64,000 bases of DNA from Stentor roeselii (taxonomy: Eukaryota; Ciliophora; Heterotrichea; Heterotrichida; Stentoridae), in contig RSEH01000058.1 in assembly GCA_006503475.1 (NCBI GenBank), positions 117,837 through 181,836 of the forward strand, written 5' to 3'. Numbering within the stretch: the stretch's first letter is position 1; every line of letters begins with the position of its first letter. Below, piece after piece: positions 1 to 64,000 of the stretch. The notes beneath the pieces are model-generated. The model worked only from the letters and a program-made list of their open reading frames with translations, had not been told where the DNA came from and did no database searches. The translations under genes were made by a program, and so were the position numbers.

Positions 1-332
1 AAAATAAAGGACTTGTTTTCTTGACTTGTCAATTTTTTCACCGGAGTCAGGTCGTCGAAGGACTTTAAAAGATTTTCTTTGGGGATTGAATTTGTTTTCA
101 CTTTTAGCCGAGTGAATAAAGAACGCTTTTTAAGTGGGTGAAAATCTGGAGTTGATGGGGATTCAGAGGAGCATGGATAGAGAGAGGCGATTGGCGGTGA
201 ATGGCTTTTTTTTGGGCTTGAGGAAGAAGTTGAGGGACGTTGGAGGTTGAATAGAGAGGTTAAGGAGTTGCCGAAGCGACGACGGATTTCAGAGGATCGA
301 GGGTTTAAGATCTTTAGCTTAAATTTTTCCAT
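1..332 (-). CDS. Ser/Pro-rich basic protein, N-terminal part (runs off the window)
   Basis: An open frame starts at an ATG read from 332 down and stays open to base 1, giving about 110 residues with no stop. The product begins MEKFKLKILNPRSSEIRRRF and is rich in Ser, Pro, Lys and Arg, with short acidic patches near the end (for example KSFDDL). I recognise no domain. The compositional bias suggests a disordered N-terminal tail. It reads away from the minus-strand gene at 494-1585, with about 160 bp between them. Only the 5' part is in the window, so the function cannot be judged. It is called coding because the frame is long and open in a region where the other frames are broken. Confidence 0.6.
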   Translation of the reverse strand, partial: MEKFKLKILNPRSSEIRRRFGNSLTSLFNLQRPSTSSSSPKKSHSPPIASLYPCSSESPSTPDFHPLKKRSLFTRLKVKTNSIPKENLLKSFDDLTPVKKLTSQENKSFI

Positions 333-493
333 TTTTGAATTTGGAATGAGCTAACTGAAACTAATCCTTATCGGTGAGAAATTCCAATTACAGTAAAAAT
401 TACTCAAACCTCTATTTCCTTAATTCCTAAAATTTTCATCAACTCTACCAATTTTAACACATGCGATACCCATAAAAATTAAACCAAATCAAA

Positions 494-1585
494 CTATTTC
501 TTAATATTCCCTTGAGAAAATTCATCATATTTCTTGTTTTTATTGAAATTTTCATGATTTCTGTATCGATTATTTTTCTGACCTTTATTCGATTCATTAA
601 TAAATGAATTATTTTCACTGAAATTTTTCGATTCAATCATCGCAATTCTAGCTCCCTCCTGAGTATCTTCCGGTTTTCGAGTCCTCTCAACACCTTCCTC
701 AACTTTTTTCTCTTCAAAGCAGCTAACATCTCCAACCCTCACAAGTTCCAACTCTGCCTTTAACTCTCCTTTATCAACAATCAAATCTTTTTCCCGAAAG
801 ACTTTTTTAATCCCTTCAATAAAAAAATTTTCCACTTCTAAAAAATCAAGTTCCTCATCATAAACTTCAAAAGTTTGCATTAAACTCTCTAAAATAACTG
901 AAGTTATTTCATAAAAAGCATGAAAATAAACTTTTTTGCTATAAGCCGAAGCTTTGGGTACTTCATGAATTCGATAGTTCTGATCATTGCTAATCCGAGA
1001 GTCAAGAAAATGGCTAAAATCAGTTAAATTGTAGTTGTTGATGATCGGGTTTAGATGACTGCACCTTTCAATCGACTCATTAAATTCCTCGAACTGTTTC
1101 TCAGCTTGTGAGACTCTTTCTTTCAAAACATTTAAAACTTCAATAGATTCTTTTTCATATCTTTCAATCCAACTTTCCACTTTTTTGAAGTTTTTCACAA
1201 GTTTTTCAGAGCCTTCTTGAATCTTAGAGTCAGTTTTAATCAGAAGTCTCGCAGCAGACTTTTTAACTTGCAGATCTTTTAAGTTGTTGACAAGTGTTTT
1301 TATTTTTTCTTGAAGATTTTTCACCCTGTTTTCGTATTTCTGGTCAATAGTCGGTTTCAAGACCTTGAAGATATTTTTCGCGTTTTTCGCATCATTTTCA
1401 ATGACTGAGTGATTCGAGTGATCCTGAATGAAAGTTTCAATTGAAACAAGAGTTTTGCAGTCAAAGCAAAAGACTTGTAATAATTTCTTAGTCGATCCAC
1501 AAAAGCCGAGTTGTTTGATGATATCAGTTTCTTCCTCAGTGAGTCTTGGCAGCTGAATATCAATTGTATCTTTCGCCCTGAACAT
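494..1585 (-). CDS. B-box-like zinc finger and coiled-coil protein (TRIM-like)
   Basis: The frame gives 363 aa from the ATG at 1585. It could extend upstream to an ATG at 1729, but that would overlap the tetraspanin-like gene on the other strand, so the inner start is preferred. Residues about 39-59 read FCFDC...H..H (C40, C43, H56, H59). This is the C-terminal half of a B-box zinc site, but the two middle cysteines are replaced (S48, T51). Residues about 70-190 are charged and heptad-like with many Lys, Glu and Leu, as expected of a coiled coil. The tail after about 320 is Asn/Lys/Glu-rich and probably disordered. Animal TRIM proteins have the same B-box plus coiled-coil order, but the RING is absent here. 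The function is unknown. A cytoplasmic scaffold is an inference. Confidence 0.7.
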   Translation of the reverse strand: MFRAKDTIDIQLPRLTEEETDIIKQLGFCGSTKKLLQVFCFDCKTLVSIETFIQDHSNHSVIENDAKNAKNIFKVLKPTIDQKYENRVKNLQEKIKTLVNNLKDLQVKKSAARLLIKTDSKIQEGSEKLVKNFKKVESWIERYEKESIEVLNVLKERVSQAEKQFEEFNESIERCSHLNPIINNYNLTDFSHFLDSRISNDQNYRIHEVPKASAYSKKVYFHAFYEITSVILESLMQTFEVYDEELDFLEVENFFIEGIKKVFREKDLIVDKGELKAELELVRVGDVSCFEEKKVEEGVERTRKPEDTQEGARIAMIESKNFSENNSFINESNKGQKNNRYRNHENFNKNKKYDEFSQGNIKK

Positions 1586-1607
1586 TATAAGCCGCGTATC
1601 TTTATAT
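1586..1607. promoter_or_regulatory. 22-bp divergent intergenic gap with TATA-like elements
   Basis: The two likely start codons, 1585 (minus) and 1608 (plus), are separated by only 22 bp. This stretch carries ATTATAA near the minus start and TTTATAT next to the plus start. If both starts are right, both promoters overlap the opposite gene or lie inside this gap. Confidence 0.4.
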
Positions 1608-2453
1608 ATGAACAGAGTCAATACCTGTTGTAAGAAGCTCACATTCCCCAGAATTCGAATTATTTTATATCTTTTCGGAAGTGCTTTGTTGATTCTCGAG
1701 TTATTTATCCTAATCTCATCGATTTTCATGATTCAATCTGAATCTCACTGTGAAGTCGTTATTTACGCTTTGGTCTGTTCTTTACTCTCAGTCTTTTTAG
1801 CTGCTGCTCAACTTTTCCTCTGCTGGGCAATCAAGGGCAATTTAAAACTTTGGAAGAAAATTTTAATCATTTTCGCATTGTTAGGATTTCTTGCTTTGGC
1901 ATCGACTCAGGTCTACCTTGCAGCTCTTTTCCATTCTTACAGCTCTGAACTGATAAAAGAACTTAACGCTTGTGAGAAAAGTGAAGTCTTCGGTGAAGTT
2001 ATTTGGACTTACAAAAAAATCTACACCCAATGTGAAGATTTCGAGAAATGTCCTTGTTTAGAGTCTTATTCCTGCGCAGGTGATTTAATCCCTGCTTTAT
2101 TTGAGAAGTTTTCTTGCACTGGGCTTTGTGAAGTAGGATCGAAGCCATGTGATGACGACATCAGAAGTACCGTGTTAAAAACATCATCGATTTTTATAGT
2201 CTGCCACATTTTTTGCTTCATTTTTTACTTACTTTGTTTTAGCTTTACCTGTTGTTTAGTGAAAAAAAAGCTAAAGTCCTTATGGAACGAGTTGAATTCA
2301 AGTAAATTTAACAACTCTTGGCATGTGCAAGAAAAAACAATAGCAAATCTCGAAGGAATCTCAGTTCAACTCGAATCTCAACTACCAGGGCACTTTCCAG
2401 ACATGAGTTCAATTCGTCGTCAGAGTTTTTTAAGTCAAGATTCCGTTAATTGA
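1608..2453 (+). CDS. Tetraspanin-like four-transmembrane protein
   Basis: The protein is 281 aa with four hydrophobic segments: about 18-42, 49-73, 84-108 and 190-217. Loop 3-4 (about 110-188) is large and Cys-rich, including CPC and later C residues at SKPCDDD. This matches the tetraspanin layout: short cytoplasmic N-terminus, small first loop, large disulfide-bonded extracellular loop and cytoplasmic tail. The classical CCG motif is not present in its usual form, so tetraspanin-like is as far as the evidence goes. The ATG at 1608 leaves a 17-residue N-terminus before TM1, which fits the family. The stop codon TGA at 2451-2453 overlaps the last codons of the convergent coiled-coil gene by 8 bp. 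Confidence 0.75.
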   Translation: MNRVNTCCKKLTFPRIRIILYLFGSALLILELFILISSIFMIQSESHCEVVIYALVCSLLSVFLAAAQLFLCWAIKGNLKLWKKILIIFALLGFLALASTQVYLAALFHSYSSELIKELNACEKSEVFGEVIWTYKKIYTQCEDFEKCPCLESYSCAGDLIPALFEKFSCTGLCEVGSKPCDDDIRSTVLKTSSIFIVCHIFCFIFYLLCFSFTCCLVKKKLKSLWNELNSSKFNNSWHVQEKTIANLEGISVQLESQLPGHFPDMSSIRRQSFLSQDSVN

Positions 2454-3414
2454 AGTTTAAGCTATGGTTAGGTAAAAAACTTAGATGCTTACTCGACGAC
2501 CTTAAAGCTGCCTCAGGAGAGTCTTCTTCAAGACTCACTCGACTTTTATATCTTTTTATCTTGCGAAGAGCTGTTTGGACCTTGATCTCGAGTTCGTCTT
2601 TTTCAAGTCGGCTGAGGAGAGGTTACAGGGCCTGGATCTCTTTTTTGTAGTAATAAGCGTCACGAAGTAAAGCGTTTATCGCGCTTTTTAACTTTGTGGT
2701 AGAGTCTTGAGCGTTGGGAGTGGAAGTGTTTGTTATTATCCAAAGACTTTCTTCTAAAGTTTGGATCTTGTTGTTTACTTCTGCGTATCTTTGCTTTGCG
2801 TTTTCACTGTTTTTTTGAAGTTTCGTGTTTTCTTCTGAAAGGTTTTTTATTTTTTCTCGGAGTTCTCGAAGCTCGTGCTCGGATTGTTGTGATCGCTTCA
2901 TTAGATGGGTGTAATTGTTTTTTAAACTTGCGGTTTCGAGGTTTTTACGCTCGAATAAACGGCTTTTTACACCTAGTTCTACCTCGATTGCTGAGGTTTT
3001 TAGAAGGGTTTTTGTCATTTCTTGGATTAGTTTGATTAGGTCGCTGGCTTCTTTTTCCGAGAATCCCGAGAAAAACTCAGCTTTTTTAATAATCCTCTCT
3101 AATATTTCACTTCTCAATTGTAACTTTTTTAAAGTTTCCTGTTGTTGAATAATAATCTGATTCAAGCTCTCAGACTGAATAATATCAATTCCCTCATTAT
3201 TTTCCCTAATAATTTTTTTAGGTCTGAAAACAGGTTTAGTTCTCAGATCAGCTTGACTCAACTCATGTTTAATGACCTTCGGCGTAGGTGGCGATATAAT
3301 CAAAGGTTTTGAAGCAGTGACACTCGAGTTCAATTTAAATTTTCTCGGTTTTTTCCTAATATTCATAGTAATCAAAAGACTATTGTTAAGACACTGAATA
3401 AGTTTTTCTTCCAT
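2446..3414 (-). CDS. Coiled-coil protein, two exons with a 15-nt intron
   Basis: Exons are 3414-2627 and 2611-2446 on the minus strand. The uninterrupted frame stops at 2623, but that TAA lies inside a 15-nt GTAACC...CAG sequence. Removing it continues the coiled coil (RLEKDELEIKVQ...) to a TAA at 2446, giving 317 aa. The N-terminus (about 1-70) is basic and Pro-rich. Residues about 75-290 are strongly heptad-like with Gln, Glu, Lys and Leu, typical of a long coiled coil. An alternative start is the Met at residue 17 (NIRKKPRKF). No family was recognised; a structural or cytoskeletal role is only a guess. The gene lies 12 bp downstream of the SPT2 gene on the same strand. Confidence 0.75.
2612..2626 (-). 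other. 15-nt spliceosomal intron
   Basis: On the minus strand the sequence is GTAACCTCTCCTCAG. It contains an in-frame stop. Excising it keeps the frame (phase 2, Leu codon CT|C) and extends a coiled coil by 54 residues. Confidence 0.8.
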
Positions 3415-3426
3415 TTATTAACAATT

Positions 3427-4353
3427 CTAATGTTTTTTTCTAAGTCTTTTCCTTTCAAGTTCCTCTTCACGTAAGTCTTCCATTCTTCCAATCTTTGCAC
3501 TTCTCCTGTCCTCAAACAAGACCTGAGCCGCAGAAGCTTCCATATCACGAGTGGACTGCCTGTCAATATCTTTATACCTGCTAGGGTCGAAGCCAGTGAT
3601 TTTTCTAACCAAATTCTTAGTTTTTTCATATTCATCATCAGAAACAATAAAAGAATCCTCTTCAGACCCGTAGTCAGACAGTTCAGAAGCTTCAGAGGCT
3701 TCAAAGTCTTCGTTTTTTCTGTAAAACCTTTCAGGGGCTTCGTCCGTCACTGGAAGACGCTTTAGAGGAAGTTTTAATTTAGATTTTTTTGAGTTTTGAC
3801 GAAGGTGGAAGTCTTTTGGGTGCTCTTTCGAGCACCTTGCACACCAAATCAATGGACCTTGAAGAAGACCCTGGCCTCGAAGTTTTCCTTTTTTTTCAGG
3901 ATTTTTTGACTTTTTTGGCTTTATCAGGTGGTTGACTAGGGCACGGGAATCTTCTGTTAAAGGCTTCGATTTTTCTGGAAATTCTGCATGTTTAGGGATT
4001 TTCTTTGGAATCTCGGGAAGATGTTCGGGAAATATGTCGTCTCTTGACTTACCTGAGTCGTCTTTTATGTAACTTGCGTAATTTCTGGAAAATTCTAATT
4101 GTTTTAAGTAGAGGTCGTTTGAGAGCTTTGATTTTGGCTTAGGTGCTGAGGGTTCTGATGGGGGTTTTACTTGGCTTGGAAAAGTTCGAGAAAGACTAGA
4201 CTGGATTTTGACACTTTTAGGTTTTGGTGCCTTTTTCAGAAACTTCGCGAAACTCGAAGGTAATTCTTTTTCTTTAGGCACTTCTCGCGGGTTAAGCTTT
4301 TGAAGACCTTCAGCAGATCGTGAGATGATGTCCATATTTATAGAATAATCCAA
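3427..4353 (-). CDS. SPT2: SPT2-family histone chaperone
   Basis: The protein is 308 aa. The last 70 or so residues carry the SPT2 signature: an acidic stretch (YGSEEDSFIVSDDEYEK), then a [VL]RKITGFDPSRYKDID motif, then ME (residues of MEASAAQVLFEDRRS), and a charged helix with EEELERKR. In yeast Spt2 and animal SPTY2D1 this C-terminal domain binds H3-H4 and suppresses spurious transcription and nucleosome loss. The N-terminal two thirds are Lys/Pro-rich and look disordered, which is usual for the family, with a CARCSKEH cluster in the middle. The start ATG at 4353 is 85 bp from the divergent FHA gene at 4439. Identification rests on motif recognition, and the C-terminal match is strong. Confidence 0.85.
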   Translation of the reverse strand: MDYSINMDIISRSAEGLQKLNPREVPKEKELPSSFAKFLKKAPKPKSVKIQSSLSRTFPSQVKPPSEPSAPKPKSKLSNDLYLKQLEFSRNYASYIKDDSGKSRDDIFPEHLPEIPKKIPKHAEFPEKSKPLTEDSRALVNHLIKPKKSKNPEKKGKLRGQGLLQGPLIWCARCSKEHPKDFHLRQNSKKSKLKLPLKRLPVTDEAPERFYRKNEDFEASEASELSDYGSEEDSFIVSDDEYEKTKNLVRKITGFDPSRYKDIDRQSTRDMEASAAQVLFEDRRSAKIGRMEDLREEELERKRLRKKH

Positions 4354-4438
4354 AGACCTCCTTTGAAATAAATTCTAAGTGATAATAAAAGCTATAAAAT
4401 AAATCTTAACACCCTATATAAAAATTCTTTAATAATAA

Positions 4439-6001
4439 ATGAAATATAGCTATAAAGTCCTAAAAAGCAAAGAAATTGAAACTTTAAATGCTTTTTTTTC
4501 ATTCAATCCTGACAATTTCAATCTGAAATCTCGCATTTCGAACCTTCTAGAATTCATTCCATTTATCAAACTTCCATCAAGTCCATCCAACCTACAGGAG
4601 ATTTTTTGGGTGTTACTCAAAAAATTAAACTTTATACCCACAAACGAGGAAGACTCTAAAGCTCAAGAAGTCAAAAACGATATTCCTGAAAATTTAGAAG
4701 AACTTGTAAGAGAAATAGAAAAAATAATCATTGAAAATGCAATTCAAGACATGCAGCTAACTGATGAATACCTGGAAAATTTGTTTGTTAGAACTAAAGA
4801 TTCTTATTTGATTATTCCTTCGCTTTTTGAACAGTTAAAAGTAGCTTTAAATGAGTTTTTGAATGATTCGATCTGTGATCCTAGAGGGCTTAGCTCTGTT
4901 GATAGACTTTGGGAATGTGCTGAAAAATTCTTTAAGAGATTTTTAGCTGTTAGTGACTGCTTGTTTCTGAGGAATTTCATGAAATGGAATTTTAATGAAT
5001 TGGATTTGACTCAGGGATTCATTCAAAATGCGGAATTTGTTGAGTATGTTTCAGTTGTTTTTAAAGATGCGAAAAATTATCGGTTTTTCATGAAGGCTTC
5101 TTTGAATTACACTAAATTTAAACCTTTTTTGATTAAAAATTCTGATAGAAAAAGGTTTTTTAATTTAAAATTGACTTTGACACATAGTCGGATTTCGTTA
5201 AGTGACTTTGAACATGGGAAGGTGTATAATGAATATTATATTTCTCCTGAAGGTATTTTGGAAAGTAATGAAATTCCGAGAGGTGTTTCTGGCTTTGTAA
5301 CCATTGGAAGCAACCTAAACTGTGACATAATCCTCCACGAGTCAGTCCAAACTTCAAGCAACCTAAACGCAGTGATAATTTGGAAGAACTACAACTATCA
5401 CATAATCGACCTAACCAGAGGATTCAGCGTGAGCAAGAAACTAAAACATAACAAATTCTACCCTTTAACAGCCGAAACAGTAGTCGTCCTCTGCACAGAC
5501 CACACGATTCGAGTGAAAAAAATAGAAAACGAGATAAAAGAAGATCCAAATTCTCCCCTCAAAAAACAAATTCTCTCAAAATTAACATTCGAGTTCATAA
5601 CAGGTCGTTATTCATTCCCAATAGATGGAATTACATCAGAGTACATTTTTGAAACTTCAAACAAAACCAGTGTTAACAATCAAATGATCTTTACGATTGG
5701 AAAAGGAGGACAAGAAAGTCCTGCGGACTTTCTGATTTCATTTGACCCGAAGATATCAAGGAAACAATTATGTGTTATTTTTAATGACGAGACTAAACAG
5801 TGGTCGCTTTTTGATTTTGATTCAAAGAATGGGAACTGGATAACTCTTAACAGCTTTATTGAATTCAGTTCAAAAAGAACACGAAGACCTCATCAAATCC
5901 TCAGCGACTTCGAAGTATCAAGTGAGAACTGGAATGATTTTGAAACGATAAGAATCCGAGAGTTCACTTTTTTCATATCTCCCACTTCTTACAACAACTA
6001 A
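4439..6001 (+). CDS. FHA-domain protein, tandem paralogue 1
   Basis: The protein is 520 aa. The N-terminal 250 residues are helical with no recognised domain. Two FHA-type beta domains follow. The first is at about 283-345 (GFVTIGSN...CDIIL...). The second is at about 417-475 and has the diagnostic order IGKGG, then ISRKQ, then W.LFDFDSKNGNWI. FHA domains bind phosphothreonine. The second domain keeps the S-R-K/H and NG core, while the first lacks a clear SxxH. The neighbour at 6015-7556 is a diverged tandem copy only 13 bp downstream. Seven bases upstream of the ATG is an AATAATAA run. A role in phospho-dependent protein recognition follows from the family; the partners are unknown. Confidence 0.8.
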   Translation: MKYSYKVLKSKEIETLNAFFSFNPDNFNLKSRISNLLEFIPFIKLPSSPSNLQEIFWVLLKKLNFIPTNEEDSKAQEVKNDIPENLEELVREIEKIIIENAIQDMQLTDEYLENLFVRTKDSYLIIPSLFEQLKVALNEFLNDSICDPRGLSSVDRLWECAEKFFKRFLAVSDCLFLRNFMKWNFNELDLTQGFIQNAEFVEYVSVVFKDAKNYRFFMKASLNYTKFKPFLIKNSDRKRFFNLKLTLTHSRISLSDFEHGKVYNEYYISPEGILESNEIPRGVSGFVTIGSNLNCDIILHESVQTSSNLNAVIIWKNYNYHIIDLTRGFSVSKKLKHNKFYPLTAETVVVLCTDHTIRVKKIENEIKEDPNSPLKKQILSKLTFEFITGRYSFPIDGITSEYIFETSNKTSVNNQMIFTIGKGGQESPADFLISFDPKISRKQLCVIFNDETKQWSLFDFDSKNGNWITLNSFIEFSSKRTRRPHQILSDFEVSSENWNDFETIRIREFTFFISPTSYNN

Positions 6002-6014
6002 TAATCAATTATAA

Positions 6015-7556
6015 ATGGACTGTGATATCAGGGTTATAAAAAAAAATATCAAGCATCAACTCGAGCTCCATGAAATAAAATATCCATCTAAAGACTACCC
6101 AGAAGCTGACATAATCAGAAACCGCATAAGAAACATCTCTTCAAAACTCACAATTCTACAAAAATTCTCCCCTTCTCCAGATTTCTTTAAAACATGCACA
6201 GAATTATTTGATTCCATAAAAAAACTCCCGAAACCGACTGAATCAGAGAAAACAAACAATTCAGAAGCTTTATTAAAGAAACTTATTCGAGTTGAGGAGA
6301 AATTGATTCAGGTCTTTTTGATTGGCCATCAAATTAATGAAGAAGAGTTCGAGAATGTTCTTTACATGATAAGTCAAACTGACTCTAGACTTGACTTGAC
6401 TGGAAAAATGAGACTGGTCTATGAAAATCATGTTTTTAACCTAGCGATGAATTTGACTTTTATTCAAGCTTGGGAATTGTATTTGTTTCCCTTTTGTGTG
6501 CAGCTTTTTAAGTTTCATGATTTGGAATTTATTCGGAACTTCAGCAGAGTGCGAATCACTCCGAATAACAGAGAAACTGATATTGTTCAAAGAAGTGATG
6601 TTGTCGATTTGACGATACTTTTCATTGAAAACTCGAAAAATTACAAGTTTTTCTTAGAAGCCTGTCAGGCTTATTCAAGTCGAAATCGAGTTCGAGTGGA
6701 AGAGACTGTTAAAGTGAAGCCATATGAAATTAAAATGGTTTTCACTAAGTATCTAGAGAAACCAGCAGAAAATACTTCAGATAAGTTAGAACGTGAGGAT
6801 TATTTTGTTATTTCTAATAAGGGACTTATTAGAAAAAAAGAACAGGAAATTTTTAAAGGCCGTGAAGATGGATTTGTTACGATAGGAAATCATTGCTTTG
6901 CTGATATAAGACTCCCTGTTCTTAAAAAATCTGCAGTTGTTTTATTGGCTGTTATCTTCTGGCGCAACTCGAATTATTATATACAAGATGTTTGTAGAGA
7001 TCATTCAGTTATAAGAAAGTTGAAAATGCGGAAAAAGTATGATCTTAGGCCTGAAATGGTTTTTATTCTTTCAAGGCAACATTATCTTAGGATGATCAAC
7101 ACTCGAGATGGACCGATTATGGGAAGAGCTCATTCAACTCTTTCATTTGAATTTATTAAAGGACCCTTCTCGGAGGTCATGGGTGATAGTCCGTTGTGCA
7201 GGGTCAAGTACTTTAAAACTGAGAATAAAAATCCTGAGGATAATGAAAATTATTTCGTTTTGGGTAAAGGTGGTCAAGGATTTGAGACGGATTTTCTCAT
7301 TTCTTTTGATAAAACTATATCAAAAAGACATATGGTTGTCAGCTATTCTAGACAAGATAACAAGTGGACAGTTTGTGACTATGATTCTAAAAACGGGAAC
7401 TATTTATTAATAAAAGACTATCCACAAATCATCAACATGCAGCAGTCTTATGCGAAATTACTTCTTCCTGACTACTCAGAACAGAACAAAAATGCCGAAA
7501 CTTACGAAACTATGGCTATTCAAGATCTATGCTTTTTTATCCAACCCCAAACCTAA
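6015..7556 (+). CDS. FHA-domain protein, tandem paralogue 2
   Basis: The protein is 513 aa with the same layout as its upstream neighbour: a helical N-terminal half, a first FHA-like domain at about 285-345 (GFVTIGNHCFADIRL), and a second at about 413-468 with GKGGQ, ISKRHMVVSY and W.VCDYDSKNGNYL. The SKRH plus NGNY pair is the phosphothreonine-binding core, and here His is kept where the upstream copy has Gln. The two genes clearly arose by tandem duplication but are well diverged, so the duplication is old. The start ATG at 6015 lies 13 bp after the upstream stop and is preceded by AATTATAA. Both members may act as phospho-readers with different specificities; that is an inference. Confidence 0.8.
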   Translation: MDCDIRVIKKNIKHQLELHEIKYPSKDYPEADIIRNRIRNISSKLTILQKFSPSPDFFKTCTELFDSIKKLPKPTESEKTNNSEALLKKLIRVEEKLIQVFLIGHQINEEEFENVLYMISQTDSRLDLTGKMRLVYENHVFNLAMNLTFIQAWELYLFPFCVQLFKFHDLEFIRNFSRVRITPNNRETDIVQRSDVVDLTILFIENSKNYKFFLEACQAYSSRNRVRVEETVKVKPYEIKMVFTKYLEKPAENTSDKLEREDYFVISNKGLIRKKEQEIFKGREDGFVTIGNHCFADIRLPVLKKSAVVLLAVIFWRNSNYYIQDVCRDHSVIRKLKMRKKYDLRPEMVFILSRQHYLRMINTRDGPIMGRAHSTLSFEFIKGPFSEVMGDSPLCRVKYFKTENKNPEDNENYFVLGKGGQGFETDFLISFDKTISKRHMVVSYSRQDNKWTVCDYDSKNGNYLLIKDYPQIINMQQSYAKLLLPDYSEQNKNAETYETMAIQDLCFFIQPQT

Positions 7557-7603
7557 TGATTTCTAGTTAATTCTTCTAACCCCCTAAATATGAATAAATT
7601 CAA

Positions 7604-8002
7604 ATGAGCTTCGAAAATATTCCTTCAGAAGATCAAGGCAAAAACAACACAGAAACTCCTTTAAAGGTGGAAAAACTCATCTTTATCGCTGGAAAGTACA
7701 GATTAGTCCCCATGACCATCAATGAAGCTATTTCTCAGAGTGCCAAAAGGGTTAAAATATTACCAAATGGGAAAAGAATCTTGGATACCACAAATTTTCA
7801 GGAAAAGGTTAAAAGGATCTTTCACACTGAAGTTAAAATCAGTGCAAAGGAAAATGATCTTTCAGATATACGAGGAAAAAATTTACTTTCGGAAATTACT
7901 GAAGCTGGGAAAGAATTTCAAAGGGAGGATTTGGTTAAGAGTGTTAAAAGGAAAGTCCCTAAGACTTGTGTCAAGAGAGGGAAAAAAGTAAAGGATTTTT
8001 AG
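7604..8002 (+). CDS. Small basic protein of unknown function
   Basis: The protein is 132 aa (MSFENIPSEDQG...VKDF), rich in Lys, with a basic C-terminal tail (KSVKRKVPKTCVKRGKKVK) that could bind nucleic acid or act as a nuclear signal. No domain was recognised. It follows the FHA pair by 47 bp on the same strand and is the last gene of the left dense block. Codon use resembles its neighbours. An overlapping second frame (7722-7991) is considered a shadow. Confidence 0.6.
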   Translation: MSFENIPSEDQGKNNTETPLKVEKLIFIAGKYRLVPMTINEAISQSAKRVKILPNGKRILDTTNFQEKVKRIFHTEVKISAKENDLSDIRGKNLLSEITEAGKEFQREDLVKSVKRKVPKTCVKRGKKVKDF

Positions 8003-9205
8003 AGGTAAGTTAATATTGGAATTGTAGTTTAGGTTTGAAGATATTTAGGATTAGTAGTTTGGATATAGAATTGTGTTAAGTTGTAATGCGAAAATATCAA
8101 AGTTTTATTATTTATGAAATTTGGTGTAAAGTATAATCAATTATTTATTCTGTAAATTGACCTGTACTAATGGAATATCCTTTTGAAATAGGCTTATGTT
8201 TTAATATCTGGTTTTGAATCATCGAGGAATTTGGATATTGAATCTGGTTTAAACTCACCGTATATTTGTAATTATTTCAATCAGTTATTTTATGGTCAAT
8301 AAGTGCTAATAGAGGAACATGGAATAGTTGTCGTTAAATATCGTATCATATGTCGTTATATGATTTTCGATAGGCTCTAGGTGTTTCTACTAATAGGCTT
8401 ACGTTTTCATAGCTAAATTTCTACGATTTGCATTGTTGAATTAGAATTTGGCTATATTTTATGTAGCATAATTAATTTTTGCTTTATATTATACTAAATT
8501 TACTGTTTTAATAAATCGATATTAAGAGCAAAGCTATTTAAGTTATAAAGCAAAGGCCTATCATTTAATATTTGATATTCTGGGTATATTCATTCTGTTT
8601 ATTTTGAAACATTTTCATATAAGAAAAAGTTTTGAACCTATTTGTCAAACCGATATTGATACGAAGTGTAATATCGATTAGCTTCTATATCTTTAAAATA
8701 GTATAATATTTTAATGTTTAAATTTATCTTGAATCTTTTGGGATTTCTAAATCTTGCAAACTTATTTTGGATTTCTCTCTCTTATTATCTCTGTTAATTA
8801 ATCCTATTAATAATATTATCTTTATTCAAATGATTTCTTGACAATAAAGGAATATATTTTATTAAATATGTCTCCATAATATAATAAAGACTTTTGTAAA
8901 TCATAACACTTAAATTAACTTCATATATTTGACAAACCTTGAACTTATAATAGTTATACATTTAACTTTCAAGAACTTTAATATACTCTGGATAATTTTA
9001 CAAATAAATTAATTTACTACGAGCGAAAGGTATAATTATTAATATATAATAATAAAGATTTTTAATTAAGATTCAGTATAGTAATTAAATATTCAATTCT
9101 ATAAGATATGTTTAGAGGCTACTTAAATAAGTCAAATATAATAAATTTTATCAGTCTTCATAACATTAACTCTAGATAACATAATTTTATAAACTATTTA
9201 AATAG
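8003..9205. other. Gene-free AT-rich spacer
   Basis: About 1.2 kb without a supportable frame. It is very AT-rich with many short TAA-rich runs. I see no repeats, RNA gene or relic that I can align to other parts of the window. It marks the border between the dense block and the channel cluster. Confidence 0.6.
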
Positions 9206-12200
9206 TTACTTCAAACTACCTAACTTTTGAAGAGATGAAAGTTCCTCATTGTAAAATTTTTTTGTTTGCGATTTGAGTTTTTCGAATGCTTTATCATGTT
9301 CTTTCAATAAAAAATCAAAATAAAAGACTTTTTCCTTAAGATTCAAAACAAGAAATCCAAGTTCACTACTTTCACCCTCAACAACTAAATCAGTATCAAT
9401 AACATGAACATATCTTTTTAAATTTTTTCCACGATTCCAAATCATCAAAGTTTCAATTTCAATGATCATTTCAACGAGTTCCAACAAGTCAGCAACTATT
9501 TGTTTTTTCTGCACTTTCTCAAAAGTATCTGAAATCACTGCAATTAAAAGATTAAGAGTAATGATTGGATTGAGTAAGGTAGCAGTTAAAAGGACAAATG
9601 AGTGAAAATCATCGTTGATAGGGTTATTCCATCCTCCTAAGATAATAAGATACGATTCTGTCAAATAAGGAAAAAATTCTGCCTTTGGATTCCCATCAAA
9701 AGCTCGAAAAACAAGAGAAAAAGTAATCAAAGAGTAAAAAATAATAAACAAAAAAGGAGCGATATCAACAACTACTTGAAATAAAAGATTGACCAGGTAT
9801 CTCGTCGCTTTTATCATTCTAAAGTAAGTCAATCCACGAATCCAACTGATAAATAAGAGAACAGCCAACATGAATCTCTCATTCGTGCTTCGATTAAAAG
9901 AAACATCAAAAAATCCAGACCAGACCAAGACACAATAAATGAACATCATAAAAAACCTGATCAAATCAACAACATTAAAAAAATTCCTGAAGTACTCGAA
10001 AAAGTTAATCACGATAAAAACTGACTCATAAGCAAACAAAACCACATTAAAAAAAAAAGCACTTAACAGAAAAGTCTCATTCCTCGCATTTTCACTCGCA
10101 TTGTAAACAGCTAACAAAATCAAGTAACTAAAAAAAATAACACCCTGGGCCAACATGGCCCATCTTACTTTACCCCACTTGTCTAAAAGCAAAAGACTTA
10201 TAATCTTTGTTTCAAAAACCTTCAAGTTCCTACATTTTTCTAAAGATTTCAAAAACTCAATACTTTTACTTGAACCCATTTCAAGGTACAGTCTAAAAAT
10301 CGTTTTTTTAAAAATCACAGAATTTTGGTCTTCTGATTCTTTCAGTCCAAATCTTGAATGGTCGATGATAAGACCTGAATCTTTTATAATCTTCGGCAGT
10401 TTTATTTCAATTGAAGCGAAGTTCGGCAGGTAAGCCGATGAATCAACGCGAAAGGTTTGATTGTAAAATTTGTGAAGTTTTGAATACCCGCTGAGATTTA
10501 AAGCAATTAAATCGTTTTCAATGATTGAAAACATTAAATGACTGGAAATATCTTCTTGTGGTTTGAATTCGTTTAGACGGGTTATAAGGAGTTTTATGAG
10601 AAGGTTCACACATTCTGAGTAATTCATTTTTAATGCGATTGTTAATGGGGAATACCCTTCGCTTGACTGCATTAATGGAAGGGATTTAGAAGAAGGTGTT
10701 GATGATAACTTGGCAAGGGTGCTCCACATGTTTAGATAAACGAAAACGTGAAGAAGGTTCATGTGAACTGGCTCTAACACCCAAGATGTTGAAGGCAAGG
10801 CAAGGGTCGGCCTTCTTTCGAGAAGTGAATTCAAGTAAAGTTGGAAATCTTCTAATTCGCTGTTGTCTCCTAATAAAGTTAGATTTGAAGGGTTTAGAGG
10901 GTTTTCACATTTTATTAGTTTTGATGGAAATAATAAATAAATATCAGTAGTGTCATGGGATAAGATTATTTTTGATATTGGATGATCTTTTCGTAGGGTT
11001 GTTAACAGCTCAAAAGTTTCTAAAGAATAAATTTCAATAACATTTTCAAAATAAAGCATAAGAGATTCATGACAATTTTCAATAAATCCCAAGTAGCTTT
11101 GCCTAAACCTCACAATAGTAATCAAAGATTCACTATCAACTACTTCAAAAAACGTTGAAGCCAACATAAAAAAATACTGAGAATTTTTAGAAATCGCAAT
11201 TTTCGCATTTCTCAAGTCATCATCATAATGCCTGAAATCAAGTCCTTCACCTTCCACAGTTACTTCAATATTGATCTTGAAATAACAAACCTGTGAAGAC
11301 CTAAGAATGAGAAAATAATCATCATTAGAACAAACCTCAAGACACTCAATATTTTCCTGATTGAGATGAAAGACTTTCAAAACTAAAAACGATTCAAAAC
11401 TGACAACATGCACTTTTGAGTCAGTTCCAATGAAAATGTACTTCAATGATGAAGAAACTTGTAAAATTTGAACATTTTTCTGGACCAAGCCAGTTTTGAC
11501 AGTCATTTTTTCCTTTAAATCAAAAACTTCGATGATGAAATTTGATGTAGTCAAGTGATCAACGAATCCTTTAACAGAGTGACTCGCACATATCAGAAAA
11601 TCCTTTTCAATGTTAACAGCAACCAGCGCATCAGGGTCTTTTGTGAATTCAAAAGGTTCGCAGTCTTTGTTTTGAGTTAAATCCACTACTGCTTTGCCTG
11701 AATCCTTCCAGACAACAGCTTTGATAGAAAGAAAACATCTTGAAAACCAGATATTTTCGACTTGCGTTTTCTCATCAAAAAAGTACTCAATTTCATTTTG
11801 AGGTTCAGGAATTTTCCAGATCTTGATGTTACGGTCATCACTGATACTGACGACTTTCGAATAATCCTTCATGAAGCTGCAAGTTCTGACCCATTCCAAA
11901 TGTCCATTATATTCAATTTCTTTCTTTTTAATTAAAAACCAGATTTTTATATTTGTGTTTTTCGAAGCTGCGATTAAAACTTCTTCATTCGGCGAGATGT
12001 CGATGTCACTTATATTATCTGTCATGCTGAACTGATAGCAAAGGTCCCAAAAGCTTAATCGATAAACAAAGACATTCCCTTTTTCATCCCCTACAGCGAC
12101 GAAAGATTTTTTAGAGACTCGACAAGCACTGATCGGATTTTTGACTTTTATGGTTTTTTCCACTTTTCCTTCAGTCATGTCTTCTAAAAACTGAAAAATA

Positions 12201-12862
12201 TACAAAATTCCTGACTTTCCTCCTGTAAATAAAGAGTGACTTTCAATGTTGAGGTCTAGCGTGCAAAGTGATTTTTCGCTTTGAATCAAAATTTCAGATG
12301 TTTTCAGATTTTTTTGCCACTTTCGTAGTGACCCGTCATCACTGACTGAAAAGAGATGAGAGTCGTCTGGAGATAAGATTAGATCGTTCACAGCTCCTGA
12401 GTGACCTTCAAAGAGATCAAGTTTGGTTAAACTGGATAATTCTAGTTTGAATATAATGCACTCTCCACCTGCAGCGTAAATGTGTTGGTTGTCGTTTGTA
12501 ATTGCGATTGCTAGGATGTCTTTCAGACTTATCGCCTGGTCCATCACAATTTCTTCAGATTTCAAGTCGATAACTGCCAGAAGACCACCTGATTTTTTAC
12601 TGTTGTTATCAGTTCCTTGCTTTTCTGAACGAGAACCGAAGACTATTCTTGAACCGTCTGGAGTCAGCTTTAATGATGTTCCTTGTAATGGGGTTTGAAT
12701 ACTTTTCAGAGCATTTATTTCTAGAAATTTTAAAACTTCTTTCATTGTTTCACGGAAAGTTTTAGTTTTGGAGTCTTTTGAATTACCTCGGTTTTCATTT
12801 GTTTGGATTTGATTTGTTTCGAGTATCTGTGTGTGATCTAAATCGAGTTGCTTTCCAGACAT
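9206..12862 (-). CDS. WD40-TRP-like ion channel 1
   Basis: The protein is 1,218 aa with an intact single frame. WD-type repeats occupy about 55-390 (for example GHSGAVNDLILSPDD...SDDGSLRKW and GHLEWVRTC...SDDRNIKIWKIP), followed by a second, weaker propeller-like region at about 390-690. An ankyrin-like segment lies near 735-770 (EGYSPLTIALKMNYSECVNLLIKLL). A six-TM channel follows at about 898-1110: S1 near WAMLAQGVIFFSYLILLAV, an S4-like RGLTYFRMIKATRYL, a pore loop with ILGGWNNP, and S6 with NPIITLNLLIAVISDTFEKV. That S6 is typical of TRP-like Ion_trans proteins. The C-tail is a coiled coil. It is expected to be a membrane cation channel whose cytoplasmic WD40 head senses ligands or partners. 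The pore has Gly where its two paralogues have Glu. It is head-to-head with the 148-aa gene at 13299. Confidence 0.85.
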   Translation of the reverse strand: MSGKQLDLDHTQILETNQIQTNENRGNSKDSKTKTFRETMKEVLKFLEINALKSIQTPLQGTSLKLTPDGSRIVFGSRSEKQGTDNNSKKSGGLLAVIDLKSEEIVMDQAISLKDILAIAITNDNQHIYAAGGECIIFKLELSSLTKLDLFEGHSGAVNDLILSPDDSHLFSVSDDGSLRKWQKNLKTSEILIQSEKSLCTLDLNIESHSLFTGGKSGILYIFQFLEDMTEGKVEKTIKVKNPISACRVSKKSFVAVGDEKGNVFVYRLSFWDLCYQFSMTDNISDIDISPNEEVLIAASKNTNIKIWFLIKKKEIEYNGHLEWVRTCSFMKDYSKVVSISDDRNIKIWKIPEPQNEIEYFFDEKTQVENIWFSRCFLSIKAVVWKDSGKAVVDLTQNKDCEPFEFTKDPDALVAVNIEKDFLICASHSVKGFVDHLTTSNFIIEVFDLKEKMTVKTGLVQKNVQILQVSSSLKYIFIGTDSKVHVVSFESFLVLKVFHLNQENIECLEVCSNDDYFLILRSSQVCYFKINIEVTVEGEGLDFRHYDDDLRNAKIAISKNSQYFFMLASTFFEVVDSESLITIVRFRQSYLGFIENCHESLMLYFENVIEIYSLETFELLTTLRKDHPISKIILSHDTTDIYLLFPSKLIKCENPLNPSNLTLLGDNSELEDFQLYLNSLLERRPTLALPSTSWVLEPVHMNLLHVFVYLNMWSTLAKLSSTPSSKSLPLMQSSEGYSPLTIALKMNYSECVNLLIKLLITRLNEFKPQEDISSHLMFSIIENDLIALNLSGYSKLHKFYNQTFRVDSSAYLPNFASIEIKLPKIIKDSGLIIDHSRFGLKESEDQNSVIFKKTIFRLYLEMGSSKSIEFLKSLEKCRNLKVFETKIISLLLLDKWGKVRWAMLAQGVIFFSYLILLAVYNASENARNETFLLSAFFFNVVLFAYESVFIVINFFEYFRNFFNVVDLIRFFMMFIYCVLVWSGFFDVSFNRSTNERFMLAVLLFISWIRGLTYFRMIKATRYLVNLLFQVVVDIAPFLFIIFYSLITFSLVFRAFDGNPKAEFFPYLTESYLIILGGWNNPINDDFHSFVLLTATLLNPIITLNLLIAVISDTFEKVQKKQIVADLLELVEMIIEIETLMIWNRGKNLKRYVHVIDTDLVVEGESSELGFLVLNLKEKVFYFDFLLKEHDKAFEKLKSQTKKFYNEELSSLQKLGSLK

Positions 12863-13298
12863 TTTTAAAGGAAGATGATTTATGAATGTGAATTAACTTG
12901 GAATTTAATAGAGTTGAAGAGGTTTTTGGGTTTAAATAGATTTTGGACTTGATTTTAATAGTTTTTGAAATACTTTGCAGATAAATAAATTCTTGCTTAT
13001 ATATTTTGGGTTTTTAGATAATATTTTATTAATTTTCAATTTAGCTCGTTATCAGTGAAGAATATTCTCAGCTTTTAATCTTAAATTTTTTATTTCATTC
13101 AAAATATCTGAAATTATGAAAAACTTTTAAATCATAGGAGCTAAAAATTTCAAATAAATCAATTTTATTATTTCAACCATCTTGAGTCTCAACTATAATT
13201 TCAAGTTACTCATCTAGATTTAAAAATTAACCTTTTTCCTACAAGAATCAGTCATAATTCTTAAGATAATAAATAAATTCTTATCAATTCATTCCAAT
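12863..13298. promoter_or_regulatory. Divergent intergenic region between channel 1 and the 148-aa gene
   Basis: A 436-bp gap with both genes reading outward, so it must contain both promoters. The half next to the channel is C-poor on the plus strand, hence G-poor on the channel's sense strand. The last 60 bp before 13299 are repeated upstream of the second copy (about 21080-21140), including an AGAATCAGTCAT element and AATAAATTCTTAT. Confidence 0.5.
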
Positions 13299-13745
13299 AT
13301 GAATCGTTTGATGGAAAAATCCTATGAACGACTTTCTAACTTCAACATCACAAAAGTCACTTACCACCCAAAACGACCGAATTCATGTGAAAAACCAAGA
13401 AACAAGACACATGTTTTTAGAGTTGATCAGAATGCCTTTTGTGAAGTCCCCGTCATTGACTATTCAAGTACCTTTCAAATTAAGCGAAATTCAGTAGAAA
13501 AAATCACAAATTCTATAAAAAACCTGAAAAAAATCAAGTTTTTTGCCTGCCCTGGATCAAAAAAGACGCCAATTCAGAAGTCCGCTTATAAACTACCCAG
13601 CCGAAACAATACGTCAATCTTGAAAAAATCAATCATAAAGCAACCGAGCTTAGATAAGATAACAGAAAAAGATATAGTAAAAGTCTTGAAAAAGAGCTTG
13701 GCTAGAGTCTCAATAAAGGATATATTTAGAAATAATCATTTTTAG
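13299..13745 (+). CDS. 148-aa basic protein, copy 1
   Basis: Basic, Lys/Arg- and Asn-rich protein of 148 aa with no recognised domain. It has two short hydrophobic stretches but no TM segment or signal peptide. A second copy at 21141-21587 is nearly identical. Between the copies the amino-acid changes are confined to five positions in the first 21 residues plus one R/K change near the C-terminus. The remaining nucleotide differences I could see are silent (for example CTG/CCG-type third-position changes in Pro, Leu, Ser and Arg codons). This pattern indicates a functional protein under selection. Each copy is head-to-head with a WD40-TRP channel gene, which suggests a functional link; that is an inference. 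Confidence 0.8.
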   Translation: MNRLMEKSYERLSNFNITKVTYHPKRPNSCEKPRNKTHVFRVDQNAFCEVPVIDYSSTFQIKRNSVEKITNSIKNLKKIKFFACPGSKKTPIQKSAYKLPSRNNTSILKKSIIKQPSLDKITEKDIVKVLKKSLARVSIKDIFRNNHF

Positions 13746-14274
13746 TTTAATAACTTTCTCTAAGTATAAGGGATCTAATAGATTTTTTGAAGTTGGGTAA
13801 CTTGAAAGACTTAAATTAGGCTGAGTTTGAAGGGATTAATCATCAAGTCAATCCAAAATCAAGAGATTTTAGCTCTATCAGAAGAGAAACATAAAGATAT
13901 CAAATTAAAATATTTTTAAACACGGAATTTAAACATTTATATTCTTGAAATACTGAACAACATTATAAAAATCCAAATAACCAATTTTAATTCTCAAAAA
14001 ATTAATTATAATCAATAACTTTACTATTATGTGAATCGATTTCGTTATTCTTTGAAATCCTATAAAACTAAATCATTCTTATAAACTATTTCAAGTTGGT
14101 AAGTGAAATAATATTCTCCTCATATAATTTATTCTCTTTTTGATAATCCACTGATAATATCTATGACTTAAGGTTCCTATAATTATCATCAATCACTGCA
14201 TCATTATTAAAACATGAAAGAAAATTTTTCTATTTTTATATATATTCAAAATCATTAAAGTTTCCACTTAAATC
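13746..14274. other. Spacer; first 80 bp shared with the second 148-aa gene copy
   Basis: The first 80 or so bases (TTTAATA.CTTTCT...GTTGGGTAACTTGAA) match the 3' flank of the second copy at 21588-21665, so they belong to the duplicated unit. The rest is AT-rich with nothing recognised. Confidence 0.5.
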
Positions 14275-15800
14275 AAATCTCAACGAGTTCCCTTGAATCT
14301 GAAATGACTTCAACTTTTTAAATTCAGAGAAAGTATCATAAATAAATAAAAAAATTAAAGTGTTCATTGGGTTCAGTAAAGAAGTAAAAAAGGATTAACG
14401 AGAAGAAGTTTTCCTGAATATTGTCCGAATTTCCTATAACCATATACGAGTCTATCTTGATACAAAAATAAAATGCCTGAAAGTAAGCGCGAGTGCGACA
14501 ATCTTGTATAAAATGATAAAAATAAAGGAAAAAATCAATCAAAACTTTAAACAACAGATTAAAAAGTAGCTTGTTGCTTTAACTACTCGAAAGAAAGTAA
14601 GACCCTAGTCCAGCTGATGAAATAAAAAGAGTCAGGATCAATCTTTCATTTGATGTTATTCTTTTAATATCAAATGCAGTAAAATGAATAAAAATTACTG
14701 AGCGAAAATAAGAGCAAGTCATTTAGAATGAAGCCAAGTTTGAACATGATTTCTTATTCTTTTAATTACCTTGAAGATAGAAACAGTCGTCAATCGAAAA
14801 TTTTTAAACCGTTCCGATTAAAGTAAATTTTCCTGAATCAGAAATTCATAGAACTTTGATTTTCTTTAAAATTTTATTTTTTCAAATCAATCACATCAAG
14901 AATAAAGCTCTCTTGATTCTGTCCCCATAATTAATTACATCCTTTTCATACATGGCTTATTCATAAAGCTATTCATGCTTAGGTCAAATACTTGTTATCG
15001 CGCTTTGGTCATGAACATCAATAAATCGTCAATGATTCCTTATTTCCCATTCAAAGTAGCCTCAGAATTTCCTGAGTCTTGATTAATAATTACCTTTAAA
15101 GATTGACAGGCATTAGAAAACCAGAGGTATTCAAATAAAAGCTCGTGATGTTTAAAATAATCAAATTCAGTTCCAAGTTCAGAAATTTTCAGATTTTTAT
15201 GCTTTTGACGTTATTAATGCTGACATTTTTAAGTTTTCTTTTAAAAGTGATTTTTTTTTACTAAGGCGCATGGCCGTTGTATTTAATTTCCTATTTTTCA
15301 GAAGATGTCAAATTTTATATTCGTGTTTTTCGATCCTGGTATTAAAATCTCTTCATTTAATTAAGTATCGATGTCTTTGATTGATAATTCATTGAAAATG
15401 CAAAGAAAAGATCATAATTAGGAAATTTCAATATTTTTGTATTTTACATTTTATCACATGCAGTAATGAAAGAGCATTTTTTAGATATTTTGTTTGATGA
15501 GGATAGTTCTTTTATATATTAAGAGTAGTCTAGGTTAGTTTAAATCTCCAAGTCGACATTAAACTTCAAAATTTTTCCAAGCACTTATATCAAAACAATA
15601 TAATTCCCTGCCGATGCTTTAATAATTGAACTAGAAAGGCTTCTATCAATTTTCATATTATCAGAGTCTAGTAATTACTTACAAAAAATATTAGAGACTC
15701 GTCAGATGATAATCATATTCAATTTCCATCTCTTTTATGCTTAGTTTTATATCTAGTCAATAGAAAGACTTCATGGTGTATATAAGAAAGTTGGCTTATC
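14275..15800 (-). pseudogene. Decayed WD40-TRP channel (pseudogene 1)
   Basis: Read on the minus strand, this stretch aligns piecewise and in order with the intact channel at 9206-12862, but it is full of frameshifts, stops and deletions. Landmarks: 14281 CAACGAGTTCC matches the post-S6 region near 9475. 14336-14554 gives a short frame (FKVLIDFFLYFYHFIQD...) that corresponds to S5, the pore and S6. 15190-15330 matches the WD repeat with NIKIW (15315 TATTCGTGTTTTTCG against 11950). 15690 TTAGAGACTCGTCAG matches 12111. The ankyrin part and much of the second propeller have been deleted. The 5' end near 15800 is only approximate. Confidence 0.75.
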
Positions 15801-16141
15801 ATCATTTAGAATTTATAAATATTTTTTCAATTCAATCAAAGATTTAAGTCAATTTTACAAGTACTATGAAAGATCATCTAGCCAACTTCTAACATAATCC
15901 TTATTTTCCAAACTGATTACAATATCACATCAACTCTCTTAAATTTGATAAAAATTTCCTTGATCTCCAAAATTCCTAATTAAATTAAAGTCTTCAAACC
16001 CTTAATCAATTCAATATTTTAATATAAAAAAAATATTTCTGCCTAATCTCATCACTTCCTTCCAATGATCCCAAAATCCCTCATTCAACAATTCCAACTT
16101 TATCAACTTACTAAACGTAGATCATATCTCAACCTTTATAT
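15801..16141. promoter_or_regulatory. 5' flank of channel 2
   Basis: About 340 bp ahead of the channel 2 start. From about 15890 the plus strand is strongly G-poor and rich in C, T and A (for example CTCATCACTTCCTTCCAATG). It ends CCTTTATAT directly before the ATG. This G-poor sense strand recurs upstream of other genes in the window. Confidence 0.4.
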
Positions 16142-19100
16142 ATGTCGGGAAAAAGTGTCGATATCACAAGAAGCATTTACCTCGAAACCGAATACCTTCA
16201 ATCCACAGAGGAAATAATCCAGAGCTATTCCCACGGAGGTGAAAAGTTCAAAGATCAAATGAAAGAAGTCGTAACATTCTTAAAATCCAATTCCCTTAAA
16301 AACATTCAAACTCCACTTAAAGGCACATGTCTTCAAATAACGAAAGATCAAACAAAAGCTGTTTTCAGCACTCGTGCACTGATTAAAGAACCTGAAAACA
16401 AAGCTCAAGTCAGTGGCGCTCGATTGGCAGTTATCGACTTATTATCAGAAGAAGTAGTTCTTGACAAGACTGTCTGCCAGAAGGACATTTGGACCATTTC
16501 TCTCTCAAATGATGACCGACATGTCTATGCGGGTGGTTCAGACTGGGTCATCTTCAAGTTTGACTTGAGTGACTTCAGCAAAGTTGAATGTTTTGAAGGC
16601 CATTTTGGAGATGTGAATGGAATTTCCATGACTCTTGATGGGTCTTTCATGTTTTCTATTAGTGATGACGGGACTCTTAGGAAGTGGGGTCTTGATAAAA
16701 GGTCTGATAATTTGATTCTTTTTCAGACATCTTTGAGACTTATGGCTCTTGACTTAAGTTTTAACAATAGTTTCTTGGCTACTGGGGGAAAGACTGGAAT
16801 TTTGTTTATATATGAAATTTTTGGAGATTTGAAACAGGGTAGAATTGAAAAAACGTTGGATGTTAATAATCCTGTTAGTGCTTGCAAAATCTCTAGAAAT
16901 TGTAATTTTGTAGCAGTTGGAAATGAAAATGGAGGTGTTAAAGTCTTTAGATTTGCTGGATGGGTTTTGATTTATGAGTTTTTAATGAGTGATCAAATTA
17001 CGGATATTGATATTTCTTTTCATGAAGACATACTAATAGCAGGATCAAAAAACACAAACATTAAGATATGGTTCCTAATAAAAAATAAAGAAATCAACTA
17101 TAACGGCCACTCAGATCGGGTTCAAAGATGCACTTTCATGAAAGACAACTCAAAGGTGATCAGCATCAGCGACGATAAAAACATAAAAATCTGGAAAATT
17201 CCAGACCCTGAAACTGAATTCGAATATTTCAGCAAAAATGGAATCGAGTTCGAAAATCTCTGGTTTTCAGCCCAAACTAAAAACATAAACGGGATCGTAT
17301 TCGAGAATTCCCAGCTCAAAGTAATCAGCATTGACTCAAACGGTGAAATTTTCAAATCTTTTGCATTTTCCGATGATCTCGAGGCAAAACTTACTGTCGA
17401 CTTTACTCGTGATTTGATTTTATGTGCAAGTTCTGCTTCGGACATAGAGATCTCTGAATTAAAAGGAAAGCCTGACCTTAGAAGTTTTATTCTTGAACTT
17501 ACAGATGTTTATTTAGGACGCAAAGTAAAAAAATGTTTAATTCAGAAAAATATAGAATCTTTACATATTCCTTTTTCTTTAAAATTTGTGATTTTAGGAG
17601 AATTTTTAAGGTTGTATCTTGTCGATTTTGAGACTTTTACATTTTCTTCAGTGGTTTATATTAATCATCAAGATGTAAAGAAAATCATTACAACTAAGGA
17701 AAGCGATTGTTTGTTTATTCTAGGGTCTAATCAAATGACATATTTTAATATCAACTTTTCTGATGATAGTCCTTTAATTGTGGAAACTGATTATAAAATA
17801 TATGAAAATGATGTTGATGATTCTTCTTTGTTTATATCGAAAAATTCGCAGTTCTTGTTTTTGTTAAACTCGAAATTCTTTGAAATAATTCACTGTAAAT
17901 CATTTCAGACAATTAGCAAGATACCTGGTAATTATTCAGGGTTTACTCAGAACATCAACAAGACTTTTTTCCTTTACTCACAAAATCTGATAAAAATCTA
18001 CTCAATGGAAACATTCGAGCACTTATCAACTATAAGAAAAGAATACATAATCTCAAATATCTTCCTAAGCAAAGACTTTAATTTAATGTTTATCAGCACT
18101 TCAAATAAAATAATGAAATCTGAAAATCCTTTAAAAACTTCAAAGTTGACATTAATAGGAGATTACACTCGTTTAGAACAATTTCAACTTTGCATTAATT
18201 CTTTCTTTGACAGGGAACAAGAAGCTGATCTTTCAGAGACTTTATGGCTTATTGAGCCTATTCATATTAACTTGCTTCATATTTTTGCTTATTTGAACAA
18301 ATGGCAGCTGATAATTGAATCAACTTATTCAAAGAAAGAAGAAACCTTGTCTTTTATCACGTCATCTGGAGGGTTTTCTCCTTTATCTATCGCATTGAAA
18401 ATGGGCTTCATCGAATGTGTTGACTCGATCATTAAACTTCTGATAAAGAAATTAAAGGAGGGTAAATCTCAAAATAATATCATTACTCAGTTCATGTTCA
18501 AGACTATAGAAAATGATGTTGTTGATTTGAACTTAGGAGGAAATGATAGTCTTCATAAACTTTACAGTTATGTTTATGAAACTGATCGATCGGCTTATTT
18601 GCCTAACTTTTTACCTTTGAATATTAAGTTGCCTTTGATTATTAAGGAAAATGGATTGATGATTGATGCCAAACAATTTGGAATTGGGGAGTATCAAGAT
18701 AGTATTCATATGAATTCTGTTGTGTTTAAAAAAACAATTTTAAGATTATCACTTGAAATGGGTTCTAGTAAAAGTTTAGAATTTTTGAAATCGTTATCTA
18801 AGTGCGATAATGTCAAGATCTTTGAAACAAAAATAATCAGTCTCATATTAAGAGAAAAATGGTTAAGAGCCAGGTGGTTTATATTCTCTCAAGCATGCCT
18901 TTATTTTACGTACTTAGTTTTATTATCATTTTATTCTTCAAATGAAGCTTCTAGGACAGGTTCAGTTTTACTTTGTGCATTCATCGCTAGTAAAGTTCTT
19001 TATTTATATGAATTGATTTTCATTGCCATTAATTTTATAAATTACTTCAAAGACTTTTGGAATATCATTGATACTTTGAGGTTTCTGTTCATGCTAATCT

Positions 19101-19843
19101 ACTGTCTCCTAGTTTGGACTAATAACTTCGATATATCAACAAATGATGATAAACGAGAAAGATCGATGCTAGCAATAGTTTTATTTATAAGTTGGGTAAG
19201 AGGATTGACTTATTTCAGAATTGTGAAAGTAACAAGGTATTTAGTAAACCTTTTATTCCAGGTGTTAATCGAAATCACTCCTTTTATGCTGATTATTTTT
19301 TACTCGTTTTTCACCTACGCCTTCGCATTTAGAGCCTTTTCAGATGACTCCAAAAAAGATTTTTTTCCTTTTTTAACAAAATCGTACATGATTATAATCG
19401 GAGAATGGGAAAATCCTTCAGTTCCTAATTTCTATTCTTTTGTATTCTTAAGTGCTACCTTGTTAAACCCGATCATTTCTTTCAATTTGTTGATCGCTTT
19501 AATTTATAAAACTTTTCTGGGTGTTAAGGAAAATCAAGTAGTTGCTGATTTGAAAGGACTTCTTGAAATGATCACAGAAATCGAAACTTTGATGGTTTGG
19601 AACAGGGAAAATAATAAAAAGAAGTATTTCCATGTTTTGTTAAAAGAAGTTGAATCACATAACTCGTCATTTCAGGTAAACTTGAAGATTAAAAACGTAA
19701 GATCGAAGGTAATGGAAATAAAAAATGAACTAGATGAATATGATAAAAATTTTGAAAACTTTAAGGAAAATATACAAAAGTATTCAAAAAAACAAAAAAA
19801 AATGGTGAAAAACTTTAAGCATAAACTACTCGAAATTAATTAA
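16142..19843 (+). CDS. WD40-TRP-like ion channel 2
   Basis: The protein is 1,233 aa in a single open frame. The architecture matches channel 1. WD-type repeats cover about 60-390 (GHFGDVNGISMTLDG...SDDGTLRKW; GHSDRVQRCTFMKDN...SDDKNIKIWKIP), then a second WD-like region, then an ankyrin-like GGFSPLSIALKMGFIECVDSIIKLL near 742. A six-TM domain lies at about 906-1125 with an S4-like RGLTYFRIVKVTRYL, a pore loop with IIIGEWENP, and S6 with NPIISFNLLIALIYKTF. A charged coiled coil closes the protein. Expected to be a plasma- or endomembrane cation channel. In S6 the usual AI(I/V)S is ALIY. The gene is more similar to channel 3 than to channel 1 in the pore. Pseudogene 2 at 20.2-21.0 kb appears closest to this gene. 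Confidence 0.85.
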   Translation: MSGKSVDITRSIYLETEYLQSTEEIIQSYSHGGEKFKDQMKEVVTFLKSNSLKNIQTPLKGTCLQITKDQTKAVFSTRALIKEPENKAQVSGARLAVIDLLSEEVVLDKTVCQKDIWTISLSNDDRHVYAGGSDWVIFKFDLSDFSKVECFEGHFGDVNGISMTLDGSFMFSISDDGTLRKWGLDKRSDNLILFQTSLRLMALDLSFNNSFLATGGKTGILFIYEIFGDLKQGRIEKTLDVNNPVSACKISRNCNFVAVGNENGGVKVFRFAGWVLIYEFLMSDQITDIDISFHEDILIAGSKNTNIKIWFLIKNKEINYNGHSDRVQRCTFMKDNSKVISISDDKNIKIWKIPDPETEFEYFSKNGIEFENLWFSAQTKNINGIVFENSQLKVISIDSNGEIFKSFAFSDDLEAKLTVDFTRDLILCASSASDIEISELKGKPDLRSFILELTDVYLGRKVKKCLIQKNIESLHIPFSLKFVILGEFLRLYLVDFETFTFSSVVYINHQDVKKIITTKESDCLFILGSNQMTYFNINFSDDSPLIVETDYKIYENDVDDSSLFISKNSQFLFLLNSKFFEIIHCKSFQTISKIPGNYSGFTQNINKTFFLYSQNLIKIYSMETFEHLSTIRKEYIISNIFLSKDFNLMFISTSNKIMKSENPLKTSKLTLIGDYTRLEQFQLCINSFFDREQEADLSETLWLIEPIHINLLHIFAYLNKWQLIIESTYSKKEETLSFITSSGGFSPLSIALKMGFIECVDSIIKLLIKKLKEGKSQNNIITQFMFKTIENDVVDLNLGGNDSLHKLYSYVYETDRSAYLPNFLPLNIKLPLIIKENGLMIDAKQFGIGEYQDSIHMNSVVFKKTILRLSLEMGSSKSLEFLKSLSKCDNVKIFETKIISLILREKWLRARWFIFSQACLYFTYLVLLSFYSSNEASRTGSVLLCAFIASKVLYLYELIFIAINFINYFKDFWNIIDTLRFLFMLIYCLLVWTNNFDISTNDDKRERSMLAIVLFISWVRGLTYFRIVKVTRYLVNLLFQVLIEITPFMLIIFYSFFTYAFAFRAFSDDSKKDFFPFLTKSYMIIIGEWENPSVPNFYSFVFLSATLLNPIISFNLLIALIYKTFLGVKENQVVADLKGLLEMITEIETLMVWNRENNKKKYFHVLLKEVESHNSSFQVNLKIKNVRSKVMEIKNELDEYDKNFENFKENIQKYSKKQKKMVKNFKHKLLEIN

Positions 19844-20199
19844 ATCGATTTTAAAGTTTAGAAGTTGTGAAATAATTTCTGCATGTTAAGATATTTTTAG
19901 TTAATTAAATGGTTTTGAAGTGTGTTTTATTTGAGCTGGTATTTAGTTGTGTGAATATCTATATGCCAATTATTTATTCAGTTGATAGGGTTGTTGTTAG
20001 AAACTATTAATGAATGAAATAGACTGAAATGTTGAAAAGAATCTTAGTTTGTTTGATAATTTTACATCAATTATTTAGGAATAATTATTAAATCTTCACC
20101 TTAAAATGTAAAACTATCACTAAAAATATTGAACCAATTAAAATATCATATTTCTTCTAATCATCATCGTTAAATATATTATCTACTTCATATATTTCA
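19844..20199. other. AT-rich spacer after channel 2
   Basis: The 3' flank of channel 2 and the 3' end of pseudogene 2 face each other here. No other content is recognised. Confidence 0.4.
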
Positions 20200-21043
20200 T
20201 CTTTGAAGCCAGTAGATTTGATTCTTAGTAAGATAAATGGATTAATGCTTAATTCATATTCAAGCCAAATATTAATAATTTATAGTCATATTCATAGACT
20301 GATAAGTCTTTAACCTGGTTAATTTATAAAAATGTTGCAGAAAATTTTTTAATATCATACTTTGAGCATCATCACAGAAGTAACATTCCAAGATGCTCCA
20401 GTCAGCCTGGTGAAATAAACAAAATGAAAAAAAATCATAAAAAAAAATTCCAATCTTTCTACCTGTGCCCAAAAATTATTATTGATATTAATTCAAGATG
20501 TGAGCCTCAAAAGTATCCGAAAAAGAATCAAACTATCAAAGTTTTATTAAGACCCCTCTTGTAAAACTCTGGTCATCACCAATAGAAAACATGAAGAATC
20601 CACCAAAATTTATGAAATTCCGTTGAGATCCCAAAATGGCCTTTAAAACATTCAACTTTACTGAAGTCTGTCAAGCCAAACTCGAAGATGACCAAGTCTA
20701 AACTTTCCAAGACGGTCGCTCTTGAGAAAACTGTTCGAATTCCCTTTTACAAATGATTCTATCAATAATTAATCATTTGAGATAAGATTGATAACTTCAT
20801 TCACTAACTTGAGCTTTTTTAGCTTCATGAATCACCTGAGCTGATTTTAAAACTCTCTGATCTTTTGTTATTTGAAGGCTTGTGGCTTTGAGAGAATTTT
20901 GAATTTTTTCAGAGAAAAGGATATTAGGAATGCGAAGAATTTTTGTAAGATAGTTGAAAATCTGCCATCGATGGAATATGTGTGGCTTATTTCCTCAGTG
21001 GCTTCGAGGTAAGTAGTCTAAAGGTAGATACTCTTTCTGACAT
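20200..21043 (-). pseudogene. 5' fragment of a WD40-TRP channel (pseudogene 2)
   Basis: On the minus strand the original ATG is still visible at 21043 (ATGTCAGAAAGAGTATC, against ATGTCGGGAAAAAGTGTCG in channel 2). The sequence then follows channel 2 through the N-terminal region (20850 CTTCAAATAACAAAAGATCA) and the first WD repeats. 20690 GTCATCTTCGAGTTTGGCTT aligns with 16540. 20590 TTCATGTTTTCTATTGGTGATG aligns with 16650. 20465 GGCACAGGTAGAAAGATTGG aligns with 16780. Similarity fades near 20200, so only about the first 800 bp remain, with frameshifts and stops. It is head-to-head with the second 148-aa gene, 97 bp away, which shows that the channel/148-aa pair was duplicated as a unit. Confidence 0.8.
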
Positions 21044-21140
21044 CAAAATTTCCTGAGATGTATTAAAAATTGATCATTCTTCTTCAAGAATCAGTCATCA
21101 TTCTTGAGTTCATAAATAAATTCTTATAAATTCATCCAAT

Positions 21141-21587
21141 ATGAATAGTTTGATGGAAAAATCCTATGTACGGCTTTCTAACTTCAACATCATAAAAGTA
21201 AATTACCACCCAAAACGACCGAATTCATGTGAAAAACCGAGAAACAAGACACACGTTTTTAGAGTTGATCAGAATGCCTTTTGTGAAGTCCCCGTCATTG
21301 ACTATTCAAGTACCTTTCAAATTAAGCGGAATTCAGTAGAAAAAATCACAAATTCTATAAAAAACCTGAAAAAAATCAAGTTTTTTGCCTGCCCCGGATC
21401 AAAAAAGACGCCAATTCAGAAGTCCGCTTATAAACTACCTAGCCGTAACAATACATCAATCTTAAAAAAATCAATCATAAAGCAACCGAGCTTAGATAAG
21501 ATAACAGAAAAAGATATAGTAAAAGTCTTGAAAAAGAGCTTGGCTAAAGTTTCAATAAAGGATATATTTAGAAATAATCATTTTTAG
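21141..21587 (+). CDS. 148-aa basic protein, copy 2
   Basis: Same length as copy 1 and almost the same protein. Differences: R3S, E10V, T18I and T21N near the N-terminus, and an R to K change in the sequence KKSLA(R/K)VSIKD. The other nucleotide differences I could find are synonymous. The frame is fully open although the channel gene facing it (pseudogene 2) is dead. The start ATG, the 60-bp upstream block and about 80 bp downstream are shared with copy 1. The function is unknown. The retained frame shows that this copy is either still used or very recent. Confidence 0.8.
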   Translation: MNSLMEKSYVRLSNFNIIKVNYHPKRPNSCEKPRNKTHVFRVDQNAFCEVPVIDYSSTFQIKRNSVEKITNSIKNLKKIKFFACPGSKKTPIQKSAYKLPSRNNTSILKKSIIKQPSLDKITEKDIVKVLKKSLAKVSIKDIFRNNHF

Positions 21588-22640
21588 TTTAATAGCTTTC
21601 TATTAGTATTGAGGGATCTACTAGATTTTTTGAAGTTGGGTAACTTGAAGCACTTAAAAATTAATAATGCTGAATCTTTAGTTTTCAGCATTATTTGTAC
21701 TATATCATATTATTTAAAGCATCCTTAATAGAATGAATAATATTCGAATTGCTCTTCTGAATCAACAGAGTAAGATTAATTATAATCTGCAAAATACATA
21801 CCTTTTTGAGTATCTGAGTTAATAAAATTAAAATTAAACAATTTTATTTATCACAACTTTTCATTTATAACTCGTATTTAAACTATGGTAAAGTTTTTAA
21901 GAAAATAATTGATTCATGAAAAAGAAAAGAAGGCTTTTTGATTTTGATCTGGTTTTCTTATTCAAAGATTAAAATATCTTTTAAATCAAACTCACTTAGA
22001 CAATATCTAGAAAATATGAATACTGTTTATTTCGTTCATATCGCTAAATTAGGTCGGAGAGATTTCTTATATCAAAAGCAACAGATTTTATTGTAAACTA
22101 ACTTGATTTTAGTTAAACTTACTGATTATCAACTAATCATGAATTGATTTAATACTGAACTGATGAATAATTCAATTATCTATGCTATCTGGGAATTCCT
22201 TGTCCTTATACTGTATATATTATTTTACCATGAAAACCCTTACTATCTTTCATTTTCTCTTGAATAGATTATCGATGAAATGATTTATTCAACTGATTTT
22301 TCCAAATAGTAAACTTTGAACTTCAAGTTCAAGTGAGATCATTTCTCTGTAATAGATCATAATGTAAATCAAACAAAACTGTCACCAAGATTTAAATAAA
22401 AATATGAGTATTATGATAAAGATTAGAAACAAACTACCAAGAAATTAATCTCATTATCACTTTCAATTCTTATGTCTCAACTGGCACTCAAAGCCAAGAC
22501 TTTTTAATTACTTGAAAATAGATTAAAATATTTCTTCATCTTTTAAAAGAACCATGAATAAGAATAAAGAAAAGAAGATATTTGATTAATAATTAAAATT
22601 ATTTGATATTGTTCAGTGGCCTTAGGAAAAAACGATATAT
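21588..22640. other. Gene-free AT-rich spacer
   Basis: About 1 kb. The first 80 bp are the shared 3' flank of the 148-aa gene. The rest has no frame worth calling and no match I can see elsewhere in the window. It ends at the left boundary of the inverted duplication. Confidence 0.4.
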
Positions 22641-22652
22641 TACCGTTGTTCA

Positions 22653-22940
22653 TCATTCATAATACAAACATTTAGCACGCGATAGAAGGGCACTATGTGA
22701 ACTATTCAAAAATAAACAGCTCTTGTTTGAAATAGATGACAATTCAGTGAAAGAATGACATTTCAAGTATGTGAACAAAACATTTTCAAGGATTCTAACT
22801 TCAGAGGAGAATACACTTTTCATTAAGTCTTTATAGAAGAAGCCCTCATGAAAACAGTAGTTAAAAACTCCGGACCGATAATTTTCAATAAAACTTAAAA
22901 AATATTCAGGCAAGTGCTTCTTGTGAAAATGTGATAATCG
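22653..22940 (-). pseudogene. Coding relic shared by both inverted arms
   Basis: On the minus strand a frame of about 95 codons reads RLSHFHKKHLPEYFLSFIEN... and ends at 22653, without a usable ATG. The matching stretch in the other arm (about 55810-56060, plus strand) has frameshifts and deletions. The composition looks coding (Phe, Ser, Cys, Leu), but no family is recognised. Upstream (to about 23250) similar broken coding-like sequence continues, including GTAGGTCAAAGTCTGCAAATTC. It is probably the 3' end of a dead gene that was carried with the duplication. Confidence 0.45.
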
Positions 22941-23620
22941 AATTCTTGTCGAACTACATCATAAATCTCAGAGAAAAGTTCTAAATTTTTAACTCATTTG
23001 CTTCTTTATAAGCAAATCGATGCTGCCAACTTACTCAATAAGGTCTAAGAATTTGCAGACTTTGACCTACCTGAAAACAAGCAAAGTTCAGAAAAGTAGT
23101 CAAAAACTACCTGGTCAATGTCTTTGATCTTCACTGAGTTTACTTCAAATCACTTTAAAATAGTCCTCAGAGCTTAGATTCTAACTGCTTTTTGAGAGTA
23201 TGTTTTGAATTTTTAGTACTTTTTGCTTTCGACTACATAGAGTGGGACTTTTACTTTTATTATTGAATTTTAGGTGAGGAATCGAACTTTGGGTTATAAA
23301 CTGTAAGTAAAATAATTTGAATTTTTCATCAAATGAAGAATGAAGGAGTTGATTTTAATTCAAAGTTAAAAAAATAAGTTTAAGTAGCTTTTTATTGGGT
23401 TTTCGAGATGTTTTTAATAATAAACTACTTTTTGAAAGCTCTTTTTAGCTCTTTAATTTTAATATCATCAGAAATTTGTCAATTTTTTCTGATTTTCAGG
23501 TGTCGGTCAAGCAGCTTTGAAAGTGAAAGGTTTGAATGAACTGGATATGTTTAACTTTTAACAGAGATATAATTTTAAAGTATAATATATATTTTGGATC
23601 TAATAAATGCAATTACTAAA

Positions 23621-25462
23621 ATGCAAGCAACTATTTCTACAAACGCCGAAAATTTTCAAAAAATGCTAAGTTTTTTATCTATTCAAAGGGAAAAGATTAA
23701 ACAAAAGTTTGGGGAATTATATGAGAACTTTTTATCAAATATTGAGAGTTTAGATTTGAAATCCAAAAAAATTACTGAAACTAATACAGTTAATATCTTG
23801 CAGAATTATGATCCAGTTATCATTCTTATATTGAATCAATTCCTCATGCTTAATAGATTAGTTACTTTATTTCAAATTTTTCAAAAGAATATACACCATA
23901 TGAGCCAGATGATTTTGCAAGTAAATATTAGTTATAAAAATATTTTTATACATGATGATCAAAGCAGAATTATATCAAGGGCACTTATCAATAAAGAAGT
24001 TAGAAATCATCTTGAATTTAGTGATGATTTTATGAAAAAAAATCTCAATACAAGGAGTGATTTTAATAAACCTTCCCCTGAACCTATTTATCTACATAAA
24101 GGGACCAACACTCATCGTTCAATGAATGATTTTTCTAGATATCAAGTTGTCCATCAACATAGTATTTCATTGGCTGGAGTGTCAGCAAATATTGAGCAAG
24201 CATCTGCCCGACCTCATGACGGAATTCTAATATTTTCACCACGCTGTGCAGGCTCGGTTATTAAAGTAAATACTAAATCAGCAGGGGATAAAGAGGCTTC
24301 ATCTAAACTTAATTTAAGTGAACCAGAAAGAAATATAAATGAAATAGATCCTTATAATAAAACTAAGAATTCATTTAAATCCCATTCCCCTTCAAAGGTG
24401 CAAGGCTCACCAGATTCGAAGAATATACTAAATAAACTGGCTTCCTCAGAAAAACCAATAAGTTTAAAAAAATCAAAAGAAAAAAACGCAGCTGATGAAA
24501 ATTCAATTCTTAAATCAAAAAATGATCTTAAAGACCCTTTCAAATTTAAAAAAAAAATCAAAAAATCTGAAAATTTAAGGAGCAAATCATTAGAATTTTT
24601 AGAATCAAAAGCAATCTCATTGAAATTATCTAAAGTTAAAACAATTAAAAATCATTTTAAAACACTTCCTTCAATAAAATATTCAGATCTTTCTCTTATC
24701 CCTTTATCGAAACCACCTCACCATGATAGTTATGCTAAAAATAATTATCTCGAAGAAAAAGGATTTCGAATCAAACCTAAAACTAAATTGAAAAAAAAAT
24801 CTATTAAAGAGAACAAGATGCTAATAGAACCTATCACAATCTTTACTCCTAAGACTTTACAAGAAAATGTTAAAATCGAATCTTTTGATATTTCAAAAAA
24901 ATCACCCATCAGTGATTATCATTTGTCGAAATTTCCTAAACCTTCTAGTAATTTACTTAATCAGTGTTATGAATTTGATAAAGATGCTCTGATGTCAATG
25001 TTTAGCAAATTAAATCATATCAAAGAAATTGATATGAAAAAAATTAATTTTTCCAAAATTGTAAAAAATTTAAGTCAAATACTTGATTCTCCTATCAAAG
25101 GTTTATGGAATATCAACATAATTCAAATGAAAAAAATTATCGAATCAAAAGCTTCTAATAAACTTAACAAAATTGTACTTAAATATATTGAAAAAGTTTT
25201 AATAGAAATGTATTTACACGAGTTTTACAGTTCTTTGAAAGAACTCATTATTTTTTCGAGATACTTAGATTCTATCGTTGTTTACTTCAGTTTTATTTAT
25301 ATTGATTATTGCTCTGAAAAAAGCTCAGTAAAAAAAAATCTTATTCGAAAGCTGATATCATTCTTGCAAGGCGGAGAAAATAAAGCACCGAATTTGATGA
25401 AATCTAAAAATTTTTCAGTTTATAATTATTTTAAAGAAATACTTTTTAATGTTTTCTTATAA
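23621..25462 (+). CDS. Lys/Ser-rich coiled-coil protein of unknown function, copy A
   Basis: The protein is 613 aa from the ATG at 23621. The frame is open a few codons further upstream, but without an ATG. The N-terminal 50-60 residues are heptad-like, the middle is Ser/Lys-rich and disordered (SFKSHSPSKVQGS), and the C-terminal 180 residues are hydrophobic-helical (for example MSMFSKLNHIKEIDMKKINFSKIV) and the best conserved part. The paralogue at 52967-55153 is about 115 residues longer. Copy A lacks about 70 residues after ASARPHDG, where small indels change the frame locally, and it lacks one of two tandem segments. No known domain was recognised. Both copies remain open over more than 600 codons, so both are probably expressed proteins. 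Confidence 0.65.
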   Translation: MQATISTNAENFQKMLSFLSIQREKIKQKFGELYENFLSNIESLDLKSKKITETNTVNILQNYDPVIILILNQFLMLNRLVTLFQIFQKNIHHMSQMILQVNISYKNIFIHDDQSRIISRALINKEVRNHLEFSDDFMKKNLNTRSDFNKPSPEPIYLHKGTNTHRSMNDFSRYQVVHQHSISLAGVSANIEQASARPHDGILIFSPRCAGSVIKVNTKSAGDKEASSKLNLSEPERNINEIDPYNKTKNSFKSHSPSKVQGSPDSKNILNKLASSEKPISLKKSKEKNAADENSILKSKNDLKDPFKFKKKIKKSENLRSKSLEFLESKAISLKLSKVKTIKNHFKTLPSIKYSDLSLIPLSKPPHHDSYAKNNYLEEKGFRIKPKTKLKKKSIKENKMLIEPITIFTPKTLQENVKIESFDISKKSPISDYHLSKFPKPSSNLLNQCYEFDKDALMSMFSKLNHIKEIDMKKINFSKIVKNLSQILDSPIKGLWNINIIQMKKIIESKASNKLNKIVLKYIEKVLIEMYLHEFYSSLKELIIFSRYLDSIVVYFSFIYIDYCSEKSSVKKNLIRKLISFLQGGENKAPNLMKSKNFSVYNYFKEILFNVFL

Positions 25463-25959
25463 ATTGAAAAGAATTTTCGTAGAAAGAGCATGAATCTATG
25501 TGCTTTTTTAGACATTTTACCTGAACCAAAACATTGAATGAATAAGTATTAGTCTAACTTGACCTTTTTTTAACAAAATAGCTCATAATATATATTATAT
25601 AAAATTCATTTACTAATGGAAAGTTTAAAATTTTAAACCTTCATACTTTAAATGATCTACAAAATCCTCTAAAATTAAATGATATGTAAATTCATTGATT
25701 TAAGATTATTGAGAATTTCTTCCAAGATTTTTATAATATTGATTGGGATTATTTATGTTAGAATTTTATATCTTAGTAAACTCTGAATCGACTTAAAGTA
25801 TAGTTTAAAGAGGTTATTCCAATTTTTAACAGGATATTATCAGATATTGTGAATTTCTTAAGTTATTATCAATCCTTTTAAATAAATCCAGAACATTGAA
25901 GATTTTCCATAGTCCGAAGACATTGAACTAAAAATGTAAAGAATTGGGTAAGGAATTAA

Positions 25960-26900
25960 GCTAAGCTTACCAAAACTCTATAAAACTTATTTTTCTACTC
26001 AGTTAAAGGATTTTAGTTCAAAGTCATGTAAGTTATCAACTAAATTTTATTTTGTATCGCCAAGGCACCTGATGGTTTGAAACTGTTGAAACGGTGATCA
26101 AAGTAACGACTATCACAACTTTTCCTGCTTTAGTTAATTCTTTTCCTTTGCTAATTTTTTCAAGTTTTTTTCTGAAGTTTTCCTGAAAAATTAAATGAAT
26201 TTTAATGAACTTCTTTGAACTTTGAAGAGATTCATTCAGAATTCTAAGGTTAGTTTTGGAATTATAATAAATACCTTCTGATAGTCAATTATAAATTTGA
26301 TTGATCCCTGTAAAAGTGAAGATATTTTCAGGGATTTCTAATGAAAAGTATCATCATGATTTCAGGTTTTTTCCTGAAATTTAGTTTTAAGTTTCCTTTA
26401 CTGATAGAAAGACTTGCCATTAATTATTTTTTCAAGAGTAGTGAAAACCTTAAAACCTTCAAAACATTTGAACTTATCTCTTATATGAATTTTCCACACA
26501 TTCTTCGCAATCTTTTCGAATCTTGCACATTTTCTAAAATGCGACAGGGCTTAAAAACTTTTGATGTTTATGTTTTTCTGAGTAGACCTTTGAGTAGGTT
26601 CCTGGAGTTACTTCATTAGACTGAAAGATTACATGTTTGATAATAAGTCTGGTTCAACAAGACTTGCACGTTCCTTCACACTTTGAAAGGTTTTTCTATT
26701 TAAAAAATAATCATTTTGAAAGAGGAGGCTATCGAAATTGCTTTTAAGAAGAGGAGATTTGCACTTTACAGTTCAAGCTGAGATATGTTTATCCAAGTTT
26801 CACATGTCTCTTGATAGTTCATGAATTTGAGCTTATCCCATGCAAAGGACTTAGACGATTTGATATTTTTTAAATATTGTGTCATATATTACAATTAATT
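25960..26900 (-). pseudogene. Decayed 3' part of a Cys-rich multi-TM surface protein
   Basis: On the minus strand this stretch follows the gene at 44820-49523 in order. 26860 ATGGGATAAGCTCAAATTC and 26660 TGTGAAGGAACGTGCAAGTC match the last Cys repeats (about 47650-47810). 26520 CAAGATTCGAAAAGATTGCGAAGAATGTG matches 47960. 26290 AATTTATAATTGACTATC matches 48215. 26130 carries KELTKAGKVVIVV, against KEMTKAGKAALIA at the first TM region. 26010 ends near ATAACTTACATG against 48490. Many stops and frameshifts are present. The plus-strand frame at 26341-26619 is an antisense shadow of this relic. Confidence 0.8.
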
Positions 26901-27628
26901 TCAATCAATCATTAATTTTTCTATTCATTTAAGTTTACTCATAATATATATGTAATATTTTATTAAAATATTCAAACTTTCAAATACACAGGTTCATTTA
27001 AAAGAGTTTGAATTGTAAAGATCGGCTCAATATCAAAGTTACTAAAGAACACAGAAAATATAAAAAACTTTCACTTATTTGTCCTTATTTCTGTAACTTT
27101 ACTTAACTTATGATTACTTTAAATCTTTATATTCAATTATTCTTTGAAATTATTTAGATATTAATGAACTAGTTGAAATGTTGATTGAAATGGTAATTTA
27201 AATTATTTAAAGCAGATAGAAAAATGTAAATCTTTTTATTGTTTTTGATGAGGATCTTTAGATTGAGTTTAATACTAGAGAGTTTGAGGCTCTTATAATC
27301 AACCTAAAATCAAAAGATATCTTCAATAGGTGATGATAATCGCAGCATAAGAAGACATTTAACAAGTTCAAGACATATTGAAGTAGTTTCTCTCACTGAA
27401 TTATTATAGACTGTAGTGAAATACACACTAAACATCTGATAATCCTTAGAAAAGAATGTTATTCTTCTTAATCTAAATTCTCTTCATAAATCTAAAATAT
27501 TTCAATTCTCTCTGTTTTCCAATAAATTAATCAAAAATCTCTAAAAAACCAAAAATCTCTAAAAAATCTAAATTTTTTAAAAGAAAAATCACCCGTCGCT
27601 AAATCATCAACGTTCATAAAACTTATAA
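26901..27628. other. Spacer and 5' flank of channel 3
   Basis: AT-rich, with no frame or relic recognised. From about 27430 the plus strand becomes very G-poor, with repeated AAAAATCTCTAAAAAA units just before the start region. It ends AAAACTTATAA immediately before the ATG. Confidence 0.4.
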
Positions 27629-30600
27629 ATGCAAGTAAAGCCAGTCGACATTACTAAAAGTTTCAACTCCGACAACAACCTTCATTCATCCGATAAAAAA
27701 CTTCCAAATCAAACCAACCAAAACCTAATCGAAACGCTAAAAGAAGTCTGCAGTTTTCTAGAGTCAAATTCTCTAAAAAACATTGAAACTCCTTTAAAAG
27801 GCACTTGTCTCCAAATAACAAAAGACCAGACAAGAGCAGTCTTCAGTTCTCGAGCGCTGAACAAAGACTCAGACCTGGAGTCCGAAGGAGCAAGACTGGC
27901 AGTTATCGACTTGATGTCTGAAGAAGTGGTTTTGGACAGAACAGTATGCAAAAAAGACATCCTTACAATCGCTTTGTCCAGTGATGACTTGTTTATCTTT
28001 GCAGGAGGCTCGGACTTTGATATATTCAAAGTTGACCTGTTTGACCTTAGAAAAGTAGAGACTTTCAAGGGACATACTGGGAATGTTAAAGAAATATGCG
28101 TGTCTTCGGATGGTGCGATCTTGTTTTCAGCTAGTGAGGATGGAACTCTTAGGATGTGGGAACTTGATTCAAGGTTGCAGAGTTTTGAAAGCTTGGTACT
28201 TGTTTTATCGACTCTTGAGTTGAGCACTTTGGATCTTGGAGTTGGCGATAACTGTCTTATCACAGGAGGTAATTCCGGAGTTTTGTACTTTTACGAATTT
28301 TTCAGCAATTCTCGCCAAGGCAAAGTCGAAAAAACTCTAGACCTTCAAAATGCCATCACTGCTTGTAAGATCTCAGTAAACTACTCTTATGTAATAACAG
28401 GAGATCAATTCGGCAATGTAAAAGTCTTCAAATTCGCCAGTTGGGACTTGCACTACGAGTTTTCAATGACTGACCAAATCACAGACCTTGACATTTCCTT
28501 AAATGAAGACGTTTTAATCGCAGGGTCGAAAAATACAAACATAAAGATTTGGTTTCTGATAAAAAAGAAAGAAATAAATTACAACGGACACTCAGAATGT
28601 GTTCAAAGATGCACTTTTATGAAAGACAATTCAAGAGTTGTCAGTATCAGTGATGATAAAAATATAAAGATCTGGAAAATTCCAGAACCTGAAGTCGAAT
28701 TCGAGTATTTCAGACAACAAGGAATACAATTTGAGCAGATCTGGTTTACAAGTATCGGAAATGTCATTCATGGAGTGATTTTTGAAAATTCTCAGTTAAA
28801 AGTAGTTAGTTTGGACTCGAATGGCGTGATTTTCAAAAGTTTTAGCTTTTCTGAAGACCCTGAGGCGAAGGTGTTTATTGATTATTCTCGTAATTTGATA
28901 TTGAGTTCTAGTTCTGCAACTTCTGAGCAAGTAAGCAAATCTAAAGGAAAACCTGACCTGCAAAGTTTTTTAATTGAGTTGACTGATGTCAACGTAGGAG
29001 AAAAAGTGAAGTCATTTTTAATCCAGAAAAACTTTCAGACACTATTTTTAACACCCTGTTTAAAATTTATCATCCTTGGAGATTATTTTCGTTTGTACCT
29101 TGTTGACTTTGAAAGCTTGAAAATCACGAAAACAGTTTTTTTAAACCATCAAGATGTTTTGAAAATAGTCGTGAATCGAGGAAGTGAGTTGATGTTCATC
29201 CTTGGAATTAATCAACTCACTTATTTGAAAACTGACTTTCTCTCAAACCCTGCAACAATAACAGAAATTGATGATAAATTATTTGAAGAAGACATCGAAA
29301 ATTCTTCATTATTTATCTCGAAAAATTCGCGGTTCTTGTTTATTTTAGCTCTAAAGTTCTGTGAAATAATTCACTGTAAGTCTTTTCAAACAATTTCAAA
29401 ACTCCCTGGGCATTACAATGGTTTTTTCCAAAACATCAACAAGACCTTTTTTCTTTACTCACAAAACTTTCTCAAGATTTACTCAATGGAGACCTTTGAG
29501 CACTTGACAACAATAAGAAAAGACTTCATAATTTCCAGTATCTTCTTAAGTAATGACTTCAGTCAAATGTTCATAAACACATCAGACAGAATAATTAAAT
29601 CAGAAAACCCTTTAAAGACCTCAAAGTTAACTCTTGTTGGAGATTACACTCAACTAGAAAAGTTCCAACTTTGCATAAACTCTTTATTTGACCGCGAATT
29701 AGAAACTGACATTTCACAGACCTTATGGCTCATAGAGCCAGTTCACGTGAACCTTTTACATGTTTTCGCATATTTGAACAAACCGAAGCTGATAATCGAT
29801 TCGATTTATTCAGAAGTTGAAACAACTTCTTTCATCAACTCACGAGAAGGTTATTCCGCATTGGCAGTAGCACTGAAGATGAACTTTATCGACTGTGTGG
29901 ACTCAATTGTGAAACTTTTAATAAAAAAACTGAAAAATACTGAGTCAAATAATATCATTGCCCAGTTTATGTTTAAGACAATAGAAAATGATATAAACTT
30001 GTTGAACCTTTTAAGTTATTCTAAACTTCACAAGTTGTATAGTCAGATCTTCACAGTTGACAATTCAACTTACTTGCCTAATTATTTACCTTCTCATGTC
30101 AAGTTGCCTCTAATGGTGAAAGAAAATGAATTGTTTATTGATACTAAAGAATTCGGACTAGAGGACTTTGACGACTTCAGTCATATGAATTCAGTCGTGT
30201 TTAAAAAGACTATCATGCGACTTAGTCTTGAGTTGGGCTCAACAAAAAGTTTGGAATTTCTTAAGTCTTTATCAAAATGTAAAAATGTGAAAGTCTTTGA
30301 AACACAAATTATTTCAGTTATTTTGAAAGATAAATGGAAAAAAGTCAGATGGGTCATGTTTGCTCAAGCTGGGCTTTACTTTGGGTACCTTCTTTTTTTA
30401 GCTCTTTATAACTCGAATGAGGTTTCAAGGACTAGGTCTTTTCTAATCGGTGCTTTTTTAGTGAATATTGTGCTTTATGTTTATGAGATTGTTTTTATGG
30501 TGATTGACTTTGTTAATTATTTCAAGGATTTCTGGAATATTGTAGACACTCTGAGGTTTTTCGTGATGTTCAGTTATAGTATCATGGTCTGGTCAGAGTA

Positions 30601-31327
30601 TTTCGATATTTCAATAAATAAAAACAAAAAGGAAAGGTACATGCTGGGTTTTCTTATTTTCATCAGCTGGGTGAGAGGAGTGACTTACTTCCGAATGGCA
30701 AAAGCAACGAGGTACTTGACTAATCTTTTATTTCAGGTAGTTCTTGATATCACTCCTTTTCTACTCGTCATTTTTTACTCTTTCATTACTTACTCACTTG
30801 CCTTTAGAGCCTTTTCAAGTAACCCAAATAAAGATTTTTTCCCTTATCTGACTGAATCTTACATGATCATCATCGGCGAATGGGAAAATCCTATTGAGCT
30901 TAATTTTTACTCTTTTGTCTTCTTCACTGCAACACTGCTGAACCCGATCATTACTCTCAATCTTTTAATTGCTATTATTTCGAAAACTTTTCTTGGAGTG
31001 AAGGAAAATCAGGTCGTTGCTGACTCACAAGAACTTGTTGAAATGATCATTGAAATAGAAACTTTAATGCTTTGGAATAGAAAAAATAATCAAAAGAAAT
31101 ACTTGCACTTAATGCAGAAAGAAATTGAGAATGAAAATGAATCTGAAGTAATTAATTGGAAGATTAGGAAGATTAGGGCCAAGATTAATGGAATTAATTT
31201 AGAGATTATTCAACATGATAAGGATTTTGAAGGCTTTAAAAGGAATCTTGATGGAAATTCTAAGAGGATGATGAATGCTTTTCAAGGGAGACGAGCATCA
31301 CTAAGATCATTAGTTAACATCAAATAA
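27629..31327 (+). CDS. WD40-TRP-like ion channel 3
   Basis: The protein is 1,232 aa, intact. WD-type repeats cover about 55-390 (GHTGNVKEICVSSDG...SEDGTLRMWELD; GHSECVQRCTFMKDN...SDDKNIKIWKIP), with a second WD-like region to about 690. An ankyrin-like REGYSALAVALKMNFIDCVDSIVKLL lies near 740. The six-TM channel at about 905-1120 has an S4-like RGVTYFRMAKATRYL, a pore with IIIGEWENP, and S6 with NPIITLNLLIAIISKTF. The tail is basic and helical. The WD and pore regions are close to channel 2. Like its paralogues it should be a cation channel with a large cytoplasmic propeller; ligand and gating are unknown. The start at 27629 fits the paralogues' N-termini (VDITKS against VDITRS in channel 2). 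Confidence 0.85.
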   Translation: MQVKPVDITKSFNSDNNLHSSDKKLPNQTNQNLIETLKEVCSFLESNSLKNIETPLKGTCLQITKDQTRAVFSSRALNKDSDLESEGARLAVIDLMSEEVVLDRTVCKKDILTIALSSDDLFIFAGGSDFDIFKVDLFDLRKVETFKGHTGNVKEICVSSDGAILFSASEDGTLRMWELDSRLQSFESLVLVLSTLELSTLDLGVGDNCLITGGNSGVLYFYEFFSNSRQGKVEKTLDLQNAITACKISVNYSYVITGDQFGNVKVFKFASWDLHYEFSMTDQITDLDISLNEDVLIAGSKNTNIKIWFLIKKKEINYNGHSECVQRCTFMKDNSRVVSISDDKNIKIWKIPEPEVEFEYFRQQGIQFEQIWFTSIGNVIHGVIFENSQLKVVSLDSNGVIFKSFSFSEDPEAKVFIDYSRNLILSSSSATSEQVSKSKGKPDLQSFLIELTDVNVGEKVKSFLIQKNFQTLFLTPCLKFIILGDYFRLYLVDFESLKITKTVFLNHQDVLKIVVNRGSELMFILGINQLTYLKTDFLSNPATITEIDDKLFEEDIENSSLFISKNSRFLFILALKFCEIIHCKSFQTISKLPGHYNGFFQNINKTFFLYSQNFLKIYSMETFEHLTTIRKDFIISSIFLSNDFSQMFINTSDRIIKSENPLKTSKLTLVGDYTQLEKFQLCINSLFDRELETDISQTLWLIEPVHVNLLHVFAYLNKPKLIIDSIYSEVETTSFINSREGYSALAVALKMNFIDCVDSIVKLLIKKLKNTESNNIIAQFMFKTIENDINLLNLLSYSKLHKLYSQIFTVDNSTYLPNYLPSHVKLPLMVKENELFIDTKEFGLEDFDDFSHMNSVVFKKTIMRLSLELGSTKSLEFLKSLSKCKNVKVFETQIISVILKDKWKKVRWVMFAQAGLYFGYLLFLALYNSNEVSRTRSFLIGAFLVNIVLYVYEIVFMVIDFVNYFKDFWNIVDTLRFFVMFSYSIMVWSEYFDISINKNKKERYMLGFLIFISWVRGVTYFRMAKATRYLTNLLFQVVLDITPFLLVIFYSFITYSLAFRAFSSNPNKDFFPYLTESYMIIIGEWENPIELNFYSFVFFTATLLNPIITLNLLIAIISKTFLGVKENQVVADSQELVEMIIEIETLMLWNRKNNQKKYLHLMQKEIENENESEVINWKIRKIRAKINGINLEIIQHDKDFEGFKRNLDGNSKRMMNAFQGRRASLRSLVNIK

Positions 31328-31639
31328 AAAATTTATCAAATTATTCCCTTAATAATTAAATTAATATCTAAACAACCTACTACTTCACCTAACCCAAAGA
31401 AATTCAAACCTATTGAACCAAAAAATTCCAAAAATAAAAAATTCCAAAACCTAAATCCTCTAATCCTCCCTTTAAAAATCCAATAATTCTCTAATGCACC
31501 CTTAATCCACCTTCCTTCACCCAAAAACCTCCTCCAAACTAAAACCTAAAACTTTCCTTCTCCCATCCCAATCCAAAAAAACCCTCAAACCCATTTCTCC
31601 CAATTTAAAAACCCCAAAAAACCCTATTATATTAAATCA
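31328..31639. promoter_or_regulatory. G-depleted 5' flank of the DYRK kinase
   Basis: The plus strand is almost devoid of G for nearly 300 bp and rich in runs of C and A (AAAACCTCCTCC, CCCATCCCAATCC). It ends TATTATATTAAATCA before the ATG at 31640. A minus-strand frame here (31336-31524) is a composition artefact. Confidence 0.5.
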
Positions 31640-33004
31640 ATGCAAAACAACACATCTCGAGCAGATAACGTGAAAATTTCTCTAAAGAGTCCAGAGATGT
31701 CAACATCCCCTTCAACAAACACTGACCTTCCAACGAAATCAGGCAAGTCAAGTACAGACTCAACAATAAGTCTGAACTTCGTGACATCTCCAAAGCAGAA
31801 CCTTTCACAAATTTCCTCATTTTCAAGCCTGAACAACTCGTCATTTGACCGAAAAACATCGAAAGAGCCTCATCTTTTCCCGAAGCCCTGCCGTTCTCGA
31901 AAGCCTCCAATAAAGTCAGGCTTTTTGACACCGACTCGAGCACTTCTGGATTATTTCGATGTTTTAACTGAGGCTGAGCAGAATGAGATTATTTATTATG
32001 AGGAAATTTACTATGTCGGGTTGAATTGTAAGAAAAACCCGAGTCCTTTTGATGACCCTGACGGGTATTATGTTGCTGTTCAGGGAGACCATCTTGAATT
32101 TCGATATGAAATTAAGGAAGCTTTGGGAAGTGGGACTTTTGGACAGGTTTTTAATTGTTTTGATTATAAGAGACATATCAATGTGGCTGTTAAGATCATT
32201 AGGAATAAACCTATTCATAGGAAGGCTGGGGATCTTGAGAAAAAGATTTTGCATGAATTGTCGAAAGCGGATCCTAATGATACGAATTGTATTGTTAAGA
32301 AACTTAGAAGCTTTGAGTTTAGAGGACATCTTTGTCTTGTTTTTGAATTGCTTTCAGTCAATCTTTATGACTTTTTAAGCAGGAATAACTTTCAAGGGTT
32401 GAGCATCGCGCTAGTCCGCCGAGCGGCAGTTCAACTATTCATGGCTTTAAAAACCGTGCACTCAGTCGGAATAATCCACTGCGACCTGAAACCAGAAAAC
32501 ATTCTTTTAAAATTCGAAAACAAGTCAAGCATAAAAGTGATTGATTTCGGTTCAGCATGTCAAGAAGGTAACAAAGTCTTTGACTACATCCAAAGTCGTT
32601 ACTACCGAGCTCCAGAGGTAGTTTTCGAGGCAGGTTACGACAAGCCAATAGACATCTGGTCAGTTGGCTGCATTTTATTCGAACTAGTCACCGGGTGTCC
32701 TTTATTCCCAGCTCAAAGCGAAAGCGAGTTATTCAAGATGATCACTGAAACTCTTGGAATGCCTCCAAAAGAGTTCTTATTGAAAGGAAAGCGAAGACAT
32801 TATTATATCAACCCTGATGGAGGACTTAAAAGAAAAGCTGAAGTCGGAACACGTCCTTTAAGGTTTATGTTGGAAGGTTTCGATGAAGGGCTCATTGACT
32901 TGATTGAAAACTGCATCAAATGGGACCCTTCAACAAGAATCGACGCAGAACAAGGCCTTGCACATCCTTGGGTCAGGGGGTTTAAAGATAGAATAAATAG
33001 ATAA
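31640..33004 (+). CDS. DYRK-family dual-specificity kinase (DYRK2-like)
   Basis: The protein is 454 aa. The N-terminal 110 residues are Ser/Thr-rich. Residues about 110-155 contain a DYRK-homology box with LTEAEQNEI and YYVGLN, then a DGYYV...GDH segment. The kinase domain covers about 156-449: GSGTFGQV glycine loop, VAVKII Lys, HCDLKPENI catalytic loop, DFGSA, and the activation loop YIQSRYYRAPEV. The Tyr just before IQSR is the position that DYRKs autophosphorylate. All catalytic residues are present. DYRKs phosphorylate Ser/Thr substrates in cytoplasm and nucleus and act in cell-cycle and growth control. It is followed 18 bp later by the ARM protein on the same strand. Confidence 0.9.
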   Translation: MQNNTSRADNVKISLKSPEMSTSPSTNTDLPTKSGKSSTDSTISLNFVTSPKQNLSQISSFSSLNNSSFDRKTSKEPHLFPKPCRSRKPPIKSGFLTPTRALLDYFDVLTEAEQNEIIYYEEIYYVGLNCKKNPSPFDDPDGYYVAVQGDHLEFRYEIKEALGSGTFGQVFNCFDYKRHINVAVKIIRNKPIHRKAGDLEKKILHELSKADPNDTNCIVKKLRSFEFRGHLCLVFELLSVNLYDFLSRNNFQGLSIALVRRAAVQLFMALKTVHSVGIIHCDLKPENILLKFENKSSIKVIDFGSACQEGNKVFDYIQSRYYRAPEVVFEAGYDKPIDIWSVGCILFELVTGCPLFPAQSESELFKMITETLGMPPKEFLLKGKRRHYYINPDGGLKRKAEVGTRPLRFMLEGFDEGLIDLIENCIKWDPSTRIDAEQGLAHPWVRGFKDRINR

Positions 33005-33022
33005 TGTTTTCATAGGGGATAA

Positions 33023-34402
33023 ATGGATTTTCAATTCAACAAAAGACTACTGCTCTTCAGGGACTGGGAAAAAAATGAATGTAAAAGAGAAAGGTTTTTA
33101 GTTCAGCTTCGAAGAGAGAAAAGAAGTAAGAATAACATGAAAAATCGAGAAATTTTCAATGAAAATGAGGAAAAAAAAAAAAAGATTAGTAAAATTGTTA
33201 TTGCTGCCTGGGAAAATAAAGAAAAAGAACATTTTAATAGATTTGCATTGAAGAAGTTGATTGATTTGTTTGTGGATTCGAAATCTTTTATTGAATTTTG
33301 GAATTCTGGAGTTTTTCAGCTGTGTATGGAATTGATTAACAGTCAGGATAAGAGGGTCTTGGTTTATTGCTCTGAACTTTTAGCTGATTTGACTGTGGCT
33401 GACCCGGTTTACTGCGAAGAAATGGTAAGAGCTGGAATTTTTAAACATTTTCAAAACCTTTTAGCGAATGAAACCTTAGAAGTTGTTGAAAACACCTGCT
33501 GGGCCTTGAATAACATCATTCTTGATAGTCCTGAAAATTCTGCAGAACTTTCCAGGTCTGACCTTTTTTCTCAACTTTTAAATTTAGCCTTTACTGAAAA
33601 AATTGCTTTACATTCAAGGATCTTGTTTATTTTCGTGAATTTAAGTCAAAATCTGAAACAAGACACTGAAAAATCTGAAGATTTAATGAAAGTTTTTATT
33701 CATTATATTCAAAAACCTTCTACTTTCAACACATGTCTTGCAGGACTTGCAATTTTAACTGAAAACAACAAAGACCGACTTTCCTTCTTATTTGAAAAAT
33801 TTCCTGAAATCATCGAAAAAACAACTGAAAATATTTCAGAGATTTCTTTAAATGCCGCTCATCTTTTGTTGAACTTTTCTGTTTTTGAGAGGTTTACTGA
33901 AGAACTTTTAAGTAACAAAATCATTCCAATAGTCAGGGTTTTGATTAAAAAGAAAGAAGTCAAGGAAAGAATTTTTGGATTTTCGATTTTAAAGAACTTG
34001 ATTAATTCTTCTGAGCCTCACTTTTGTTTGTTGGCTGCTGATTCTTCTTTGCTTCATTCGCTGGTTGATGCGATTCTTGATTGTAATAAAGAAGTCAAGG
34101 TGCAGGTTTGGAATTGTTTGGAGACTCTTTGTAATCGACTTGCTTTCTTTCATGAAGAACTTTATGAAGTTCTTTTAATTCACTCGGCTGCTGTTTTGCC
34201 TTCTGAGAAAGATCCTGAGGTTTTTATGAGCTTTTTAGAAGCTGTTGAAGCTATTTTAAGGAATAGTGGAAGTTATTTGAATCATGTTTTGAATTTGATT
34301 AGTGAGTTGGATTTATTTGATATGATTTCTAAGAATTTGCTGAAGAAAAACTTGGAAATTTCAGGGAAAGTTGAGTTTTTGTTGTCTCAGTATTGTTGTT
34401 AA
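33023..34402 (+). CDS. Importin-alpha-like armadillo repeat protein
   Basis: The protein is 459 aa. A basic N-terminus (about 18-45, KRERFLVQLRREKRSKN) resembles an importin-beta-binding arm. Helical ARM-type repeats follow. The second contains ENTCWALNNIILDSPENS, very close to the WAL.NI..DSP motif of importin-alpha. Later repeats are more diverged and fewer than the usual ten, so the protein is short for an importin-alpha (about 520 aa). The likely role is a nuclear import adaptor for NLS cargo or a related ARM adaptor. The start at 33023 lies 18 bp after the kinase stop. Confidence 0.7.
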   Translation: MDFQFNKRLLLFRDWEKNECKRERFLVQLRREKRSKNNMKNREIFNENEEKKKKISKIVIAAWENKEKEHFNRFALKKLIDLFVDSKSFIEFWNSGVFQLCMELINSQDKRVLVYCSELLADLTVADPVYCEEMVRAGIFKHFQNLLANETLEVVENTCWALNNIILDSPENSAELSRSDLFSQLLNLAFTEKIALHSRILFIFVNLSQNLKQDTEKSEDLMKVFIHYIQKPSTFNTCLAGLAILTENNKDRLSFLFEKFPEIIEKTTENISEISLNAAHLLLNFSVFERFTEELLSNKIIPIVRVLIKKKEVKERIFGFSILKNLINSSEPHFCLLAADSSLLHSLVDAILDCNKEVKVQVWNCLETLCNRLAFFHEELYEVLLIHSAAVLPSEKDPEVFMSFLEAVEAILRNSGSYLNHVLNLISELDLFDMISKNLLKKNLEISGKVEFLLSQYCC

Positions 34403-34501
34403 TTAATTTTGTTGGTTTTGTTATGATCTAGATATCATAAGGGAATAATAATCTTAGAAAAATCTTTTTTTTTTGTAATCTTCTAGATTATATTCTTCAA
34501 T

Positions 34502-35800
34502 ATGGGCTGCTGCTGCATGAAACCACTTTCTAAAGTAAACTCCCCAAACCGGGTGATCAGTTCCTCAACCTACAAAAAAATCCCAACAAACATAAAAATA
34601 ATCCCAGCAAGTCCAGACCAGATATCAATCAAAGAAGAAAGTCTATCAGAATCCCTTTCAGATTCCCCCAAACCCGACCCAGAAAAATCCGATTCTCCTT
34701 CAATTCCTCAAAAACATCGAAACCTAATCGAAATCCTAAAATCCGAAGTGACGGCATCCCAGACCTTAAAATCCGAAATCGAGAAAAAGAAGTTAAAAAA
34801 GTCTCTTTTTACTCTTTCAAGTTTAAAAATTCCAGGACTAGATGCAAGTGACTCGGACCAAGAGTCACTTTTATCTTCTCCGCCACAAGAAAAGCACATT
34901 CGAAAGATGTCACATGAACTGCCCTTCCCTCCCTTTGCTTCAGACCCAGGTGCTTACCACTACACAAGAACTGTGAAGAAATCCAAGTCCTTGGAAGGAA
35001 AGACAAAAATCAACCAATACACTTTTCAAGAACTTTTAGGACAAGGGGCTTTTGGAAAGGTCTTCAAGGTTGTTGACGATGCAGGTCATGAGGCAGCAGC
35101 GAAGGTTTACAATAAGAGAATCTTGAGGAACAGGTGGATTGGAAAGAAAAGAACTGCTTGGGACTCAATAAAAGACGAAATTTGTGTAATGCAAAAAATT
35201 TCTCATCCTAATTTAGTGCAACTCTTTGAAGTCATTGATGAGGAAAATAGCAAAAAAATTTATATTATTATGGAACTTGTTAGTGGAGGGAATATTGCTG
35301 AAAAGTGTCCTTTAAATGTGGAAATTACTCGCTCGTTGTTTTTACAACTCGCTAAAGCTCTTCAGTATTTGCATTATGAGGCACGTGTTGTTCATCGGGA
35401 TATTAAACCGCAAAATCTTTTGGTACAGGAGGGATGTTTGAAGGTTTGTGACTTTGGAGGTGCACAGTTTTTAAATGATATGAAGGATGAAATGAGCAAC
35501 TCTGCTGGAACTTTCGCTTTTATGCCACCTGAAGCCCATAAACATGGAGTTTACAAAGGAAGACCTGCTGATGTCTGGGCTTGTGGAATCACGCTTTATT
35601 TTATGTTAACAGGGCACAGTCCTTATCATAATAAAAGTTTTTCAGCGTTGCTGGAAGAGATCGACCACTCAAGCATAGACCTTCCATCAGAATTCGATGA
35701 AAACCTACAAGACCTAATAAAAAAAATGACAGAAAAAGATTCCTTCCGAAGACTCGACATAAACGAAGTATTATCCCATGACTGGTTAAAAGAAACCTAA
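34502..35800 (+). CDS. CaMKK/LKB1-like protein kinase with acylation motif
   Basis: The protein is 432 aa starting MGCCCMKP, a strong N-myristoylation plus palmitoylation signal that predicts membrane anchoring. The Ser/Pro/Lys-rich region to about 165 looks disordered. The kinase domain covers about 175-430: GQGAFGKV, AAAKVYNKR, HRDIKPQNLL, DFGGAQ (with an extra Gly), GTFAFMPPEA and DVWACGITLY. The GT.AFM.PE segment and the DVWA..TLY run are typical of CaM-kinase kinases and their plant and fungal relatives, which activate CaMK/AMPK-type kinases. No clear calmodulin-binding tail remains after the kinase. It lies on the same strand as the RING gene 20 bp downstream, which also begins with a myristoylation motif. 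Confidence 0.85.
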   Translation: MGCCCMKPLSKVNSPNRVISSSTYKKIPTNIKIIPASPDQISIKEESLSESLSDSPKPDPEKSDSPSIPQKHRNLIEILKSEVTASQTLKSEIEKKKLKKSLFTLSSLKIPGLDASDSDQESLLSSPPQEKHIRKMSHELPFPPFASDPGAYHYTRTVKKSKSLEGKTKINQYTFQELLGQGAFGKVFKVVDDAGHEAAAKVYNKRILRNRWIGKKRTAWDSIKDEICVMQKISHPNLVQLFEVIDEENSKKIYIIMELVSGGNIAEKCPLNVEITRSLFLQLAKALQYLHYEARVVHRDIKPQNLLVQEGCLKVCDFGGAQFLNDMKDEMSNSAGTFAFMPPEAHKHGVYKGRPADVWACGITLYFMLTGHSPYHNKSFSALLEEIDHSSIDLPSEFDENLQDLIKKMTEKDSFRRLDINEVLSHDWLKET

Positions 35801-35820
35801 TTTAATTGTTTTTCTAAATA

Positions 35821-36636
35821 ATGGGAAACCGTAACCAAGTCAGCAGCACATCATCAATAGAGTCATTTCTTCCCGCCCGTCAAGAGCCTCTCGCAAACCA
35901 ACCCCCAAGTCTAATTCCTTCTTATCAATCCCAAGTAATAGAAAGCGAAATCTCCGATCAAATGACTCCAACAGCAACAATTCGTCCATCAATTCACATA
36001 ACTCGCGAGTCAGTCCAGATAAATTCTTCCGGTTGCCTTTCATTCAATTTCATAAGCAAAGACCCTGCAATCGTAAGTTTTTACTACTTTGCAATAGAGT
36101 CCTTGAAAGCTTTCGGCAATACAGAATGTTACTACATCGACACCGACCGATACCCAAGCCCAGTTCAATTCGACCTTCCAGGAGTTCAAGGCGATTTCAG
36201 TGATTTTCACCAAGTTTCTCTTGACTTTTCCCGATACCCTTTAGAAGAGTTGACATTTTCAGATAACAAGACTTTTCCTTTAATCATCGAATTCGTAAGT
36301 CAAAAATAGAGATGTAAGCAAGATGAAGAGACAATTGAAAGAACTTATTGCAAGTTCGTACTTGATGAGTCTTTAGTTCTTAAAGCTTTCAAGCAGAAGC
36401 TGACAATACAAGGAAGGAGTTTTGAATTGAAAGACATTTATGGCTTTAGAAGAGATATCGTCCAAGACTGTGTCGTTTGTCTCACTGACCCGGTGACGAC
36501 AGTAGTTTTGCCATGTCGACATTTCTGCTTATGTCTGACTTGTTCAAATGTAGTTCGTGGGCAAAACACAAGCAAGTGCCCGATTTGCAGGATTCCTGTC
36601 GAGTCGTTACTTCATATTAGAATGAACACTAATTAA
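35821..36636 (+). CDS. MGRN1: MGRN1/RNF157-like RING E3 ubiquitin ligase, two exons
   Basis: Exons are 35821-36294 and 36310-36636, joined by removal of a 15-nt intron, giving 266 aa. The first frame appears to stop at 36309, but that TAG is in the intron. The N-terminus MGNRNQVSS fits N-myristoylation as in animal MGRN1. Residues about 55-195 match the beta-rich domain upstream of the RING in this family. The RING-HC covers about 210-250: CVVC, then CRHFCLC..C, then CPIC, followed by VESLLHI. This matches the C-terminal RING of MGRN1 and plant LOG2/LUL proteins. It is a ubiquitin ligase acting at membranes. The TAA at 36634-36636 overlaps the convergent BCD1 stop in a TTAA. Confidence 0.9.
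36295..36309 (+). other. 15-nt spliceosomal intron
   Basis: GTAAGTCAAAAATAG, phase 0. It carries the apparent stop codon of the first exon. Excision joins the MGRN1-like domain to its RING in frame. Confidence 0.9.
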
Positions 36637-37358
36637 ACATTAGAACTCAGTCCTTCAATGGAAAGATGAAAAGTAGGGAATTCGATTATTTCTGCTTTAG
36701 AACTAAGGAATGGAAGAAGTTCTTTCAGGGTGTTAGAAGAGTTTAATTGAAGGAAATTGCTTTGACCTGAACTTTGAACAAGAGTTTTTCCTGTTTCGAA
36801 GTAAATGTGAAAGGACTTTAAATCACTTCCGTTGTCAAGGATGTATAAAGGCTGTTCTTTTAACTTTGAAGAGACTGAAAGCAAGTGGCTTGAAAGAGGA
36901 AGATCGTCTCGGTTTCCGCTTGTTTCACATCTGAGAAGACCGGACTTGCTGTGAAGAACCCACTCGATGTGCCAGAGAATCACTTTTTCGCTTTTGTCGA
37001 ATAAAGATGTGTTCTGCTGGTGACGGGACATCGCCTTTGGCATCAGACGTAAATGGATTCCTTGTGAACGGCATTCGGAGGTTAAGAAAAAAAAACGCTT
37101 TCGGTTGTCGCTACGTGAAAGCTTTGTTACTAGCTTGAATGATTGGTTTGAAACTCGCGCGATGTCTAGCAAGAAATTCATATCTTTTTGCAAGTTATTC
37201 TCCGTGAAATCCTTAGCAGGTATAAACTTCAAAGGTTTCGAAACTCCCGAACATCCATAAACAAACTTATGATTTTTCACACAAGTGGCAGAGCAAGTTC
37301 GAAAGCTGCATTCAGGACATTTGTACTTCGAAGGCATCTTACAAACGCAACACTCCAT
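36633..37358 (-). CDS. BCD1: Box C/D snoRNP assembly factor with HIT zinc finger (BCD1/ZNHIT6)
   Basis: The protein is 241 aa. Residues 3-36 form a zf-HIT finger: C3-x2-C6, C14-x2-C17, C22-x3-C26, H30 and C36, with the typical spacing and the ECSFRTCS..CVKNHK core. A region after about 60 (DMNFLLDIAR), followed by LPFL-type beta segments to residue 230, matches the BCD1 family, which recruits NOP58 for box C/D snoRNP assembly with R2TP. It is shorter than animal ZNHIT6 but similar to compact fungal forms. The ATG at 37358 is 24 bp from the stop of the carrier gene upstream on the same strand. Confidence 0.85.
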   Translation of the reverse strand: MECCVCKMPSKYKCPECSFRTCSATCVKNHKFVYGCSGVSKPLKFIPAKDFTENNLQKDMNFLLDIARVSNQSFKLVTKLSRSDNRKRFFFLTSECRSQGIHLRLMPKAMSRHQQNTSLFDKSEKVILWHIEWVLHSKSGLLRCETSGNRDDLPLSSHLLSVSSKLKEQPLYILDNGSDLKSFHIYFETGKTLVQSSGQSNFLQLNSSNTLKELLPFLSSKAEIIEFPTFHLSIEGLSSNV

Positions 37359-37382
37359 TTCTTAATCACTAATAAAAAATCA

Positions 37383-38249
37383 TTAATAACTCCACCTAAA
37401 ATTTCTCAAAAACGACTGAAAAGCCAAGAACCCGAAGACAGTAGTGAAAATTGACCTGCAAAAAACAACCGAAAATCCTTTAAAAAATCCTGAAATTCCA
37501 AATTCTTTCCAAATTTCTCTGCAAGTTTCTTTGACTTTTGAGGACTTTCCAGCTTGAATGTGAGTTTTAACCACATCGCAAGGGTAGCTTAAAAATGATC
37601 CAAAGACTCCAGCAGCCATTCCAGCAGCAAAGACATGAAAAAAGGAAAGCTGAGGTCCAAACTCCTTCACCATCCAATGTTTGATGAGTTCAAAAGTACT
37701 AAACTGCACAGTAAACGTAGAAAAGTCTCGAAAAGCAGTGATTTGAACGCCTTTAAACAAGCTGTTAATTCCTTCAGTGGCTACAAGTGATTTGAAGTAA
37801 ATAAAAGGGGAAAAAGAAGGGCTTACTGCCATTTTTGATCTACTCGGCATTAGATTTACTGCAGGTCGAGGCAAAAGGGCCTCGCACTGCACGCGGGTCT
37901 TTAAAAGCTCAGCAGGAGTTGAGATTAAAGAAGTCAACAGGCTCAGATACGCACCGTTCACCAGTTTTTCATAAAATGTAGAATTTTTTAAGTCTCGGTC
38001 AATGAGCTTCGCTTGACCCGAAGTAGAAACCCAGACGATTAGAGGCACTGAGGACAATGGAAACGAAAGACCTCTGAAAAATATTGATGGACCTGCTGTT
38101 TTTAGCATTGATTTCATGTGAGTCGATATGGAAGATGCTTGGTTTAATTGAATGTGGATTTTTAGTGATCTGATTAGGACTTACTCGAAGGGGTGGCTTG
38201 AAAGGCAGAGGAAAAAACCTGTTAAGGTAAGTGATTGTGTTTCTGACAT
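37383..38249 (-). CDS. Mitochondrial carrier family protein, two exons
   Basis: Exons are 38249-38185 and 38169-37383 on the minus strand, separated by a 15-nt intron; the product is 283 aa. Without the intron the frame appears to begin at residue 40, missing part of the first repeat. With it, all three carrier signatures are present: HPFESLKIHIQ (P20, E22, K25), TPAELLKTRVQ and YPCDVVKTHIQ. Six TM helices are expected. Motif 1 has Phe-Glu and motif 2 Ala-Glu between Pro and Lys, unlike the more usual Asp. The fit to SLC25 inner-membrane carriers is firm; the substrate is not clear. Confidence 0.9.
38170..38184 (-). other. 15-nt spliceosomal intron
   Basis: On the minus strand GTAAGTCCTAATCAG, phase 2 (GA|A). 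Removal restores the first Px[D/E]xxK motif of the carrier and gives an ATG that fits family length. Confidence 0.9.
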
Positions 38250-39078
38250 TTATTAGGAAGAGTTAAAAATGTGAAGGATTTTTAAGATTATTGGAATTCT
38301 GATATGATGATAAAAAATCAGCTTTTGGGTTTTAGGGGAAGATTGTGAAGAGAAGGTATTGGTGAGATGAAGGGTTTTGAAATGATTTTGAATTTTATTG
38401 ATTGATTTTGTAGGCAGGATTAGGAGTATTTTATTTACTGTTATTAAGACTTGCAATGTGAAGAAAATACTCTAGATAAGAAAACCTCCACAAAAAGTTA
38501 AGCCATATCGTTTCACTACAAATATCTATATTTGATAGAATAAGAAAGGCTTCCATATATTAAAGTAATAGTCTATATTCATATCATTAGATACTCTTAT
38601 AAATTGACCACCACGCTTCCTTTTAATAGTTGTAAAATTATGATGAATTTATAATAAACTGATTCATCTTGTATTATCAATATTGTCACTGAGAGTAACT
38701 TCATGAAGAATTCATCAAAATTTCAGATGAAGACAGCTTATTTCTTATTGAAGGCTGTAAGGTAAAATATTTTTATTAGCTATGTTATCTTATTTCATTT
38801 AAATATATCTTGTACCTTCAAGTCAGAAGTTCTGAAACTATTTCAAGTTTCATAAAATTTTTCATTTATTCTAGCCTTTGATTTCTGATTATCTCTTTCT
38901 GGTTATTCAAAAAGTCTCTTTAAAAATTAAACTTCTTTCAGAATATTAGTTATAATAACTCAGTCTACAAATGCAAACTTAATTCTTCTAATTTCCATTC
39001 TTTATCCTTTTCTGCACCTATCTCAAAATATAAAATTAATTCCCATCATTAGAACATCTTTGAACTAGTCTATCTAAT
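38250..39078. other. Intergenic region; C-poor 5' flank of the carrier gene
   Basis: From 38250 to about 38460 the plus strand is C-poor and T/G-rich, so the sense strand of the carrier gene is G-poor there. A minus-strand frame (38253-38456) lies in this biased stretch and is not believed. The rest is AT-rich, with nothing recognised. Confidence 0.5.
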
Positions 39079-39789
39079 TTATTCTAAAGCTTTTCTAAAC
39101 TGACTCATCTTGGGTTCGACAATTCTTGTCCCAGGGTATAATTTTTGGATGACTTCATCACAGTTTCCCACAAAATCAACAAGACCAAGGCTAACAGCTT
39201 CTTCGGTATTGAAGTACTCTCCAGTAAAAGCTTTGTCCTTGATGACTTTGCCGGCTCTTGTTTGATTAATAATATTTTCAAGTTGAGTCTTGGAACTTTC
39301 TAATGTTCCTTTGACCCATTGTTTAGCTTCCTCGGTTAATGGGGTTAGAGGATCAAGCATTCCAACCAAATCTTTGTTGCTTGTAGTCCAAGCCCTTCTC
39401 TTCACCCCATAATACTCAGCGAGTTCTTTAAACTCAAACAAATTAACAGAAGACCCAATACATCCTAAAAGTGAAGCAGATGACGAGTAAACCTCATGAC
39501 CGGCAGATAAAACAAGATAAGCTCCAGAAACCGCAAAGTCTTCGGCAAAAGTATAAGATTTAACCTTATGTTTCGCAGAGAAACTTTGGATTTCTTTACG
39601 AATCAAGTTACTTTGAACAGCACTTCCTCCAGATGAGTTGATAACAACGGCGAGAGCTACAGGATTTGATAAGACTGGCGATTTGAGTGCAAATTTCACA
39701 TCTTGCAGTGTTTTTTGAGTGATCGGTCCTGAGATTCTGACTTTTACGACAATGTTTCTCAAGTCCTTAATGTACTTCAGCTTATCCAT
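39079..39789 (-). CDS. S49-family peptidase, SppA-like
   Basis: The protein is 236 aa, a single S49 domain (short form). Motifs: INSSGGSAVQ near 50-59, AVSGAY with the likely nucleophile Ser88, GCIGSSV near 109-115, and SNKDLVGMLDPLTPLTEE containing the likely Lys139 base. In bacterial SppA and in plant chloroplast SPPA the Ser-Lys dyad degrades signal peptides or membrane-released fragments. No TM segment or signal peptide is seen, so it may act in the cytosol or be imported by a non-classical signal. A prokaryotic origin by old transfer is possible; many eukaryotes carry S49 genes. Base composition looks like its neighbours. Confidence 0.85.
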   Translation of the reverse strand: MDKLKYIKDLRNIVVKVRISGPITQKTLQDVKFALKSPVLSNPVALAVVINSSGGSAVQSNLIRKEIQSFSAKHKVKSYTFAEDFAVSGAYLVLSAGHEVYSSSASLLGCIGSSVNLFEFKELAEYYGVKRRAWTTSNKDLVGMLDPLTPLTEEAKQWVKGTLESSKTQLENIINQTRAGKVIKDKAFTGEYFNTEEAVSLGLVDFVGNCDEVIQKLYPGTRIVEPKMSQFRKALE

Positions 39790-40097
39790 ATTATGAGTGC
39801 CTTAGTCATAAAGGATTATTAGTCTATTATTATAATAATCAAGGGTAAATTCACCTTTTTTATCAGATCTGGTAACAACTAGTGATGAACTGTGATGAAT
39901 CATTGTTAAAAAGCATTGAATCAATTGAAATTTTAATAAAGTAATTAGTGATATAATAAATATTCTATTTTCAGTCTTTAAATACCATGATCATCATCTA
40001 AAAACATATTCTTTCCCAAAAACTTAAAATTAAAGTAAAATCTTAAAAATCTTCAAATTCAATTATCTCTAAATCAGGTTCTGAAAAATCACCAAAA
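39790..40097. promoter_or_regulatory. Divergent intergenic region between S49 and the repeat protein
   Basis: A 308-bp AT-rich gap with both genes reading outward. The right half is G-poor on the plus strand (AAAATCTTAAAAATCTTC). No distinct site is recognised. Confidence 0.35.
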
Positions 40098-42509
40098 ATG
40101 GAAAACTCAGAATTTCCCATTCCTCAGTCCCCTGTCGCAAAAGACGACCCAAGCGAGACATTCAGTCCTTTCGAGACATTCCCCGGTCCATTCAACCCAA
40201 AATGCAAAAACAATTCATCGTCAAGCAAGTCAAAAAAATCAAGCATCTCCAGCGACTTCGGTTTTCAAAAAGACTCCTTATTAATTGAATCCAAAGAAAA
40301 AGGCAAGTTTCCCAAGTCCCATGATGAAAACCCCATTTCAGTCCTCAGCAAAGAAAGTGAATTATGCAGTGAAGACGACTCAGAAGACCATCGTGCATTC
40401 AACGATAAGTTCGAGAAAGGCAGCAGAAAAAACTCAGACTTATTAAAAGAAGAAGATTTTAAATCAAGTACTTTTCAAGTCCCTCTTATTTCAGTTGAAA
40501 GTCTTGATGTTCAACCAAGTTCAGCAATACCCGCAAATGAATCAGAGCCCAGGTCGCCAAGTTCTCAAGAAATTCAGTCAAATAAAGACAGTGTTTCGCA
40601 TAGGGCGAACACGAGCTACAACTATTCAAATGTTGAGAACTTTAACCCTGACCAAGACATGGACAGTGCTTTTACAATTGGTGAACAGATTCAGTTCGAC
40701 CCTGTTAAAGATTTTCCTACCTCGGAATTAACTTCGATGAAAATGGAGGAAAATGATTTGGATGAAAAAAATAATGAATTTTTTCAGGTTCGAGAAAATG
40801 GAAAAGATGAGAAAAATCAAAGGTCTTTTTCGGGAAGTTTTGATAAGTCGGAATCAGAAAGTTGCCCTGAACCACCTTCGAAGATGTTTGTAGTGGAAAG
40901 TACTGGGAAAAGAGAAAGTTTTAGAGATGAAACTGTGCCTAGTCAGTTTGAATCAAAAGATGGATTTTCTGAGAGTCGTCGAGATGAGGTTAAGGAAAAG
41001 TCGGATTTGGAATCAGAGGGTTTTCATGAATTACCTTCGAAGGTGTTTGTAGTGGAAAGTCCTGAGAAAAAGGAAAGTTTTGAAGATGAAACTGTTCCTG
41101 GTTATTATGAATCAAAAGATACTTTTTCTGAGAGTCATCAAGAAGAAGTTAAGGAAAAGTCGGATTTGGAATCAGAGGGTTTTCATGAATTACCTTCGAA
41201 GGTGTTTGTAGTGGAAAGTCCTGAGAAAAAGGAAAGTTTTGAAGATGAAACTGTTCCTGGTTATTATGAATCAAAAGATACTTTTTCTGAGAGTCATCAA
41301 GAAGAAGTTAAGGAAAAGTCGGATTTGGAATCAGAGGGTTTTCATGAATTACCTTCGAAGGTGTTTGTAGTGGAAAGTCCTGAGAAAAAGGAAAGTTTTG
41401 AAGATGAAACTGTGCCTCCTCATTTTGAATCAAAAGATACTTTTTCTGAGAGTCATCCAGAAGAGCTTAAAGAAAAATCACCTCTTGAATCAAGTGAAAA
41501 AGATGAAAGTTTATCTCTGAAAATAGAAGAAAAGTCAGAATACCATCCACCAGATGCCCAATCAACAATCTTCTTCCCTGAATCTGAAAATCCAGTTAAA
41601 ATAGAAGAATCTTCTGAAAGTCACTTCCAGCCAGCTTCTCCTTCACTCGAGTTTCACCAGCCAATAGAAGAAGTTTCCTTCGACCCTGACTTCGAATGCT
41701 ACGAACTTGTGCTGAACACAAGCAGAATAAAAAAGTCAAACATCATCAAATATAACGAACTTCAACGCAAGTTCAAAGTAAGTTCATTCCAACTCCATCG
41801 AAACCTTTCAATAATCGAAAAAAGACAACTTCTAGAAAAATCTTCAAATCTCAAAAGAAACAATCAAGAAATCAAACAAAATCTTCTTAAAGTTGAAGAA
41901 AATGTAGAAGAAATCCGAAATTTCTCTGAAAAAATCTTAAAAACAGTCTTCAACGACCTTCCACAGAAGTTGCAATTCGAAGAGATTGTATTTCCAGAAC
42001 TTTCATCAAACTGGGTGAAACTCGAGGCAGATTCAGTGTTAATCGAAGAAAATCAAACAAATGACCGAATTTACCATGATTTTTATATAAAAAGTCTGAA
42101 AAATTACAGACAGTCCGAGTTAAAGATAGTGGAAATGAACACTATGGAAGAACTATTCACAGTGACCTTGAATCCAAATGAAAGCCTTTCAAAAAGAGTG
42201 AATTTTTTATATGAAACTTTAAAGAATCATCTTTTTTTAGAGTTTCAAGTCCTGCTATGCTCAGTGCCCGTCAGTCGTCCTTTAAGGTCTTATTGGTTAG
42301 GAATCGAGTTGTTTGAAAACGATTCAGTCCAGGTGTTCAACAAGTTCCTTACTTTAAAGGACTGTCTTCTGATGATTGACGGAAAGGAAGTGGAAAAGTT
42401 TACCATTAAAAATTTCGACTCATTGAAACTAAAAGTCCTGAAACCCTTCAAATCTCTTCTCGTCACGAGTGACTCTAAACAAGTTTCAAACGAAATTACT
42501 AATAGTTAA
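40098..42509 (+). CDS. Acidic disordered protein with 159-bp tandem repeats and a helical C-terminal domain
   Basis: The protein is 803 aa. The N-terminal 250 residues are Ser/Pro/Asp/Glu-rich. Residues about 251-460 hold four tandem units of 53 aa (first unit 51 aa), each with a core LPSKVFVVESPEKKESFEDE. Residues about 535-800 are helical with LQRKFKVSSFQLHRNLSIIEKR and then mixed alpha-beta sequence. No known domain was recognised. The repeats are acidic and phosphorylation-prone (many Ser-Glu and Ser-Pro). It converges with cyclin H, with only 2 bp between the stops. Confidence 0.75.
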   Translation: MENSEFPIPQSPVAKDDPSETFSPFETFPGPFNPKCKNNSSSSKSKKSSISSDFGFQKDSLLIESKEKGKFPKSHDENPISVLSKESELCSEDDSEDHRAFNDKFEKGSRKNSDLLKEEDFKSSTFQVPLISVESLDVQPSSAIPANESEPRSPSSQEIQSNKDSVSHRANTSYNYSNVENFNPDQDMDSAFTIGEQIQFDPVKDFPTSELTSMKMEENDLDEKNNEFFQVRENGKDEKNQRSFSGSFDKSESESCPEPPSKMFVVESTGKRESFRDETVPSQFESKDGFSESRRDEVKEKSDLESEGFHELPSKVFVVESPEKKESFEDETVPGYYESKDTFSESHQEEVKEKSDLESEGFHELPSKVFVVESPEKKESFEDETVPGYYESKDTFSESHQEEVKEKSDLESEGFHELPSKVFVVESPEKKESFEDETVPPHFESKDTFSESHPEELKEKSPLESSEKDESLSLKIEEKSEYHPPDAQSTIFFPESENPVKIEESSESHFQPASPSLEFHQPIEEVSFDPDFECYELVLNTSRIKKSNIIKYNELQRKFKVSSFQLHRNLSIIEKRQLLEKSSNLKRNNQEIKQNLLKVEENVEEIRNFSEKILKTVFNDLPQKLQFEEIVFPELSSNWVKLEADSVLIEENQTNDRIYHDFYIKSLKNYRQSELKIVEMNTMEELFTVTLNPNESLSKRVNFLYETLKNHLFLEFQVLLCSVPVSRPLRSYWLGIELFENDSVQVFNKFLTLKDCLLMIDGKEVEKFTIKNFDSLKLKVLKPFKSLLVTSDSKQVSNEITNS
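40848..41477 (+). repeat. Coding tandem repeat, four units of 159 bp
   Basis: Units start at 40848 (153 bp, diverged), 41001, 41160 and 41319. The units at 41001-41159 and 41160-41318 look identical base for base. The fourth starts identically and diverges after about 100 bp (CCTCATTTTGAA in place of GGTTATTATGAA). The first differs throughout. This indicates recent expansion of the middle units. Confidence 0.9.
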
Positions 42510-42511
42510 CC

Positions 42512-43372
42512 TCAGTTCTTCCCCCTAAGTCCTTTTTTAAGCCGATGTCTTAGAGACATCGCTTTCTTCATCGCAGCCCTCGCGATTCCTTCATAAACAG
42601 CAGCCTTATCTTGAAACTCTTTAAACTCCTGAACAGCTGAAGCGAGTTTACCACGAAAACTATCGAAATCCTTGCCAATCGCTTTAAATCCTTCAACCAT
42701 CACCTGTTCCTTTCTTTGAAACCCTTCCAATGCGAGGTAAAAACACGTCAAAGCCATTTCAGAAGGACTTAACTTTAAACAAGTATCGCTTATCAAAAAG
42801 TTTTCAATAATTCCTCTTGTTTTTTCTTGTCTTGAAGCCTTTTCAGTCTGCGGCAGGAGGTCTTCAGGGATCTGTTCAAGAAAGGCCTGCAGAGGTTTGT
42901 AAGGCGAGAAGATGTAAAGGTGGAATTTGATTTCAGATAATAAAATGAACTCTAACTCTAAAATCGCATTCGAATCTGTTCCTCTGAACTGCTGACAAAT
43001 CGTTTCTACACCACCGACGTTGATTTCTTCTGTTTTGCAGGCAAGGAACATCACAGTGAACATCATCACTGCAGGGTCGTATCTGCAGATTGAGTTATTC
43101 AAGTAAAAACGCTTGAAATAAGTCAGAGCTGTTGATATTGCCTTGTCGTGCATGTTGAAATGCTTGCAGGCTTTTATTAGGTTTAAAGAAATCAGGTATA
43201 AAACTGAATTTTCTTCTTCTGGAGTCACTTGGTACTTTAAAAGGGAATTGTCTCCTGTTTGACTTGTGATGAATGAGGATAAATCTGCATCGCGCTTTGA
43301 TTGGATCTCGAGTAACTTGCTGGAGTCGAAAATCCAGAACTTTTGATGTGTTGAGTTTTGGTATTTTGGCAT
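42512..43372 (-). CDS. CCNH: Cyclin H
   Basis: The protein is 286 aa. Motifs specific to cyclin H: the N-terminal HQKFWIFD, the first cyclin box with ALTYFKRFYL and YDPAVMMFTVMFLACKTEE, and then FHLYIFSPYKPL before the second cyclin fold. Cyclin H partners CDK7 and MAT1 in the CDK-activating kinase of TFIIH. Its C-terminal basic helix (KKAMSLRHRLKKG) corresponds to the helical tail seen in human cyclin H. It is slightly shorter than the human protein (323 aa), as in other protists. The start ATG at 43372 is preceded by a sense-strand G-poor leader. Confidence 0.9.
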   Translation of the reverse strand: MPKYQNSTHQKFWIFDSSKLLEIQSKRDADLSSFITSQTGDNSLLKYQVTPEEENSVLYLISLNLIKACKHFNMHDKAISTALTYFKRFYLNNSICRYDPAVMMFTVMFLACKTEEINVGGVETICQQFRGTDSNAILELEFILLSEIKFHLYIFSPYKPLQAFLEQIPEDLLPQTEKASRQEKTRGIIENFLISDTCLKLSPSEMALTCFYLALEGFQRKEQVMVEGFKAIGKDFDSFRGKLASAVQEFKEFQDKAAVYEGIARAAMKKAMSLRHRLKKGLRGKN

Positions 43373-44307
43373 TTTTTTAAGAGGTTTTTAGTAGTTTTAG
43401 GAGATTTTATAAGATGTTTGATTTTTGGGCTTGGTGAAGGTGAATTTTTAGGGTGGTTAGAGAGATGGATTTAGATATTTTTAATGATTTTTGTTGGAAT
43501 TTGGTTTGATTTTAGGTTGAATAAGAATTTTGGATTTTTATAGAGTTGAGTTTGAGGTTTGTAGTGTAGGTGATGATTATTAAGAGTTAAAACAAGATTT
43601 GTAGATGAATTACTTGGATAATTGATAAAGTTTTTTTCTATCGAAATATTTTTACTTCTTAACGATTAAAGTAGATTCCTTTAAACAAAATTTGTTTGAA
43701 GATTCATAAATAATTCGAGGATTGGTTGATGAAACTTTTATTATTTTTTTCTCTGATAATCAACTCAAAAATTAGCAGAATATTAATCCTGATGGATAAT
43801 TCTATTTCAATTATCAATATAATCCGCTTTAATTAAACACTGGTATCAAATTGAATCCTAATGAGCATTAGGAGACTTTATTAAGATTTAAAATAGATGA
43901 AGCGTAAATCTTATGGGTTGTGAAAATCAATCTTTTTAAAATCAACAACTAGAATGCTCAATGCTCTAAACTGATGTGATTGCTTATATAATTTAACAAT
44001 AACCACTTTGTTACTAATGAGATAAATACATTTATTTTACTGTTAAATCTTTAGGGAGGAATACATGCAGAAGTTTATTATAATTAAAATCATCACTGAT
44101 AATTATTGACAAATCCAAAGTAATTAACGATTAATCATTGATTTCTCTTTTCCTTTACAAAATTATAATGTTGCATTCTAATGATTTGCATAATGAGGTT
44201 CTTATAACAATATAGATCCGCAACAGTATTGCAAACCTTTTTAATATCTAGTTAATTTCATTATATTTGCATAATATAAGTAAATTGAAAACATCTGTCA
44301 CACTTAC
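43373..44307. other. Intergenic region; G-poor sense leader of cyclin H, then AT-rich spacer
   Basis: 43375-43590 is T/G-rich and nearly C-free on the plus strand (sense strand of cyclin H is G-poor). From there to 44307 it is AT-rich without a frame. Confidence 0.5.
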
Positions 44308-44608
44308 TGATGAATAGAATCTCAAGTGAGGTAGAACAAGCTTTCTCTAAACAATTAATCATATAAATCTTAAAAGATAAAACTAAATGATTACTCAATC
44401 AAAATGATGAACAGAAAATCTCAAATAAGAGAAAAAAAGCCTTTCTTCTCTAAACCTGCTAATTAAATAATCTTAAAAGTTAAAATCCGATAACTTATTC
44501 AAGCTAATGATGTATAAAAAATTTCAAGTATAAGAAAATAGATCTTCTCTAAACATGTTAATCATATAAACTTTAAAAGGCCAGATCAAATCACTAATTC
44601 AACCAAAT
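44308..44608 (+). repeat. Three degenerate tandem units of about 100 bp
   Basis: Units begin at 44308, 44405 and 44508 with TGATGNANA, carry a shared TTCTCTAAAC block (44343, 44443 and 44552), then TTAATCATATAAA-like and CTTAAAAG blocks, and end with ATTCAA[CG]-like sequence. They lie 200-500 bp upstream of the Cys-rich membrane protein gene on its sense side. Confidence 0.75.
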
Positions 44609-44666
44609 TATTTTAAAATGAATAAATATAAAGTGCAGGGTATATTATAACAATTCTGAAATTTTC

Positions 44667-44687
44667 AATTTGGCCAAAGGCCAAATT
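44667..44687. other. Perfect inverted repeat, 9-bp arms and 3-base loop
   Basis: AATTTGGCC, AAA, GGCCAAATT. It lies 132 bp ahead of the ATG at 44820 and has the highest local GC in an otherwise AT-rich stretch. It may be a protein-binding site or a hairpin. Confidence 0.6.
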
Positions 44688-44819
44688 ATAAAACATTCAA
44701 ACCCTATACTAAAAACAAAACTAAAACACTCAAATTTCTAACTTTAACTTATCAAATTGATTTACTTATAAATAAGCCCACTGACCTTATTTTGATAAAC
44801 CAATTTTTGGATATAATAA

Positions 44820-47800
44820 ATGTGGAGAGTATTTTATTGTTGCTCAGTCCTGGTATTGGAGGCTACTAAAATTTTAGAGTATAGGCCTGGCATTAACTAT
44901 GGACAAGTTTTCAGAGATTATTCTAATAACGGCTGGCATGCAGTGAGTGGATTGACTTCATCAGTAGATGCCTCAGATGTGATGCCCACAGACAGAGGAT
45001 GTTCAATTGATGGATTAAATTCAGAATTAATAACTCTTCCAAGCAATGACATCTGCAGTTCATCATTTTCATTACCTTCTTCCTTTATGATATGTTTTTG
45101 GATTTTAATAATTGGAGATCAGGATGGCTTGATATTCGCCAGATACAAAGCGAATGATAAATCTAACTACTACTTTTACATGAGAAGAACGAAGACTGAT
45201 GATTTGATTACCTTCAAATACATAAAAAATCAAATCATCATTGCAGATATGGTAGGACCAAAGACAAGTTTTATCAAAGGTAATTATTATTAAGACAAAT
45301 GGGCTTTCATAGCGACAATCATAAGCACGACCTCAATCAACCTCTACCAAAACGGGATATTACAAAAATCCTTTACAATTCCAGAGATATACAAAGAAAC
45401 AGGAGCTTACAATATGCAAATCGGAGGACTTTTCAGTACTGTGATAGGCTCCAAGTTCATTTTATGGTCGTTTTCGATAGACACTAATATTGATCAGTTT
45501 CAGTACATGTCAAATACAGCGACGAAGAATTGCATTGTAACTCCCTGCGACACATGCTTACCAGAGATAATTTTCGGTACTTCTCAAGGGTGTCTATCTA
45601 AAGAAAAGAACGAAATAAAGAACTCTGATTCAAAAGATTGCACTGATAAGAGTACCGGATGCATAGGATCAAAATTGATTGCTTTAACTTGCACCTGTCC
45701 TTTCAATTCCTGCAACTTTGACGGAAATTCTCATATATGCGATTGTCCTCCATCAACCACTGCTAGTTCATCGACCTGCTCATGTTCAGGCGGACTGACT
45801 ATTCGATGGGATGTCTGTTGTGAGGTTTACTGCTTGACCTGCTCAAGAACCAGTCCTTCTACTTGTTTGGCTTGCCTTGACCCGAATGCGAGTCCAGATC
45901 CTGCAGGAGGATGTAAATGTAATGATGGGTATTATGGGAATAAACCTTTGAATACAACTTCATCGTGTAAAAAATGTCATAGTGAATGCAAAACATGCTC
46001 AGGACCTTTGTTATGTGAAACTTGTATTGATCAGAATGCCCTGCCACATGCAACTACTGGATGCATCTGTAAAGATAAATATTATAGTCTAACTACTTTA
46101 CATTTGAATGGAAATTGTAAGGTTTGCCATTCAAATTGTAAAACTTGTGTTGCCAATTTGGTGTGCGAAAGCTGCATTGACTCTAATGCTAAAGTGCACC
46201 AAACCGTTGGATGCATTTGTAATGATGGGTATTCAAATATAACATCTTTGAATACAGATGGTCAATGCAAGAGTTGTCATTCCCATTGCTCAAAATGTTC
46301 AGATTTTTCTCATTGCACAAGCTGTAAAGCCGATAATGCTATTCCATCAGCTCTTTCAGGCTGTGAATGTAAACCAAAGTATTATGCAGTAGGCGACCTA
46401 TCAAACCAAAATGCTTGCTTAGCATGTTACAATGAATGTGCAACCTGCACAGAAAATCCCAAATGCAAGTCATGTGTCGCAAAATTCGCTTATTTAGATT
46501 CAAATAGCAATTGTCAATGTAACAGTGGATACTTTATCTTCGGGACAGTTTTGAATGACGAGAACTCTTGCTACGTTTGTGACGATGACTGTTCTTCATG
46601 TGACAGAGCTTTTATTTGCAAGACTTGCAAAGCATCTAATTCAAAGCCAAGCCTAACTAAGGGCTGTGTGTGTGAAGACAAGTACTACCAAAGCAGTCTA
46701 ATGAACAACACAGGGGCTTGCTCTTCTTGTCATTCACATTGTGCAACCTGTCAACAAGCAAATGTTTGTCTAACCTGCTTGGATCCAAATGCAAACCCAG
46801 CAGGAGTCGGATGTGTCTGCGATACTAAATTCTATCAATCTGGAGACTTGACAAACTCAAATTCTTGCATGCCTTGTCTCGATGAATGCAAAACTTGTGA
46901 AAATGATGTCTCTTGCTTGACTTGTAAGGATACGAACTCTGAACTTATTGAAGGAAGATGCAAGTGTAAATCGACATTTTGGTCTAGCTTAAGTGATCCA
47001 AATTCTTGCAAGCCTTGTGTTGGAGCTTGTAAGACTTGCTTAGATGATTCCTATTGTCTGACTTGCAAAGCTTCGAACTCTTATGTTAATAATGGTCAAT
47101 GTAAGTGCAATACTGGGTATTATGATATTAACGGAGATCTTACAACTGAAAAAAGTTGCTTTTCTTGCAATTCTGAATGTTTTACCTGTTCTGAAGCTAA
47201 TTTATGTAAAGATTGCTTAAGTCCTTACTCATCACCAAGCATCACGGAAGGATGCGAATGCATTAAAGGATACTACAAAAACTCATCAACTTCAGATTAT
47301 TGCCAGTTATGCAACGAGAACTGCGAAACCTGTTCAAATTCCACATCATGCGACACCTGCTTAAATAATCTAAAAATCCCATCAACTGAAAATTTCTGTA
47401 AATGTAAAGACGGTTACTACCCCAACAAAACAAACCATGAAAAATGCACAAAATGTCCTGATTTCTGCATAACCTGTCCAAATTTCACTATTTGTGAAAT
47501 CTGTAAACTAAAAAATTCAAACCCTCTTCCTTTAGGTAAGTGTGAATGTCCTGAACTCTCAATTCAAGTAAAATCTGAATGCATCTGTCCATTTGGCATG
47601 ACAATAGGAATAAGTCTAGGAAAATTTAAATGTGTTAATTGCCATTCAACATGTGTAAACTGCAGTGATCCTTCTGAGTTCGGCTGTTTAGTTTGTAAAC
47701 AAGGTATCAGTAAGAACCTCACAGATAACACCTGCTCAGTATGTAAGCCAGGTTATTTCTTCAGTGAAAATTCTTGTTATTTGTGCGAAACTCAATGTAA

Positions 47801-49523
47801 GACCTGCTCGAGTAAAAACTTGTGTCATTCATGCAAAATGTCCGATTTTCAAGTTGAAGAATCTTCTGGACTCTGTAAAAAAGTATGCCCAGAAAAACAA
47901 TTTAATGATAAAAATGAATGTAAACCTTGCCCTAAGCTTTGTACCTCTTGTAATTCAACGAAGAGCTGCAAAGGTTGTGTCGAGAATGCTGAAAAGGTAG
48001 AAGGAAGTTGTTTTTGTAGTGAAGGGTTCAAAGCTTCAGGTGGTTCTTGTGTCAAAAAGTACTTTAAAGCTAGTTTAACGATAAACAAAGATAATGACTT
48101 GAAATTGAAGTTTTCAGAAAAAACTGAAAATCGTTTGAATAAAAATGACTTTCAGCTGATCATCAAAGGAGTTGACTTCGAATACACCTTAATAACCAAA
48201 ACTAATGAAATTTACAATTTTATGGTCAATTACAAGGAAACTATTTATGATGATACTAAAGCTAATTTAATCATTCTGAATAAAAATCTTCGAAGCCAGG
48301 AAAAGTCTTTCCTCAATATTTTCACCTTTGAAAAAAAATTAAACAAGAAGCGAAGAATCAGTTCCGCTATTCAACAAATGAAAGAAATGACAAAAGCTGG
48401 AAAAGCTGCTCTTATCGCCAGTTCCATCGCAATTGCAATAGTGTCAAACCCAGCTTCAGCCTGGGCAATGCTGAACACAATCCAGCTAATAACTTACCTT
48501 CCTTTAAATTCAAACCCTTTGACTGAAGTGATAATTGAATTCTGTGGAGCTCTTGGCGGTTTCAGCTTTATTCCCAACCCCATGCCCTTGATTTTCAGTG
48601 AAAAAGCTTCAGACCCTCCATATGAACAAGCATTGAACTACGGAATCTCGACTTCAGTCTTTTGGATCAACATTGGCCCGACTGTGACAGTTTTTCTTGC
48701 AATGCTTGTTATTTGGCCGTTTGTTTGGGTGTTGTCAAAGTTTAGCTTTGGGAAGATTACTGTAAAGTTGCTGAAAATTCTTACTAATTACAAATACAGC
48801 GTTTTTTTAAGGTTTTGGACTCAAGCTTATCTTGATCTTGGCTTCTTTGCTATCATTCAGATGAAATCTGTAAGTGATATTTAGCCTGTTAATGAATTAG
48901 GTGAAGGGTACTTCAATACTGCCTCTGCTGCCATTTGTCTTATTCTTTTCTTTGCAACTCCAGCGGGTTTTCTTGTGTTTTCGTTTTTGTCTTATGAAAA
49001 GATGCAGGATTCGGAAAATGAAAGTTTTCATCAAGCGTATGGGTCGCTTTATGAGGAGTTTAGTAATGACAAAGGTTTTTTTAGCACACAGTATTATTTT
49101 GTTTACTTCTTGAGAAGAGTTGTTTATATGATTAGTCAGGTTTACTTAAACAGATTTTTGTTCTTGCAGAATAGTCTCAACTTGTTGTTTTCTGTTATTC
49201 AGACTATTTATCTGATTTATTATAAACCTTTTAAAGAGAAACATATTTTGATTGCTAATTATATTGGAGAAGCTTGTGTTTTAATTGTTTTTTCACTTGC
49301 TTTTGTGTTTTTAACTGGGCCAAGTGTAGATGAAATTGAAAGATGTGAAAATATTTTCATTTTTTCGATATTGTTGTGTATGGCTTTACAGTTTTTTATT
49401 ACAATTTACTGTCTTATTTTGGCTTTAAAGGAAATGGTTGTCAAAGCTTTGGAGAAGAGAAGGATTACTCAAAATAGGGAAAATAGAATCGTTTCGAGGA
49501 GGATTCCAAAGCCAGCAAAGTAG
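44820..49523 (+). CDS. Cys-rich multi-TM surface protein with LamG-like head, three exons
   Basis: Exons are 44820-45279, 45295-48869 and 48885-49523. Two 15-nt introns hide stops; joined they give 1,557 aa. The N-terminus (MWRVFYCCSVLVLEA) is a likely signal peptide. Residues about 20-240 look like a LamG/concanavalin-type beta sandwich (LNSELITLPS...SSFMICFWI, then SINLYQNGILQKSF). Residues about 240-1070 are a long array of furin/GFR-like Cys repeats, about 48-50 aa each, of the pattern C..C...C.TC......C..C. The C-terminal part has several TM helices (starting near KAGKAALIASSIAIAIV and ending LQFFITIYCLILALK). In ciliates such proteins are large families of putative receptors or channels. 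A decayed relative lies at 25.96-26.9 kb. Confidence 0.85.
45280..45294 (+). other. 15-nt spliceosomal intron
   Basis: GTAATTATTATTAAG, phase 1 (G|AC). It has an unusual GTAATT donor. Excision links the LamG-like head through KWAFIATIISTT to the rest of the protein. Confidence 0.85.
48870..48884 (+). other. 15-nt spliceosomal intron
   Basis: GTAAGTGATATTTAG, with the frame-ending TAG of the second exon. Excision continues the TM domain as PVNELGEGYFNTASAAICL. Confidence 0.9.
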
Positions 49524-50879
49524 ATTTAAGTTTATTAGATTTAGAGAATTTATTTTAATGGAGTGTGAGATTAATAATTTGCATTTATAACTAACACTTA
49601 TTATTTTCTTCAATTCAACCATCTATCCCTTATGAAAATATTTTTAAAAAGTGCACATCTACTAATTATCAAACAATATATGGAAATAATATATCTTAGA
49701 AAAATCATTCTGAACCTAAATAATAAGAATAATTAACAATAACTATCTCCAAATCCAAATTGATAGAATCTATCAATCATCATTTATTTATTACTTCATT
49801 TAATCAAATAAATCTTATCTAATGCAAATAACTAGAAATCTCAAACTCCAAGTCTTGATTTTGTGTCAACCAATTACTCGATTCTTTTTACCTTGCCAGG
49901 TTCATTAATAAAATGAAATAACTGTTCATTATAAGTTTTCAACACCTTTTATTCAAATCATACCATCAAAATTCATTGATTTCTAGTTGTGAAGATAAAA
50001 TTGTTTTAACTTTTTGAATTTTTGTTAATTTGAAGTGACTCTTGTTGTGAGTTTTATGTAATGTTTAATGAGTGAGTTGATTCTAATAATCATAGAATCA
50101 CTGGACCTCTCTATTGACTGAATTATATCGATCGTTTTATTTTGAATTACTTTTTTTAGTTTTTCGAACTATTAATCCAGTCTCGTAATTTGGTGTCTAG
50201 CATCGACTTGTTATAAACAAATTCTGCACTGGTTAGATTATCATATCGATGATTCCCTAATGTTACCATGTGTCACCCAAAATGAACCTTGCATAGGTAG
50301 ATCTTGGAACAGTGGCAGAAGAATGAAGGAGATTTTAAGGATTCCTGGCAATCCATGTCTGGTTTAGACAAATAATATAACTAAGAGAAATTTGAGTTAA
50401 ATTGTAGACACTTGAAAAATGTAAGAATCAAATTTTTAAAAGAAGATTTAAATATAAACTTAATATTATAAACCTTTCTCTAAACACATGCAAAATTAAG
50501 AAATGTGATTTTTCTATGTTAATTTTGACAGTCAGGATTTCATTTTCTGTCACAGAAACCGAACTGATCACGAGTGGGTCGATGAGGCCGCGATAAGTAT
50601 TGACCAATTCAGCAAGTTAAATTTGAGATTTATTAGCAAAGCTTCCCTAAAAATTTTCCCTTTGTTTACCAAACTGCACCTGAGGTTAAATCATCAAAGT
50701 TGCATCTTTCATATTACCTTGAAAGTTTATCGAATTTTCATTGGAATCTTTTCAGGGTAAAGTATTCAAGAAATTCGATGTCTTTAATTCTACTTTAAAT
50801 CTAATTTCACTAGCAAGGCCAACTTGAATTCGTTAATTTAATTAAGATCTAACAGCCCAATATAAATATACTACCTATT
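49524..50879. other. AT-rich spacer with faint coding traces
   Basis: Mostly empty. Near 50480-50620, minus strand, a short stretch of higher GC reads YRGLIDPLVISSVSVTEN and could be the remains of an exon. I cannot tie it to any gene. The rest holds nothing recognisable. Confidence 0.35.
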
Positions 50880-51960
50880 AAAAGATCGAGAGAACCAAAA
50901 AAGACGCTTGAAAAGCTAATAGGACCAAAAGATTTGATTAAGGTCAAAAAAGGACCTAGAGATATGATCAAGGAGTTAACATCAAGACTTCAAAAAATTA
51001 TCAGATACCTCTTGAGCTTCAAACATTAGTTTCTTTGCAAAAATCAACGATAAGAATAGAGACTTCTGTTAGATCTATTCAAAAAATAAGCCAGAGCTGT
51101 ATCTCTATAAAAGTTTGCTAAAGTATAATGCGTCAATAAAATTCAATGAGTTTGAATTAAGAATACAAAAAATTTGAAAATTTTTGATTTTCTTAAGGGC
51201 GAAATAAAGAAGATATATGAACAGTATCAAACAATAAGTTACTAAATAGATAATCGAACTTCAATTAAGAGATATGAAGAAGAATTATTCATGATTTATG
51301 TGAAAACTTTAAAGTTTATCAGAAAATGTAATTCTAGATTTCAAGATGATTTAACGTCGGCATTTTACAATTTTGAAAATGATGAAACCAGGAACTGTGA
51401 TTGGGACCTACTTAAATACTCAAGCAAAATTCTTTTCGGAGTTCTTTATTCAGAACAAAGTCAACAACAAACAACAAGAGAGTACTCTATTATTTTTTCA
51501 GAATTTCAATTAAAAACAACTAATAGAAATGCATCATTTAACTAAACTCAATGAAAAAAGCATGCATTGTAGATATTCTCTATCAGTTTGTATTTAACAT
51601 TATTCCTTTAATGATAAAGAATTACACAAACTTGACCTTAATTAACTTTCAAAAAATCGTTTTCTGATGAATTCAAATTACAAGTCAACTTTGGAAAGCG
51701 TATTACATTCATGAAGACTGTATTTTGAAGATATAATCACGACATATATTCTGAACAAGTGAGAAAATTTACAGACTCAGTAATAATTGCTTGGCTTCCT
51801 TGTTTATCCAGTATTACTTTGATGAACTCAAAATAGTCATCAGTAGTAAAGAATTAATACGCCAAAAAACAACCAAAAATTTCACAAACTCTTCCAAGTG
51901 CTTAAAGTCCAGCGAAGAAGAAAATGTTGAAGGACAGTTGTGGCATTGAACAATTAGAGA
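50880..51960 (+). pseudogene. Broken coding region of unknown origin
   Basis: Three open stretches with coding-like composition, in different frames. 50881-51028 starts KRSREPKKTLEKLIGPKD. 51291-51545 gives 84 aa with an ATG (MIYVKTLKFIRKCNSRFQDD). 51761-51949 contains LFIQYYFDELKIVISSKEL. Together they suggest a single Lys-rich coiled-coil gene on the plus strand inactivated by stops and frameshifts. No intact relative is visible in the window. Confidence 0.4.
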
Positions 51961-52544
51961 AAGTACCTTCACTTCTTCCAGTCCCTGATATCTGAAATGA
52001 AAATAGACTTTGAAAGCAAGATATTTTGATTTAAGTGAAAGTCACTAGGCCTTTATATCTCCTCCCCGATCGCTTCAGATGAGTACTTTGAAAATGGATT
52101 AATATATTTAGTAACTGTTTCAAAAATTTTCTTTATTCGTATCACGTTAAAAACATTCATGATAAATATAAACAGAGGAATTTCCATTTGCAGGAGCAAT
52201 AATTGATTATTTATTGAGTTTAATTGTGTCTTTTAAATAGCAAAATTGTTTACCTGTATCAGATTCTTGCAAATAAAATTTATGGAGCAGGTGAATTGTT
52301 AGAATGCGCTTCAAGATATTACCTGCAAGCCTTTCTATTAAGGCAAGTGGTCTTATTTTGTTAGTGAGTCGAATTAAATATGTAGTTTGAGTGTTAAGGA
52401 AAGGTTATTTCTTTGATTCAATTGGTTAATTATATTGTAAAGTTTTCTTAAATCTAATAAAATTAATAGAATGATACTTTAGATGGGAAGTAATTTTTCT
52501 ATGGTTTATTAGCAGGAAAATTTGTATTAAATAATGGATTGTAA
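51961..52544. other. AT-rich spacer
   Basis: Contains no frame worth calling. A short GC-richer island near 52060 (CTCCTCCCCGATCGC) may be the end of the preceding relic. It ends at the boundary of the right inverted arm. Confidence 0.3.
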
Positions 52545-52966
52545 CAGAAGTTTAGTATTTATTTTAAGGATTGTTAATAACTTAAAAAATTCAAAATTCC
52601 TTATAATATTCTGCTAATAATTATAATGAACCTTTTAAAACTTATACTTTTAAGATATAAAAATCTAACATAAATAATCCCAATCAACATTATGGATAAT
52701 CTTGGAAGAAATTCTCAATGATCTTAAATTAATGAATTTACTTAACATTTAGTTTTTAGAGAATTTGGTAGATTATATTAAGGTACGAAAGTTTAAAATT
52801 CTAAACTTTCCATTAGTAACTGTATTTGAGATTATCAATATTCTGCGCTATTCTATTAAAAAAAGGTCAAGTTAGACTAATACTTATTCTTTCAATGTTT
52901 TGGTTCAGGTAAAATATCTAAAAAAACACATAGATTCATTCTCTTTATGCAAAAATGGTTTTCAAT

Positions 52967-55153
52967 TTATAAGAAAACATTAAAAAGTATTTCTATAAAA
53001 TAATTATAGACTGAAAAGTTTTTAGATTGCATCAAATTCGGTGCTTTATTTTTTCTGTTTTGAAAGAATGATATCAGCTTTCGAATAAGATTTTTTTTTA
53101 CTGAACTTTTTTCAGAGCAATAATCAATATAAACAAAACTGAAGTAAACAATGATAGAATCTAAGTAGCTTAAAAATATAATGAGTTCTTTCAAAGAACT
53201 GTAAAACTCGTGTAAATACATTTCTATTAAAACTTTTTCAATATATTTAAATACAACTTTATTAAATTCATCAGAAGCTATTGATTCAATAATTTTTTTC
53301 ATTTGAATTACGTTGATATTCCATAAACCTTTGATAGGAGAGTCAAATATTCGACTTAAATTTTTCACAATTTTGGAAAAATTAATTTTTTTCATATCAA
53401 TTTCTTTAACATGGTTTAATTTGCTAAACATTGACATCAGAGCATCTTTATCAAATTCATAACACTTATTAGGTAAATTACTAGAAGGTTTAGGAAATTT
53501 TGACAAATGATAATCACTGATGAGTGATTTTTTTGAAATATCAAAAGATTCGATTGTAACATTTTCTTGTAAAGTCTCAGGAGTGAAGATTGTGATGGGT
53601 TTTACTAACATCTCGTTCTCTTTTTTTGTAATAATTGATTTTTTTTTCAATTTAGTTTTAGGTTTGATAAAAAATCCTTTTTCTTCAAGATAATTATTTT
53701 TAGCATAACTATCATGGTGAGGTGGTTTCGTTAAAGGGATAAAAGAAAGATCTGGAGATTTTATTGAAGGAAAGGTTTTAAAATGATTTTTCATTGTTTT
53801 ACCTTTAGATAATTTCAATGAGATTGCTTTTGATTCTAAAAATTCTAATGATTTGCTCCTAAAATTTTCAGATTTTTTGATTTTTTTTTCACATTTGAAA
53901 AGGTCTTTAAGATCATTTTTTGATTTGAGAATTGAATTTTCATCAGCTGCGTTTTTTTCTTTTGATTTTTTTAAACTAAATTGTTTTCTAAAGCAAGCCA
54001 GTATATTTAGTATATTCTTCAAATCTGATGAGCCTTGCACCTTTGAAGGGGAGCGGGATTTAAATGAATTTTTACTTTTATTATAATGATCTATTTCATT
54101 TATATTTCTCGAAGCATTAATAGATCTTTCTGATTCACTTAAATTAAGGGAAGGCATTATTTTTGGTATATTCTTCGAATCTGATGAGGCTTGCACCTTT
54201 GAAGGGGAACGGGATTTAGATGAATTTTTACTTTTATTATAATGATCTATTTCATTTATATTTCTCGAAACATTAATAAATATTTCTGGTTCACTTAAAT
54301 TAAGTTCACATGAAACCCTTTTAACCCATGCTGATATAGTATTTCCGTCATCTTGAATTATTCGTTCTTCAGCGTATTTTTCTAAAGTAAGTTCTTTATT
54401 TATTGTTTTTTCACAATCAAGAATTTCTTCATTTTTAAAACCTTCAGTATTATTAATTCTATTTGAGTTTACAAAACCTTGAGTATCCTGGATATTTAAA
54501 ATGGTTGATATGAATAAGCCTGTACGGAGTATTCTAAATCTTTGAAATTCGCGATGAGGTTGGGCAGATGCTTGTCGAACATTTTTTAACACTTCAGCCA
54601 ATGAACTACTGTGTTGATCGACAACTTGATGTCTAGAAAAATCATTCTTTGAACGATCTTTTTTTCTTGCTTTAGGTATAAAATAATCAGGGTAAGATTT
54701 AGTATATCTGGGAGGATTTTTATTGATATTTTTTTTCTTATTAGTCTCTCTAAGTTCAGGATGATTTCTTACTTCATTATTTATAAGCGCCTTATATATA
54801 ATTCTTGTTTGATCATCATACGAACTATTTCGATTTTCATTTCTATTCAATAATTTTGATAGTATACTCTTTTTATGGTTTATATCCCTGTAAATAGTTT
54901 GATGTAAATCGCCTATTTTATTATAGAAGAGGAATTGATTATATAATAGATTGATAACTGAATTATCATTCTGCAAGCTATTAACTGTATCAGTCTGAGT
55001 AATTTTTTTGGATTTCGAATTTAAAATCTCAATATTTGATAAAATGAACTCAGATAATTCACCAAGCTTTTGTTTAATATTTTCCCTTTCATCAGCTAGA
55101 AGACTTTGAATATTCTCAAAATTTTTTACATTCGTAGAAATAGGTGTTTGCAT
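52967..55153 (-). CDS. Lys/Ser-rich coiled-coil protein of unknown function, copy B
   Basis: The protein is 728 aa from the ATG at 55153. The frame continues upstream without another ATG, as in copy A. The N-terminal coiled coil (MQTPISTNVKNF...) and the C-terminal 180 residues (MSMFSKLNHVKEIDMKKINFSKIV...) match copy A closely. The middle contains two tandem 52-aa segments that start LNLSE and include NEIDHYNKSKN, against one in copy A, and about 70 residues after ASAQPH that A lacks. No domain was recognised. Conservation of both ends with a variable middle suggests functional ends joined by a disordered linker. Confidence 0.65.
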   Translation of the reverse strand: MQTPISTNVKNFENIQSLLADERENIKQKLGELSEFILSNIEILNSKSKKITQTDTVNSLQNDNSVINLLYNQFLFYNKIGDLHQTIYRDINHKKSILSKLLNRNENRNSSYDDQTRIIYKALINNEVRNHPELRETNKKKNINKNPPRYTKSYPDYFIPKARKKDRSKNDFSRHQVVDQHSSSLAEVLKNVRQASAQPHREFQRFRILRTGLFISTILNIQDTQGFVNSNRINNTEGFKNEEILDCEKTINKELTLEKYAEERIIQDDGNTISAWVKRVSCELNLSEPEIFINVSRNINEIDHYNKSKNSSKSRSPSKVQASSDSKNIPKIMPSLNLSESERSINASRNINEIDHYNKSKNSFKSRSPSKVQGSSDLKNILNILACFRKQFSLKKSKEKNAADENSILKSKNDLKDLFKCEKKIKKSENFRSKSLEFLESKAISLKLSKGKTMKNHFKTFPSIKSPDLSFIPLTKPPHHDSYAKNNYLEEKGFFIKPKTKLKKKSIITKKENEMLVKPITIFTPETLQENVTIESFDISKKSLISDYHLSKFPKPSSNLPNKCYEFDKDALMSMFSKLNHVKEIDMKKINFSKIVKNLSRIFDSPIKGLWNINVIQMKKIIESIASDEFNKVVFKYIEKVLIEMYLHEFYSSLKELIIFLSYLDSIIVYFSFVYIDYCSEKSSVKKNLIRKLISFFQNRKNKAPNLMQSKNFSVYNYFIEILFNVFL
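53983..54304 (-). repeat. 156-bp tandem duplication inside copy B
   Basis: Two direct units offset by 156 bp (for example CTTAAATTAAG at 54138 and 54294 on the plus strand). The shared block is most conserved between the LNLSE and SPSKVQ[GA]SSD positions. The single equivalent in copy A shows that it arose after or was lost since the inverted duplication. Confidence 0.75.
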
Positions 55154-55589
55154 TTTATTTATTAAATCCAAAATATACTTTAATTATATCTCTCTTAAAT
55201 TTAAACATGTCCAGTTCATTCATATCTTTTCCTTTCAAAAACGCCTTCAGTGGCACCTGAAAATCAGAAAAAATTGAAAAATTTCTGATTAAAATTAAAG
55301 AGCAAAAAAACTATTAAAAAGTAGTTTATTTTTAAAAAACATCTCGAAAACCCAATAAAAAGTTACCGAAACTAATTTTTTTAACTTTGAATAGAAATCA
55401 ACTCTTTCCACCTTCATTTGATGAAATAATTCAATTTTTTTACTTGCAGTTTATCATCCAAAGTTCGATTCCTCACCTAAAATCAATAATAAAGTGCATT
55501 CCCACTCCATATAGTCGAAGGCAAAAAAGTACTAAAAATTCTAAACCATACTCTCGAAAAGCTGTAAGTATCAAAGCTCTGAGGACTAG

Positions 55590-56075
55590 TTCAAAGTGAT
55601 TTGAAGTAAACCCAGTAAAGATCAAGGACATTTACCAGGTAGTTTTGACTACTTTTATGAACTTTGCTCGTTTTCAGGTAGGTCAGAGTCTGCGAATTCG
55701 TAAACCTTATTGAGTAAGTTAATAGCATCGATCTGCTGATAAAGAAGAAATAGGTTAACATGTGAGAACTTTTAGTGAAATTAATGATGTAAATGGACAA
55801 GAATTAGATTATCACGTCTTTACAAGAAGTCCTTGCCTGATCATTTATTAAAAATTATCGGTTTGGACCATTGATTTCATGAGGCCTTCTTTCTATAAAG
55901 AAATATAAGAAGTTTATTCTCCGCTGAAGTTAGAATCCTTCAGAATGCTGTTTTTGTTCACAGGCTTAAAATTTATCATTCTTTCATCAAATTTTCATCA
56001 TTTCAAAAATAGAACTTTTTCTTTTTTAGTCATTCACGTAGTGGCTTTCTATCGCGGGCTGAAATATTTTAAAAA
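55590..56075 (+). pseudogene. Coding relic in the right inverted arm
   Basis: Plus-strand counterpart of the relic at 22653-22940 and its upstream part. It aligns from about 55600 (AGTGATTTGAAGTAAAC) to about 56060 (TTTCTATCGCGGGCTGAA against TTCTATCGCGTGCTAAA). It has extra stops and small deletions, so it is more decayed than the left copy. Confidence 0.45.
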
Positions 56076-57055
56076 AGCTGATTTGGTATTGTTCGTAGTT
56101 TAAACATATCATGCTTGATTAGGACTTAATTTATATTTTACAGTCACTTGAACAGAAAGTCAAATTCAAATCTTTAAACACATATCTAGTTAATTCGGTC
56201 ATTAAAATCAGTTTGAACCCTGGTCTCCAGAAATGATCAAGATAGTTACTATGAAGAATTGATCTAAGGTACAAATGATGACTTTTCCAGAATTTTAAAC
56301 TATTTCAAGATCCTATCCGAACCCTATCTAGAATTTTAAGGGATTTTTCTTGAAAACAACTGGCAGGAAGCTTATAGTCTATAAATCATATTGAGAAGGC
56401 TTATTTATTACTAAAATCACTTTCTTTCGATACTTGGTAAAAGATTTTAATTAAGTTGTTTCAGTTCTATTTCTGATGGTTCACTTAAAATGCACTTTAT
56501 TATTTTAGTAGTTAAATTTAACAGTATGCACTTACCTATAATTATTTATAGCTATTAATAATCATTGAATAAATGACTGGTCTTTGATTAATGAAACCTT
56601 AATACAAACATTCATTAAAATTTATTGGTTTTTAGTTTAATTCTGAAGTGGAAAGGCTGTAAGTTTATTGCTCATTTTCTCAAGTCTTTAACAAAAGCAC
56701 TGATCTGCACATAAATTCAAAGTCCTGCAAAAAATAAACCCTCAATTAAAAATACACACAAAAATCGAGTTCCCTTAATTTTTGAGTCTCTCACATATCT
56801 CTGAAGTCATTCATATGGTTTTGCAAGTAGTAGATCATTAAGCTAGTTTACCTTTATCACTAATAAGTATTTACTTATTGGCACCTAAACATACATGATC
56901 TTTTGTCCATGGAAGCTTAAAACAAGCGAAAATAATCTGATACTTGGGCGTATTGATTATAGCCTTTGATATAACCATAAATAACCAGAATTTGATAAAA
57001 ATCTCTTTGTTTATAAGAATGGTTTTATTTTAATCATTTACATTCAATATATGGA
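56076..57055. other. AT-rich spacer
   Basis: No frame, repeat or relic recognised. Confidence 0.35.
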
Positions 57056-57740
57056 ACTTGACCTAATCAGCAGCTCAGAAGACTCAAACTCAGGCTAAAT
57101 TTGAAATACCAACCCAAAACTCCAGTAAAAGCGTTGGACGCTTTTGAAAAAGCTTCAACAGCTTCCTTTTTATTCAAAAACCATGAGGTTCAAGAGATCA
57201 GTGACCTTGACACTCTGGTCAAAGTTGTTAAGTCCAGTCCGACAAAAGTTCAACTGGGAAGCTCGCTGACCTTGATATGTGAGTTGATAAATGACACTAA
57301 GACAACTCTAAATCTTTTTCATGTTTTCAGCTCAGATTAGACGATTTTACGAAATCAATCATTTGATAGAAACTAATACAAGAATGTTCCCTTCGAACAA
57401 GGGTGATCCTGAGCCTTTCGAAAATAAAGCAAAAATTAACTATTTGCCCTTTGAATGAAGATTGCAAGAACAAATATTTGAATATTGTTCGAGCAAAGCT
57501 TGAACATGAAGATAATCCTCATCTTTTAAGTGAATTGGAGGTTAATCACATGGAAAACTGTCTGATGTTAGCTCCAGGTAGAATCATTTGATGGTTTTAA
57601 ATGTTTGCTTAGTAGCTTCAGCTGGACTAATTCTGAAATCGAAAAGATTTGCAGATTTCCCAGAAATCAGAAAATTTTAGAAGTGATTATTTCAGCTTTG
57701 ATTGAGAAGGGAAAAGGATTTGTGGGTGTTGAATAGTTTT
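57056..57740 (+). pseudogene. Broken gene of unknown family
   Basis: An ATG at 57052 begins MELDLISSSEDSNSG and stops at once. A shift of frame then opens 57095-57340 (KYQPKTPVKALDAFEKASTA...). Further open stretches in other frames follow to a GGGTGTTGAATAG end near 57737. GC content and codon pattern are like neighbouring genes. No 15-nt intron that would repair it was found. I take it as a recently inactivated gene; the family is unknown. Confidence 0.45.
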
Positions 57741-58504
57741 ATATTTAAATAATGATGATTATATATAATCTAATTTTGAAATTACACAAGCTGAATGATG
57801 TGAAATGTATCACTCAGTATGAAATGACCTTAATATAATAAGATATCCCTTTAGTAGGAAAAGATAAGGCTTCTAAACATTGAAGTGTCTCTGAATTGAC
57901 TCTGATGCTATTTTTTATTTCACATGTAATCATAGTATGTGAGAATCATCAGTACACGAAATAGACTCAATTAATTATAGTTCCTATTAGAGATGCTTAA
58001 ATCGACCCTTAAGATAAATCAAGATTTTTAATGTATTGAGATTGATTAGTCCTGAATGAAAGAAGCAAGAATGCTAGAAGTTTTAAATTCTTTTATAAAT
58101 CTTCTTGACTAAATTTAAAAACATATATAAATAGTATAATTTTACATCAGATAATACAATTTATCAATTTTTGCCTTCAATCTATTGAAGAAATTCAACT
58201 ATGATTCATTTCCTCATTATTGTATTCGCTTTTTGATTAATACTCTCGAATTATCTTCAAAAGACTTAAAATAATACTTAAAAGAAGAAAAACTAATAAA
58301 CATTTTCTGTAATTGTATGATAAGGCTGCATAAACAAAATACTTACGAGAGATATAATTTCGGCTTAATTATTAATAAAATTCACTTTGAAAAAAACATA
58401 AATATTGAACTTATAAAGAGTTTTGTTTTCTAGTAAAGTAAAATACCTTAAAAGTACTGAATTCCCTATTTTGTATAAAAATTGTATATTCCATTATAAT
58501 AAAT
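57741..58504. other. AT-rich spacer and 5' flank of the WD40 gene
   Basis: No frame is supported. It ends CCATTATAATAAAT just before the ATG at 58505. Confidence 0.35.
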
Positions 58505-60505
58505 ATGTTAAGGGTGACGTCGGAAAAAAAAGTCTTCAAATGCAGTTGTCAAGAAAAAACAATGAATCATTCAGAATTAAGAGAGCATCTACTAAAACCA
58601 TCAAATCATATAATCAAAGCACTCAAAGAATCCAAACCAAAGAAAATCGAAAATAAAATCACGATAAATCAAATTCAACAAAGAATAAAATTTATAAAGT
58701 CATCAAACACTAAACTAGACCAAAACACTCAAAACCTTACTAAAAATATTCAAAACCATTCTGTTATATCTTCCATAAAAATTTTCAAAATTTGCCTTAA
58801 TTCCAATATAAATACTCAAATCAATTATAGTAAATACTCTCAACTTAGAAAAATTATAACAATTATTTATAATCAACAAACAATCAAGCAGGTAACCAGC
58901 TTCAAATATCTTAAAAAAAATATTCACAAGAGTTTCACTCTTTTTTTGAAGACTCATATGTCTGAAACACCTTCAATTTCGATAGAAGAAAATCTAAAAA
59001 TAATTGTGGTCGGAAGCCAATGTGGAACTGTCAGAATTTTTAGTCTTCAGAGTTTTAATCAAATTGCATCTTTTAATTATCATAAATCAAAAGTCAATGC
59101 AATTGATATAAAATCAAATCTTTGCATAACTGGTTCAAACGATTCAACAATTTGTCTTTTCAATTTGAAAACAAAAAAACTCAAAAAATACTTTAAAACT
59201 TTTAATGGGCCAATCTTGTCTTTGATGCTTTCGGCAAACTCTCAATACTTTTTGAGTGGATCAGAGCAAGGATGTATCAAAGTTTGGAGCATTGTGAAAA
59301 ATACTTTGATATTTCAATTTAATTCTAATTCTGCAGTTATCTTTGCAAGATTCATGCATAATGATCAGTTTGTCATCTGCTCAACCTATCAAGGATTCAT
59401 TCAAAAGTTCAAACTTCAACATAACTCTCCTTTTATCATAAAACAATATAAAAGACAACTAAGGTGTAGCAGTCTTATAGAAGAAACTGATATTTTAATA
59501 ACTGGGCATGACGATGGATTTATTCAAGTTTTAAAACAATTTCAACTCTTCAAAACTTTCAAAGCACATTCAGAACAAATAAACTCAATAGACACCTGCT
59601 TAAAAACTGCAAAATTCGTTTCAGCATCTCAAGATACCACTATAAAAGTGTGGAGTTTATCCTCGTTTTCACTTTTAAAAGTACTTGATCATTTCAAACA
59701 ACAAGTTTTATGTGTAAAACTTCTCAAAAATAAACTTTATTCAAGTGTTGTATTCAAAAACATTGAATGTTTCGATCTTTCATCTCAAAAAACAGTAAAA
59801 ACAACCATCCAGACAATATTTCATTCATTAATTTTCTCAATTTCAATCAAACTGAAGCTGATTGTTTTTGGTTTTGAAAGAGTTTTCTTATACAGTCTGA
59901 GTTCGAACTCTCATATTTCTTGCAGGTCATTTCAAAGTCAAGTTGGTTATTTAGTATTTGAAAGTAGAGTTATTTTGTGTGGAACTGGGAATGGGTTTAT
60001 TTATTTTGTTGAAAGTGGTTGTTTGGAAATAAAGAAAAAGTATTTTGTTGGAGTTTTTGCAGTTCGATTTGTAAGAACAAATTGGGAAGTGATGTGTTAT
60101 TCGATTGATATAATTAAAAATGAAAAATCAATTATACAAGATTTAAGAAATTCAAAGATTTTATTGACTCACAATAGACAAATAAGGGTTGGAAAGTTTA
60201 AAAAGAATTGTTTTGTTTTTGTGGATGATGCATTTGATGTGTTTGTTTGGAATAACTTGAAAACTATGAGAAAAATGAGTAATTTGTATAGTTATCAATT
60301 ATTTTGGTTCAGATGTGTAGATTATATAGTTTTAAAAAGTGTTGTTTCAGGTTTGAGTATATTGAATACGAGAAAAGAAGAAAAGGAAATGAAAATAGAA
60401 AGTTTGAAAGGAGTAAAATACATGAATAAAAAAAGAGAGTTTAGATTGAGAAAAGGAGATTTGATTTTATTATCACTTAAATTTAGAACTGGCTTTCTTA
60501 ACTAA
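58505..60505 (+). CDS. Lys-rich WD40 repeat protein
   Basis: The protein is 666 aa. The N-terminal 150 residues are Lys/Asn/Ile-rich with a small Cys/His cluster (CSCQEKTMNHSELREH). WD-type repeats follow from about 155 to 620: GTVRIFSLQSF, GSNDSTICLFNL, SGSEQGCIKVWSI, TGHDDGFIQVL, AHSEQINSIDT...SASQDTTIKVWSL. The later blades are weak. WD40 propellers are protein-binding platforms; the partner is unknown. The coding DNA is more A-rich than that of the dense-block genes. Its last 170 bp, and 420 bp after it, are repeated in inverted orientation at the window's right edge. Confidence 0.75.
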   Translation: MLRVTSEKKVFKCSCQEKTMNHSELREHLLKPSNHIIKALKESKPKKIENKITINQIQQRIKFIKSSNTKLDQNTQNLTKNIQNHSVISSIKIFKICLNSNINTQINYSKYSQLRKIITIIYNQQTIKQVTSFKYLKKNIHKSFTLFLKTHMSETPSISIEENLKIIVVGSQCGTVRIFSLQSFNQIASFNYHKSKVNAIDIKSNLCITGSNDSTICLFNLKTKKLKKYFKTFNGPILSLMLSANSQYFLSGSEQGCIKVWSIVKNTLIFQFNSNSAVIFARFMHNDQFVICSTYQGFIQKFKLQHNSPFIIKQYKRQLRCSSLIEETDILITGHDDGFIQVLKQFQLFKTFKAHSEQINSIDTCLKTAKFVSASQDTTIKVWSLSSFSLLKVLDHFKQQVLCVKLLKNKLYSSVVFKNIECFDLSSQKTVKTTIQTIFHSLIFSISIKLKLIVFGFERVFLYSLSSNSHISCRSFQSQVGYLVFESRVILCGTGNGFIYFVESGCLEIKKKYFVGVFAVRFVRTNWEVMCYSIDIIKNEKSIIQDLRNSKILLTHNRQIRVGKFKKNCFVFVDDAFDVFVWNNLKTMRKMSNLYSYQLFWFRCVDYIVLKSVVSGLSILNTRKEEKEMKIESLKGVKYMNKKREFRLRKGDLILLSLKFRTGFLN

Positions 60506-60925
60506 CTCTTAATTATTAAGAATAGTGTTTATTATAAGAATTTTGAATAAATCAGTTTTTAAGACTTGAAATGTAAATAAGAAAAGTTAATTTGTTTACA
60601 TCTTTTCTTAGCTCATTGAAAATGAGCTATTAATTAAATGAGAAAATCCTCCACATTCTTAATATTATGCTTAAAATTCTCTATGATATGCATTTCTTTA
60701 AATTTCTTTTTTAAATTTATGAATTTCTTAAGAATGAGAAATTTTGTTAAGTTTTTGCTAAATTTCAAGATTTATTGATTTGAAGATAATTATTAGATTT
60801 AATATTTTCAAGATTTAGTTTTATTTGATTAGAAAGATTAGAGAATAGATTGAGTTAGAAACTATAAAATTTATCGAGCTATTAAAAGAATATTTGAGTC
60901 AGAGATTTTTTTATTATAATATATG
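60340..60925 (+). repeat. Inverted repeat near the right end, left arm
   Basis: It covers the last 55 codons of the WD40 gene and about 420 bp downstream. The reverse complement occurs at 63465-64000 with scattered substitutions and indels. The arm boundary near 60925 is where AGTCAGAGATTTTTTTAT gives way to unrelated sequence. Confidence 0.85.
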
Positions 60926-63464
60926 ATCTGAGATTCTGATATATATTTAAAATTACTTCATAATTTTTGCAAGAACTCAAATTTTAACATTAAAAATATT
61001 AAAAGTACAACTTTTATGATATTTAATTAATCGAATGAAACTTATAAAAGTTCAAAATTTAATGTCAGTGCATTTTACTTAAACTATAATTTTTATAGAT
61101 AAATTCTTTATTAGTTGACAATATGGACTTGTCAAAGTTATTAAATAACTTAAGAAATAAACACTATCGTATTGATTTCAATTTCTTACTTTAAGTTATT
61201 TAAATATACCATTTTAATATTCTAGAGGTCTGTCTTTCATAAATAGTAAACCTGAATCAAATTGTCTGTATTTCTGTCATAAATAAATAAGTTTTTGAGG
61301 CATGAATTTGAATTTTATGTACTGATTACCAAATCTTTTCATATCTTTAACTTAAAGGAAAATTCTCTCTCAAAACATTAGATATCGAAATAAAATATAA
61401 CCAGGTGCTATTGTCTCACCTTTCTCAAGGTAATCTAGTTGTTCGGGATTAAGAAATAAAGATTCTAACAAATCCAATCAAATATTTACAGTAAAGTGAT
61501 TTTATGTCATCTGCAAGATTAGGCATATCATAAATAAAGAGATTTGGAAATACTGATTAATAGATGATAATCAAGTCCTTTCATAAGACTAGTCCAAGCA
61601 CTTGTATTACTCGATGATGATATTTTATCATGGCATCATAACCTTAGGGATAACTTTATTTCTATTTTAATATAGGATTGCTGTTTAAAATTAATGAAAA
61701 CTTCAATTATCACCAAGTATAAATATTTATGAGTTATAAGGCTGTAGGACTTATAGAAAATTATATAAATTCACTAAAAGTCTTTATTTTTGGGTAGATT
61801 GCAAAAGTGAAACTCATCTGATATCATAAGTGTGAGCCAGAAGTTGTAATTTTTAAATTTTAACTCATTCAACAATTTATTTGATCATAAATCTTTAGAG
61901 TACAGTATTTATTTGACTTCTTTCAGTAGTCATGAGGAAATTCCTTTTGCTTACAACTGAAGTGATTGACAGTAAGGTTGGGTTTTATCTAAATTTTATG
62001 TTTTTCATTATTAAAACTACTAGAAGTAGTTATTTCCTATAAAAATTAAAGCAGTTAAAGATCTTTCTTTTAATATGCATATTTCTGATGATCATCACTA
62101 AAATATCTGAGGCGCTACTTCGAAGTTAGTAAAAATCTCTATAGTAATGACCATAATCACAGACAGTAGCTTAAGTATTTATATTTACAGTAATATTATT
62201 CTTGTTTTTGTATGAATTCTACTACATTATAGCCAGCTATGATGATATTGTCTATGAAAAATTCTGAATATTTTGTTAAATTTTATTATCTTGAAATCAA
62301 TCATCTGAATCAGAAAATTCAGCAGAATGAGATGTTTTTAGTGATTATAACAAAGTCATCTAAGCGCTATATAAGAAAATTGACTTATTGAACCTTTTGT
62401 AGTATTATCTGGGTTACTAACTTAGAAAATATTAGGCAGATTAAAGAATTGAATCTCTATATAATTAAAAAATCATTATTTATACTCGACTGTAATTCAA
62501 GTACTTTTTTTAGAATTTTTTAGGATGGCCCTACCTTAATTAATACCTTGTTTTATCTATTAAAGAAAATATTATTTAGAAAAAGTATTCGTCATTTTTT
62601 ATCAATAATTTATTAGTTGAAACTGTTTTAATTTCTCATGGTTATAATTTAAGTCTTTGTTAAAAGTTTTGATTAAGGGAAAATAAAATAAGTTTATTGA
62701 TAGATCTTCGATTATTTTGAAAATTTAAAGCATTAAAACTAAATAAATCATATTCATTTAATAGGACAAATAGTATATGGTTTTTAAAATAAAAGAATAA
62801 TGAATTGATTGAGCACCCACTGCCATGACTTGTAATCATTATTCGATATAGAGTCAAAAACTTGTAATCCATATATTTAAATACTTCCGAAAGGGAAAAC
62901 TAGAGATTCTGCTATATATCGAACGTCATAGATAATCACAATCTAATATTTAATATCAATAGGGGTGATAGATTAATAAGTATTGAGATTAATTCAATTA
63001 AATGCTCTAAATCTAAAAAATTCTTAATTAAAATGATCATCAAGTATTTGGTAATATTGCTCGAACTAGATCATCCAAATTAAAACATTTGAAACCATCG
63101 TTTTTTTCAAATTAATGAAATAATGTATTTTTAACATTAGTTGCTTATAAGTTAAAAGCATTGTTTAATTGATGATATGTTTTCAATTTCTTTAATAATT
63201 AACTCCTTAAGGCATAGTGTTTCTATAGACAAAAATGTTATGTCCTTTTCTACTGTAAGAAATTTAACCTTACAATATAAACTAACTGCAGATATTTAGA
63301 TCCAAATAAAAGAAATAGCACAACTTTATTTCTGAAATAATTTCATTGCTGATTAAAAAAAGATTCACTGAAGTGTTTTAACAAGGCGAGGTCTTGATAA
63401 AAATTAAAGTATTATGAATAAATCCTTAAACTTAAGTTCATACAAAAAGTTCTTTGAAATAAAT
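60926..63464. other. AT-rich spacer between the inverted arms
   Basis: About 2.5 kb with no supportable coding frame. The short minus frame at 62660-62872 is unconvincing. I see no RNA gene, tandem repeat or relic. Confidence 0.4.
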
Positions 63465-64000
63465 GATAAAAAAAATCTCTGACTTAAAATATTCTTTTAA
63501 TAGCTTTTAAATTTTATAGTTTCTAACTCAATCTCTTTATCTTGAAAACTATTAAATCTAATAATAATCTTCAAATCAATAAATCTTGAAATTTAGCAAA
63601 AAATTAACAAAAATTTCTCATTCTTAAAGTAAACTCATAAAAAGAATTTAAAGAAATGCATACCATACAGAATTTTAAGTAAATTATTAAGCATATGAAG
63701 GATTTTCTCATTTTCAATGATCAAAGGATAAGGTTTTCAAACAAATTAACTTTTCTTATTTACATTTCAAGTCTTAAAAACTGATTTATTCAAAATTCTT
63801 ATAAAAAACACTATTCTTAATAATTAAGAGTTAGTTAAGAAAGCCAGTTCTAAATTTAAGTGATAATAAAATCAAATCTCCTTTTCTCAATCTAAACTCT
63901 CTTTTTTTATTCATGTATTTTATTCCTTTCAAACTTTCTATTTTCATCTCCTTTTCTTCTTTTCTCGTATTCAATATACTCAAACCTGAAAAACCACTTT
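63465..64000 (-). repeat. Inverted repeat near the right end, right arm (continues past the window)
   Basis: Reverse complement of 60340-60925. Divergence, including third-codon and indel differences, shows it is a true duplication and not a read-through artefact. Confidence 0.85.
63831..64000 (-). CDS. Lys-rich WD40 protein, second copy, C-terminal end (partial)
   Basis: On the minus strand the frame is open from 64000 to the TAA at 63831-63833 and encodes the same C-terminal tail as the gene ending at 60505 (KKREFRLRKGDLILLSLK, then FRTGFLN). Substitutions in the window part are few and keep the frame, for example GVKYMNK against GIKYMNK. Whether the rest is intact lies outside the window. 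It converges with the first copy. Confidence 0.7.
   Translation of the reverse strand, partial: SGFSGLSILNTRKEEKEMKIESLKGIKYMNKKREFRLRKGDLILLSLKFRTGFLN

Follow-up and report, generated by a model that had tools for sequence, protein, structure and literature searches.

The window, a stretch of 64,000 nucleotides from contig RSEH01000058.1 of Stentor roeselii, contains three intact genes, here called W1, W2, and W3, each of which is one stop-free frame (Table 1). The preliminary description of this DNA had reported three intact WD40-ankyrin-channel genes of about 1,220-1,233 aa, and the sizes found here bear this out. In all three proteins, WD40 and many propeller families matched at around residues 100-355 in Pfam, and a single Ion_trans stretch was observed at around residues 908-1131. 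The Ion_trans scores were 37.1, 34.4, and 26.6 bits for W1, W2, and W3 (E 4.2e-6 for W3), all above the Pfam curated cut-off of 25. Pfam, profile, and model together support the earlier proposal that WD40 head, ankyrin-like segment, and TRP-like pore of six helices are parts of one chain.

Table 1. Genes, protein parts, and decayed pieces in the window (positions counted from its first nucleotide).
Feature	Position	Strand	Description
W1, intact gene	9206..12862	-	1218 aa; WD40 head, ankyrin-like part, six-helix channel; in the window clade
W2, intact gene	16142..19843	+	1233 aa; layout as W1
W3, intact gene	27629..31327	+	1232 aa; member chosen for the structure model
W1 Ion_trans match	9500..10141	-	residues 908-1121; E 2.6e-9
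W2 Ion_trans match	18893..19534	+	residues 918-1131; E 1.7e-8
W3 propeller region	27776..29638	+	residues 50-670; 57 strands in the model
W3 ankyrin-like helical hairpins	29753..29938	+	around residues 709-770; profile match and model
W3 linker strands and pre-S1 helices	30050..30301	+	residues 808-891; model; order as in TRPV
W3 S1-S6 with pore helix	30305..31006	+	residues 893-1126; Pfam, profile, model, Foldseek
W3 putative filter G-E-W	30875..30883	+	residues 1083-1085; putative role, from position
W3 helix after S6, at the place of the TRP helix	31010..31066	+	residues 1128-1146; model
W3 long C-terminal helix	31139..31225	+	residues 1171-1199; model; possible coiled coil
Relic 1	14211..15500	-	match to around residues 247-401 and 992-1161; frame breaks, middle lost
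Relic 2	20557..21044	-	match to around residues 7-181 only
Relic 3	27157..27375	+	match to residues 1125-1198 of W1, C-terminal part

The three genes belong to a large family. A search of the genome (44.4 Mb, 522 contigs) with W3 returned 38 loci, and the union with three channel-half queries reached 98, which is a lower bound because only the best candidates were scored in each search. The family thus has at least 98 loci in its own genome; their frames measure 1047-2275 aa, and in all of them the matched part is free of stops. W1 to W3 form one clade (support 100/100) whose neighbours are loci on contigs C7 and C339, and the three are therefore considered to be locally duplicated. The local amplification proposed earlier holds for the window, but it is only a part of this genome-wide expansion.

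For detailed comparison, 38 of the 98 loci were taken whole. Each is a single frame from stop to stop (1107-1256 aa) and each shows a WD40 match; the stops are TAA in 24, TAG in 13, and TGA in one. Among the other 60 loci, two head queries gave an upstream WD40 match for 18, in frames equal in length, the pairing being made by equal frame length, strand, and contig order and not by sequence letters. The WD40 head is thus found in the same frame at 56 of the 98 loci; for the remaining 42, no head was among the matches listed, with 74 of about 1,000 candidates scored per head query. Twelve of the 98 loci have frames over 2000 aa, around 900 residues above most (e.g., C186:205097, C30:12393, and C514:150826). 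Bacterial and archaeal genomes searched with W3 yielded 34 pattern-matching stretches with one relative and no channel fusion. This sole prokaryote relative, on a Gemmataceae contig (L039), is a WD40-only match (query residues 99-356). In viral contigs, the five closest members as queries yielded 147 pattern-matching stretches and no relatives.

AlphaFold models were made as monomers, with an input alignment of 38 paralogues from one genome. Their confidence is lowest near the pore: ten-residue means were 57-83 at residues 1031 to 1110 of the full W3 model, and values of 64-66 were seen at residues 391-410 of the channel-half model. The models predict two folds, the head and the pore. The 57 strands of the W3 head are, in our reading, two predicted WD40 propellers. 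In Foldseek, the full model matched tandem-propeller proteins such as Pwp2, Utp21, Apaf-1, and COPI subunits, which share the two propellers per chain; these proteins are not channels.

A genuine ankyrin part is present, although it is short. The profile of the C-terminal halves of the 38 members matched ankyrin chains at positions 20-72 only (E 1.8e-12), two Pfam ankyrin models matched one member each, and the W3 model has two to three ankyrin-like hairpins after WD40.

For the C-terminus, the preliminary description had named the lack of a predicted channel fold as what would speak against it; a channel fold is predicted by Pfam, profile, and model. Among the 38 channel halves, Ion_trans is absent from four, the trp model of Pfam matches 21 and is missing in 17, W3 included, and PKD_channel matches 11. 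Profile, Foldseek, and model comparison all indicate that the pore domain is homologous to that of TRP channels. The best structural matches of the channel half in Foldseek were TRPV channels, with rmsd of 7-15 A and TM-scores near 0.5. In the channel-half model, a post-S6 helix (439-457) is predicted to run on from S6 (403-437), as the TRP helix does in TRP channels.

The invariant residues of the membrane part include the S4 arginine, in the motif SWxRG (38 of 38, with the next glycine in at least 90%), and an S6 leucine. A glycine after the pore helix is seen in 31 of the 38 members, and the pore loop is incomplete in a few. The position after the filter glycine is occupied by Asp in 13, Glu in 5, Asn in 7, Gly in 5, Ser in 5, and Ala in one, with a gap in two; that is, it is acidic in 18 of the 36 aligned members and Asn, Gly, Ser, or Ala in the other 18. 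An acidic ring of this kind would fit a Ca2+-permeable pore in around half of the members, and the remaining members may differ in selectivity.

TRPV channels have six ankyrin repeats and no WD40, and their order is ankyrin, linker strands, pre-S1 helices, S1-S6, TRP helix, and C-terminal strand. The likeness of the Stentor proteins to TRPV1-6 and Nanchung/Inactive lies in the order of parts from the ankyrin through the C-terminal strand, and the linker, membrane part, and C-terminal strand appear in the model to share the fold. The Stentor protein has instead two to three hairpins after a double propeller, and the identity is 10-16% in the rows compared. True membership in TRPV is rejected, as the ankyrin part is too short and WD40 stands before the ankyrin hairpins. 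From TRPM8 and the TRPM2 chanzyme, the Stentor family differs by its WD40 head, and none of the Pfam matches to its C-terminal halves is TRPM-specific. The membrane part also matched Polycystin-2 and PKD2L1 by profile, in line with the PKD_channel matches. TRPP channels have a large extracellular domain in the S1-S2 loop. This loop has around six residues in the W3 model, and a polycystin identity is rejected for the lack of such a domain. The membrane part, the only part compared in this case, matched an algal (protist) TRP channel with a profile E of 1.8e-11 (structure 6pw4, which we take to be Chlamydomonas TRP1). A four-domain voltage-gated channel is rejected, as each window protein has one Ion_trans stretch, not four.

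TRP channels and tandem WD40 propellers are each well known. In the literature searched, which misses most subscription papers, no account of a fusion of the two, or of its scale, was among the entries listed. WD40 and TRP appear as separate genes in the part of one article available to us (PMC5068960). A WD40 double propeller and a TRP-type channel in one chain is an unusual design.

The decayed pieces between the genes were detected by tblastn of the intact proteins against the gaps. The best scores of relics 1 to 3 were 43.5, 42.0, and 38.5 bits; in the controls, 104 shuffled or reversed queries per gap, no score exceeded 28.1, 26.9, and 26.2 bits, respectively. Relic 1 retains head and channel parts, and by our reckoning around half of the expected length is gone. 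Copies in the window thus also die. Of the two dead members reported earlier, the decay is confirmed, but the number is not: three pieces are seen, and they derive from three genes or fewer.

The intact copies, on the other hand, are old and constrained, because synonymous sites among the three are near saturation (pS 0.58-0.90) and pN/pS is 0.24-0.62. The fast turnover suggested in the preliminary description is therefore not supported. The highest pN/pS in the trio is in the second propeller, between W1 and both W2 and W3 (0.57-0.62). Only one close pair was observed among the 38 members, L033 and L053, which are 90-92% identical and represent two genes or two haplotypes; their dS is 0.28-0.38 and their pN/pS 0.08-0.22 over five parts. 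Of the parts compared, the membrane part shows the highest conservation, with pN/pS of 0.12-0.39 in six pairs, and mean identity among the 38 members is 20% for heads and 33% for channels. Judged by these comparisons, both halves evolve under constraint. That the head changes faster and the pore is steadier suggests that members differ mainly in the partners of the head.

Changes are heaviest at third positions across the propeller-ankyrin junction (residues 651-750), too, in all three pairs tested, with small counts for L033/L053. The distances between heads and between channels are correlated in the 38 members (Spearman 0.50; best of 2000 permutations 0.21), and in 28 of them head and channel share their nearest neighbour. 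Thus, the fusion has largely been inherited as one unit. The different neighbours in the other 10 could reflect noise or exchange.

Short introns whose removal would rejoin long frames were scanned for, and there were three candidates of 15 nt: GTAAGTCAAAAATAG, GTAATTATTATTAAG, and GTAAGTGATATTTAG. GT-AG counts at other lengths from 10 to 30 were 0 to 5, and three alone is unremarkable. The remarkable features are the clean control at 15 nt (three control patterns with counts of 0, 0, and 0) and the GTAA...AG form common to the three putative introns. By eye, all three have A at position 10. The standard genetic code fits, with TAA, TAG, and TGA all used as stops in the 38 members. As excerpts of the sources state, introns of Stentor coeruleus are 15-16 nt long, and in those of 15 nt the branch-point A mostly occupies position 10 (PMC9505925); Blepharisma also has introns this short, but its UGA is read as Trp (PMC9942806). 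The putative introns and the standard code fit a Stentor-like heterotrich, which is the likely source; three introns are support for this and not proof. At 44820-49523 (+), two putative 15-nt introns (45280 and 48870) would join three frames, and no Pfam family matches the middle one, of 1156 aa.

It is probable, taking these observations as a whole, that the genes encode a large, old, lineage-expanded group of TRP-superfamily channels with a WD40 head, in which the propellers are coupled to the gate. The most serious alternative is that the channels work on internal membranes, such as the contractile vacuole, alveoli, or a calcium store, and are not surface receptors. TRP-superfamily relatives work in both plasma and internal membranes, no sequence feature was found that separates the two, and there is no direct counter-evidence; even so, this location is rather doubtful.

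It is less likely still that many members are channel-shaped scaffolds or sensors that do not conduct, in which the WD40 head works and the membrane part is an anchor. Tandem propellers are common scaffolds and were the matches of the full model in Foldseek, and both the variable filter residue and the incomplete pore loops point in this direction. However, conservation is strongest in the membrane part among the parts compared, its S4 arginine and S6 leucine are invariant, and its pN/pS is low in the six pairs.

A recent local array that turns over fast is disfavoured and seems very improbable. Three intact copies of one clade with three relic pieces nearby give that impression, but the near-saturated synonymous sites and the pN/pS of the trio, as well as the presence of just one close pair among the 38, argue against it. 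An annotation artefact, in which a WD40 gene and a channel gene share a frame by chance or are split at the transcript level by tiny introns or internal starts, is hardly credible: apparent 15-nt introns could sit in frame unseen, but the single frame is kept in all 38 whole members, a head match lies upstream in an equal-length frame at 18 of the 60 other loci, third-position bias holds across the junction, and the distances of heads correlate with those of channels. Chance read-through of two genes is rejected on the unbroken frames and the biased change across the junction.

For WD40-headed TRP channels, the following working can be proposed. The pore is probably a cation pore built from the S1-S6 segments of four subunits. 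On the cytosolic side, each chain would have a short ankyrin-linker unit of TRPV-like layout, with the tandem double propeller sitting where animal TRPV has further ankyrin repeats. The most likely role of the propellers is to tether the channel to partners in the cytosol or cortex, or else to sense a soluble partner. Binding or pull may then pass through the ankyrin part, the linker, and the TRP-like helix to the S6 gate, and the open gate would let in cations, perhaps Ca2+. Such a family would be a new way to couple a cytosolic platform to a TRP gate.

We know of no genes behind the receptor currents of Stentor. A 1988 paper, known from its title in the reference list of PMC7935092, reportedly concerns habituation by modification of a mechanoreceptor channel. 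The parts of the publications available to us describe currents activated by mechanical stimuli, in Stentor as in other ciliates (PMC3681921), contraction of the whole Stentor body driven by action potentials (PMC7935092), and, for Paramecium, a lack of homologues of TRP channels other than Pkd2 (PMC6627415). Nothing in this analysis ties the WD40-TRP family to these currents, and a sensory role is inference only; Stentor, a giant unicellular ciliate, may owe some of its sensory channels to the family of the three window genes. Concrete candidates for knock-down are the TRP-like loci, 98 or more in number, of which 56 show a WD40 head. It would be a bold and very improbable extension that this excitable ciliate swapped most of the TRP ankyrin antenna for a double WD40 propeller in around 100 genes, whose variable heads on more constant pores serve as a combinatorial receptor set including the mechanoreceptor channel that is modified in habituation.

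The genome also contains 16 frames of 1416-1859 aa with several strong Ion_trans matches each, of the four-domain voltage-gated type, whose matched part is apparently intron-free. They lie on contigs C296, C55, C100, C91, C97, C46, C131, C80, C502 (two), C27, C83, C512, C249, C522, and C175.

Several other genes were observed in the window. A separate WD40 protein of 666 aa at 58505-60505 (+) shows weak similarity to the channel heads, and no Ion_trans is among its matches listed (25 of 28 families). The 613-aa frame between W2 and W3, at 23621-25462 (+), encodes a different protein with no Pfam family and no match to the channel genes; its paralogue at 52967-55153 (-) has 728 aa and is 60% identical. 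Directly after W3, at 31640-35800 (+), a kinase, an armadillo-repeat protein, and another kinase form a close array. Two FHA-domain genes lie side by side at 4439-6001 and 6015-7556 (+), encoding 520 and 513 aa with FHA near the C-terminus, and are perhaps tandem copies.
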